The notes below the pieces were generated by a model that worked only from the letters and a program-made list of their open reading frames with translations, searched no databases and was not told where the DNA came from. A program made the position numbers and the translations under genes. From positions 9,196,432 to 9,260,431 of the forward strand of contig CAIIXF020000012.1 in the NCBI GenBank assembly GCA_903813345.2: DNA of 64,000 nucleotides, read 5' to 3'. Below, piece after piece: positions 1-64,000 of the stretch. This DNA is from Owenia fusiformis. Lineage: Eukaryota > Annelida > Polychaeta > Sabellida > Oweniidae. Position 1 is the stretch's first letter; each line of letters begins with the position of its first letter.

Positions 1-250
1 TGTATCATTATTGCTTTACATTGTATATTACTTTCACTTGTGTCATTGTACAATTTTATTAAATTGTATTTTTTGTAATATCATTCAAATATTTAATTCT
101 ACTGAGGTGAATACCTGCACATCTTTCACAACATTCCTCAGTTGCCCACGACTTCCATTGAATATCGCCTGTTATTTTTAGTCACATGTAAGATACAGAC
201 CAATAAGAGTGAGGAATATGACAGTGATACAATATTGTATAATACTTTAC

Positions 251-957
251 CTTGTATCTCCAAGATGTTCATTCTCTGTTGACTGTTCACTAAACTAAAG
301 GTCTTCAGTCGATTGAAAACATTTAATACTGTCACAGATGGGAAAGGCGTCGTAAATTGACCCTGAAGTAAATTTAAAATCTCCTGCGGCATTTCCACAA
401 TAGAGTTTTCCTTTTCTAAATCAGGTTTTAGTGTTAATAAACTAGGTTTGCGTCGCTCTAACCTATCGTCTCTGATTCCCGATATGTCCACTTCATCCTC
501 ATAAAATAATCCGGCTCGATAGCCATACTTCCTGTTAGTCACTGCACTGAACCCACAAATACAATTCAACTGAGGCTCGTTAGTTTTATCTGCGAGATAT
601 AATCCAGAATCGGAGCCTTTGATGTTCATATAACACACGCACATATTGCAGCTATCAAAATTATGATCCCGATATATGTTTAGCATAGAATCCATGAGTG
701 TGATGTTTACTACTAGCCCATGGGCTTCTGGTATGGTACTGTTCGTTCCCTGAGGGTCGACAGAATTTAGATTTTTGATATATGATGATGCGTTAGATGC
801 AGGTGATTGTAGCTCATAGCTCCCAGGGGTTCGTTGGGGTACTGACCCCCCTTGGTAGGCTGCGGGGGACGTTTGTTCCATAAGACCCCCTCGCTCTGCT
901 ACTGGTGTGCGTTGCAGATTACCCAAGTTCTCTATTGAAGGTATATTGGCATATGTA
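251..957 (-). CDS. MED13: MED13 exon 16: start of the MID/PIWI-like half
   Basis: This 707-nt exon (residues about 923-1158) opens after a ttttccag acceptor at 958 and ends at a gtaaag donor before 251. It contains [20 protein letters not shown], then [20 protein letters not shown] and a [15 protein letters not shown] segment. These cysteine-rich blocks are the most conserved part of metazoan MED13. The open frame runs on to 138 only because the following intron happens to lack a stop for a while; the family alignment ends at the donor. The next exon is outside the window. Confidence 0.92.
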
Positions 958-3900
958 CTGGAAAAACAATTTCAATGTCATGTATGTGCCATAAAAATGT
1001 ATTTGTGAAGAATTTAAATAGAGAATAGCCATTACTATAACTCTTTGTTTTGTTTTATTTTCAAATGTCTTACTCAATTCCAACTTTTTAACCATACTTA
1101 AAATTCCCTTACACTACTTGATATTTCATACTTGATATTTGTCACACTTGTATTTACTATTAAAACCTTTGATGATGTTTTACTGAAATTATTTGAAAGA
1201 ACACTCATTCTTTCTGTTTCATTTTCTATTCTTGCATTCAACATATCAAAATATGATTACATGCTCTCATAAAAAATATGTTTTAACATTGACCATATAT
1301 TTTTACCTTGGTGGCTGTATTGGCGGTTTACTATCCACTAGGGGAAGGTTTGGTATGGGAGTCATGGGTCCAACAGGATACTGCCAGGAAGGCTTATAAG
1401 TACAGTCCATAGTACGTGCCACTTGGCCTTGGTTATTGCTAGGCAACTCAATTGGAGCATATCTTCCGGCACTGATAAACTTTGCCGTCATAGGTGGCTT
1501 GAAAACTGTACTGAGTTCCTGAAAATAAAGCAAAAGACTTTTAAATATGAACAAAACTTTTTCATGATTTTTTAAAATTGGATTTAAAAGACATTATTCA
1601 GCAAAAAATAGATATTTGTAGAAGAAATACCCTACTGAATCTATAGCGTTACTTATTAATTACATTTTTACATGCACTGCTAACGCTTGAGAGTATCATT
1701 GTGAAAAAACTTTGTAATCTAAATCACATGGAAATAAGAAAAATATTGCGATATATAAGGTTTTGAATCAAATAATGTCCAGAATACCAAAATATTTCTT
1801 TAAAAATCAACCAACATGAAAATATGTGACTTTTCCTACCTTTCTATGTTCTTCAGTGTTTGCTAGGTGACCATAATGATTGGGAGCTTCTGTGCGACCA
1901 ACTATTGCATCAAATCCCGTGGATTCAGAATGAGGCTCCACTCCCATCGAGGGTGAGAGGGCAGTTTCTTCATGAGATGGTGGCGTCGGGAACATGTGAG
2001 CCAACTCTGTCGCACCTAGAAACAAATGACAAGAGATTCATAAGCTTAACCGATTTTTTATCGTGATGTAGGAGATTGGTTTCTAAAGTTAACCTATATC
2101 TTTTCTCTTATTTGCCAAAAGGTTTCCGTGCTTTCCACATTGTAAGATATTCCCTAGAGAGCACATTATTAACTGTGTCAGATGTAACTCCCCAAGGAGT
2201 AACAAAGTAAAGAAACAAGGTTTATAAATTGGAATATTTCTGCATAATAAGCCACTCTCACAGTTCACCATTTACACAGAGTGGAAACAGGAATTTGCAT
2301 TGGCCCACTGATTTGCAAAATCTTGAATTTTGTTCTATTCGTATCATTTCCATATCATATTCATATCATCCCTGATGGGAAACACAGAGAAATCATATAT
2401 TTGGCCATTTCCCCCCACAGAATCCACTTGTTTCACTTGCAGAATTTATCACTTTAGAAAAATGGAAGAGGATGTGAAAGAGGAGATGGAGGAAGAAGAG
2501 GAATATTAAGAAGAGGACAAAGATGACGAGGAAGAGTGGAAATTGTACATACCTATTGGTCCAGCCCCAGTACTGCTTGCCAGACTCGACTGTGTCTGAC
2601 TTTTAACTGGTTTTTCATCCAATAAAGTACTAGGGCCTACAGGAGCAGAGATGTGGTGCTGAAAATTAAACAAGGCAGATGTTTGTACTATAGATTATGT
2701 TATAAGTCAATCATATGAAAAGCCATTAGTACATATAATCAGATTTTCTTTTGCTATATATAACTTGGAATCATATAGATATAATATGCCGGGAGGCTAA
2801 GTACAGAAACAACATTTGTTGGGATGGAAATTTATAAAACTTGTGTTATTATGTTGAAAATTGAGTTCCAAATTGGGATATTTTGCCCAACTTCTTGACA
2901 TTTTTTGACAAAATTTTCCCACTCAACAAATGAAGAACACTCACAATTGACACGTGACATGACAAAGACCTAAGTAAATAAACACATTTTTGTTGAGATG
3001 TGAACAAAATTTACTGAATTTTTCAGAAAAGGATAACCTACCATGTTGCCATCGTTACTATCATCATCTGAAGTATCAAACATCTTGTCCAAGTCATGGT
3101 ACTTTGGCACTAAATCCTTTTCACTCAGGAAATTACTTCCAAAGTTTCCTGGACTTGTTTCTCCATTGAAAACAGAATCTGTAATATATAAAGAACAGTG
3201 ACATTTTTTGATCAAAATGGACCCAAAAGAGAACACTTTTGTTCAAAATTGCTCTGCCTATATTTTGCACTTTGGTTAATTTCCTTTCCATCAAAACTAA
3301 TTAACTTATTTGTATTCTAACATAAAGTTTCTGGTCATCCCCCCCTTCACCCACCACCATTGAAACATTTTTCCAACTGTTTTTAAATTTGAACCATGTT
3401 TCCAGAAAATGAAGCCAATATTCCAAAAGCGATAACTATTTTTGAAAATGTTGCTTAAATGTAGGCCAAAAATTTAAAAGACCATAAAATTGGTGACTGA
3501 GGATTGATGCAGAACTTGGTATGCACAAAATAAACTTTTTATAAATGTGATTTGAAATATCTACCTGTCTTTTCCTCTTTGATTGTTACCCCACCACTGT
3601 CTGAACCTTTCCTGTCTCGTCCTACTTCCTCTTCCTGCAACACAAATATAACACAATAACTGACAGTGTCACACAATAACTGACAGCGTCACACAATAAC
3701 TGACAGTGTCACACAATAACTGACAGTGTCACACAATAACTGCTAGTGTCACACAATAACTGACAGTGTCACACAATAACTGACATTGTAACACAATAAC
3801 TGACAGTGTCACACAATAAATGAAAGTATAACACAATAACTGACAATGTCACACAATAACTGACAATGTCACACAATAACTGAGTGTCACACAATAAATC

Positions 3901-6900
3901 CTGGTTTACCATATTGGCCAATAAAACCAAGACACAGTGATGAATATTGCTAAACATTTAAAATGACGACCAAGTATTTACCCAGCATGCCCAAAACCTG
4001 ACTAGATCTTGGCACTAGTCTGTTCTGACTTCTGTAAAAATTTCAAGCTGAACAGGCAAGCAGTTTTCCTGGAATTTTGATGACAAGATCTATATGGCGG
4101 CCACCTGCCCACCTAGCAGCAAGAGATGACGATGCTTTAAATAAGCACGATAAAATCAAACTTAGCTTTGTCAATATGTGGTATCATGCTCAAATTCCAT
4201 CCATACATGTATAACTTTATACATTTTCTTACAATGACATTACAGTATTATAATGATACAGTTCTAAGAGGTCATAGCCATAAATTCAATAAACAGGGGG
4301 GGGGATTATTCAATCAATCAACCCCTATGTACATTATTGGAAAACAGAAACCTTTTACAACAGAAATATCGAGCACACAAAATTCATAAAATGGTAATAC
4401 TATAATAATTTTATGACCTGAGGTTGAAAGTCGTACGCACAATATATAAATCAATATTTGTCCCAATTCTAGTCTACAAATCAATTTCTTTCTACATATT
4501 TCACAGTTTTCTCCGATCCCATCAAAAGATTTCACTATTTCTATAACTTCAGAAATTTTTCGATTCTTTACGTAATAATTCAGTTTTTAAAGTTATCTCT
4601 ATGTAATTTATTATTATTGGAAATTGTTACAAGTTTTAGGTTATTAGCACTTTTCTGCATATTTCATAAAAAATTGATGATTGAGTAGACGTTTTGTCAA
4701 AGGGCATCATAATCGTGAAGGTTATTGATTGTTCCGTAAGATATGAATTTTCTTAATGGACACGCCCATTCATACATAAATCCCATGATATCAGGTTTTA
4801 AAATGCAAAAATAAAGTGAAAAGGTGAGGAATCACCAAGGAATAAAGTAGACATGTAGGACACAACCTAAATTGTTTGAAAATGCAAAATAATCAGATAC
4901 TTCTTTCAAATTTTAAAGAGAAATTGACGGAAATAAGCAAGACCATATCAACCACAAATGTTAACTTATCCAGGGATAGGCTCATGCTCATACTATAATT
5001 TCTGGCAAGTCAGCCAAGTCTACCACTACTTTTTAGAAAAAATGTGACCACCTTCCATTTGTTACAGACACCAAAAGTCAACCTCTGAACATCAACTGCC
5101 ATAGAAAAGGTGGAGACTATGACAATATGTCACCATGAACCAACCTGACTCTTTGGCAATTCTTATACAATTTTGGATGGGCTTCATCTTTCTAAAAATT
5201 TGAATCAATAAAGATGTAAAACTGAGAACTTATTTTTAAGTGCTCAATAGATGCGTAGCCTCTCACGTTTTAAGGATAATCACTTTGAGGTCATCGACTT
5301 GATTAATTACACAATCTGAGAGAGAATTTAATCATTGTGATATGTTATTACAATTATTACACATGTATATTATAGAACAATGCACACATTGACATACTTA
5401 TTATTATCCATGCTCAGGGCCAGGTAAAGTAAAACATTGTATCAATATGTATTTTATATTTAAAACAAAATCAATTATACATACTTCTGGCCAGATTGGG
5501 ATACATATTGCTGAGAGAATGTATAAATGTAAATCTATATTTAAAATGCATCCCCGTGCATTTTAATTCTAATGTATTTCTCTAGATAATTTGATAAACA
5601 TCCTTCAAAATTCTGCTTTTTTGATCGAGAGAAACTGTTAGATTTTCTTGCATTTCTATATTTATAATGTCTACTCCATTTCTGGGCAAAACATCTCTTA
5701 ATAAATCCTTTTCATTTCAGTATATTTAACAGTAAAAATATGACCACCTTGAAATTTTATTCAAGGGATACTAGGAATTTTTCCATCCAGTGTTCTATCA
5801 TCATGATCAATAGTAATTGAATACAGTAACAAGCTGAAAATATAGACCATATTTTGTAGCTCATGCATTTAACCTAACCTCAAATTCATTAAGAAAAATA
5901 ACTGGAATCTTCTAGATTAATCTGAAAATAACTGGAATCTTCTAGATTAATCTGAAAATAACTGGAATCTTCTAGATTAATCTGAAAATAACTGGAATCT
6001 TCTAGATTAATCTGAAAATAACTGGAATCTTCTAGATTAATCTGAAAATAACTGGAATCTTCTAGATCAATCTGAAAATAACCAGCAATCAGGATTTATC
6101 CAATGAAATAAGATGGTAACTAGGTGAACAGTGCTTTCAGTAGGCTTGTCCAAAAGTGCTTCCCTGGGACGGATTGATTTTACAAAATTGCGTCCCCCCT
6201 CAAAAAAGTGCGTCCCCATGAAAAAAGGTTCCCAGGAATTCAAAGTCACATTTTTGCACTGAACGAAAAAATTGATGAAAAGTTTGCATCAGATTTTTTG
6301 GCCCAGATCAGTGTACTACACACGTCTAGTAGGTCATTAAATGATGCAGATACCTCCATTAGAAAGGGCTAACTAATTTTCAACCATTAAATACCATTTT
6401 TCTTCGCGTATTTCAAAGCAATTTGCTATTGATTTTGATCGCTCAGAAAGTTTCACTAGGAGCAATCTCCGTGAGGTTCCATTTTTTGGTTCAGTTTTTG
6501 CGCATGCGCAGCAAATCCAGCAATTTGATTAGTTAAAATTATTAAGACGCATGCGCGATCAATAATCTCGGCCAATCATAGGACTCGTACCGATTACCGC
6601 TCGGAAATCAACTACTAGTGATTGTCCAATCACATACCTCATACTATTTTGATCAGAAATCAACTTCCGGGAAAGAAACTCCGAAAGAAAATTCTATTTA
6701 TTTTAGAAATAGAATATCCTTCGTTTATTTAGCGGATTTTGACCAAATAAAAGACTGAAGGTAAGATCTTTATCAATACATTCATCCAGAGTTGATTTTT
6801 TTATATGACCTGCACTGCGTCCAAGTGACCCCTCATTTTCATTGTTTGGGGTCCCTATAGTAGAAATCGGGTCCTCTCCATTATGGGACGGCGTTAATGA

Positions 6901-9900
6901 AAGCACAGGTGAAAATAGTAACCACTTTTCAAAGACCATATTTTGCCTTAAATGAAAGAAATAATTGGAGAAATATCTAAATTCATCAAAATACAAACAG
7001 ATGGAAGCAATGCTCAAAACAAGTGACTATATTGGCTTTTTCACAAACCCAGATCTCTGAAAGAGTTCTTCATTTCTTTTCATTTTTTTAATAGAAGAGC
7101 ACAAAACACAGAGGAAATAGATAGGTTGTGAACATTTTCTATCGTAGAATACTATTGTATTTCTAATTTAACTCAAATATCAAAACTGAGTCTGACATTA
7201 CAGCCTGACTTGACCCGTGGCCTAAACCAATTTGGACCAGCCCAAGGGCCACCCGTCCCATCCCTACTGAGACACCACACAACTTTAAAGTCGCAGTTAG
7301 TTTTAAGACTATGAAAGCTCAGTGACCATAAACCAATTTTTTCCGACCCAATTGTAGCATCTCTTTGTCGTGTAGTTGGAGCCCATAACAACAACATTTC
7401 GAAAAATTATTAACAACGTACCTTGCTAAAAGGGGGCCTTCCAAGGCTATCATCCCGACTCGCTCGATAACTCAGACGTTTACTTGTCGTTGTTAAAATA
7501 TTGGCATGTGAGGATGATTCTTCAGAAAACTCATATGGGTCATGCATGGGAGCTTGAGGATCTGGTGCATTTGTTGCAGATGGTTGTGTTTTTTCTTGTT
7601 TCACGCATATGACCTCCCTGGGATAGTGGCAAAGTCGCTTCACTGGGTGGTCGAGCCTGAAAAATGAATATGGGTAACAGAAAGTGTGAATGATCAATAT
7701 CTATATTAGGGGTAAATAATTATATTCGTGTGTCATTTTTTAGAAAATGGTTTCACTGGAAAAGGGGGTGCAGGGGGATTAGGTGCTAAATCAATGTTTC
7801 TGCTGTTTAGGTTGGAGCTGATTTGTTTTACTTGAGCATTCACTAGATGGAGCTATATAAAATATTTAGCAGGACAGCTTTTAATTGTAGCTTCAACTAA
7901 ACTTACCATGCATTTAAAACATTGAAATCATACAGCGTTTCTTTTACTGATGCAACATCGCTTTCGTCATATGCAGATTTTGGCAGCATTGGCCTTTTAA
8001 TGCCTTTAGATTCCGTAGCCTGGCGATGATTTTCCAACCATGAACTAACTTTCTCAGTTTTTATAGTTTCTGAGCTTGTATATCCTGTTGTGTATGGCTC
8101 AGTTTTAATTGAACCGTTAGTTCTTTGAATAAAACCCTCCTGGGTCGTTGGTTCTGCATTTTCAGTATTTTGAGGTGGGTCAGGCTTTTCTTGTTTAATT
8201 TGTGGTTGTTGCGGACTTAAAGTCGGCATCGTTGGGTCAGTTGCACCATGGGTTATTGAGTTTGAGGCTGTGGGGGCAGCCAGGGGAGATGGCACCCCTG
8301 GGGAGTCAGCCGAGTCAAAGTTTGTATTGCGTAACTGAGGGATTCCCCCACCTGACTGTTGACTACTGGCGCCACCTTTAAAGCCTCCATTAAATTGTGC
8401 ACTAGGCACTCGTTGCATCAACATATCCACTTCTACGGTCATCATATCATCCAAAGCTGGAGAACGACGGTGAAATGCTGTCATGTTGCGCGACATGCGA
8501 CTTTGCTGCTTCTCGAACAACTTATCCGTTTTATCACCTTTGAAGTGTTTCCCAGATTTACCCTGGTTGGCCCTATTGGACAACTTTTTCCTGGAAAGCA
8601 AAATGTATGTTAAATAATAAACAGAATTTAGTGTTTATCATATTCACATGTATTTTGCCTTATAAAATCCTGAAACATGATTTTAAGACCCTGTTTATCC
8701 TTTGTCATAACTTAATTCATTTAACAGTCCAATATAAAATCAAGCTTTGCAATTTGTTATTCTGTGAAAATGATACTAACTATTTTAAATAAACTTTTCC
8801 ACTCTAGCTCAAAATTTTGAATGAATGCCTCCTGATAACTTTATTCCTTGCTGATTTCACTTCATCTTCACCTTTAAAACATGAGTGCACTAACTTTCTT
8901 TTGGTTTGCACTTACTTTTGACAGCCACAGTGATTCTTTGTGTTTGGGGGCTGAAAATCCCATACACCAACGACAGACGCATCTTCATTTGATTTGCCTT
9001 GAGACCTAAAACATATCCCATAATGCATCAAATATAGTAAACAATATATCCCATGATTCAAGCAATGTCAATAAGATTTTCAACAAAACATTAAATAAAG
9101 TATACTGTGTATCCCAAAATGCATCAAATTAAGAATCGGCTTGAATGTATAAACAAAGCATGAACATGTAGAAGGTAGCCACCACCTGCTATTTGTTACA
9201 GGATGCTTAACTGTTAGACTCTGAAGACCAACTGCCAACTGCCGAATACTGAACACCATCCGCAGAAAAGTTCTCATGGTGACATTTTAAACTTTACTGA
9301 AATATACACAACATCTGTCTTTTATCAAACTTACCTATGATTGTTGTGCGTCTGATTTGTGCAATTCTCCTGCCAAACCTTTGTGGCAAGTCGCTGACAG
9401 AAGGGGTCTCCATTTATAATTCCAGCCCCAGCTGCCGCTGCATTATCCGTTTGTAAATTGACATCTAATGATTTCGCAGATGCGTCTGATGGTTGAGCTC
9501 CACCTGGTGGATGATCAGTGTCTGCATCGACAGTAAGTACAAAGCATGTAGGGTACTTCATTCGTACACCAGCTGAAAATGATGAAATAAAATTACCATA
9601 AATCAAATATACCCATAACGCATTTGAATAAACATACAACAAATGTGTTAATTTGTTCTTACTGTTCACTTAATACACGCGATGATTTTAAAATAGTTTA
9701 CACACAATGGTACAACAGCCCCACATCCCATAATGCATCAAAACCTAAAGCAGACGGCAATATAACTTCATCAAATATCTTACCAACTATGACCTCAATG
9801 ACACTCCCGAGTGTATTTGGTTCAAAGCTGTTGTTCGCAGCACCATCTGGTGGCAACTCTATTGGGAAGAATTGACGCCATTCCTCCAATGTTTTCAGCG

Positions 9901-12900
9901 CCACCTGGTCCGAATCCTTGTAAGTAACTCCCGATAGTATCCCGGCAAGACCATATGGGGCCAAGATAACTATAACAGATTCAAAATAGTTTCACGTTAA
10001 TTTATTTATAACTTAATTCAAAAATAATGTTAAAATACTCGTACATCATTGGGAGTTCAAATCAATATTTTACAGAAACTTAAGGATTCTTTTTTTCAAA
10101 GATCATTATTTCTGAAAATACAGTTTTATTACCTTGAGTGGGAGTGCTGCCACCTAATGAGGCATTGAGCTGTTGCTGAGATAGATGGCGCACTGGGAGA
10201 TGTTGTCGAACGTCAATACTTGCACACACTGTGCTTTCTCCATGGAGGAAAAACGAGAATGAAATCGACAAATGGGCACTGAAAAATAGAGAAAAATGTT
10301 AAAACGATTCCAATTGGTATTTACTTGACTACTCAAAATATCCCACAAAACTAGCTCACAATTAACTACTATGTCCCTTTTTGAGAAAAGCTAGGGCGTA
10401 TTTTCCCACTACTGATATGAATAATGCAAAACTAATGATCACCTTATGTCCCTGTTTCCCTGTGACTGACTGTTGTTGTATGGCTGTACAAACCATCGTC
10501 CTAGACGTACAAATCCCTGGGTCAACAGGCACCTGAAAACAGCAAAATTGCAAAGATTTGTATAATCCACCAACTAAACCAATTAAACCCTCGAGCACAT
10601 TGGCTTTTGTTTGAAAATGCAATTTTATTTTATTTTTTCTGCAAACAAAATTGTTTGGAAAGACTCTTAATACAACCATCTTGAATCTAAACAATCATAG
10701 GTTTCTTTAATCAAAAGATGGCGTGACTTTTTGGCAATTATATCTATTGTTGTTTCTCATGAGGAATTCTGGTTGAAGGTTAAGACCATGACCTCCAGAG
10801 CTGTAAGGTAGATTTCCAACACTTCTATGATTTCCTCAATAAACTGTGAATGAATAAATACATTTCTTGGAGCTCTTTGTAATTAGTATGTTACCTTTAT
10901 GTAAGCAACAAGCCCCCATTTTCCAAGTTTCCTATGCTATAAATCATTCATGAAGTAACCATTCAAGCATTTATATCCTCCAAGACTCAGTTTCTATATC
11001 ATATAAGGAGAGATACAAGGGCTTTGATACAATACAAACGTTATGCCTGTTTGTTCCATCCTTGGCCCAAGAGTAATTCATTGCATTACATTATGATCTG
11101 CTATGAAAGCAATGAAGGATCGATCTTGAAGGATGTGTTTGCTCAATTCCTTGCTAATTGCAACATTTTAGTATATTTGATGAGCAATAGCATGGTTATC
11201 ACTGGTGCAGTTTACTACCTCATGAAAAGAAACACTTGTTATATTCTTAAGACCCATAAATATAATTTCTCAATAGGCTTATTGTATGTAAAGTCCAACA
11301 AATAAGAGAAAATAAACTTGAAATTCTTTCGACCTATGCGTAAAATGCAAGAAATTCAAACAGTTCATTCCAGTTTAAAATAAAATAAATCAATAGATAT
11401 AAAAACCTGGGAGCATTTTTGACAAGGGTGTGATCTATATTAGGCTCGGTGTTATTCAAACTGGTTTTGGTTTATTGGTATGTATGCCTTAGTCTTCTAG
11501 GAGACTACACAGATTAATAATTAACGAAAACACAAATGGATATATAAAGCTCTCATAAAATCTTAAAATTTGGTCAGGCATTAGATTAAATTTTAAGATT
11601 CATCATGATAAACGATGTCATCTCATTTCTTCTCGGCCCTGAGATGCCATGATATGATGAGCTTGATTTGGCGATCCAGGAGAGCCCAAAATTGAGGATT
11701 TTTAAGATCTTTCACCTCAGCTCATATTTCATCTAATTGGGGTCATTAAACCTGTGTACATGTGCCTGTGCTAATATCTACTGTTTAATACAATGCATAT
11801 TATGTAATGTATTGACATTAAGGTAAATGATTACATGATAACTATCACACTTATTGACAGTTAAGACTCTTCTCATCTGTTGTGCTCGGATCACAGAATA
11901 TGCCTCATAACATCATAGCATGTTTCAGGTGAAACAGAAAGATGCTATGAGTATCAGAATGGCCAAGATTTGACCTAAATGTTGATGTCATTATCAACAA
12001 TGTATAGATTTAGAGCCAGATTTAATCACATTTTAATTGATAAAATTAGGTAAATCATACAATTATAAATCTGTGTTGCCCCATACATTACACTTATAGT
12101 AGATGCGATAATAAAATACAAAGAATTTGTTGAATGTTCCAAAGATATATACGATAGAGTTTCATAAATAAGTTCTTATTTTGTATAACTTAAGGACATT
12201 TTGCATTTCATTTTAGGTCGAGAATCTTTTTTATATAAAAATGTAAGGTGGAAGAATATTAATGGTGAAGCATGTTTCTTTTGATAAAAGTTATATGATT
12301 GGCCATACACACTTTCGGAAAAATCATCTAAAATGTTAACTCTAACTGTACCACTCACAAACTCCAACCAACTTTTTCGCGAACAATTTGTACAGGCATT
12401 TACAATAACAGAATATGCCCATGACAGACCCAATATTCGCTATTCACTCACAAATTCTAACAATATTTTTCTAACACAAACAATCCTGTAGCATCAGTGA
12501 TCTCCCAAGCATTAAAGCAAGTGGGCACAGCACCCACCTGAGATTTAAACAAAAACAGGCTTGCACCCGGCCCCCTGAGATTTCATTTGCACCCACTTGA
12601 AAATGAGAAGAATCATGTAAAATGGGCATATTTTGACCAATTTTGAACTGAATTGTTAACATGAGGATTTTGCACCTACTTGAGAAAAAATCCTGGGGAG
12701 AACACTGTATATATAACACACAATGTGGCCCCAAATTCACTCCATACTTTAATACAGGCCCTATGACGTACCTTTCGATTAGATTATGAAGTGCTTTGAA
12801 GAGCAGACATCTACATTCGTATGACAGTCCATGCTCCCAACTTCCTTGGTCTAGAACTGAAAATATAAAACAAAATATTAGTTAAATATAGAAATAAGGG

Positions 12901-15900
12901 AGGGAAGTGGGTCGAAAATGTGATTCATATTCAAAGACAATCCTCAGTGGTTTCATGAGCAGCAGGCAATTTTCATCGGGTTTTTTCACAAAATCACCCG
13001 TTGTTCCACTAATTTTGCCTGTCGTTCCACTAATTTTGCCTGTTGTTCCACTAATTTTGCCTGTTGTTTTCATTAATTATTAGCCTGTTGTGAGAAATTC
13101 TAGTGAAACCCCCGACCCCAATATTTATTTGGAGTAATGCTTTCTTTCCAATTTCACTACCTGATTGCATGTGACATTCCAGCATTTACCAAGTTGTGAT
13201 TTTACGAACTATTTATTTAAAAGAATCAATACTCATTCTTAATTACATGGATTGGATAAATATATAGATCCAATCTACTACAAAATCTTTCTGTAGTGAA
13301 TTCAGATGGGACCAGCAGTCCAGCAAGACACCAAATTTTCAAGAGTCACCCATCTAAGATATGAATGCTTTTGATCAATGGCAATACATTTCAAAAGTTC
13401 GAATTTACACAGGCCTGTAGCCAGGGGGTAGGGGGAAGTGAGGGGTTCAGTTTCAGGCAGTGCAAGAAAACCCCCTGGTCAAAAATTCTTTCAAAATCAT
13501 GCAGTTTATCACAATTTTGACAACAATTGATTTTGGCCCAAAATTGTCATACGTAAACCACCCTGGAATTTTTTCTAAAAAGACCCCCCCCCCCCTGCAA
13601 AAGCTGGCTACGGGCCTGTCACATCTCAATAAAGGGGTTCATTTTATTTGTATCTTACAGCAAGGTTCATGACAGCAAAACATTTTCATATTGACATGTG
13701 TCGAAAATTAAGATCTTCCGATAAAATGTCTGTGAAATGCGAATTAAGCGGAATATAAGCCAAATGGGATTCACATTGTTCCGCAATTGAAAGCAGACTT
13801 TCCTGAATGATAAACAATTCATTTTGTTATTCATTCACGCATCATTCATTCAATCATTCAACTATCAATACATCCCATGTTCTTCTATGTCTTATAGTTA
13901 AATGAACATCTATTCAAATCATTTTTCTCCGCATATTGGACTTGTTATTGATGGTGTACTGATATTTACGATATCTAAATCATTTATATAAAAAGTTCGT
14001 CATGCAAATATTGAACTTCATTTATACACACAATGCTTATAAGAATTTATGGTCTTTATTTTCAACATGTTACTCTATCACAAGGTAACATTAGTACCAA
14101 CTGTATCCTTTGGCAAAAATGGTTGAGAATGTGATCGAAAACAGCCATAATTTTTTACTGGTGACCATTGTGAATTATTTTGTTCAATTGATTATGGCCT
14201 AGGCTTGGCAACTGACCCATAAAGACATATACAGACTCCGGGGAATGGAATTCATAGGCGTAGCCAGGAGGGGGTGGGAGGGTGGTGTTTAACCGATAAA
14301 AATAGAACTATTAGATAGAAGAGGAAAAGAACTTTAAAATGCTTTTTACTTGAAGCTTCTAGCTCAATTTTGAAGTAAGTTGCATCAATTTTTGTAAAAT
14401 TCAAAACAAATCTTCAATTTTTTGGGGTTTCTTTATGCCACGATTGCACCACCTCCCTGGATGAAAACTAATTTTTTTGGGGTTGTGTTTTAAAAATAAC
14501 TTCAATAAGAAAGTCTAAAATCAAGAAATAACATAATATTCTGATTTATATAGAAATACAGACAATTTAGGAATTTAGGAGGAAAGCCTTAGAATAAGTA
14601 TTGAGGCAATTTAACTAAGTATGTCTAACATGCTGTCCTATAAGGTTGATTAATTCTAAACTGCAAGAAGGGAGATGTGATGAGTATTAATATTGACTTC
14701 TGCCTACTGTATTATGGCAAATAAGAGGGTCTTCTATTGAGTAGGTACACAATTATGTCTGTATTATGTCTATATAAAAATTATGTATGTTAATATGCGG
14801 ATTGAACAAATCTTTTTAAAGTTAGAGTCATTTTAGAAAGAAATCCTGTGCTTGATATATCCCTCACTCTGGTGCGAAGGGTTTGTCCGGGAATGCCCCT
14901 ATGTAGTCTATATCTCACTCAGGGTATTCAAGGGGTTAAAAGAACAACTTCAGGGTATTTACACGACAAAATGTCACTACCTAGACACATAAAGAGTGAA
15001 AACCAATTTGTCAAAGTGAGTGAAGTTCCTTACTTTGTTGTTATAGAAACCAATATTGTCTAAATCTTAAATATGTCATCATGGTACCAGGTTACCATGA
15101 CATCTTATTTCTTCTCAGCCTTGAGATGGTAAAACGAAAGATGCTATATCAGAATGTAAACTCGTCACCTCAAAAGGGTTATAATTACATTATTACAACT
15201 TCCCTTTTGGCTTTATGGACTTTATGATGCAGGGCTATCACAAGACCTTTAGACTGTGGGGCAGCACCACAGTCTATTTAGCTCCTTCCACAACTTATTG
15301 GCAAATCATGATTGTTTCCACACTCTAAGCTTGACTTAATACACATAAACTATAATAGCGTGTATAAAATATAACTTAAATATGTAAAAGGATAAAATAT
15401 AACATAAATGATTTATCACCATTGAGCCGCCACACTGGAGTTTTCACCCACATCCTAAACATTTCCTGGTGACAGCACTGTGATGGTAGCAAAATGGGAA
15501 ATTACTCTAATACCAGTGATCTCCCCAGGATTTTTTCTCAGGTGGGTGCAAAATTCTCATTTTCACAATTCAGACCAAAATTGGTCAAAATATGCCAATT
15601 TTTCATGGTTTTTCTCATTTTCAAGTGGGTGCAAATAGGTTTTCAGGTGGGTGCAAGCCTATTTTCAAAATCTCAGGTGGGTGCTGCGCCCACTTGCTTT
15701 AATTCTGGGGAGATCACTGAATACACTCTAAGGGCAGTAACCAAGTGCAGTAATATAACCGGAGGTCACTATATTCTGGTACTCATCACATCTTTATTCA
15801 CTTGTCAGTAGCTAACCCCAGGGTTCAAAACTCACATCTGCCCAACTGCTAGTAGCAACCACTTTTTGCTCTTGGTAATCGAATCATAAAAATTGGTTGC

Positions 15901-18900
15901 CTATTTTTGGGCAAGATTTTGCTCATTTTAGTGCAAATCCTTCTTAAGTGTAACATTTTGTTATTCTTAATGTAAAATTTTGAAGATGAGGAATTTTTAG
16001 TACATTCCAGGATTTTTTTGTTATTTTTAGTTGAATATTTCATGCTCCAGCATTTTGACGTTATAAATTAACTGGATGTACTGCGCCTCAAATATTTCAA
16101 TATGGAGAGAGCACTGGGATAAATACAAAGGGCCCTGTCACTTTATGGATAGAACCTTGGAAAGGTCAGTGAAATTATGGCATTGAATTCTTTATTCCAA
16201 AATAACCATTAGGCTAGATACCCTGGAGTAAGTTTACAGTGGTCACTTTTATAAAAAGTGCTTAAGAATGGAATTTTAATAGAAAACACATAGGTAGACG
16301 TGGCACGATATCAAACTTAAAGTATAGAAACGCTGGAAAATTGAAACATGGGAAAGCAATAGAGCGAAAGAATCACAAACAGAGGGTAAAATATTCATAG
16401 GATGGTGCTATACTGTTGATGGTCTTCTATTGTTACAACACAACATGACCCAGAATTAAATATTGAAAGCTGAAGAACAAGCTTTGTTAAGTGCTTGCTA
16501 TCATTAGTTTCTATCAAGGCACTTTCTTAAATTAACAGAGATTTAGTGAACTAACAGGGATGCTTTGATATAAGAAAGAACATTGTTTCAACTGTTTTAT
16601 AAAATGTAATTACAAAGGTTTTAAAATGTTTTAAAATGTGAAGAACTCTTAATTAGTCCCTGGCTCTAAATATCTTGAAGTTCTTGTTTGATTGATAAAG
16701 AATGAATGAATACTGTACAAATAGCAAGTTTCTTCACTATAATCTGATGCTGGAGTCTAGCACTTGTGTGTCTGTTTACCAATTTCTTTTACTTGAGGAA
16801 GCTAGCCTGGTGCACTAGTACATGTTTTCATGTATTCATACCACATGTTTGTGTAAACGCTAGCTATATATCAGCATTTAAAATGTCTGTCTGTTAATTC
16901 TTATATGACACCCGTTTTTCTTTATAATATGAATCACTATCTAATTATTTTTGCATCTCTATAATTCAAAGTGTTAACTACATGTCTGTTAAGTTAGTTA
17001 CTTGATAATTACATATAATTAACTCGTATAGCATGTGGTTTATAACATTCCCATCATGATCCCTTCACAAGGGTAATGTCTACGTAGTAATAATTCAAGG
17101 GTAGTAGATCACACTGAAAACACAATCGAACTAGAGATACTGTAATTAAAACATACAGTGTACCCTTATTTGCACCAATTCAATATAACAGAAAATCGTG
17201 AAATATTCGAATATGTTAACCAAGGCATAACTCCATTATGGTTTATTAGGTAAAACGAGGTTGCGTCATGTGCAAAAATCAAAATGAGCCAAAAACACTG
17301 GAGAGAAAACAATTGCTGATTTGGCTGTATAGTAAAACCTGTCTAATTTGAACCTCACTGGGAACTGGCCAAAGTGTTCGAATTAGCAGGTGTTCACATT
17401 TCAAGGTCAAACATGAAGGTCAATGGGAGATAACAAATTTGGTAATGAGAAGTGTACATATTAGACAGATGTTCACATTGAGATGTGTACATATTAGACA
17501 GACGTTCACATTGATATGTGTACATATTAGACAGGCGTTCACATTGAGATGTGTATCATTAGACAGGCATTCACATTGAGATGTGTACATATTAAACAGG
17601 CGTTCACATTGAGATGTATATATATTAAACAGGCGTTCACATTGAAATGTGTACATATTAGACAGGCGTTCATATTGAGATGTGTACATATTAGACAGGC
17701 GTTCACATTGAGATGTGTACATATTAAACAGGCGTTCACATTGAGATGTATACATATTAAACAGGCGTTCACATTGAGATGTATACATATTAAACAGGCG
17801 TTCACATTGAAATGTGTACATATTAGACAGGCATTCATATTGAGATGTGTACATATTAGACAGGCGTTCGAATATACAGGTTTCACTGTACATTGTATTA
17901 GAAGAGTTCATTCCGAGATCAATTATTGAGTTCAAAATTTTCACCACCTGTTCATATCAAGAGCCCAGGTCACCCTCAAATAAAAGGTCGCAACATTTTC
18001 TACTTTAAAACATTAAATCGAGTAGAAAAGGGACATTTATCAAAAAAAAATACTGACAAGTATAATGGATAAAAATACATCTTTAATTATAAAGAATCTA
18101 ATAAAATCAAATTGTTTATTCAAATTTATCAAAACTACAAATGACCAGAATGTGATTTTTAAATATAGGCTCAAATTGATTTATACTCTAGCACTTAATG
18201 GCAATTAGTATCAAGAATAAATTGAATATACATTAAATGAATGACTATAATGATTACTTTATTTCTTCTCTGGGTTTTCAGTATTGCATCAATAAGGGGT
18301 TAACCAGTCTTGAATTAATAAGGAGTCTTCAAGAAGAAATGCAGAATTTGGTTGATCTCATATGGAGATTTTCCAATCATAGATACTAGTATTCCGTAAT
18401 TCCGCGGCGTGGACGGGATTTGACAAAACTTCAATTTTTGCAGAATCCCTGATTTTCATGAAAATCCCGCGGAAGTACCAGAATTTCCAGAAATTACATA
18501 TTTTACGATCTCCTATGCGGGGTATTTGAAGAGTGTCTGTTTATGTCCAACAATCAATCATTATTGAGTACAAGTACGATTTCACCGTGAAATTCAACAT
18601 TCTATCACGTTTAAATTCGCTAAAGCGAGTTCGCTAATGACGCGCAGTTCTTACCTAGAAAGTAGCTGACTTCCGTTTCCGTTTTTCATCGTTTTAAAAG
18701 ATTGCAGAATTTGGACTTTTTTTGAAAATTTGTGCAGAATTTCGATTTTCTCCTTGCAGAATTTGCTTTTTTTCTTGCAGAATTTTGATTTTAATAAGTG
18801 ATTTTCAGCCTCTTTAATACAGCGTTTCCATAAGAATTTTTAACAGGCAAAACAAGGCATTGACATGCAAAATATCACCACTGGCTATTTGTTACAGACA

Positions 18901-21900
18901 CTGACTGCCAAACATCAACCACCAAACACCAAGTGCCAAACATCATCCACAAAAAAGTTGGAGACTATAACAATATGTCATCACAAGTGGAAGTGACATA
19001 ACAAATGAAGAACAGGCAAGATTGTTGAAAAGAACAAGGTAACAAGAAACAGTTAAGCAAACTTCTAAATAAAAAAGCTGGCAATGTGAAGAAAATTGCA
19101 TATGTTCCCAGTTGCTAGTGCAACTCCAGCTCTTATTTTTAGAGCAAAATTCAAAACCTCTGGAATTATAGACCATATTGTTTCTTAACAAGGTCATGTG
19201 CTATCAAAGTTGTAATCAATTCAGAAGATAGTGTTATGCACTTTCGTTTTGATAACCTTGCTTAAAAATACCCAAACTCATCAGTTAGGACACTACACTC
19301 TGACTGAAGGATTGAACAAATGACATTCAACCAATCAGTGAATACCACAGACCCTCATGAACACAACGAACAATTCTTAAGGAATGATACTCTGATTGGC
19401 TGGATGCCTTAGAATGGTGAATCCAGGACTTGGACGCTAATGTAACAAGTTTAAGATGAAGTCAACCACACAGGGTAGGCTACAGTACTAGAGAAATTAA
19501 GGTCAAAATAACAAGTCGCTTGGTACTGATAATACAATCCATGCCATATTGTTTGTATCTACTTACTCGAATTATACAACCTAAGAGTGATAACTTCATG
19601 TTTGTAGCCTATAATACTCCTTGTTAATTCTTAAGATCTTATATAGTTTAACATTAAAAGACAAGACTACAGTGACATTCCAAAGGTAACAATTTTAAAG
19701 AGGTGACCTAGAATGACAGCTTGAAATAATTTGTTGAGGAGTACAGGGGTTCCTAACCCCTAATCCCCCCCCCCAATTCCTGGCCAAATGTTCTTTCAAA
19801 ACCATACAGTTTTTCACTGTTTGAGCACTTTTCAAATGATTAAATTGTCAAATTTTAACCCACTGGAATTTTTTCACTAACAAGCAAAATATCACTTCTT
19901 GTCATTTGTTACAGACACCAAACACCAACCAACCTCCAAAAAAGTGGACACTTCAACAATATGTTACCACTTCTGATGGTGACATAAAAACTGAACCCCC
20001 TTGGAAAAATCTGACTTTCGGCTTGGAGTATTATCTTGAGAGCACATAGCCATAAGTCATATAAAATGTTTAAACCTGCACATCGCTCCAAAACGCACTC
20101 TTGGGTTGTTTCGGGGGTGAACTTTATCATTTTGAGCTTAATGAAAGATTATAGAATGATGAACAAATGGGGCAAATCTTGTGTAGAAATACTTACGATA
20201 AATGTGTCATTTCAAAGATTTTTCATTGAATTGCTTCGATCGGCGCTGACGATATGATTTCGGAAAGGTTTCTAAATGAAGAACGTGACGTCACTTCCGA
20301 ATCATAGCATTCAAAATAAGTAGCTTTTAATTACTTCAACCATTCATAAAACATGGTGGTGTAACGGTAGAATTCTCGCTTAGCACGCGGGAAACAAGGA
20401 TAGTACCAGGTTTCATTTTTGTTTCTTATCCAAAATTACATGTTTTTATTAATGTTTTGAGTCTAAAAATCAAAAACAAAAATGAATGAGAAATGTGCAG
20501 AAATACAATTGTACAATGAAATGTGCAGAAAAGATTTTGGACAAAAATACAAAATTGCCACCTTAAAATGAACCCAACATACACATAAACAAAACTGTAT
20601 TGCTGTTTTACATAAGCTTTACTCCAAAAATTCCAAACCAATCCGTCAAGAGATTGACCCTGTAAGGAACAGACTATTTACAAAACTCAAAAGAATAAAA
20701 TGCACCGAACTATAGTTGATTAAGTTGGTGAACGGGTAAAATTTAACTGATGTCATCTTAGTAAATGATAAATAGCATTTTTCAAGAATTTATTAGCAAG
20801 AGTAATAAATGACGTCATGAGCGAGTCTTATATCAAATATAAAGAAATACATGACAGTATGAATAAACACATCGAATGTAGCAGAGTTCTTTTAAATGTA
20901 AAATGACTAGGAGTCAAGAGTTAAAAGTATATCATAATGACTTTGAAACTAAAGCTAATAACTAGAACTTTTACTTTAGTATAATGTCAAGGCAACCATG
21001 TTAAGGATACAATCTTTTACACCAAAATGAAAAAAAATTGGTTGGAAGAAAATTGTTTAATAACAACTTCTTCGAATATGTGATAGTGCAAATAATATGA
21101 ATTTTTCAACAAGCCAGGTCAATAAAAACATCAGAAAATATAAAAGGGTATAAGTCAATCGAGACACTTGACCTTCATTGAATGTTCTTGTAGTAGGTCA
21201 TGGTGACCAAGGTATCTAGGTCAACTTTTACTAGAGATTTTAACTTTGATTTTTACCATAATGAATGGTAGTCATAATGAAATAGACTACAAAAATAACA
21301 TTGTTAGGGCACTGTGAATAATAAAAGCAAAAGAAAACTGGAATTGAAAACACTGAGCTGCGTGTCAATAAGAAGTTATCATAATACTTCACTCTATAAC
21401 GCACAAATTCTTTCTCAAAGTTGAAATTCATACACAAGTAAGTAACTCATCCAAAATCTCAACTCAAAATACCCAAAAATTATTACTCATATCATAAATG
21501 CACGTCCTGAGCAAAAATGAATACTGGGTTCTAGAGCAGGAAACTTATTTTCAAAGAAGTTTCAGTTTTGAATAAGTTTCCTATAATGATTTAGCATTTA
21601 TTTGTCTATCATACATAACATAATGGAGAAATCAGGAAATGTTGTGAATTAGGGTTTCCCATGATAAATAGACTCCTGATATTGAATCCACAAAACGTAC
21701 CTTTGAGTTGTGAGGCAATCAAATTGTCCACATTTGATGGTTCCTCCCCATACCAAAATATCCACAATTCTTTAGGATGATCTTTGGGCTGACTTTCTGA
21801 TGCACATTTTCTTCCACGTCTCCAAACGCAAAGTATATCAGATTGAAGACACCTGGTATATGATTTGAGTACTGGATCTTCTAAAGGATCCGTACAAAAT

Positions 21901-22509
21901 TCTTCTGTCCCGAGACTGCGCCACTTTATCCCACATAGATCAGTCTAAATTGAAAATTGAAATTTTTGCTAACCATAAGATATTATGCAACATATATTAT
22001 CAGTCTTGGACTAAGGCCATCAGTGTGCAATGGGAAAGTTCAAAATCAGGTCACGAGTTCACAAAATGATAAATGTGATTATTAACTAAAATCATACAAT
22101 ACTAAGATAAGCCTTAGAACTAAGAATACAAGTTATGTTATCTAGGGTAGTCATTCCATGTGGTTGTTGTAAGTTTCATATTAAAAATGAATTTTGAAAG
22201 TAAATGTGACCCATTTGATTTTGAACTGAAAATGATCATATCATGGAATTTTTGGCATTGTTCAATAAATTTCTTAAAATATTTCAACACTTTATAGTCC
22301 TTGTTCTTGCACAAAAATTAGCACAGCTTTAAGCTTACATATCAAACTATGTCACGAAAGGGTTAAAATACATAATAAAACATGTGTTAGTGCTTTATTC
22401 AAGGTTTTACTGACCAATTTCAAATTTATGAAAAACTTACGAGTGCAAATAAGTTTGTGTGGCAGTCCTCAAGACTACAGCCGTTTCCAGCTGGACTTTG
22501 AAAACTCAT
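251..22509 (-). CDS. MED13: MED13, Mediator kinase-module subunit (N-terminal half, 16 exons)
   Basis: MED13 links the CDK8/cyclin C/MED12 kinase module to core Mediator and represses RNA polymerase II transcription in the nucleus. I assembled 16 exons in order: 22441-22509, 21701-21945, 12772-12856, 10443-10532, 10133-10278, 9784-9969, 9335-9572, 8916-9005, 7907-8590, 7422-7656, 3565-3634, 3042-3178, 2553-2658, 1840-2015, 1307-1518 and 251-957. All have GT donors and AG acceptors, and the reading phase agrees at every junction. The only break is one extra base in exon 2. About 1,158 codons are present against roughly 2,000-2,200 for the family, so the C-terminal half lies left of base 251. 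Hallmarks are [37 protein letters not shown] and [11 protein letters not shown]13 and MED13L are not separated in invertebrates, so the symbol covers the single ancestral gene. Confidence 0.93.
1307..8590 (-). CDS. MED13: MED13 exons 9-15: low-complexity central linker
   Basis: Exon 9 (7907-8590, 684 nt) is the largest of this block. It is rich in Ser, Pro, Gln and Lys, with repeated acidic lysine patches such as KQEKPD and IKTEP that resemble SUMO-consensus sites; that reading is inference. Exon 10 keeps HDPYEF. Exon 12 keeps [13 protein letters not shown], a family signature. Exon 14 keeps [11 protein letters not shown], and exon 15 keeps KPSWQYP. Between these islands the sequence is poorly conserved, as is usual for the disordered middle of MED13. 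Exons 10-15 are small and separated by short introns, except intron 10 (3635-7421), which holds two minisatellites and several repeats. Confidence 0.9.
3651..3898. repeat. 20-bp minisatellite in MED13 intron 10
   Basis: The unit is ACACAATAACTGACAGTGTC, about 12 copies with point variants. It begins 17 bases from the exon 11 acceptor (3634/3635), so it fills the region where the branch point of this intron must lie. Confidence 0.9.
5894..6083. repeat. 30-bp minisatellite in MED13 intron 10
   Basis: The unit AAAATAACTGGAATCTTCTA plus GATTAATCTG repeats just over six times and is nearly perfect except for the last copy (GATCAATCTG). Low divergence suggests recent expansion. Confidence 0.9.
8916..22509 (-). 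CDS. MED13: MED13 exons 1-8: conserved N-terminal domain
   Basis: Start codon at 22509, chosen because the first residues ([19 protein letters not shown]) lead straight into the family motif SLEDCH and the exon ends in a consensus gtaagt donor. Exon 2 gives GIKWR and LCVWRRG. Exon 3 gives [16 protein letters not shown]. Exon 4 gives GRWFVQPYN. Exon 5 gives [15 protein letters not shown]. Exon 6 gives [15 protein letters not shown] and ends in SVIEVIVG. Exon 7 continues with [14 protein letters not shown]. Exon 8 gives VWDFQPP and a CGCQK cysteine pair. Together this is the whole folded N-terminal domain, about 383 residues. Intron 2 is the longest at 8.8 kb. Confidence 0.92.
12495..12706. mobile_element. 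hAT-like MITE, minus-oriented copy
   Basis: Ends CAGTGATCTCCC and GGGGAGAACACTG. The interior has the repeated GTGGGTGCAAA-type motif in reverse complement (TTTGCACCCAC). It is the reverse-oriented relative of 15514-15719. It lies 66 bases from MED13 exon 3. Confidence 0.65.
13410..13619. mobile_element. GTAGCCAGG-type MITE
   Basis: Ends CAGGCCTGTAGCCAGGGGG and GGCTACGGGCCTG form a terminal inverted repeat. The interior has poly-C/poly-G runs and TTGGCCCAAAATTGTCA. The same family occurs at 28770-28912 and 59633-59847, with diverged relatives at about 14257-14470, 19748-19880 and 55998-56185. Confidence 0.65.
15514..15719. mobile_element. hAT-like MITE, plus-oriented copy
   Basis: Perfect 13-base ends CAGTGATCTCCCC and GGGGAGATCACTG. 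The interior carries CAGGTGGGTGCAA repeated three or four times. The family is judged from end sequence and size only. Confidence 0.65.
17331..17888. mobile_element. pogo-like MITE, copy 1, swollen by an internal minisatellite
   Basis: The left end AGTAAAACCTGTCTAATTTG and right end AATATACAGGTTTCACTG match the short copy at 25522-25695. Between them lies a 33-base tandem array. It lies in MED13 intron 2. Confidence 0.7.
17452..17870. repeat. 33-bp minisatellite (about 13 copies)
   Basis: The unit is GTGTACATATTAGACAGGCG followed by TTCACATTGAGAT, with small variants (TATACATATTAAACAGG) and one 3-base-short copy. Because 33 is a multiple of three, both strands stay open and give spurious repetitive proteins ([11 protein letters not shown] on minus). 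Confidence 0.9.
20351..20424 (+). pseudogene. tRNA-Gly-like sequence with AGC in the anticodon loop
   Basis: The 5' two-thirds resembles animal tRNA-Gly(GCC): the D-arm part GGTAGAATTCTCGC and the anticodon stem CTCGC/GCGGG are intact. The seven-base loop reads TTAGCAC (AGC, alanine). The T-arm is degenerate (AGGATAGTACC) and the acceptor stem hardly pairs. It is probably a tRNA relic or the head of a SINE, inside MED13 intron 2. Confidence 0.35.
21701..21945 (-). pseudogene. MED13: MED13 exon 2 with a net +1 frameshift
   Basis: The exon must be 3n+1 long to keep phase between exon 1 (phase 0) and exon 3, but it is 245 nt. From the acceptor the frame reads [15 protein letters not shown]. The conserved continuation, from [12 protein letters not shown] through ELWIFWYG, lies in the next frame. 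The shift lies between about 21895 and 21930, beside an AAATTTT run. Staying in the first frame gives a stop soon after. All other exons are intact, so a base-calling or assembly error is more likely than a dead gene. Confidence 0.75.
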
Positions 22510-22788
22510 ACTAAATCCATGGCTTCACCGACCTACAAACTTTCTTTGGAGCTCATTTGAGCTTCGACAATGCCATAAATCCTGAAATATTTGATGAAGT
22601 ATCCGATTATTCGCATAAAATGGCGACAGTAATGGCGAATTTCAGAATAACAAGGCGGCCTGGGTGCAGAGATCTGATTGGTCGAAATTGGTCACGTGAA
22701 CGTTTGACCTACAAAATTAAAGATGGTGGTCAAGGCTACACAAAAAATTTAAAATATCTTGAAAAAGTTCGAATTTCTGCTTTCCAGC
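22510..22788. promoter_or_regulatory. Shared divergent promoter of MED13 and BLTP2
   Basis: Only 279 bases lie between the MED13 start codon (22509, minus) and the BLTP2 start codon (22789, plus), so both 5' leaders and any core promoter must fit here. Visible motifs are two ATGGCG elements (22617-22637), the first in the YY1-like context AAAATGGCGAC; two inverted CCAAT boxes (GATTGGTC at 22676, ATTGGTCA at 22687); and a CACGTG E-box at 22693-22698. No TATA box is evident. Clustered YY1 and CCAAT motifs between head-to-head housekeeping genes are a familiar pattern of bidirectional promoters. That function is inferred here. Confidence 0.6.
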
Positions 22789-24448
22789 ATGAGTACAATT
22801 ATCTGGCTACCATTGGTGTTACTAGGAATTCTCTGGCTGATAACTAGGTATGTAAATCAGGTATAAAAAGATAAGAATAATGACAAAAAACATCGCATAA
22901 ACTTTCAAATTTTGCAGAAGTTGTGCACTTTCACTTCCTTTTTAGGCTAAATTTTTAGTCTATTACTGTTTTAAAATTGTGCACTACAAAAATAAAAATA
23001 AAGATAAAAATTGAAACCATTTTATTGTATTTATTTTCAAATGCTTATGTACTTTTTATTAATGACCAAATTTGAAATGACCATTCACCTCTGCTTATCT
23101 CAAGTGACACTTGAAAGTGGCTCCATTATGCCCTCCCAAGACCAGGGCATAGAAGATGGTCTTGGAACTAGATACAGTAGCCCAAGAGGTTCTTCTTTAA
23201 TTTACGTGTTTGTGTACTGAACATGATGGAACTTTAATGCTGCCTTTGGTCACTTGATACATTGATTTCACTTTGTACTTGTATCACTTGTTCTTTTATT
23301 CACTCGTCTAATTCTTGTTTTTTATTTCTTAAGCAGTACAAAATGAGCAGGCATTTTATCAGCAGCAGTCAACATCTACTTGTTTTCGTGATTATAATCT
23401 TTTGTTTTGAAAAGTTTTAGTAATTTTCCATGTTTGAACCAGAATTTTCTCTGTTGTTTAATTAATTGTCACTTCTGTGCAAGGCAACTGGGCTATGTGT
23501 ATATTTGTCTCCCTGTGTTTTTCTGATTACCTTGGTTCTAGAAATCTAGTTACGAAACTGTATTTGATTAAATTAAAACAAAAGAATGCACTCAAGCCCT
23601 AAGCACTTCTCATCATGTATTGCTCATCAATGTGGTTTATTTTTCTTCAACTGTAGCACATTTAATACCTTTGCATTCTTTCAACTTCACTTCTTAAAAT
23701 ATAGCTCCTTCTTCACTCTTTCAGTTTACAATAAATCTCTGATCTCACCAAGCCAATCAGAGTTTGTCGTCGAAATAGGTATGACTTGCTTCATGGTCAT
23801 TTCCTTTGATATCCCCGCAAAGTTAATGAGCATGTATTTAGCACGTGTTCCTTCCACTTTGCTGATTGGTTGAGAAAGGGTCAGAGTGGTAGATTTTAAA
23901 TTATTTATTACCCGGGCTGTCACAGGCACCAATTTTGGGGCAGGGCTGCTGAACTGTTATATAGTCTATACTAGGAAGAGGGTAGTTTATTACTATACTC
24001 TGTGCACAGGGTACACATTTTGTGATTTCTGTTCTTATAAAAAGTTAATAACCAAATTTGCTGTCATCGAATCATCACTCCAGCTACAAGAGAGATACAA
24101 GCCTCATATTTTATATTGATATTTTATATTGAAATGAATCCTTGACTCAAATAAAGTTTCATGAATGAACCCTTAAGTTCACCCAAAATGTATTTTAGTA
24201 ATGAAATATAAATTACACTTTCATGGTCAAAAATCACTAAATCAGATGACAGGCAATGTATTCAACTCATTTCACTTAAAATTCAATAAAAATCTAAAAA
24301 GAACTCATTTCTCATATGTTTCAGGATAACAGCATGGGTCTTATGCTACATCTTTAGAAAGTATGTCAACATTGAGGCAAAGTTTGGAACAATTGGATTG
24401 TTCACATTCAAGAATGTTCAATTTGTGCTGAGCAATGGTACTGTATTG
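22789..24448 (+). CDS. BLTP2: BLTP2 exons 1-2: ER membrane anchor and start of the lipid-transfer groove
   Basis: The start at 22789 gives MSTIIWLPLVLLGILWLITR, and exon 2 continues with ITAWVLCYIFRKY. Together they form one N-terminal hydrophobic segment (residues about 3-30) followed by basic residues, as expected for the ER anchor of this family. Exon 2 then gives a chorein-like opening (FGTIGLFTFKNVQFVL) and exon 3 gives DIERLWLSSSF. A larger plus-strand open frame beginning at 22557 overlaps this exon in another phase and does not match the family. Intron 1 (22848-24324) shows nothing recognisable. Confidence 0.9.
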
Positions 24449-27400
24449 GTGAGTTTACAAAATATTGGAAAATATCTAATTATATTTAATAAATCTAATC
24501 TATATTCAAATCTAATAATTGTTAAATCTAATTAGTATGAGTACTTAATAACATATTTTTATGTTCAAATAAAAAAAGATATTAGTACAGTAGTATTTTG
24601 TATACATGCGAAACAAATACCCTCTATTATTTATTTTATTATAGTCTACTCATTTACACTGTTTCTAATAAAATAAACCTTTATTAGATTTTTTCATCCA
24701 TTCATTTATATGTACAATCCATGTTATTCTTGAATTTGAATTTCATTAATGTTTTAGGATATTGAAAGACTTTGGCTCTCCAGTAGCTTCATCAACAACG
24801 ATGCAAAGTAAGACAAGATTTTTGTTCTGTTTACAGGGCTTTATTTTTACTGTACCATCTTATTATTGCTTTAAGTTTGAGATTTACAATGCTTATCTGT
24901 GAAACACCACTAGATGTAATGCCATTCTGTTGAAAAAACAATCTTAGAGCTTCCAAATGGTGAAATTCCAATATGAATTTCAATAGGGCTCAGTGGCTAA
25001 CATTAAATATTCTACTTTTTGAAAATCTTGAATTGAAAATTTTAAATGTGCGATTTCTTTGCTATCAGTCTAACATTATGGGCAACGAAACATCTGTGTC
25101 CTTTTCTCTTTTCACTCATTTTCACACTATATCTTTTCTTTATTCACTTAACAGTACAGGCCAGGCTTAGATCCTTTGAGATATGGCTGAGTTGATCTAT
25201 GACATTAAATCAGTGGGAAAGTTGATTGATTCGTTCCAATTCTTACAAATTGGCATTCTGGATTTGGCAATTACCTGAACCAAGGGGATAGAATTGAAAT
25301 TGAAAAAGTTAAATCTTATTTTCAGAAAACCAATTGTTTTGTGTATCAGCGATGTCAGGCTACAGACAGACACTAAAAGAGGGCTCCCTAGTCACAAAGC
25401 CCAAGAAACAAAACCAAAAGTGCCATCTAGTGAGAGCCCTGCACAACAAGTTGCTAAACTTTCATCAGTAATTCAGGTAATAATTATTTTCTATTCATTC
25501 TATATAACACAATATATAACACAGTAAAACCTGTCTAATTTGAACACTACTTGGGCCAGTCAAAAGTGTTTGGATTGGCAGGTGTTCACATTTCAAGTTA
25601 TGTCGATTGAAGATTACAAAATTTGGATAGTGAAAAAGTGTTCACATTGAGAGATGTTCAGATTGTAGAAGTGTTTGAATATACAGGTTTCACTGTTTCA
25701 TGTATGATATAATGTAAAAGTTGTGCACGTTAGTGATAATCAAAGAACGCATGGCTGTAGAGTGTAAATGAGTAAATGTATTTCGTGTATTTCATACCTA
25801 CTGAAGTTCTAGGTACATAACGAGCGGGAATGATCTCCAAGGTCTGGGACCGGGATTAATACACAGAATACACATTCTAATATTTTCTAAGGAAAATGCT
25901 GCAGGGAAAGTAAAATTGGACATATATTCGGAAAAGCCCAATGTAATATACATGTACATGTAGATGGACTTTGTATGTATTCTTACAGTATGTATGCGTC
26001 AACATAGAACATTTGCATGTCGATGTCTTTGATGTTCTCTACCCTGGCTGTCAGCTTAATCTCTCCATACAAGACATTTCCATTGACTCTCACATTGAGT
26101 TAAATAAGTAAGTCACATTACATTTTCCTTTATCAGCTTTGTTTGGCAAAAATAAGCTACAATTCACAATTTGTGTCATAAGGATTCCATACAAAAACAG
26201 GCTTGTTGGTATGTTATTTTTCTGTATACATGTATACTGTCATTTAGTTATCAATTTTATTTGGCAAAAATAAGTTACAATACACAGGGTGTGTCATACC
26301 ATGTTACTTCTTGTAGGTATATACTGAAGAAATCAGCTGGTCTAAACTCTTGGTAGATGCCTCTTGTACAAGTCTTCTTATTCTATATTTCGCTGAATCC
26401 ATTTCAAGCTTTTCCTTTTTATGATGTCACCACATTTTATAGTCTGCAACTGTAACAAATGGCAGATGTTGACATTTTTCATGTTACTGCCACTGTGACA
26501 TTTTATATAAATCATTACACTTTTCAGAGTTATTATCCTAATCTTACTATTTACTGATAAATGCCATCCTTACAAGTGAGTGTTCATAGTTATTCTTCAT
26601 ATATACGAGTGTTGTATTTATAGACTTCAAGTGAGTGTCAGCATTAATACTCTACAAACTAAACTGCTAAAGCCTGCGAGGGAAATAGGCAGCCCTGTCC
26701 CCCTAGGGGAAGGCCTGACGCACCAGGATGCTGAAACAATGTGCTTTGGGGAGGGATCCTTGAGTGCAAATGTCTTACTTGAGATTGGTTATCAGACAGA
26801 TGTGTCCGCTGAGGTGAATATTAAATATTATTAGTACAATTATCTATATACTCAATTTTATTGGTCAAAAAGAGATTAATATTCTTGACTTTTGCTTGTT
26901 TTAAATTAATTTATCCAATTTATTATTAAAAATATAGAAATATGATTTTTGTTTTTTGTTATGGTTTTTTGATTTGATATAGGTTTTACACGTTGCTGTT
27001 ACGAAACTAGATATTGGAATAACAGATGAACTTATACTTGTGTTGCATCGAGAGAAATCCAGAAAGAGGCTAGATTCATTCAGAAAGAGGCTCCACTCTC
27101 CTAAACAAGTCTCGGAGTTTGAAGATGCTCTCACTGGGGATGATAGTGAAATGCAATCAAAATTGCTCAAAATCTTGGCGATCAGTCCAAAGGTATAGTA
27201 CTGTATTTATACTCCTCAAAAAAAGTTAAGGACCAGTGGTTTTCCTCATAGGTTTACATGTTAACCCCCATATTTGTTTGAACAACTATTTTCTAAGCGT
27301 GGAACAAAAGAAATCCCAATAAAGTAAATAAATCTGAATCTTGATTCTATTCCCTATAAAGTCCGCAACGTTTCAATGTTATACCTCCATTACATTGGGT

Positions 27401-30400
27401 CAAAATTTGATGTCAAAATTGATGAATTTCATGAAATTTAACAAAAATGGCAGATCCCATGTTAAACAAATGGGGAATGGTGGCTTAGGGGCAACTCAGA
27501 TTTTGGAATATCTATTCAGTAAAACATTTATTAAAAATACTTTTTAAGTAAAAAATTGAATGATTTTACATTTTACATGCTAAATGTCTCGCTTATGTTG
27601 TTAAAATTAGCGATACGGAGCGTTAAAGTAATTTTGACCACCTCACTGAACCACCTGTGTTATTTCAATAAGAGGATCATTAAAAAATTATTGAATTTGA
27701 AACCATTAACTTTTGTAAAGCCTGGACAATTAAATCATAGTTTTGTCAAGTGGACAATTTAGCAAATTTAATTATCTCTTACAATTTCAATTTTGAGAGC
27801 AATCGGATGGATGGATCATTCCTCATATGACTTATGGCAACCCAACCATTCCCCATTTGTTTAACATGGGATCTGCCATTTTTGTTAAATTTCATGAAAT
27901 CCATCAATTTTGACACCAAATTTTGACCCAATGTAACAGAGATATCATATTGAAATGTTGCGGACTTTATAGGGAATAGAATCAAGATACAGATTTATTT
28001 TCTTTATCGGGATTTCTTCTGTTCCACGCTTAAAAAATAGTCGTTCAAACAAATATGGGGGTTAACATGTAAACCTATGAGGAAAACCACTGTGAGGAGT
28101 ATGTTAAAGGCCTTAAAGAAAATCTGTGCCCAAATATTCTTTACTGCCATTTTGAAATTATCAATTCAAAATCGAAGCCACAGGCTTACATTATTTCAGA
28201 TGCAAGTAAATATCTGATCAGCTTTATTTACATGCACAGCGACCGGGTGTCCTGTGTATTACATAACAAGTGGTGAAGCCACATCTCAGTCAGCTCAGTG
28301 TACCCGAGTGAATAATAGGTATCCATAAAGTCTTTATACAATTACAATACAAAGTCTGTGTAAAGTGTAAAGAGACTTTATGGACACCCTGTATAAGAAA
28401 GATTTCCCTTGCACTGAACTTCATACTTTTGAGACTAAATATGTACTTTCTGAACATGTATTTTTTTATTTGGAAATTTTGTACATGCATATTTATATAC
28501 ATTTCTGTAAATGTTTCAATTCAGACCATGTCCATATGCCTGGAGAATACAAAGTTACGTGTTACTTCATCGAGGAACGAAGATCTCTCCATTGCTATTC
28601 GCCACGTAAAACTGGAGACATATATGCATTTTCTTGAGAAACAGCTGGTGGGAGTATCCATCACACTGAATATAGATGGCATCAGTGCAGTGACATTGCA
28701 GTCAACAATTTTCTCGTTGACAAAGTTCACTGGGAAAGTTCAGGTACATTGTAGTGTTCAGGCCCATAGTCAGCCTTTGCCAAGAGGGTTCACTTTTCGA
28801 AAAGTTCCAGGGGGGTTCACATTTGATAACTTTGGCCTAAAATTACTTGAAAAGTGCTAAGAATGGTGAAAAACTGCATGATTTTGAAAGAATTTTTGGC
28901 TAGGGGGTTTGCTTGCTCTTTGAGATTCAAATTCATCACGTAAATTTCAGAATAAATGAATATATTTCAAGTGAGCAAATAGAGGAAAGATCAAAGAATG
29001 TAAAAAAATGTTCTAGTGCCATTCAGAAGAGTATAGTGTAGAGTTACTAGAGTAATGTGGTACATGTGGTAACCAATCCTTAATGAACTTTTTAAACAAT
29101 GATACGGACAAAATAGATTGATTGGTTGTTATTTTTAGCATGAAGGAGGGGCAATCAACATAACTAGTCGCAGTCAAAGCTGTCAATTTACCTATAATCC
29201 CAGTGATTTGGAATCTTTGGCAGCCATCTTGAATAAAATCCAAAATGAGGCTGGAAATGTGCAGATGGATTTAAGACCAAAGCAAAAAAGCCATAATCAA
29301 AGGTTAGATTTACTTTCTTTAAATATGTGTAAATGTTATATGTTAACTGTAAGCTAAAATGAGAACATGATACAGCACATGTATATTTCTGGACCAGCAT
29401 TATTCTGAAAAAGCAGTGGAAGCACCAATCAACGGTACAGTACAGCATGGTTCAGGACAGTACATGTATACATAATGTAGTAAAGTACAGTTCAGTACAA
29501 CCTCTCAACTTCTGTAAAGGTGAATAATTTTCCTTGGGCCAAATTTTTATGTCGGCACCACAAGTTGTGACATATTGTTATAGTTTCTAACTTTTTATAG
29601 CACCCTTCAGGGGCTATATTCAGTTTTTGTGGATGGTGTTTGGCGTTGTCATTCAGCATCTGTAACAAATGGCAGGTGTTGACATTTTGCATGTTAATGC
29701 CTCGTTACTTCTCCCATTGGCTGAAATCTTTTTACTAGGTTCCAAGTATGTCTACTGTTTTACTGTATATGATTTCAAAAAATATACAAAAATTACAAGA
29801 GTATCAAATTATTTCTCATGTGTACTTCATTATTTTGATCTGATTTGTTGATTTAAATTAAATCAATTAAATAATTTCAATTAATTTTCATTTCATTCCC
29901 AGAGTAAGTTTTATTGTAAATATTGTATCTTAATCGAATTGCAACCTTATTTTCAGGGATTTAGTCATGCAGTTTATAAGAAACAAAATCATCAATATTG
30001 ATGTAGAAATAGCAGATTCATCTGTGGCAGTTACCACGGAAACATCCAGAGGCGTTGTGGCGGGAATTACAACTTCCAAAATCAAACTAGCCATTATGGA
30101 AAGCCTTTCTGATATGGGTAAAAATTTTAACGAATACAATGACATCAATTAACATTCCTTCAGTTTCAAATGTAATTCTTGAATACTTGATTTTAATGAA
30201 TTATGTGGATGCAAATTAGATGTTTGCTTTCATAGTGTCTCACAAATTTTTAAATTGTACAGCAATCAAAATGTGGTTTCTTCTCTAAAGTGAACACCTT
30301 GATTTGTTTGAGAATTTTCTCCCATGTTTCTGTTTGTCCCAATGATTGAAACCTTGAATGTTAACATCAAGTACCATTAACACACTACTTTCAAGAACGT

Positions 30401-33400
30401 AGCCAGCAATAACGCAAATGCGAGTAGGTAGTTACCAGTTTCAAACTTGATAAACAATTTTCGAAACCATATTTTTAGATGTATTTTTACATGTAGATTT
30501 CAAATATGACACCACTTTGGCTGAAATTTGAATATTTAATGACGTAAATCAAGATCATTTCTATATTTCGCATCTAGTCTATTGTGGAAGGGGTGTTCGC
30601 TTTTTTGGAAGGGGTACTTTTAACATAGATAGTTCTACTGATGTGCACTTTGTTATACTATTTTATTTATTTGTTGTTATAGCAACTGGAAGTGGTGATT
30701 GGTTCACAACACGGGATATCCGTGGTGACATTGACCTCGAGGCCATCTATATGCAACTAGAAGAATCACAGGTGCCAATACATCAACTGAACTCTGACGA
30801 ACATCAATGGAACACTTTACTGTATATAGGTCTATTTATTATTAAAGTAAGACATTGTTATTTCAAGCCATTCTTCTCTACTAAGTGTGTGTCTATTCAT
30901 TTTTAATTTAAATTTTACAAATGAAGTTACATTTGTCTCAACAAAAATCTGTTTTTAAATCTGTTGTTTCACTTAGTAACTGTTTTCAAAGTAGTTCTTC
31001 GAGTTTCTAATGTTATAAATTGGTTGTTTCCGATTTTAGATGTTTTTGCCATTTTCTATGCAATTTTGTAATTTATTGTCGATACCTATTTTTGAGCTGT
31101 GCCACTGTTACAAAAGTGTATATCCAAAATAATGAATTAAAAATTTAATCAATGTATTTACTAATCAAAATGTGCAATTTCATGTTCATTTTAGGTAAAC
31201 AAATTCTCGTCAGATGTTCAGACTGATTTCCTGATGGATGGACTCCATTTTGAATGGTCATCCCTAGCAACCTCAGTTGCTGAGCAACTAATAACAACAA
31301 TAAGCCAATCAGCATTAACCTCCAGTGTGATGTCATCAAATGAGAACAAACAAGCAGTGCCATCTTTTAAGTCTTCCATGGAATCGCAGATCCCAGAAAC
31401 CCAACTCATGTGCAATATTAATATAGGATGTACAAATATAAATATATTTGTCTCAAATGAACATAAAGGTTTGTTTAGTGCACCATATCTTTTAACTGAT
31501 TTAACCTCTAAATTACTCCAGAAGAAAAAAAATGTTATTTTATGCACCGTTCAACGGTGTGAGAGTGAATTTGTAGCAGCATTGTCTTTTTGACCTTCAA
31601 GTTTGCTACCAAGGTTGGGAATTATGCTGCCCATTTTTCATTTATATTTTCAGTCTGTCTTATGCTGAGGCTGGATTGTGTTAAGATGAAGAAGCGTCAA
31701 TCACAAACAACTTTTGAACTTGATGGCTTTAAAGTGGTATATCTCACTCAAGAAAACCAGGTAACTAAGAGACTGATATGAAAGAAAATATGGTCACCCG
31801 GAGATTTATGTTCATATCTTTTATGGTCCCTACTGTCTTTGGTTGGATAAAAACATTTAGGAAGAGTTTAAAAGTAATGGACAGACCGGGTCTGCGGGGG
31901 GGGGGGGGGGCTATTTGGCTAAAGACCCAAATTACATTGGTACCAGGTCATTTTAGCTTAGATTAAGACAATGAAAAAGATGCATGTATTTGAAAAAACT
32001 TTGTGTTGCAAACATTGAAAATTAAGAATCATATTTGTGAAAGTAATTTGATGTCTCAAGTTTTAACATTGGATTTCCTTCCTGAAAAAATACTTGTCAT
32101 ATTGAAAACAAACCTCGATAGAACTTAGTCCAGAAGTATTTTGATTTGCTGCAATTTACACATCTTCTGTGTATTTCAGTTTGAAAGAAATTATCCATGT
32201 CATATGGTCGCATCTTGAATGAAATCCTTGTACATGCACTGGTCTTTATTTGAAAATATTTTGATTCCAGGCATTATCACTAGTTGGCGCTAGTGACCTC
32301 ACAGATTACGTCTGCCACATCCAGCAGTGCTCCCTATTCTACTTCCCTAACACTCAGGTAGGGATCACATTTAAAGATGCTAACACGGAAAGTGGAACAA
32401 GATTAATATTCATAGATTTTGGAGTAAAAACACAAACCAGATTCAGATTACCTGCAAATTATATACTCATTACAAAGTTAAGGTTTTTTCTTTGGTATGA
32501 CAAAAATAAATCGTGAGATTTTTATGAAAATTCGCTTGATACCATATAGCTTGAACCCTGAATCCCCTTGGTTCTTGTCCGAGTTAGATATTTATCATGG
32601 TACATGCTTTGATTTTTTTTTTCAGTCCATACAAATCCAGCTATCGAATGAACTGTACTTTGTATGGTGTACAAAGGTCCACATGTGTATATACCACACA
32701 CTTCAAGACATTACACAGCTGAAAACAACACTCTCTAAATGTCAAACCCAATTAAAGGGAACCACTAAATGTCAAACTCAACAAAACGAAAACATTCAGT
32801 CACATTCAAATGGTGAAACTGGTTCGAGGAGTGGGAACGGTGCAAAAATTGATGACGAAGAAAAAGAAGGCGTTTTGTCAAAGTTGAATGTTACTGTCAA
32901 AATTGAAGCAAATACTTTGCTTGGCTTAGAGATGACAGATGGGCATAGGTTTGTAGTTTAAAATATTGAAATATTCATGTTGAACTATAGCTACTAACAT
33001 TGTCAAAAAATAAATGAATTTTTGAACTTTAATGTTATCACATACATTGTATATACAAACTTCACAGCATGGTAAGTGTATCATATTTCCAAAAATGAGT
33101 ATCTTTTTTTTCAGAGTTGAAGCTCGAACCGAAGAAATCCTTATCACCCTACAGAATGGAAAATGCTCAATAGGTGGCCCTGCAGTATCAGTTATATTTG
33201 ATGACAATGAAATATTCAAACTGAAGGTAATTATCTGCTCCCTGGAGGATTGAGTATTGTATAGTGAAAAATGCGAGAAATATTTTTTAATTTCCCAAAG
33301 ATTATGATAACGGGGGAGTTAAATTAAAATAAACTTAAAATTAATTGCTGTCAACCTGATATACATATAGTTGAATTGGGGAATGTCACTAGATGAATTT

Positions 33401-36400
33401 AATTTTGTAAATATTTATGCAAAAAGGGAAGGATCATTGTATCACCACGAGAAGTGACATTGTTATTGCCTCAATATTTTTTGTTGACAGTGTTTGGTGG
33501 CTGGTGTTGGGGGATCGGCCTATGTAATAAAATTGCAACTTCGAATAACTGGTGGTGACATTTTGTCATGTTAATGCCTTGTTGTTGTTATGTTGTTATG
33601 TGGGTGCCACAGTGATTATACATTATTATAACTCATCATATATCTTGTATCATTTGTCGGGGTTTGGTGTCTGTAACAAATTCTTTCATCTTCAAATAAC
33701 TGGTGGTGACATTTCTGAAAGTGGTGACATTGTTATGGTCTCCAACTTTTTTGTCAAAGAAAATATCAAAGAACACAAATCAAGAAAAACATCCCCCAAA
33801 CAATGGTCCAACTCACAAAGAAACAATGTCTTACACACCCCTCCCCTACCATTCAGAAATCACCATCACAATCCAAAGGACTGTTTAATTCATTTTGCAG
33901 GATGTTAGAGTTGAGTCTGTACATCACAGCACATTTCTGAAGTTTGAGAGAGAAGTCTTTGAGCAGCTGGTGCTACCAACCAACAGGGCTTGGTGAGTTT
34001 TGTGTCTGAAAACATGTTGTGGTTTCCCTGTAAAATGAATCCCTACTAATGTGTCCTAAAGAACATCGAAAACGATGAACACCAACTCCAAAATTGTGGA
34101 AAAATGTAATGATATACCGTATTCGTTTTCAGATTTCAAATGTTCTGTTTGCAGGTCTATTGGATTTAGTGACGTCCAAGTCGTTTTTTCCACACAGTTA
34201 TAATTTCTCGGCCTGTTTTGAGCAGGTAAAGTGTGTGTTTGTTTTTTTGGTTTCTTTAATTTCAAAAAAGACAAAATCTAATGGTACATAATGTCAAATC
34301 CTAAAAAGGCAAAATATGTTTCACCAGGTTTTGGGATGAAAAGTCAGTACTTAATAAGAGACTTTTGACTAGATTTTGATTTTTTTCTTTTTTGGGTCAG
34401 TTTGACATTTTTGCATGTGAGCCTGTTTCCCTAGAAACCAGTTGATTGCTTAGGTCATGAATTTGACACAACTTACATTACGTGATCACTTGTCTGAAAT
34501 AAATTAAACACTGTTAACACCATGCCAATCCAGAGTCATATATTCTGTATATTTTTTGCCATATATGTCATTATTAATTTTATGATAATTAAATTTTTTT
34601 TTAGATAATCAACACATGGAAATGGATCAAAATTGTTCACAAAATTCGCAGAAAACCATTTACAGTTGAAAGTTTGCTACCTCCAGATTTGATCATTAAA
34701 ACCAAGGTAAGTTTACATAGAGATTTTTCCCATGATTTTCGCTTTGGTTGATGCACAAATTTCTTATATCTGCACTCCTTTTTTCCAAGTAGATACAGGG
34801 TTTTCAAGTTATCAAAATCTTGCGGCCACTTGCTTCAAAGCTGTGGAAATCAGTGATTTGATCTCAAGTCAAATTTTGAGATATCAATGTTTTGCAAAAT
34901 ATCAGTTTTTATGTCACCGCCAAAAGCCAACTTTTTAGTGGATGGTGGTCTGTATTCCTGTAACAAATATGGTTATATCATTTAGGGCAATATAAAAGAA
35001 AATGAACCCTTAGAAAACATGTTAAATTTCTTAATGTGGAAAATGTAAGCACTGCTGAAAAATTGCTATGTGGGTGAATATTTTTCTATAAAATTATGTT
35101 GACTCTATTGCCTCATCTGCCTTAGTGTGAACACCTTCTTATGTAGCCTATTGGACAATTCTTTTCAGAAATTGACAGTGCAGTTACATGACGATCCGTT
35201 TGAAGTTAAACTTGGAGATAATTATGAGGTAACACTTTTTTAACACCGTTTGTGAAAAAGTGGGCCACTGCAAAAAATCTATGATAAAAAGTGTTCAGAC
35301 TTCATGCATTTTTCTCTCGTAAAGTCACCGATCAGAATTTTTTGTTGAAATGTAAATGAAAAGATAAAAATAGATCTTGCAAGAAAATAAAAACATATAT
35401 TTTCAAAACTATTGTAGTCAAGATATTGTATTGGATTTCTTAAAGATGCAATTTTGACCTTCCAAGTACTCAAAAGACTTTTTCTTTTAGCTCATGGTTG
35501 ATGAATTTGGGGAAAGTCAGAAACGCTTGCTGGCAATGGATAAAAAGATTCAAGAACTCCGCAAAATACACGGCCTTCTTCCAGGTATTTGAAAGATTGC
35601 AAGAGAAAATATCCAATAAATCCTGCCACCTTTTGATACATTAGAATGAAATTTTGGCTGAATTGATAATGCCATCTGAGCATGTAAAACAAGATAAACT
35701 TATTTTTAATTTTAAAAATACAATCTATGACATCATCATGCTAGCCAATATATCAAAGTTTCTCTCAGGGATTTATCTGAAAGATCTATTTCGATTTTTA
35801 AAATCACTAAATATGAGGAAGTAGTACCAATCAGTTGAAATATTAAAGGGGAAACAACGATTAGAGAGAAGTTGAAAGAAACTAATCAATGTTTGCTCAC
35901 TGGTTTTCGAGTCATGTCTATAGTCTAAAAAGTCAGTTTTGAATTTATTTTATAATGCTTTTGATTTTAAGGTTAATTGACAATGATTTTGAGGACACCC
36001 TTTTCAATTTGAATGATTTGGGACATTTTTGCATCATAAATTTTGAATAATTTCCATATTTCATCTGACATAAATTAGGATTAAAGGGGAGGTGTTGGAA
36101 TGGAATAGTTTCTTCCAATATTTTAGTCTCTATTCTTTGCTACTACTTTAAATTGTTTAAGAAGGTTTTGTCTTTGTTATATTTGATTGAATCAATCGAC
36201 AGTGTAACAAATTCGAAACTAAACAATTCAGAACTGGTTCATTTCTTTAAATATATTTCTCTCAATGATTAGTTTTAATAGGCATACAATAAGCATTAAG
36301 GCATGGTTTATTATCTAAATGTGTCATTCTACAAAACTCAAGTTCATCTACATGTACATGTATTATTTGCTTTTCCTAAAAATATAGATTTATGCCTTTT

Positions 36401-37420
36401 GTCACACTGCTGCTGGCTGCTGGTTTTGGGGATGTTAGGCAAATTACATGGCGGCCATTTTGCTCTTCAATGTGTGATATTTATCACCGTGGTTTTGTTT
36501 AACAGTATCAAGAATCCATAATTTCATGATTCATAATTCTATATGTTAGGTTCATGTACAATTTTCATATTAAGTATGGATGTATAAATGTTTTAATAAC
36601 AAATTAATTTGATATTTTTTTTAATTGATTCTATTTATTTCATATTACACATCTTTTATACAAAAAATCTCTTCTGAAATCATAAGAATAACCTGATAAC
36701 TGTCAGTAACTTGAAAAATGATCTAGGAATCAAAATATTGCATAATTGAAATTAATTTGTTATTAAACAAAGGATATATGAGCCCCAAAATATTTACATG
36801 CATTAGTATTTTATTTATTGACAACTAAATTGTATCAAAACATGACACACAGGTATATCTACACTAATTAGTCTCAACTCAAAGCAATGCTTAACTATTA
36901 ATAACATTAAACTACATCAATAACAGCATAAAGTGCTCACATTGTACTTTAGCTTCAGTCACATTTGCTGTACAGCGGGCATAAAGCGGCGTATTTGAAA
37001 ATGGATAGGCTATAACTGAAAATCTACATCACACTGCTTTCTTTATGTTTTATGCTGCATAATTCTATTAATTTTTGGAAGCTACAGCTGCTGTATGGTT
37101 GTCGTAGATCAAATGTGACTGAGGCATAACCTATAAAAATAATGTGACAGATAATTCTTTTTTTTCGGTGTTCAGTTTTATTTGAATTATTAATTTAATG
37201 ATATTTCAGCGAGTAAGGTGGATGAACTATATGCATCACTACGTAAAAAGAATGCAGAGGTGTACATTAAACGCTCGATGCAACTCTACAGAAATGCACC
37301 AATCAGAACGAAGCTTTTCACATGGCAAATGGAGAATGTTGAAATAATGGCATTTGCTGATACATCACTTCACGGGAAAGAGAACTGCGTGAAGCAAATG
37401 CGGGAAATCGACAAAGACAC
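22789..37420 (+). CDS. BLTP2: BLTP2 (KIAA0100/hobbit) bridge-like lipid transfer protein, N-terminal half
   Basis: The family forms long hydrophobic-groove rods that move phospholipid between ER and plasma membrane. Exons: 22789-22847, 24325-24448, 24758-24807, 25326-25476, 25989-26107, 26624-26813, 26983-27192, 28525-28743, 29139-29302, 29957-30117, 30683-30846, 31195-31468, 31654-31760, 32271-32357, 32626-32948, 33115-33226, 33901-33992, 34155-34225, 34605-34706, 35169-35228, 35491-35584 and 37210-37420. All use GT-AG junctions (gtttgt for exons 12 and 15), and phases agree except for one extra T in exon 18. The total is about 1,047 codons, against roughly 2,200 in the family. The diagnostic stretch runs from DDPFEVKLGDNYELM through KVDELYASLRKKNAEVYIKR to MAFADTSLHG. 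The C-terminal half is not seen in the window. Confidence 0.93.
24758..33226 (+). CDS. BLTP2: BLTP2 exons 3-16: repeating-beta groove region
   Basis: These exons encode about residues 62-838. Alternating hydrophobic strands typical of the RBG fold recur, for example VCVNIEHLHVDVFDV, NTKLRVTS and DGLHFEWSS. Conservation to known homologues is moderate, but junction phases agree throughout and the order matches the family. Exon 15 (32626-32948) carries a polar insert rich in Gln, Asn and Thr (about residues 725-770) that is probably a loop. Exon 7 holds a near-duplicate SRKRLDSFRKRLHS. Introns carry several dispersed-repeat copies and a large foldback at 27209-28103. Confidence 0.85.
25522..25695. 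mobile_element. pogo-like MITE, copy 2 (compact form) in BLTP2 intron 4
   Basis: A 174-bp element with ends CAGTAAAACCTGTCTAATTT and AATATACAGGTTTCACTG. It carries only one or two copies of the GTTCACATTGAGAGATGTTC motif and so shows the unexpanded ancestor of the array at 17452-17870. Confidence 0.65.
27209..28103. mobile_element. Foldback element with about 290-bp arms in BLTP2 intron 7
   Basis: The left arm (27209 to about 27500) and right arm (about 27812-28103) are reverse complements. Shared landmarks are CTCATAGGTTTACATGTTAA, CCCTATAAAGTCCGCAACG and AATGGCAGATCCCATGTTAA. The left arm has an extra AAAAAAGTTAAGGAC near its end. The arms encode matching chance peptides (MILFPIKSATFQ on each). 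It begins 17 bases after the exon 7 donor. Confidence 0.85.
28770..28912. mobile_element. GTAGCCAGG-type MITE fragment in BLTP2 intron 8
   Basis: Contains GCCCATAGTCAGCC, the core AAAAGTGCTAAGAATGGTGA and a final GGCTAGGGGG. It lacks the outer right end. It follows exon 8 by 26 bases. Confidence 0.6.
29553..29705 (+). repeat. Dispersed ACATATTGTTATAGT repeat family, representative copy
   Basis: Consensus features in order: GTCACCACnnnAAGTGACAT, ATTGTTATAGTCTCCAACTT, TTTGTGGATGGTGTTTGG, TCTGTAACAAATGGCAGGTG, then TGACATTTTGCATGTTAATG. Other plus copies are near 26424, 33445, 33660, 34908, 38140, 38485, 40484 and 48871. Minus copies are near 5041-5135, 9173-9285, 18866-18998 and 19886-19985. 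Ends GTCACCAC and GTGGTGACA are inverted, so it is probably a MITE. Confidence 0.7.
33901..37420 (+). CDS. BLTP2: BLTP2 exons 17-22: most conserved block in the window
   Basis: Exon 19 gives NTWKWIKIVHKIRR and LLPPDLIIKTK. Exon 20 gives KLTVQLHDDPFEVKLGDNYE. Exon 21 gives LMVDEFGESQKRLLAMDKKI, a predicted helix. Exon 22 gives KVDELYASLRKKNAEVYIKR, then RNAPIRTKLFTW and VEIMAFADTSLHG. This order is diagnostic for KIAA0100/hobbit. Exon 22 ends with AC followed by gtgagt, so the transcript is built to continue. No matching downstream exon was found before the window ends. Confidence 0.93.
34155..34225 (+). pseudogene. BLTP2: BLTP2 exon 18 with one extra T (frameshift)
   Basis: The exon is 71 nt where neighbouring phases require 70. 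It opens in frame as SIGFSDVQVVF, then meets a run of six T at 34184-34189. With five T it would continue in frame through HSYNFSACFEQ to the donor. With six, a stop follows at once. The rest of the gene is open, so a homopolymer length error is the simplest explanation. Confidence 0.75.
35585..37209. other. BLTP2 intron 21, no gene seen
   Basis: An AT-rich intron. The only structure is a short imperfect inverted repeat at about 36955-37125 (CAGTCACATTTG left, CAAATGTGACTG right), probably a small MITE. Confidence 0.55.
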
Positions 37421-37647
37421 GTGAGTTAATGAATACATTAAATTTTTGTCCACTTCCTAAATCTGAATCAGAGAAAATGAAAGCAGTTATAGGGGTTGGG
37501 TAAACAGGGACTTTCTCCCAGTTTATCTCCATTTCCCTGTGATCCAGGTACTGGCACTTACTACCAGACCTCACAATGCTCTTGATAGGCTTGAAACAAT
37601 TTTACAAGGCATTGCTACTAAAGTTTAAATCACGGCATGTTCCACTT

Positions 37648-40600
37648 CTAACGAGGCTTTGCTACTATCTTGAACTTTGGTGTCAATAAAAGGGTTGGTG
37701 AAGTTATGAATTTCCTCATATCAAACAGGACTGGATTTTTAGGGTCAGCATGCTCAAAGTGAAAGTTTTGTAAAAGCTGTGTAAAGAGGAGAAACATCCT
37801 GGTTTTTGCTAGAACTTCTCCCATACAGACACGTCTACCTGCTCCAAATGCCAGTAATCTGTAATAAAAATTCATCAGTCATTTGTCAAAATATTATTTC
37901 TGCTTTGAAAATCTAAATTGATCACATTTTATAATAATTATATAAAATCTCAATTTTCTAGGTCTCTAACCACGTTTAAATTGCAATATCTGTTACCATG
38001 GAAACTTTTTTGTGAACTACAGGATTTTTGTTGGATAACTTTAATGCAAGGAATAATGAGTTAAACTGAAAAAGAAAGTTTAGTAAAAGTTGCAATTCAT
38101 GCAAAGACTGTACTTAAAGATGCTTCAAGAATGTTCACATTTTTATGTCACCATCAAAAGTGACATATTGTTTAAGTCTCCATCTTTTTTGTGGATGGCG
38201 GAAATTTATACAGTGATCAATGGACATCTTGTAGACATTTACATAATCCAACTTACGCTTTCCTCTCTTCATGTGGAACTAGATTGCCGTCAGATTCAAG
38301 GAATCTTGTAGGATCAAAGGAATCTGGGTTGTGTTTGAAGTAACGCTTATCATGGTGCATGCCATATAAGTTCATCCAAACCTGTAATTCAATGTACTCT
38401 AGTTACGTTTTGTTAATGGGAATAAGAATTTTTTGTGGACAACAGATCACTTGTGAGGCTTAACTTATTTCCTGTACAACTTGTATTATGTCATCGCCAG
38501 AAGTTATGACATATTGTCTCGAACACTTTAATGGAAAGAGTTGGGTTGTAGGAGTCCAGTCTACATCATCATAGCTAGGTATGTTATAAATTGTTTATGT
38601 CACTATCGTGGCACATATGCCTTCAGTTCTCATCAATTTCCCTTTCAAGGTCAGGCCTTATATCACTGAGAACCTCTGGCATATATGCTTTGATAGTGCA
38701 CATGACATAACCTCTAAATATTATATCGTAGTTTTTCTTTCATGCATTTTAATTTCATTGGATTTCAGTAAAGATTTGAATATATTTTCCATGACTGCCA
38801 ATTTGCCAAATTTGACCAAGTGTCAAATTAAGAAAAAAGATGATGACCAACGTTATATTTATAAAAGGTATAGTTTAAGTAGATATGAATAAACGAACCT
38901 GTGTTCCCTTTGGGATATCACATCCAGCTATATGGGTATCACAAGTAGTTTTATGTGGCACGTTTGTTGCCACTATTGACATATATCGCAGTGTTTCAAG
39001 AATCGTTGCCTCCATATATGGCATCTTCTCACGATCTGATAGTTCCGGTAGCTGTTCTTTGCCAATCACACAATCAATTTCCTTGTGAAGGTTATTTTGG
39101 ATATCTGGATAGTTCGTCATTGCGAGTAGGAATCCGGATGTAGTTGTAAATGTTGTGAAAACTCCTGATAAGTAAGTAATCATCAAATAGATTATATGAT
39201 TTTAAAACAGGATTTTCATTCTTGATAATTAACAATAAACAATAAACTCTCTAATACACCTCTTTTAATTTATTTTAAAGGCACCATGATAAGTTTAAAA
39301 CTATGAAGTACTAAAGAGATTTCACACAGCATTTTTTCTCAATGTATTCAAAATCTGGTGAATACATTACAGATTTTAATTCACTGTTAAATCATATATC
39401 TGCTTAATATCTGCTTAATATCGGCTTTCAAGAGAGCCCATAAATGAACTATTCTAAAAACATTTTTAATCTGTGATCCTTCAAGCTCTCTGCAAATCTT
39501 AAATTTCCTCTATGGATTCAATAGCAGTTTGCCTACACAAAATGCTAATACATCAGAGTGATAAGTTTTTAAAACAAATTTTGTCCAAAAAATATTTGAA
39601 ATGATGTCACAATTGACAATGATGACAAATCCAAAGATTCTTAGAACAGCTTAGAGATATTATACCTGCGCTGAAAGTATCAGTCATGATTCCAAAAATA
39701 CCATCATCTGTTATTGTGCCTTCATCCTTAGCGATCAGTAACTCGTCTATAAGGGTCCTCTCGCCACTTTCCTATAACAGAAGTTGAAATGCCATTTATG
39801 AAGGAGATACATGAAAACAAGAAGACATTTGTCAGGATGGGAATTTTGTGAAAGGATCAAGTTTCATCAAAATTTGAAAGCATATAGTGTACATAATACT
39901 ATTTATTGTAAAATTACATATTTTACCTGTTTATGAAGTTTGAATCTTTCAATCCACTCTGTGAAATGTTTATCACGACATTCCATCAATTCAGTCATTT
40001 TCGGATAAACAGGGTTGCCAAAGAAGCGTGTCACTGGAAACATCTCTAATAGATAGAAAAACGGTCCATTTGTTGCTACTTCGAGGTCATCTAACCATCT
40101 TCTAGCAAATTCACCATCATTTTCTTCATAGGGCGTATTTTCACCAAGCAGCTTAAATAATTTTTCATTCATTAATACATGGATTCTTCTAATTTATGCT
40201 TTTATGCTTTTGTGTACAATAAGTTTATTTCCCATATGATCTTAAAATATTCATTTGCTTATTCCTAATATTACAAGTTTACACACTTTTTAAATGGAAA
40301 CAATGTCCCTTTACAAAATTGAAAAAAAAGAATTTTTAGAAAATTAGTAATGATTATATACACCATTCATTATGATTACTGTACGCATTCAATTAAATAT
40401 GTGTTCTGGGTGCTCATAAACTTTTTTTATATATTCTCATGAAAATACCAATTATTTCATCTAACCAGTCAATAGTATATTTTTATGTCACCACCGCAAG
40501 TGGCGATATATTGTTAAAGTCGCGAACTTTTTTGTGGATGGTGTTAGTGGTCCAAAAGGGTACTGCCATATTTTTGAAAAAAGTGAAATATAATTTCCCC

Positions 40601-41302
40601 TAGGGAATATCCTGTCTACTGGCATTTTCCTTCAGCTTGTAGTCTCAGGAGCATGTCATTTGACATCCCATAGAATAATATTTTATTATCACTTTTCATA
40701 TAGATTCCTGCTCAATAGACAAATAACATGTAGAAGCATCTAATTATACCTACCATACATACAATGATCCGACATAAGAGATTTTGAAGTTTCATGTGAG
40801 GCTGGAAAGGTTCACCATTTTCTTCTTTGAACTCCTTTACTGTCTGGCTTATGTTTTCATTGGATATGTTCACAATTCTACTGATTCCATCCCCATGCTG
40901 TTTTAGTCCACGTAATCCTAGTTTCTTGTAGGTTCTAAATGTTGGTGTAAAGTCATTAGTGGCTATGTTGCTATTAAACCATTCCTTGACTCCGTATGAT
41001 TTATCGAAAGGCCTTCCAGCAAAATCATTTGATCTTACCACCAAGGCATCGTAGATACTATCATAATCACTCAGAATGACAATTTCTGCACCAAGAATGC
41101 TTATTTTGAATGCATCGCCATATTCTTTTGCCCATTTCTGGACTTGCCAAACTGGGCCCCCACCCAAAATGAAGCTATGGATGTTTCCAATGATTGGTAA
41201 GCCTCTGGGTCCTGGAAGTTTTATGGTTTTCTTGACCATGTACTTGTAAATGTTATATGTTAAACACAGCACTGTGCTGGCTAAAAGGAACTCATAAAGC
41301 AT
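37648..41302 (-). CDS. CYP-A, CYP2-clan cytochrome P450 (intact, 493 aa)
   Basis: Microsomal P450 with six exons: 40754-41302, 39927-40151, 39666-39771, 38899-39164, 38257-38381 and 37648-37858. The start at 41302 gives an N-terminal membrane anchor (LLASTVLCLTYNIYKYMV), then the hinge KLPGPRGLPIIGN. ExxR is ETLRY, the PERF region is DPTRF, and the heme loop is FGAGRRVCMGE with the cysteine ligand. The length is normal for the family. Odd points: the I-helix reads AGVFTT where AGxETT or AGxDTT is expected, and helix C lacks its usual Trp (TFRTYKKLGLR). The substrate cannot be inferred. It is the rightward neighbour of BLTP2, convergent, with stop codon and last BLTP2 exon 228 bases apart. Confidence 0.93.
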
Positions 41303-41910
41303 CTTGTCTTTAAGCTTTTCTACGCGTATGGCAAATCACTTGTTCACTGTCTCTAAAGAAAAAGTTAAAAATTAAGTGCTATGTTGCAAGTTTTTCACAA
41401 CAAATCACATGTTTACCGTCTCTAAAGAAAAAGTTAACAATTTAAGTGCTTTGTTTTGCCAAGATGCTAGAGAATAAATTGCTAACAACATGAAATTTTG
41501 AAGTATTTAGACACATCGAGAGATTTGTTAAATGTACAAGTTCAAAAGTGGTTCTCGAATCTCACAGGAACTTGTATTGCCAAATAATATAAAAAGTGAG
41601 TCCAAATAGTATTTATTTGCTCTTTATTTTCTCAAAGAAATATGGTTAGGTAACAGGTTGCCACTGTTCTTCTAGTTGGGCTGCTGTAGATGTCAGCTGT
41701 TGTTGTAGATGTCAGCTATTGTTCATACAAGTTCCTGTGTTTAATCTCTGCAAATTGCATATATTTATTAGACATTGTCGTCCTATTTAAATTCTTTCTG
41801 TTGCCTTACATTGTCAGAAAAAAGGCCATGGATGAAAAAATTATTGCTACATTTAACAAATCTCATGCAGAAAACTTTAAACTTACATTACTTTGGTTTC
41901 CTTTTCAATC

Positions 41911-42535
41911 TCACTATACCTTTGTATATGTTTATAGTTTTGTACATAATTTATATGCAGAGTATTGATTTCATGTGCACTTAATTTAATTTTTTGACCT
42001 CATGCAGTTTGATCTTAGTGTAGAAGTGGCTTTCTAGTGTTATGACCATTGATAAGTAGTTCAGTTCAATAGTTTATACTTGAATAATGGGTTGAATAAA
42101 CAGGTATATTTACTTTGTGTACTTTTATTGCATTAGATCTTTAGGATCTATCCCTTATGGAAGGTGAATGGTTTTGTAGCAAGTTGATATCAGTTCTTCA
42201 AATAACCAAGGTCATACAAAAGGTTCCCTTGAACCATGATTATTGACAGATTTAGTGTATCAGCTTTAATCAGAGACACATACATGTAATAGCAAATATG
42301 TCTCTGTTTTATCTAACCATATATAACCTTATCATTCAGTTTAATAGTTGTATCATTTGAAATGTGTCCAGTAAAACAAATTACAAAAATGTATTATCTG
42401 TTCAATATTAAGAAAAGATTTTGCACTTTTTACTTTTGTAACATTGGCTTTTTGGAGATTCTACTTGACCTATAAATCTTAATGTTTTATAAAGAAAATC
42501 AGAATTTCAAAGTAAATGTAGATGGACAAATTTAA
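41911..42535. repeat. Duplicated CYP upstream flank, unit A
   Basis: Matches 54511-54968 in order, from TCACTATACCTTTGTATATG through ATAATGGGTTGAATAAACAG to AAATGTAGATGGACAAATTT. Unit A has about 180 extra bases (about 42117-42298). Weaker similarity continues to about 43000 against 55030-55260, and a diverged relative sits upstream of CYP-C (63612-63950). Confidence 0.8.
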
Positions 42536-43429
42536 ATTTTTTTTAGTTTATTGCAATCACTTTTAGATCAGTGGCACATAGTGAAATAATTCATTTAAAT
42601 AAATTATCTGTTTGATATAAGGAAAAAAAATTCACTTGTCATTATTGAACATGGGCCTTATGGGGAATATATCCAACCTGGAACACATTCTGAAGGGAAA
42701 TAAAATTTCAAAGTAGATAAACACATTTTTAGAGCCAAATTTTTAATTGAAGAATTTGGCTTTTGTTTAGTCTATCAAACCCTTGGGTGGTATATTGCAA
42801 TGATTTACCAGGTGAGTAAATGGGTGTCAATTTGGGTGGTGGATCAAGAGAAATTGTCTATATGTTTCATGACAAACCACCAAGTACGAGGGATTGATTA
42901 AAAATGTTTAGGAATGTACTTGGTATGAAATTAAGGAAAGCACAAGTCTGTACCATGTTCCCTTAGAATATGCTGATATAATTTACCAATTTACTTTGAT
43001 TGTGTAGAAATTAAAGAAAGATTCCCCCTGCCCCTTGAACTATAAGCTTTGTAATGTGTATGTGTACCTGTGAAATACTCCAACAAGGGTTATAGTAATG
43101 CTACTGGGTTAAGGTACACCTAATTAGAAGCATTTTTGAAATGTTGAAGTGGAAAAATGCTTTTGGTTTAAAATCATTGTTGAGTTCATACTGAGAAAAA
43201 TATAGTTGTGTACAGTGTAAGGGGACTGATTTTTTCATGTTATGGGACATCATATTTATAAAAGTAAATAATCAATTGACATCTGTTTTGTTGTGAAGGT
43301 CTAGGACTCCAAAATATAGCATATATAAGCATAACCACTGGTGATTCACTCGATTACCCTGGTTACTGAAACACTTCTTCCGGGTAACAAAATGTTAGAA
43401 CCTCAAATATGTACATATTTGCGAAAAAA

Positions 43430-43986
43430 ATAGTTCAGAAGACAACAGAATGGTCGAACTCCCATGCAGTGATATATCACTGCGGCGGACAGGTATCTCA
43501 CCTTAAGCATGGTAACTTTTTAATAAACAACTGACGTGATTGGTTCTAGTCCCATGCTCAGGTCGCGTGATTGTAAAATTTAGACAATTTCATTGGTTGA
43601 ATTGCGCGTATTAACTGATAAACAACACGTGTGGTAAACTATTATCAATACAACTTTTACTCAGAATTCCTTCCGCGATGATTTCTTCTCATATTTCAAT
43701 AATTTTGAAATATTTTGACAAAATAATGTTTTGGGGGACATTCATAAATACATATTTTATAAGTTGTGTGAAAATTGACCACATATATGATGAAAAGGGG
43801 AACTATTTTCCCCAAATTTTGGGGATTTTCTTCATCTGCCCGCCCCAGTGTCTATACTGAGACGCTGCATGGGAGTTTGCAGAATCGTTGATTATATGAG
43901 CTTACTTATGTTACGTAAATGGATCATCAAAAAAGGGTTATGATCTGCACTTCTCAAATCGACGATTCTGTTGTCTTCTGAACTAT
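43430..43986. mobile_element. Non-autonomous DNA element with long terminal inverted repeats
   Basis: The left end ATAGTTCAGAAGACAACAGA is matched in reverse complement by the right end at 43965-43986. A second inner match follows (CTCCCATGCAG at 43459-43469 and CTGCATGGGAG at 43865-43875). The 557-bp interior has no convincing coding frame. Target-site duplication is not clear. It lies between CYP-A and the reverse-transcriptase element. Confidence 0.75.
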
Positions 43987-44329
43987 GATACTGACATATC
44001 TATGTGATAAAAATGTCATGGGAATTCTGCCTACGACGTGTGAAATAAGGAAAAGAGAAAAATCACACCTTCTAGATTCAGACATTTTGTTAGTGAAACA
44101 AACCATTTTGGTAACTATTGTAATTGAGTGGATCACCAGTGCAGTGATAATATGCCCCAAACAAAACTTGTAAAATCAGAGTGCCATACAGAAGTTTTGA
44201 ATTTTGTATACATGTTCATTTTAATATATAATGAACCCTTATCAGACTTACACATATTACATATTGTGCTCAATATGTATTGGCTATATTTGAAGCTGGA
44301 TATAGTTGTACATTGTTTGATACTATATT

Positions 44330-46667
44330 ATACTACCTTTCAAGAAAAATTAGCCAAAGAATCATGGGCAGATACAATGAATAGCGATGATACAAATACT
44401 TCCTACAATTTTTTTGAAGAACGCCTGAAAGAAATTTATGATGAAAGTTTTCCAATCAAATTGGTATCTTTTAAGTCCTATAATAATAATGAAAAACCCT
44501 GGATTACTTCAGCTATTCTTGTATCGGTGAGACAAAAAAGTAAATTATATAAAAAATATCTTCGTACACCAACAAATCAAAATAAGGCAAATTATAAAGT
44601 TTATTCTAAAATGTTAAAAAATATCATAAGATCAGCCCATAAGCATTACTTTAACAGAAAATTTGAGGAAAATCAAGGAAACATTAAAGCTAATTGGGAA
44701 ATTATTAATGAAATTCTTCAAAGGAAAAATAAAAATCACAATATCCCAGACACATTCTTCCATAATAATACTGAAATAACAAATAAATTAGACATTGCTA
44801 ATCAGTTTAATTCTTTCTTTTCAAGGGTAGGTGAGACCCTGGCAGCAAAGATTCCTCCTTCAAACAAAAGTCCTTTAGACTACATGAATAATATTGGTAG
44901 ACAAGCTTCAACTTTATTTTTGAATCCGATCGACTCCAATGAATTAAACGTGGAATTATCAAAATTGAAAAACTCTGCGGCCGGTTTTGACGATTTCAAA
45001 CCTTCCATAATTAAGCATAGTGGTAAGGAATTCCAATTACCATTATTACATATTTTCAATTTATCTCTAACAAATGGTGTTTTTCCTGACAAATTAAAAA
45101 TTGCGAAGATAATACCAATTCATAAAAAGGAGGACAAACAGCTTTTTAATAATTATAGACCTATATCGATTTTACCAGTCTTCTCAAAATTACTTGAGAA
45201 ACTTATGCACCATCGACTGACCTCTTTTCTTGATAAAATAGAAATAATGTATCTTTATCAATTTGGCTTTCGGGAAAAAAAATCAACATTCATGGCAGTA
45301 CTTACATTTGTTGAAAAAATCAGAAATTCTATAGACAAAGGTGAATTCTCTATTGGTGTATTTCTTGACTTTTCTAAAGCTTTTGATACTATTGACCATA
45401 ATATCCTCTTTCAAAAACTCGATTTCTATGGGATACGAGGAGTAGCGCTGGAATGGGTAAAAAGTTACTTTTCTAATAGAATTCAAAAAACTTGTTATAT
45501 AGACACTATTTCAGATCCCGAGTCAATCACATGTGGAATTCCTCAGGGCTCTGTGCTAGGTCCCTTGTTTTTTATCATATACATCAATGACATCTACCTA
45601 TCTTCTCCTCGACTATTTTTTGTACTATTTGCAGATGATACGAATCTGTTAATACAAGGAAAAAATCTTAATGATATTACCAATGCTTTGAATGCTGAAT
45701 TGAAACTAATTGAGGAATGGATAGCCACAAATAAACTTTCGTTAAATGCAAAGAAAACTAAATATATCATATTTTCTTCTAGACAAAAGCAATATAATAA
45801 AAATGATATATCAGTCATTGTGAATAATAAAATACTTGAGCAAGTGACACATATAAACTTTTTAGGAATTATAATTGATCAGAATCTTACCTGGAAGAAT
45901 CACATTACAGCAGTAAACATGAAAATATCAAGAACCATTGGTATATTATACAAAGTTAAACATTTATTGAATGCCAAAAGCTTACTTAGTATATATTACT
46001 CTCTAATCTACTCATATCTCATTTATGGAAATATAATCTGGGGCGAAGCAGGCTGTACATTGCTTAATACTCTTCATCGTTCTCAGAAACAATTTGTAAG
46101 AATTGCAACAAATAGCGACTTTAGAGCTCACTCTTTACCTCTTTTTCATGATCTAAAAATCCTGAACATATTTCAGATAAATAAGCAACAAAGATATATA
46201 TTCATGTTTAAATGGATCAATGACAAGGATAATTACAAACAAATATTTCCAGATTTCTTCCAAATAGTTGAAAATAGACATAATTATGATACAAGAAACA
46301 AGAAAACTTTCGACAAACCAAAAATTCGTACAAACTATGGAAAATCAATGCTATCTTATTCTATACCTGATATTTGGAACCAATTACCCCCACATTTTAA
46401 ATCTATCAGAAGCATCATACTCATGAAAAAACAGACAAAAAAATATTTATTACAACTTTAATTCTATTTAGGGGCACTTTGATGGCACAAATTTTATATA
46501 TATATATATATTATTTAAGACATGCAATGGCAGATCCCCGCCACTCTAACATACTTTGTAAATTTACTCCATCTTGGGAATATACACAAACCCTTGTGTC
46601 ACCCACTCATTGTATATGTATATTGTATGTTTTTTGTGAAATAAACAAATTGAAAATTGAAAATTAT
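44330..46667 (+). mobile_element. 5'-truncated non-LTR retrotransposon (Jockey/CR1-group type)
   Basis: An open frame (44128-46461, 777 codons) contains a full reverse transcriptase. Order: KPWITSAILVSVRQKSKLYK linker, NYRPISILPVFSKLLEKL, a GFREKKST motif, FLDFSKAFDTIDH, CGIPQGSVLGPLFF, catalytic FADD at residues 501-504, SLNAKKTKYIIF, and the thumb-like NFLGIIIDQNLTWKNHI. No endonuclease domain precedes it. Codons before about 44330 look like host sequence fused by chance, so the copy is 5'-truncated. The 3' end is an AT-rich tail ending in a repeated ATTGAAA motif near 46667. The unbroken frame suggests recent insertion. Clade assignment (CR1, Daphne or Crack-like) is uncertain. Confidence 0.85.
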
Positions 46668-46671
46668 GAGG

Positions 46672-46807
46672 TTATATAATGGTTGATTCTGTATATCGTG
46701 TTTATACTCAAGTGAGTATATGATATATTCACGAGTGACCGAAGGGAACGAGTGTATATATCATATACTCACGAGAGTATAGCGATATACAAAATCAACC
46801 ATTATAT
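46672..46807. repeat. Near-perfect hairpin just after the retrotransposon tail
   Basis: ATATAATGGTTGATT at the left is mirrored by AATCAACCATTATAT at the right, and most of the 60-base arms pair, including TCACGAGTGA-type inner segments. It begins a few bases after the retrotransposon 3' tail. Confidence 0.75.
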
Positions 46808-46810
46808 GAT

Positions 46811-47029
46811 CTTATTATCCCACCCTAATCTTTAATCAATAAAAGTTTAATCTAAATTCAGCAGTTGTATATCGAGTCAAAGAGTTGTATACGCTGCCCA
46901 GGAGTTGTATACGCTATCCAGGAGTTGTATATCGTTCTCAAGAGTTGTATACGATGAGTGTTGGTTTAATATTGCAGTTATACAATGCTATTATACAATC
47001 ATATAAAGCACTTAGGGTGGGATAAAAAA
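46811..47029. mobile_element. Short element bounded by TTATCCCACCCTAA inverted repeats
   Basis: The left end TTATTATCCCACCCTAA is mirrored by TTAGGGTGGGATAA at 47016-47029. Inside, AGTTGTATACGCTGCCCAGG and variants are repeated about five times at a 20-base period (46863-46960). No coding frame. It may form a single unit with the adjoining hairpin. Confidence 0.6.
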
Positions 47030-47604
47030 GTATATACTATTCCACTACATGGTCTCTTGATATTTAGTTGTTCTCTCAATTAATGTACTTTTTAAAGTTT
47101 ATATTACAACCAATTGTAACTCTGAGAAAAAAGTTACTTGCTTACACTTTGTAAAAACAATGATGAGGTTCCAAACCAATGGTTTTAAACCACATATATG
47201 ATATAAGTATCAGAATTATCTGCATCATGTCACTTGGTGATTCTGCCATTCTTTTACTTGAGTCAAGATACCAAAATTCAACTTTCACAATAATTTTGTC
47301 TTTTTGCTAACAAAAAGTTTGGCACCTCACTCGAAGCTTCACTAACATTTTCAATAAAGATTTGCTGTGGTTTTTGATACTTACATGGTAAATTCAAAGT
47401 CTTATGAAATACAGTGTAATGTTATATTATTGTTCTAATTCAAGCCTTTTACACAGGTACTAACCAGACCTTTGATACCATAAGTATCAAGAGGCTATGA
47501 TACTTCATGTGTATGATCACTTTAATGGTATGACAAGGGCGGGTTATACCCTTATTTTATAAGGCTTTGCTACTATAGTACATAGATCATGGTATGATAC
47601 CCTT

Positions 47605-50600
47605 CTAACGAGGTTTCGCTACTATCTTAAATTTAGTTGCGACTAAAGTATCAGGCCCAGCTATGAATTTCCTCATATCAAACAGGACAGGATTTTCTGG
47701 GTCAGCTTGCTCGAAGTAAAAGTTTTGTAACAGCTGTGTAAAGAGGAGAAACATCCTGGTTTTTGCAAGAACTTCTCCCAAACAGACGCGTCTACCTGCT
47801 CCAAATGCCAGTACCCTGTAATAAATTCATTTCATTTTGTCACACATGGCAAAACAGTATTTCTGCATGAAAAAACAATTTGTGATCTCTAATGCCAACA
47901 TTTTTCATATCAATGTCCCAAAAAGATGTGTTAAAAGTTTCCACACATGGCAATGTCTGTAATCATGCCAAAATATTAGTGAACATAAAGACATTGTTAT
48001 AAGATTGTTCAGATTTTGAATTATGGGATACAAAACACTTCACACATTTGTCATTGAAAAATAATAGTCAGATTGAATTGAAATTTATACAGTGGTCAAT
48101 CTCTATTGTTTAGGTCAGAATCCAACTCACGCTTTTCTTTCTTTAGGTGGAACAAGATTGCCATTAGAGTCCAGGAATCTTGTAGGATTAAAGGAATCTG
48201 GGTTGTGTTTGAAGCAATGCTTATCATGGCCCATATCTAGATATCTACATAATTTAGATTATAATTTGACTTACGCTTTTCTTTCCTCATGTGGAACTAG
48301 ATGGCCATCAGAGTCAAGGAATCGTGAAGGAACAAAAGAATCTGGGTTGTGTTTGAAGTAACGTTTATCATGGTGCATGCCATATAAGTTCATCCAAACC
48401 TGTAAGACAATGTATTTAAGTTGCTTTTAGGCAACAGTTATTTAGACCTTTTTCTCTATTGAGTTTAGTTGAGTAATTGAGCACTATAGGACATAAACAG
48501 AATGCAACCAAGACTGTGAAATTCATCAGATAACATCCTGGTTGCTGAATGCTGAAGTGAGGAATTCTTGCTAGATTATTGGAGCTTCTGGATATATTTG
48601 CTCATGAGTGACTAACTTTTCAGTAACCAGATGTTACTATTAACATATGGGTAAAATATTTTGATTCAAATGAACCCCTTTGTTGGTGAAAATGTTGAAA
48701 TTTAAAATTCCCCATATGGAAGTTTATCCATTTTTTTTATAAAGTCTTTATTATCAGGCTTGAAAAGTGAATATGAATGATTATTCAGTCAACCCTGTGT
48801 TAAATATGAGAAATTCGGTTTTGTGATTCATTAAATGAAATTGACGCAATCATCTCTGTTTTTTGGTATTGATGTCCCCACCAGCAGTGATGACATATTG
48901 TTATAGTCTCCAACTTTTTGTGGATGGTTTTTGCCAGTTTGCATCTGTTTTTTTTAGTCGGTGTCTGTCACAAATGGCAAGTGGTAACATTTTGTCATGT
49001 TAATGCCTTATTTTTTTGTTTTTGTGTTTTTACAAACTTTACATCTGTACTGTAGTAACTTGGTTGTTACATTATCAACTGCCTGGAAACTTCTTATTAG
49101 TTCAATTAGAAAAGTATACATGATAAGTTTTGGCATGCTTTGTAAATAACATTACAGCCATTTTGCTTTTTAGAGTGGGATATTTATTATTGTGTATCAT
49201 GTTTTACCAAACTAAAAGATGCCAGAAGATCGCATTTAAATTTGGTTGGTAAATATTAGACTTAATCAGATTTATATTAAATCAGATTTTGGCAGGGTTT
49301 GGTGAATTTTTCATAAATGCCTAATTAAAGCAGATGACAAATTAAGCAAAATTAAATGAACAATACAATGTACTGTATATGAAAAATAATCAAAAGAGAC
49401 ATGAATGTATTTACCTGTGTATTCTTTGGGAGATCACAACCAGCTATATTGGTATCACAAGTAGTTTTATGGAAGATTGGTGTGATCATCGACATGTAAC
49501 GCAGTGTTTCAAGAATTGTTGCTTCCATATATGGCATCTTCTCACGATCTGATAGCTCTGGAAGCTGGTCTTTGCCAATCACATGATCAATTTCCTCATG
49601 GAGCTTACTTTGAATGTCAGGAAAATTCATCATTGCAAGTAGGAATCCGGATGTGGTTGTATGTGTTGTGAAAATTCCTAATAAATAATTAATAAACAAA
49701 TTGGTTATAGGGCTTTGACACTTCTAGTACTTTGATTGATTATTGTAGCTCTGCTAATACACATTACTTTGTTTGTTTTCAAGGTCCAATATAAAGTGTA
49801 AAAATATGAAATATGAATTTATCATTTGATATATACTTTTTTCCACAAATCATAAAAGTCAAAAAGAACTATTGATATTTCAGAATCTAAAGTTGAATTC
49901 TTAAAATTCTTCTTCCCAGCTTTTATTAAAACAAAAACCAAATACCCAATGTATATGTATATGATTAATATAAAATTGACACATCCATCCTCTGCAGATC
50001 TTAATATTTCCTTTTCTTTGAGCATTTTATTCAATGTGATCATATATCGTTCCATCTCTGCAGGTCTGAAATTTTCTCTTGAATCAAGCTGCTTCAGTTA
50101 TAGTATGGTCACACAAAATAGATCAGAGTTATTAGCTAATGAAAGCATAATCAAGAACTATTTAAATTGATAGTAAATTGGAAGATTCCTGTTAAAACCA
50201 AATGCAGGGTCTGCAGAGTGGAAAAATGCACTAAAGAACTAGTCTAACTATGAAAAGGATTTATACCTGCAATGAAAGTTTCAATCATGATTCCAAAAAT
50301 ACCATCATCTGTCATTTTGCCGTCCTCCTTAGCGGCCAATAACTCTTTAATAAGTGTCCTCTCACCACTTTCCTATAACACATTTCCAACCCATTAAAGG
50401 GCACCATGTTTTTTATCATGCAATGAAATACTTGGGAAATAAATGGAGTAAAAGATAAAGTTTTACCAAAATCTCAATGCACAAAGTTTACATATTTATT
50501 TATTGTACATATTATATTATCATAAGTATTTTACCTGTTTATAATGTTTGAACCTTTCAATCCACTCCGTAAAGGTTTTGTTACGGCATTTCATCATTTC

Positions 50601-53600
50601 ATTCATTGTCGAATAAACAGGGTTGCCAAAGTAACGTGTCCATGGGAACATCTGTATAAGATAGAAAAATGGCCCTCTTAAATTCACCTCGATGTCCTCT
50701 AACCATTTCCTAGCGAATTCTCCGTCATCCTCTTTATAGGGCGTATTTTCACCAAGCAGCTTAAAAAAATTCAAAGAATTTATTGTGGGACATGATCAGA
50801 CAACTTTGACATATTCTATCCCCAATCTATTATGTAATAATTAAACAATCAACACAAGTATATACCATATTCAAGCAGATATCAGACAAATTCATAAAAA
50901 AATTCTACTAAGTAAAGATGAGCTGAAAGTTGTTGTATATATGGCTTTTCAAGGTTCAATAGACGACTTTGAATGGACTTTCATGTATAGTTTTAAGTCC
51001 TTTCTGTTGAAGATACTCCTGAAAAACGTGAGAAAATTGAATTTGAGTCAGAATCGTCCTCTGACTCTGAGGATGAAAAAGCTTCCCCAAGATTTGATTC
51101 ATCATCTGATTCAATGTCACTTTCGGGTGGGATATTTACTATCCTATCCCATATTGGCCGCAGTCCTGGGTGTCTAGGCATTGATTGTCTATAATCTAGG
51201 CATCGTAATTAACTAAAGTTCCTTTGTTCCTAAACTTGTTTATTGATCGATTATAGACAGAACAATTAAGAAATGATTGAAAAAAAATTGACCGAACTAC
51301 TGACCATGCACAGAGTTTTAATTACACTGAACAAAAGATGCTCCCAGGGCAAGTTAGGGGGCGTGGCAGCTGACATTGGCATGAGATTAAAAAAGTCATA
51401 AAAACTGGTAAATCAGCGGAAAGGAGTTAAACCATGACATCAACTCTTAAGCCATAAAAAAATGTTGAACAGTTTTATTGTCTCTGAAGCCTAATGTGCC
51501 TTTAACCTCTTGAATCCCAGTCTCTAAAATCGGTTGAACCCAGATAATTTTTCATTTTTGCCACCTTTTGATATTTAACTACATTCATATACAACTTTAG
51601 ATGCTCAACTTTGTAAAATCAGACGGCGGAGATCATTTCTACAAATGCTAAAACAAGTTTTGTTTAAATTGGATGGAAATTGTTATAAGAGCAATTTTAG
51701 TGAAAAATTTTGTGACAGATTTGACCGTCACCCTTGGTTTCAAGGTAATTTCTGAGGTGACAAGATATCTCGTCACTCCAGGTAGTCAAGAGGTTAATGT
51801 ACATACCTAGGCCTAGCCTATCACCCTGTCTTTTTCCCCCCAATTCAGCTTATTCAATATCATAGATTTCTCCATGACTTCATAATCAGAAGTGAAGGCA
51901 CAAAGAAAAGTTCAGATATATTTGAAATTGTTAATGAAAAGTTCAACTAATGAACCATGGATTCAACATCAGATTAAAGCATTTTCTTGCAGAAAACTAG
52001 GAGAAGCAATGTATACATTGCTATATTGCAATCAAAGCAATGCTGTTATATATTTGTTTAGATAACATACAGTGAAACCTGTATATATTTGAACACCCAT
52101 TTAAGCCTAGCTAATCCCAATTTGAACACTCTTTTCAGTCCCATTTTTTCCTCCCATTGACTCCCATTTTAAAGAAACCTTGAAATGTGAACACCTCCTG
52201 ATTTGAACACTGAACAGTCATATTTGAACATTTAACATGTGTGATATGAACACTTTTCATAAGATATCACATGTTTCATACAAAATTGCTCAAATATTTT
52301 CACTGTTTTATTTTTATATCCAAAGATTTAGAAAAACATTGAACAGTTGAATGGTCTCACTCATAATGTCTTTCTAACATGTTTAATGGACTCATTTGAA
52401 TCATAATTATTTCAAATTATTGGAATACCGTGTGGTCAATATAGTACCATAAAGATTTATTGAGAATTTCTTCACATTTCATCAAAATGCAGAATATCAT
52501 GAATGCTTAAGCCTGGAAATGTGGAAACCTCCTTATCCAAACTCTTTTAGCTGGTCCCGATGGCGTTTGAATTTGACAAGTTTTACTGTCTTGTGTAGTA
52601 GTATATGAATGTATATATTATGAATGACTGCCTCATTTTGAAGAAATAATGAAAAATAGTTTCCCTTTGGAATATATTTCCATCTGCAAATTACAGGGTG
52701 GTCCAAAAAGTGAACCCCTGCAACAGGCTATATTTTCCTTAATAGCTTCATGAATGGGCTCAAATTATCACATGTTGTAGAGAAAGGTCTACAATTTTGG
52801 TTGATGCCATAATTTATTTGCAGTCTTAAATTTTGAAGAAATTACAAGAGTTTAACAAACATGCCTGAAAATAAGATATTGTGCAAAATTTTACCAATGT
52901 GATTCACGGAAATAGTTGAAACACATTGGATGATCTTTCAACAGCTTTCAGTTAGAGATACAAGCTTAATACCCTACCATATGACAAAAGGGACACTATT
53001 TAAGCAAAAAACATTTCACACGTTCATTGATCGTTTTGAAGCAGTTTTTACCATTCAACAGCTGAGGCGTATGTTACTTACACAAACAGTTAGAGGGGGG
53101 CTCTTGTGGAAGGAAGTTGCCCCCTGTGACTGGGTATCTGAGAAACCTTTCATCAATAAGCTTTAAAATATCAAAAGAAAATCCAATATTCAATGTTTTG
53201 AGTCATATTTCATTAGAATTAGTCCATGATTTATGAAGATATTGACATTCCAAGATCATATAGGGGTATAATCGCAATTTCACTGGAAAAAATTTTTGTC
53301 TATGGAAGCTTAGATTATTTCTTTGGATCACAATAACTCTGTAACTAACAAAGGTAGGATGCTAGTTTTAATCCATAATGTGCAGGATTTAAAATTGAAC
53401 ACAGTCAGAAAATATTAGTTCTTTAACACTGCAGCTTAAAAAATGTCAGGGGAAGGGTGTTGAAGGGTTGAAGAATCGCGGATATTGAAAATCACATTTT
53501 ATCCATTTTCAGTAATGTTTGGTCAGGGCTTATAATTTCTGCAAATTTCAAGACTAAGAAAAATGTGTGGTACCAACATAGATTTTAGACCTTTCTCTAC

Positions 53601-54310
53601 AACATGTGAAAATATGAAGGAATTCCTGCAAGTAATAAGGGAAATATGGCCCGTTGCAGAGGTTCACTTTTTTTGGACCACCCTGTATTTTGTCTTATTA
53701 TGATTCTTTTGATATAAAATCTTGTTCAACTGACAATTTAGATTCATTAAGTTATACCTACCACACATATAATGATCCGACAAAACAGATTTTGAAGTTT
53801 GTCATGAGGTTGGAAAGGTTGACCATTTTCTTCTTTAAACTCCTTTACTGTCTGGCTTATGTTTTCATTTGAGAGGTTCACAATTCTACCGATTCCATCC
53901 CCATGCTGTTTGAGTCCACGTGATCCTAGTTTCTTGTTTGCTTCAAACCTTTGAGTAAAATCCTGTATGAATATGCCATGAGAAAACAATTTTTTCGTTA
54001 CGTATGATTTTTCGAAAGGCCTTCCAGCAAAATCATTTGATCTTTCTACGAGTGCCTCATAGATACTATCATAATCACTCAGTATGACGATTTCTTCACC
54101 AAGAATGTTTATTTTGAATGTATCACCATATTTATTTGCCCATTTTTGAACTTGCCAAACTGGGCCTCCATCTTGAATAAAGCTATGGATGTTTCCAATG
54201 AATGGTAAACCTCTGGGTCCTGGAAGTTTTATGGTTTTCTTGACCATGTACTTGTAAATGTTATATGTTAAACACAGCACTGTGCTGGCTAGAAGTAACT
54301 CATAAAGCAT
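47605..54310 (-). CDS. CYP-B, CYP2-clan cytochrome P450 (intact, 492 aa)
   Basis: Six exons with the same junctions and phases as CYP-A: 53762-54310, 50535-50759, 50267-50372, 49415-49677, 48275-48399 and 47605-47815. One residue is missing in exon 4 (MITPIFHKTT). Anchor and hinge are nearly identical to CYP-A (KLPGPRGLPFIGN). The heme loop is FGAGRRVCLGE and ExxR is ETLRY. The I-helix is AGIFTT, again with Phe in the acid position. Helix C reads RFEANKKLGSRGL. Intron 1 is 3 kb and holds mariner-like, piggyBac-like and pogo-like insertions. A decayed second copy of exon 5 lies in intron 5. The upstream flank is a duplicate of the CYP-A upstream flank, so the gene arose by segmental duplication. 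Confidence 0.93.
48131..48234 (-). pseudogene. Decayed duplicate of CYP-B exon 5
   Basis: Reads MGHDKHCFKHNPDSFNPTRF, then LDSNGNLVPPKERK, closely matching exon 5 but lacking its first residues (VWMNLYGMH). A GT donor remains. The nearest AG upstream would splice out of frame, so it cannot replace exon 5. It sits between the working exon 5 (48275-48399) and exon 6. Adjacent bases resemble the corresponding intron of CYP-A. Confidence 0.8.
48871..49015 (+). repeat. Dispersed ACATATTGTTATAGT repeat, long copy in CYP-B intron 4
   Basis: Keeps all landmarks of the family from ATGTCCCCACCAGCAGTGAT through TTTTTGTGGATGG and GTCACAAATGGCAAGTGG to TTTTGTCATGTTAATGCC. Confidence 0.7.
50993..51181 (-). 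CDS. Small acidic open frame, possible piggyBac transposase N-terminus relic
   Basis: Encodes 62 residues with SDIESDDES and a second Ser/Asp/Glu-rich run (SSSESEDDSDSNS). Acidic N-termini of this kind precede the catalytic domain in piggyBac transposases, and a piggyBac-like MITE lies 325 bases away. No catalytic domain follows. It could equally be chance. Confidence 0.25.
   Translation of the reverse strand: MPRHPGLRPIWDRIVNIPPESDIESDDESNLGEAFSSSESEDDSDSNSIFSRFSGVSSTERT
51506..51793. mobile_element. piggyBac-like MITE with TTAA flanks
   Basis: Ends CCTCTTGA and TCAAGAGG form a terminal inverted repeat bounded on each side by TTAA (51502-51505 and 51794-51797), the hallmark target of piggyBac elements. 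The 288-bp interior has no open frame of note. Confidence 0.65.
52070..52588. mobile_element. pogo-like MITE, copy 3
   Basis: Starts TACAGTGAAACCTGTAT and ends GACAAGTTTTACTG. The interior repeats TTTGAACACT motifs, as in the copies at 17331-17888 and 25522-25695. Non-coding. Confidence 0.6.
52694..53685. mobile_element. Mariner-type non-autonomous element in CYP-B intron 1
   Basis: Ends are CAGGGTGGTCCAAAAA and TTTTTTGGACCACCCTG, flanked on both sides by TA, the target duplication of the Tc1/mariner superfamily. Similarity between the ends continues imperfectly inward for well over 100 bases (TAGAGAAAGGTCTA near 52780 and TAGACCTTTCTCTA near 53590). No transposase is recognisable in the 992 bases. 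Confidence 0.8.
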
Positions 54311-54510
54311 CTTGTCTGCAAACTTTCCAATAGCAAATCACTTGATCCATCTATAGAAAAACCATCAAAGCTTGTAAATTTAAAGAACTTTTAAGTGCTA
54401 TGTTTTGTCAATGTGTCAGACATTTAGTTGATGGTTGGTTATTGCTAAAGAAAACCAAACGTTAGCAGCAAATGCTTTATATTTAGAAAAATGTTAGCTT
54501 TAAACAAACC

Positions 54511-54968
54511 TCACTATACCTTTGTATATGTTTATAGTTTTGTACATAATTTATATGCAGAGTATTGATTTCATGTGCACTTAATTTAATTTTTTGATCT
54601 CATGCAGTTTGATCTTAGTGTCCAAGTGGCTTTCTAGTGTCACATGACCTTTGATAAGTAGTTCAGTTCAATATCTTATACTTGAATAATGGGTTGAATA
54701 AACAGGTATATTTACTTTGTGTAAATATGTCTCTGTTTTATCTAACCATACAGTATATAACCTTATCATTCAGTTTAATAGTTGTATCATTTGAAATGTG
54801 TTCAGTAAAACAAATTACAAAAGTGTGTTATCTCTTTAATATTAAGAAAAGATGTTGCACTTTTTACAATTTTGTAACATTGGCTTTATGGAGATTTTAC
54901 CTGACCTATAAATCTTAATGTTTTATAAAGAAAATCAGAATTTCAAAGTAAATGTAGATGGACAAATT
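54511..54968. repeat. Duplicated CYP upstream flank, unit B
   Basis: Partner of 41911-42535. It shows that the duplication that produced CYP-A and CYP-B included at least one kilobase of upstream DNA, so promoter elements were probably copied too. Confidence 0.8.
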
Positions 54969-55277
54969 TTAATACCACATGGTTTCTAAATATATCAGAC
55001 TTTTGGAATATTTAATTATGAAAATAAAGTATTTTATTAAACCCTTAGGTGCTATATTGCGATCAGTTGGGTATGGAACAGTTGAGTGATGGGCAGGCAT
55101 TCAGCCATCTTGTCTACTTCAATTAAGGGAGACCATGAAGTATGAGGGACTGGTTTGAAACTTTTTGGGGTATATCTTAGTATGAAAATTAGAAAAACAG
55201 AAGTTTGTACCTCATTCCCTCAGAATATGCTAGCATAATTTACCATTGTACTTTAAATGATATAACCTGAAGAAAAT

Positions 55278-56925
55278 ATGCTCAATAAATCATACTTGTA
55301 TGACCTTGAAATGAATGGTTTAGGTTACGCTGGCACTTGGTTCAGTAAAGTTATTGACATATTAAAACAATGTGATTTATTTTCTCATTGGTTGACTCAA
55401 AATGTTGAAGATGATTATATATTTATTCAAATGATCACAAAGAAATTAAAAAGTAATTATGCACTTCTATGGAAACAGAATATTCTTACTTTTCCTGTTC
55501 TTAGAACTTATATAAAATTAAAAATACTTTCACTAAAGAATCATATCTAAACATTCAAAATAAAAAGTATACACATGCATTAACGCTTCCTGGTCATCTC
55601 AACCCCAAGTCAACTCAACCCAGTAAAACTCAACCCCAAGTCAAGTCAACCCCAAGTCAAGTCAACCCCAGTAAAACTCAACCCCAAGTCAACTCAACCC
55701 TGTAAAACTCAACCCCAGTAAAACTCAACCCCTATATTTCTATATATTGATAAACTTTTAAGAAAGTCTATTTTATAAAAATAATTCTGTATTATTCAGT
55801 TTGTGTTTTTCATTCTTACACCACTACCTTTTTAGATTATAGTTAATAATGAGTTTATCTCCAAAATGTCAACATGGTACTTATAGGATTAAAATATGGG
55901 TCATTTTATTAATCTTGCTAATACATTTGTTTTGTTGTAATCCCTATGAAGTTGACACTCGTGATCATTTAGAAAACTGGAACATGACCATTGCTTTCCA
56001 AGGGCATAGCCAGCTTTCAGTCAGGAGGGATGCGATCGCCCAAAAAATCAGGTTTTCAGTCAGGGGGGCCGATTGTGGCATAAGCGAACCAAAAAAAGAT
56101 ATGTTTTGACAAAAAATGATGCAACTTCCTTCAAAATTGGGGGGAGGGTGTGTGCGCACCCCTCCTGGCTACACCTATATGCTTTCAGTCTATTAATAAG
56201 TAAATGTTAATGATTTTGTTAATGCATGTTCATATAAATAAAAAGTTATATTACATTGTTAATTATTTCTAAATTATCCTAAATTTGATTTCAAAAGAAT
56301 GTCTTACATTAAATAATAGTGACAACTTGATGAATTATCCTTGAGCTTAACAGTTTTTTTGGAATACTTTTACGACTTTCTATTCAAAGTATCATGCAAA
56401 ATGCTAGATTTTCAGAAATGAATGACTTATATTATTCATCATTAAAAAATAAATTAGACATTGCACAAATGAATAGGGTTGAGTTTTACCGGGGTTGAGT
56501 TTTACAGGGTTGAGTTGACTTGGGGTTGAGTTTTACTGGGGTTGAGTTGACTTGGGGTTGAATTGACTTGGGGTTGAGTTGGACTGGGTTGAGATGACTT
56601 GGGGTTGAGATGACTTGGGGATGAGTTCACATAAATAACAGATAGAAGTTGGACGGTACTCAAAACCAAAGCCAAAACCCACAAGTGAAAGGTTGTGTAG
56701 TGAATGTGGGGTAATTGAGGATGAGCTTCACTTTATCACAAGCTGTACAAAGAACTTAAAACACAGAGAGCTTTTGTTTGAAACTTTAAAATCTGATCTG
56801 AAACAGTGCAAAGATCCAGATAAACTGTTTGAAACTATCATGTCTAGTAAAAGCTCTCATGTTAACTTACATTGAGCCAAATTTGTATATCACTCTTTTA
56901 AAAATTTGGAAAATGATTAATATTG
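55278..56925 (+). mobile_element. Decayed non-LTR retrotransposon C-terminus, split by a foldback
   Basis: The left part encodes WKQNILTFPVLRTYIKLK, then after a one-base frameshift TKESYLNIQNKKYTHALT (to about 55588). The right part resumes as SSHK, stop, QIEVGRYSKPKPKPTSERLC, then SECGVIEDELHFITSC and, past a stop, AKFVYHSFKNLE. The C-x2-C ... H-x4-C pattern and order resemble the tail found after reverse transcriptase in several invertebrate non-LTR elements; that assignment is inference. It carries several stops and shifts, so it is dead. Confidence 0.6.
55592..56627. mobile_element. Foldback element with tandem-repeat arms
   Basis: The left arm (about 55592-55733) is built of repeated units CTCAACCCCAAGTCAA and CTCAACCCCAGTAAAA. 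The right arm (about 56473-56627) is the same set in reverse complement. About 740 bases separate the arms and include a nested copy of the GCATAGCCAG repeat (about 55998-56185). It interrupts the retrotransposon remnant between ALT and SSHK, which defines it as an insertion. Confidence 0.75.
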
Positions 56926-57518
56926 TAAACATTTTTAAAAACACATGATACACCATACTGATATTACATACACACATAAGTTACTGTTTTTGTTAATATT
57001 TAGAGATAACACCAACATGTTTTGGAGTTATATAGTTGTATGCCTTGTAAGATTTTACAATGATCCATGCAATAATTCATAATATATTAATATTATACTT
57101 TTGGTGTAAGGAATAATCAATGTTTTTTGCAATTTTAGTTCCAGTCTTGTGCTTTTCATGTTTAGAATCCAATCACTCAGAAAAAGTTACTTGCACTGTT
57201 TGTAGGAAGTGGAAAGCACCAATCTAATGGTCTTGATTTTAATTTCTGTCATATTTACCAATGTTTCACATCAAAATAATGATGTAACAAATATGTTAGC
57301 ATCCATTACTCCGTGGTATGATATGAGGTCTGGTTAGTTAAAACCCTTATTTTATGAGGCTTTACTTTTAAAGTATATAAACACAGATATAAACCAGATC
57401 TCACAATACTGAAATTAGGCTGGGTGGTATATGTAAATCTACAGCAAGGGACTGTATGTATGATCGGCTCACTTGTACAATATCTATATAGTACCCTTAT
57501 TTTACAAGGCTTTGCTAC

Positions 57519-57940
57519 TTAAGGAATAAATAATGATAGACCATTCAATATGGTGAAATTCAGCACGAGTTGGACAGAATGTTGTACAAAGCACGAACCG
57601 AAGGTGAGTGCATTTGTACTAACATTCTGTCCAACGAGTGCTGAATTTCACCATATTGAATGGCCTATCATTATTTATTCCGATTCAAACATAAAAATTA
57701 GTAAAAGCCGTGTCTGTGGAACGGGCATGAAGGAAGAATACGCATGCTGTCAAGAACAGCTATCCCCGGACAGAGCCCCAGATGTTTAGCTGAGATGTGA
57801 CGTCACTAGAAACAATGCAAATTGCAGATTGAATAGAGCATGGTCGTGCATCTATGGAGAATTAGAGAACGTTCTATATTGGCTATGCTGCATTCTGATT
57901 GGTTGAGAAATTCGAATAGAGCACGGTCATGTTTGAATAA
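57519..57940. mobile_element. Short hairpin-bearing DNA element (MITE-like)
   Basis: The empty-site comparison with the sister duplicate at 58455-58470 defines it as an insertion of about 420 bases. Its left part (57523-57682) is a near-perfect inverted repeat of about 60 bases per arm around a short loop. The right part has a TGACGTCA palindrome (57798-57805) and an ATTGGTTGAGAAATTCGAAT segment. No coding capacity. The family is unknown. Confidence 0.7.
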
Positions 57941-57966
57941 AGTATTAATAATGGCATGATCCACTT

Positions 57967-58177
57967 CTAGCGAGGCTTTGCTGCTATTGCAAATTTTGGT
58001 GCCAGTAAAGCATTTGGCGCAACTATAAATTCCCTCATATCAAACAGATCTGGATTCTCAGGGTCAGCTTGCTCAAAGTGAAAGTTTTGTAACAGCTGTG
58101 TAAAGAGGAGAAACATCCTGGTTTTTGCTAGAACTTCTCCCATACAGACGCGTCTTCCTGCTCCAAATGCCAGTACC
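57967..58177 (-). pseudogene. Duplicate of CYP-C exon 6 lacking a splice acceptor
   Basis: An almost identical copy of the CYP-C terminal exon, with VLAFGAGRRVCMGE through to the same stop codon (differences include TENPVLF versus PENPDLF). The AG acceptor present in the working exon (cag at 58693-58695) is replaced by ATTACT, so it probably cannot be spliced in. It belongs to a tandem duplication whose other part is the flank at 57245-57520 versus 58190-58465. Confidence 0.85.
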
Positions 58178-58849
58178 AGTAATCATATTTACCAATGTTT
58201 CACATTAAAATAATGATGTAACGAATATGTTAGCATCCATTAATCCGTGGTATGATATGAGGTCTGGTTAGTTAAAACCCTTATTTTATGAGGCTTTACT
58301 TTTAAAGTATATAAACACAGATATAAACCAGATCTCACAATACTGAAATTAGTCTGGGTGGTATATGTAAATCTACAGCAAGGGACTGTATGTATGATCA
58401 GCTCACTGGTATGATATCTATATAGTACCCTTATTTTACAAGGCTTTGCTACTAAAGTATTAATAACGGCATGATCCACTTCTAGCGAGGCTTTGCTGCT
58501 ATTGCAAATTTTGGTGCCAGTAAAGCATTTGGCGCAACTATAAATTCCCTCATATCAAACAGAACTGGATTCTCAGTGTCAGCTTGCTCAAAGTGAAAGT
58601 TTTGTAACAGCTGTGTAAAGAGGAGAAACATCCTGGTTTTTGCGAGAACTTCTCCCATACAGACGCGTCTTCCTGCTCCAAATGCCAGTACCCTGTAATA
58701 AAAACTCAACAATCAATATGGCAAAATAATATTTCTGCATAAAAACCCAGATTTTGCACATTTTTATGACATAGGCCATCTTACCATCAAGAAGTGTTAA
58801 AAGGCTACGGTCTCATTAGTCATTCATGATAACACTGCTGCTGTCATGC

Positions 58850-59113
58850 AAGGCCCGGGGGTTCACTCTAAATAATTTGGGTAGGCATGTGCAGCAGAGG
58901 CAATTTTGGCTAAGGGCATAAACCATGGAAGCTGGCCAATCTGAGAGGAAAAAATATCGAAAATTTGTCGAAGAGAGAGCCTTTTTAGAGGAAGTATACA
59001 TGGAAACTTCCAATCTTGAGAGGAAATAGACATGGAAAAAATGCTCAAAAAGGGAGTCTTTGGCGCGCCACATAGGTATAAAGAGGTATATTGGAGTGAA
59101 CCCCCCGGGATGC
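58850..59113. mobile_element. CpG-containing MITE with GGCCCGGGGGTTCACTC ends
   Basis: The left end GGCCCGGGGGTTCACTC (58852-58868) mirrors the right end GAGTGAACCCCCCGGG (59095-59110). ATGCAAGG flanks both ends on the outside (58848-58853 and 59111-59117). No coding frame. It lies in CYP-C intron 5. Confidence 0.65.
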
Positions 59114-59632
59114 AAGGATCCTTGTGCAAGTTAATGGCATGCTCATGGTTGTACCTTGGATAATTAATGCAATAGATAACATATGGTTAAAAGTTTTATA
59201 CATATGACAATATCTGTTACCATGGCAAATGTTTTAGTGAGCTTTTAGTATTTTTGTAGAATGGTTTCAATGCAAGGAATACTGAGCTTTAACTGAGAAG
59301 GTAAGCTGATAGAATGAAATACAAAGAATGTATTAAAAGATTTTACAATTAAGTACAAGAGTGTTCACATTTTGTTACCTTGAAATTCATGCATGTAAGA
59401 TCATGGTTCTGATATCTGTGGGGTTTGTTTTTTGTATGACTGGTATACACTTATAATTTCCTTTTTCTTGCTAAGTTCTATTACAACTTTTGGACGCTTC
59501 AATTTGGCACTTGTGCTTAGATATTTAGAAGATAGAGTGATCACATTCAGTTACTTTGGCAATGATCATCGGATCGAAAAATTTGGTACAGTTACATGTA
59601 TTACTTGAAAAGTCAATACTTGAATTCATACC

Positions 59633-59847
59633 AGGCCCGTAGCCAGGATTCGCCAAGGGGGGGTCCACTTTTTGGAAAATTCCAGGGGGGGGGTTCACTT
59701 TTGACAATTTGGGTCCAAAAAGGGCCAAAATCACTTAAAAAGTGCTCAGAATGGTGAAAAACTGCATGATTTTGAAAGAATTTTTGGCCAGGGGGGGGGG
59801 GGGGTTCGCCCGAACCATGCGAACCCCCCCCCTGGCTACGGGCCTGC
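59633..59847. mobile_element. GTAGCCAGG-type MITE between CYP-C exons 5 and 6
   Basis: The best-preserved copy: ends CAGGCCCGTAGCCAGG and CTGGCTACGGGCCTG, three long G or C runs, and the shared core AAAGTGCTCAGAATGGTGAA. Confidence 0.75.
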
Positions 59848-62657
59848 ATACAGTAACTAAAATACATCTATATAGCTGAGGCCATAATTCAACTTACATT
59901 TTTCTTTCCTCATGTGGAACTAGATGGCCGTCAGAGTCCAGGAATCTTGTAGGATCAAAAGAATCTGGGTTGTGTTTGAAGTAACGTTTATCATGGTGCA
60001 TGCCATATAAGTTCATCCAAACCTGAAACCCAATAGCTTTATTTACTGTACTGAAGATTACCGATCCAATCAACCTTTTTACCTGAATCCAATCCATTCG
60101 ATCCAATCCACTTTTCAATCCTTACCTTTTTTGACCCATATGTTGGTCCATAATTAAGTTTGCAACTTTTACTAATATCGAAATTATACAAATGTAGGTC
60201 CAACTTTTAGACAATTGTTGTTTTCTTGCATGCTCTTTCATTTCTTGGGATTTTAGTGAAGATTAGCAAACTTTGATGATTTTTTCATGAATGTCAATTT
60301 GCCAAAAATAGTGATTAATGTTATTACAGTATATATATATATTTATAAAAGATAATTCAAACAGATAATATACTAACCTGTGTTCCCTTTGGGATATCAC
60401 ATCCAGCTATATGGGTATCACAAGTAGTTTTATGTGGCACATTTGTTGGGACCATTGACATGTAACGAAGTGTTTCAAGAATAGTTGCTTCCATATATGG
60501 CATCTTCTCACAATCTGATAGTTCTGGTAGCTGTTCTTTACCAATCACCCGATCAATTTCCTTGTGAAGGTGATTTTGGATATCTGGATAGTTCATCATT
60601 GCAAGTAGGAATCCGCATGTAGTTGTGAATGTTGTGAACATTCCTGATAAGATATATTGATAAACGAATGTATAGGGATTTGGAACAGTGTTCAATGATA
60701 ATTGCAACAGCCCCATATAAAGTTTATAGAAAATAAAATACTATTTCCATGGCTTTCATTGTCTTAGATATTATCTGAGTACTGAGCCTCTCTGTTTAAT
60801 AATATCTGATACTTTACAAATTATGTACAAAGTGCAACAAAGATACATTAAAATTCCATTACACGGAATAAGTAATTAAATCCATCAAATTTGTATCTAT
60901 AAAAAGTAAGAAACTCATTTTTAAAAGTATGGTGTAACAAAATTTATATGTCCTCAAGCAGATTACTATTCAAATGATTGCTCATATAAATTAGCATGGA
61001 ATCATATTTTGCCAGTAAACTGTACCTTTCAAATATTTCAGTATACATGACTAGTATTGAATTCACTATTCATACTTAAACTAAGAAATGAATTCAAATG
61101 TTCTAATATATCTAAATATCTCCGCTCTTTTATATTACTAAAGTATTGAAAACCATCTGAGACCCATTCTTGGAGCACTTTTATTGTGATCATGCATGCC
61201 TTCATTTCTCTGTAGATCTTTAATCACCTCTCTGGAAAACCTTATTCATGGTATGAAGAAGATATTATACCTGCGCTGAAAGTATCAATCATGATTCCAA
61301 AAATGCCGTCATCTGTTATTGTGCCTGCCTCCTTTGTAGTTAATAACTCATCAGTGATGGTCCTCTCACCACCTTCCTATAGCATACATTGAAGTGAGTG
61401 TTATCATACAATGGAGATAGATGCATCATTGGAAGAAAAATCCAGATACTTGTATATAGACATACATGCATAACCACAGCCTTTTGTACAAGTTATGGAC
61501 CACTTGGCTAAATACCCTTTGTTATCCATGAACTCAAAAATACATTTTTTCCGAATGGGAAATTTATTGAGTAAAGATGAAATTTCACCAAAATCTAATA
61601 TTTATTGTTCATAAAATATCACAAGTATGTACCTGTTTGTAATGTTTGAACCTTTCAATCCACTCCCTGAACTGCTTATCACGGCATCTCATCAATTCAG
61701 TCAGTGTAGGAAAAACAGGGTTCCCAAAATAATGTGTCCATGGAAACATCTCCAACAGATAGAAAAATGGCCTATTCAACAAAACTTCGAGATTCTTTAA
61801 CCATTTCTTGCAAATTTGCCATCATTTTCTTCATAAGGTGTATTTTCACCTAGCAGCTGGAAGAAATTGACAAGACATATAAGTTTAATGATATCAGTCT
61901 CAATTTTTGTTAAAAATTCTAAAAAATCATGCAGAAATTCCCTTTGCATTTTTGAAGTATTCATTGCAATGTTGCAACCAAAGGAATGGCATAATGTTAT
62001 TCTCAAGAAAACATTAAGTTTTTAATTATACAAAAAAATGACATGCCACATTTTGAGGAAATAATGAAAAATAATTTCCTAAATATAGATCCCTCTAGTT
62101 ATACCTACCATACATATTATAATCCGACAAAGAAGGTTTTGAAGTTTGTCATGAGGTTGGAAAGGTTCACCATGTTCTTCTTTAAACTCCTTTACTGTCT
62201 GGCTAATGTTATCATTGGATATGTTCACAATTCTACTGATTCCATCCCCATGCTGTTTGAGTCCACGTAATCCTATTTTCTTGTATGTTTTAAACCTTTG
62301 TGTAAAATCCTGTGCAGATACGCTATGACAAAACCACTTATTGAATGCATATGATTTATCAAAAGGCCTTCCAGCAAAATCATTTGATCTCACCACCAAT
62401 GCCTCGTAAATACTATCATAATCACTCAGTATGACAATTTCTTCACCAAGAATGCTTATTTTGAACGCATCACCATATTCCTTTGCCCATTTTTGAACTT
62501 GCCATACTGGGCCTCCATTCAAAATGAAGCTGTGGATATTTCCTATGAATGGTAGCCCTTTGGGTCGTGGAAGGGCAATGCTTTTCTTGACCATGTACTT
62601 GTATATGTTATATGTTAAACACACCACTGTGCTGGCTATAAGTAACACATAAAGCAT

Positions 62658-64000
62658 CGTGCCTGCAAACTTTTCCACAACAATTCACTAATCAATTTCT
62701 AAAAAACAAAAAAAAAAAATAATTTGAGATTAATTTGAAAATTCTATTGTTTCCCAAGATGTCAGAAATCAAACTGATGAAAATTAGCTTTGCCAACAGA
62801 ATCAAATGCCAACAATTGATGTTTTAAAGTAGGTCATATATTGAGATTCCCCTTAAATATCCAAGCACAGGTACCAAGGGAAAGGACCAAAAATTGTAAA
62901 GAAACCTAGCAAGAAAAGCAAACTCTAAGTGTAAACATGTCTAAGACCCTGTATATCCCTAAACCATAATCTAATGTGAAAAGAAATAATGTCTTTAAAG
63001 TCATAGGCGTAGTGCCCGGTACGCTGGGTACGCACAGGCGTACCAGATGGTTGCAAATTTGCTCCAAATACAACCATATTTCAAAATTTCCCCCAGACCC
63101 CTCTAAACACTCGTTTTTTGCTTCGCACAACTCTTGTTCCCGCAGTGGCATATTACTTAGAAATATAGCGTTACACCCATGAAAGTACAATACAGTTACT
63201 CCCATAGCCTTTTATGAAAAGAGCCATCTTCTTGGTTCATTGAGATCCATGTAAATTGACAAAGCATAAGAAACATTTCATTTTATCACATCACAAATGA
63301 ATCCTCATCAGTTCAAATGAAGTCCTATATATTCAAATACTTCCCATTGGCTTATATTATAATGTGAGAAAAGTGCTGAGATTGAAAAAATATATTAATA
63401 TACAGTGTATTTGAAAAGCATGTTTTGATGATATATGTTTTATGAAGCTGACAAAAATATAATTCAGAATTTTTGTTCAATGTTATACTCTGTGAGAAGT
63501 ATCTTAGTCTGTAACACTCATACTATAGTTATCAGTAATCACTAAGCATTCCATGTCTCTGCATGTAGACAACTATGTACATCAATCTACAACAATGTAG
63601 CAAACAACTCACATTACTGTAGTTTCCTTTTCAATCTCTTATGCTGTTGAATATGTTTTGTATCTGATAGTCTCCAGATACACTAGGTATCATGTTGTGA
63701 TCCAGCTAACTTGTGAAAGTTGCCTATAAGTAGGAGTAACTTGATAGTCTTACTGGAAGCTAGAAGTACATACTGTAATGAATTATATACTAGTTGTATG
63801 TATGTATGTATTCTTTATTTGCGTCTATTCATTTAGACAGTTATGGTATTAATAAAGACTACAGCCACAGACACAACAGTTTAATACTTGTTGATTTTAT
63901 GTGCATTTAATCTACAACCTTTGGACCATATGCAGTTTGTCTAAATCATAAATATAAAAAACATATATTTTTGATCTTTTTAAACATTGATGGTCAATAA
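62658..64000. other. CYP-C upstream region
   Basis: No gene seen. A short GC-richer repeat fragment (CATAGGCGTAGTGCCCGGTA, 63002-63120) of transposon character is present. From 63612 onward the sequence is a diverged copy of the upstream flank of the other two P450 genes. The promoter of CYP-C would lie in the first few hundred bases, but no core element stands out. Confidence 0.5.

Follow-up and report, generated by a model that had tools for sequence, protein, structure and literature searches.

Three tandem cytochrome P450 genes of Owenia fusiformis with phenylalanine at the I-helix acid position

The P450 cluster and its gene models

The window analyzed here, a stretch of 64,000 nucleotides of Owenia fusiformis DNA, contains three minus-strand P450 genes (CYP-A, CYP-B, and CYP-C), arranged head to tail with an identical six-exon layout. 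The cluster extends over 37648-62657, and the span of 38899-61376 given in the first-pass annotation was too narrow. CYP-A (37648..41302, minus strand) is intact and encodes 493 aa in one open frame with GT/AG junctions, its exons in the splice model being located at 41302-40754, 40151-39927, 39771-39666, 39164-38899, 38381-38257, and 37858-37648. CYP-B (47605..54310, minus strand) is likewise intact and encodes 492 aa in six exons (54310-53762, 50759-50535, 50372-50267, 49677-49415, 48399-48275, and 47815-47605). The intron phases of these two intact copies are 0, 0, 1, 0, and 2, and pairwise exon identity between copies is 79-94%.

Three tandem P450 genes, as initially described, are indeed present, but one of them is not intact. 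CYP-C (58482..62657, minus strand) has the six-exon layout of CYP-A and CYP-B, but a 1-bp deletion has left its exon 2 (61856-61633) with 224 nt as opposed to 225 nt in the other copies, and this exon is read for 19 codons before an in-frame TAA (61799-61797); its five remaining exons are all open. CYP-C thus looks broken, either as a young pseudogene or through an assembly error. Two stray exon copies were found on the same strand. A second exon 6 (57967..58177) downstream of CYP-C is open and identical to CYP-C exon 6 at 208 of 211 nt, and a 240-nt direct repeat of 98% identity covers this duplication. In addition, a partial, diverged copy of exon 5 (48137..48231, detected by tblastn, bounds set by hand) lies downstream of CYP-B exon 5, with 74 of 89 aligned nt identical. 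The locus is a cluster that is both duplicating and decaying.

The ratios of dN/dS (Nei-Gojobori) were 0.293 for CYP-A and CYP-B over all exons and, computed without exon 2 for the pairs that include CYP-C, 0.203 for CYP-A and CYP-C and 0.277 for CYP-B and CYP-C. The P450 proteins are under purifying selection now or were until recently, and because the value for CYP-A and CYP-C is still low, the lesion in CYP-C is either recent or an assembly error. CYP-A and CYP-C are 92% identical in exon 4, which is closer than in exons 1, 2, 3, and 6 (80-86%), although exon 5 is equally close (92%); partial gene conversion is possible for this reason, and the Phe codons of these two copies described below may not be fully independent.

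CYP-A, the sole copy scanned, matched PF00067 over residues 30-476 (E 6.2e-95), and its best matches among solved structures were CYP17A1 (E 7.2e-57), CYP2R1 (2.1e-54), and CYP1A2 (3.6e-52). Clan 2 comprises CYP1, CYP2, CYP17, and CYP21, and members of these families made up the first 52 of the best 60 of 302 solved-structure matches. From these best matches, and not from a tree, the genes can be assigned to an invertebrate-type clan-2 (CYP1/2/17-like) subfamily. The heme Cys and ExxR are intact, as the first-pass annotation had stated: the heme loop reads FGAGRRVCMG in CYP-A and CYP-C and FGAGRRVCLG in CYP-B, both in agreement with FxxGxRxCxG, and ExxR is ETLR in all three copies. The meander motif is DPTRF in CYP-A and CYP-C and VPSRF in CYP-B. 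Structure prediction of single exons gave a mean pLDDT of 32.4 for exon 1 and 55.9 for exon 4, too poor for a fold search. Elsewhere in the window, at its left end, two minus-strand open frames match solved chains of Mediator subunit 13 (138-971, E 1.1e-37; 9698-9991, E 1e-5). Together with the intron-containing genes, these matches mark the window as nuclear DNA of an animal. No Pfam match was obtained for ten neighboring open frames, the Rfam scan gave no matches, and the tRNA scan found no genes.

Phenylalanine in the I-helix and changes in helix C

In all three copies, the acid of the I-helix motif AGx[DE]TT is replaced by Phe, as had been noticed in the first-pass annotation: the helix reads DTFSAGVFTT in CYP-A, ETFIAGIFTT in CYP-B, and DTFSAGMFTT in CYP-C. 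The Thr that follows is retained, together with a second Thr. The acid-alcohol pair [DE]T of classical monooxygenases is therefore a Phe-Thr pair in 3/3 copies, with the acid gone and the alcohol in place. Exon 3 ends with GCA G before the intron sequence gtata, and exon 4 begins, after the intronic ag, with GA NNN TTC ACA ACA in each copy, so that Phe comes from the second complete codon of exon 4, which is TTC throughout, and follows Val, Ile, or Met. These codons, placed by hand from the exon bounds, are at 39157..39159 (CYP-A), 49670..49672 (CYP-B), and 60636..60638 (CYP-C) on the minus strand. In phmmer alignments with solved structures, the Phe lies opposite the Glu of CYP17A1 (AGVETT; 6b82 and 4r1z), CYP2B, and CYP2R1, and opposite the Asp of CYP1A2. 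The motif aligns without a gap in the five phmmer alignments shown (four proteins, CYP2R1 twice); a gap at the motif occurs in both CYP2R1 alignments of a separate solved-structure search. As previously claimed, the motif keeps its net distance from the next Pro in the phmmer alignments, one insertion and one deletion cancelling each other in CYP2B. A shift of the acid along the helix was also considered and rejected, since in CYP17 and CYP1A2 it is the Asp of DIFGAG that pairs with the Asp or Glu of DTFSAG and ETFIAG.

The I-helix motif straddles the junction of exons 3 and 4, and a missed exon or another junction could in principle restore the acid. However, Phe and Thr are adjoining codons inside exon 4, with no AG acceptor between TTC and the Thr codon in any copy, and exon 4 has a single open frame in each copy, the remaining two holding 4 to 9 stops. 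When the first 45 nt of exon 4 and the last 40 nt of exon 3 were scanned for splice dinucleotides, the only extra ones were an AG at the very start of exon 4 in CYP-A and, in both CYP-A and CYP-B, a GT situated 36 nt short of the exon 3 end. Neither alters Phe-Thr; use of the AG in CYP-A would remove one residue and retain the Phe, as determined by hand. Furthermore, a codon run resembling AGx[DE]T was looked for in intron 3 of all three copies and none was found. An acid-restoring junction, which the first-pass annotation had named as grounds for abandoning its claim, is excluded as far as the genomic sequence allows, and an annotation artefact is extremely improbable. The replacement of the I-helix acid by Phe is real, and none of the splice junctions found would undo it.

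The helix C sequences reported at the outset (TFRTYKKLG, RFEANKKLG, and RFKTYKKIG) are correct and do not contain the Trp, but the change is milder than it was worded, because Phe is still aromatic. TFRTYKKLG of CYP-A aligns with TWKFHRKMV of CYP17A1, with Phe in place of Trp and Lys in place of Arg. Judged from this alignment, the substitutions are conservative, aromatic for aromatic and basic for basic. Phe122, at the Trp site, and Lys126-Lys127 are invariant among the three copies; the Phe122 codon was placed by alignment of the copies with each other and with CYP17A1 at 40937..40939 in CYP-A, 53945-53947 in CYP-B, and 62292-62294 in CYP-C (minus strand). CYP17A1, CYP2R1, CYP2B, and CYP1A2 thus resemble the window genes in overall sequence, I-helix alignment, heme loop, and ExxR, but differ from them in having Glu or Asp at the Phe site and Trp and Arg in helix C.

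Acid-less P450s in other organisms

Published motif tables give an indication of how rare Phe is at this site. In the tables of three cnidarian CYPomes, the motif is given for 83 of 85 listed genes. The acid is present in 80 of these 83, including two whose motif has an inserted residue, and the other three have His, Thr, and Thr (PMC8110760). For Capitella teleta, the six-letter motif is given in 27 of 29 rows of a table that represents a less conserved subset picked by its authors; the acid is present in 18 and absent from nine, which have Ala (4), His (2), Ser (2), or Ile (1) (PMC4229089). Counted by eye, Phe at the acid site was found in none of the 110 invertebrate motifs of these cnidarian and Capitella tables. 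Four of the nine acid-less Capitella rows are CYP3052A1-A4 (AGTATT, AGTATT, GGTATT, and AGTSTT), from the largest clan-2 family of this annelid with 24 genes, and EST support is stated for all fully annotated Capitella genes (PMC4229089). As far as published motifs of 4 of the 24 members allow comparison, CYP3052A resembles the window genes in being an expanded, multi-gene clan-2 group that is acid-less with Thr-Thr and has canonical ExxR and heme loop, but it has Ala or Ser where they have Phe (PMC4229089). CYP51, with the motif AGQHTS, is also acid-less at the same position and keeps the Thr (PMC4229089, Table 2); it belongs to another clan, and its His can carry a proton, whereas Phe cannot donate one.

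One actinobacterial genome has 39 other P450 match places, some of them fragments of one gene. The acid was present in 18 of the 20 places examined (14 by script and four by eye, namely three rows with insertions and one, scored as Phe by the script, that was shifted by a residue), with Lys and Leu in one each. A GC-rich codon pattern for the Phe motif gave 70 stretches in a prokaryote contig collection, of which at least three (L013, L033, and L052) are P450s by a heme-motif filter, a lower bound because the pattern takes only some codons and matches near locus ends may be missed. All three are bacterial P450s from Actinomadura, have ExxR, and read AGNFTT, and in this motif they resemble the window genes by combining Phe at the acid site with Thr-Thr. 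When one of them was compared with 150 genomes of the Actinomadura family at E 1e-90, it matched only itself. Judged by these motifs, loss of the I-helix acid is recurrent among P450s, and Phe at this site is rare and, because the Actinomadura and window P450s are so distant, very likely of multiple origin. No relative was found when an alignment of exon 4 from the three copies was compared with viral and prokaryote contigs, or CYP-A exon 4 with phages, a result that holds for these viral and prokaryote collections. The strings AGxFTT (x = V, I, M, T, L, or S) were not found in literature full text, a weak negative since sequences are often placed in figures or supplements, and the literature searched yielded nothing direct on acid-less monooxygenases.

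Interpretation of the altered proton relay

Because the Phe is real and common to all three copies, and because the genes are under purifying selection, an altered proton relay can fairly be deduced, and this part of the unusual chemistry suggested in the first-pass annotation stands. Its further suggestion of chemistry that does not activate O2 is unsupported, since Thr-Thr, ExxR, and the heme loop are normal, and no evidence was found that points to isomerase or peroxide chemistry. The analogues that had been offered, CYP5, CYP8, and CYP74, do depart from the I-helix consensus as the window genes do, but they fit poorly. In CYP5 and CYP8 the catalytic Thr is lost as well, and in CYP74 the heme loop is altered. 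The window genes, in contrast, keep AGxxTT, a heme loop of standard consensus, a canonical ExxR, and the catalytic Thr in 3/3 copies.

A P450 that is not a monooxygenase, such as a hydroperoxide or endoperoxide isomerase or dehydratase, or a peroxygenase, would need no proton delivery for O2 activation, and the absence of the acid in all three copies together with the altered Trp and Arg of helix C speaks in favor of such an enzyme; the acid-alcohol pair is also missing in P450 peroxygenases (PMC10988616). However, the window genes, unlike CYP5 and CYP8, retain the alcohol of the pair, with a second Thr after it, their heme loop is canonical, and the nearest solved relatives (among the best 60 of 302 matches) are monooxygenases. 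CYP74, which needs neither O2 nor electron donors, has an I-helix groove unlike that of monooxygenases (PMC10813956). We consider this reading improbable. A more specific proposal, that a whole invertebrate clan-2 subfamily is fixed for Phe and that this Phe, with the Trp-to-Phe and Arg-to-Lys changes of helix C, marks a lineage that uses lipid hydroperoxides or a substrate-assisted proton route and not the acid-alcohol relay, appears to us just as doubtful. Alternatively, the genes may encode a catalytically impaired P450 with a retained role in binding, regulation, or the handling of heme, or they may form a subfamily that is dying out, with CYP-C already dead. The frameshift in CYP-C, the stray exon copies, and the joint change of two heme-pocket regions are consistent with such impairment, but CYP-A and CYP-B are fully open, dN/dS is 0.20-0.29 for all three pairs, and neither the heme Cys nor ExxR nor Thr-Thr is altered, so that impairment, too, is rather unlikely.

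We favor, with some confidence, the reading that the genes form a tandem clan-2 microsomal subfamily that lost the acid before duplication and became fixed for Phe, and that its enzymes are still reductase-dependent and O2-activating. The simplest reading of Phe in 3/3 copies is that the duplications came after the acid had been lost, with the position fixed as Phe. The hydrophobic N-terminus suggests that the enzyme would be anchored in the ER membrane, where P450 reductase would supply the electrons and O2 would still be activated. Protons could be delivered via the retained Thr-Thr, active-site waters, and possibly a group of the substrate, and turnover would perhaps be slower or less coupled, the rerouted proton supply probably being slower or leakier. 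Reduced monooxygenase activity, also raised in the first-pass annotation, may apply.

Published work on other P450s bears on this O2-activating reading in both directions. In human aromatase, the substitution D309N at the acid site is reported to abolish 95-98% of activity (PMC9366932), and by analogy this would count against O2 activation with Phe. On the other hand, human CYP51A1 is active once reconstituted with NADPH-P450 reductase (PMC12260017), and P450 OleT, which is without the acid-alcohol pair, is reductase-driven after fusion to a reductase (PMC10988616), suggesting by analogy that P450s without the I-helix acid can be driven by reductase. For OleT, calculation assigns proton delivery to His85 or Arg245 and the substrate carboxylate (PMC10988616). 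In addition, where the catalytic Thr is followed by another Thr, for example in BM3 and CYP199A4, the latter is described as adding to the hydrogen-bond network (PMC9366932). The precedent of CYP3052 shows tolerance of acid loss and not mechanism.

Most likely, the Phe is the mark of an atypical but otherwise ordinary oxygen-using P450 and not of a new kind of enzyme. The I-helix acid serves as a signature of P450 monooxygenases, and natural, selected genes with a hydrophobic residue at this site offer a ready way to test if a P450 that keeps Thr-Thr can do without the acid. They also advise caution, in that the motif alone is poor ground for assigning non-monooxygenase chemistry.

Repeats and mobile-element-like sequences around the P450 genes

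The tandem P450 genes CYP-A and CYP-B are separated by a stretch containing a long open frame of 777 aa on the plus strand (44128-46461), which matches the reverse transcriptase family PF00078 (E 7.8e-34) and probably represents a non-LTR retroelement. Between CYP-B and the third P450 gene, CYP-C, lies a pair of related tandem arrays with 16/31/47-bp periods (55593-55732 and 56474-56627). They are about 0.74 kb apart and oppositely oriented (CTCAACCCCA / GGGTTGAG). Intron 5 of CYP-C holds a short element (59632-59846) that resembles a MITE: its ends form a perfect inverted repeat of 16 nt (CAGGCCCGTAGCCAGG), and its interior contains C-rich tracts.

Other features of the window

Two open frames on the minus strand, at 138-971 and 9698-9991, matched Mediator subunit 13 and are probably exons of a single MED13 gene. 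A minisatellite of approximately 13 copies of a 33-bp unit was found at 17446-17869, where several frames are open on both strands, resulting in long repetitive ORFs.

Phe at the I-helix acid position in Actinomadura

No ferredoxin-like gene was seen by a simple motif scan of the sequence stretches examined for three bacterial P450s from Actinomadura (L013, L033, and L052). All three carry AGNFTT, in which the I-helix acid position is occupied by Phe and Thr-Thr is retained, and they are a separate case of Phe at this position.
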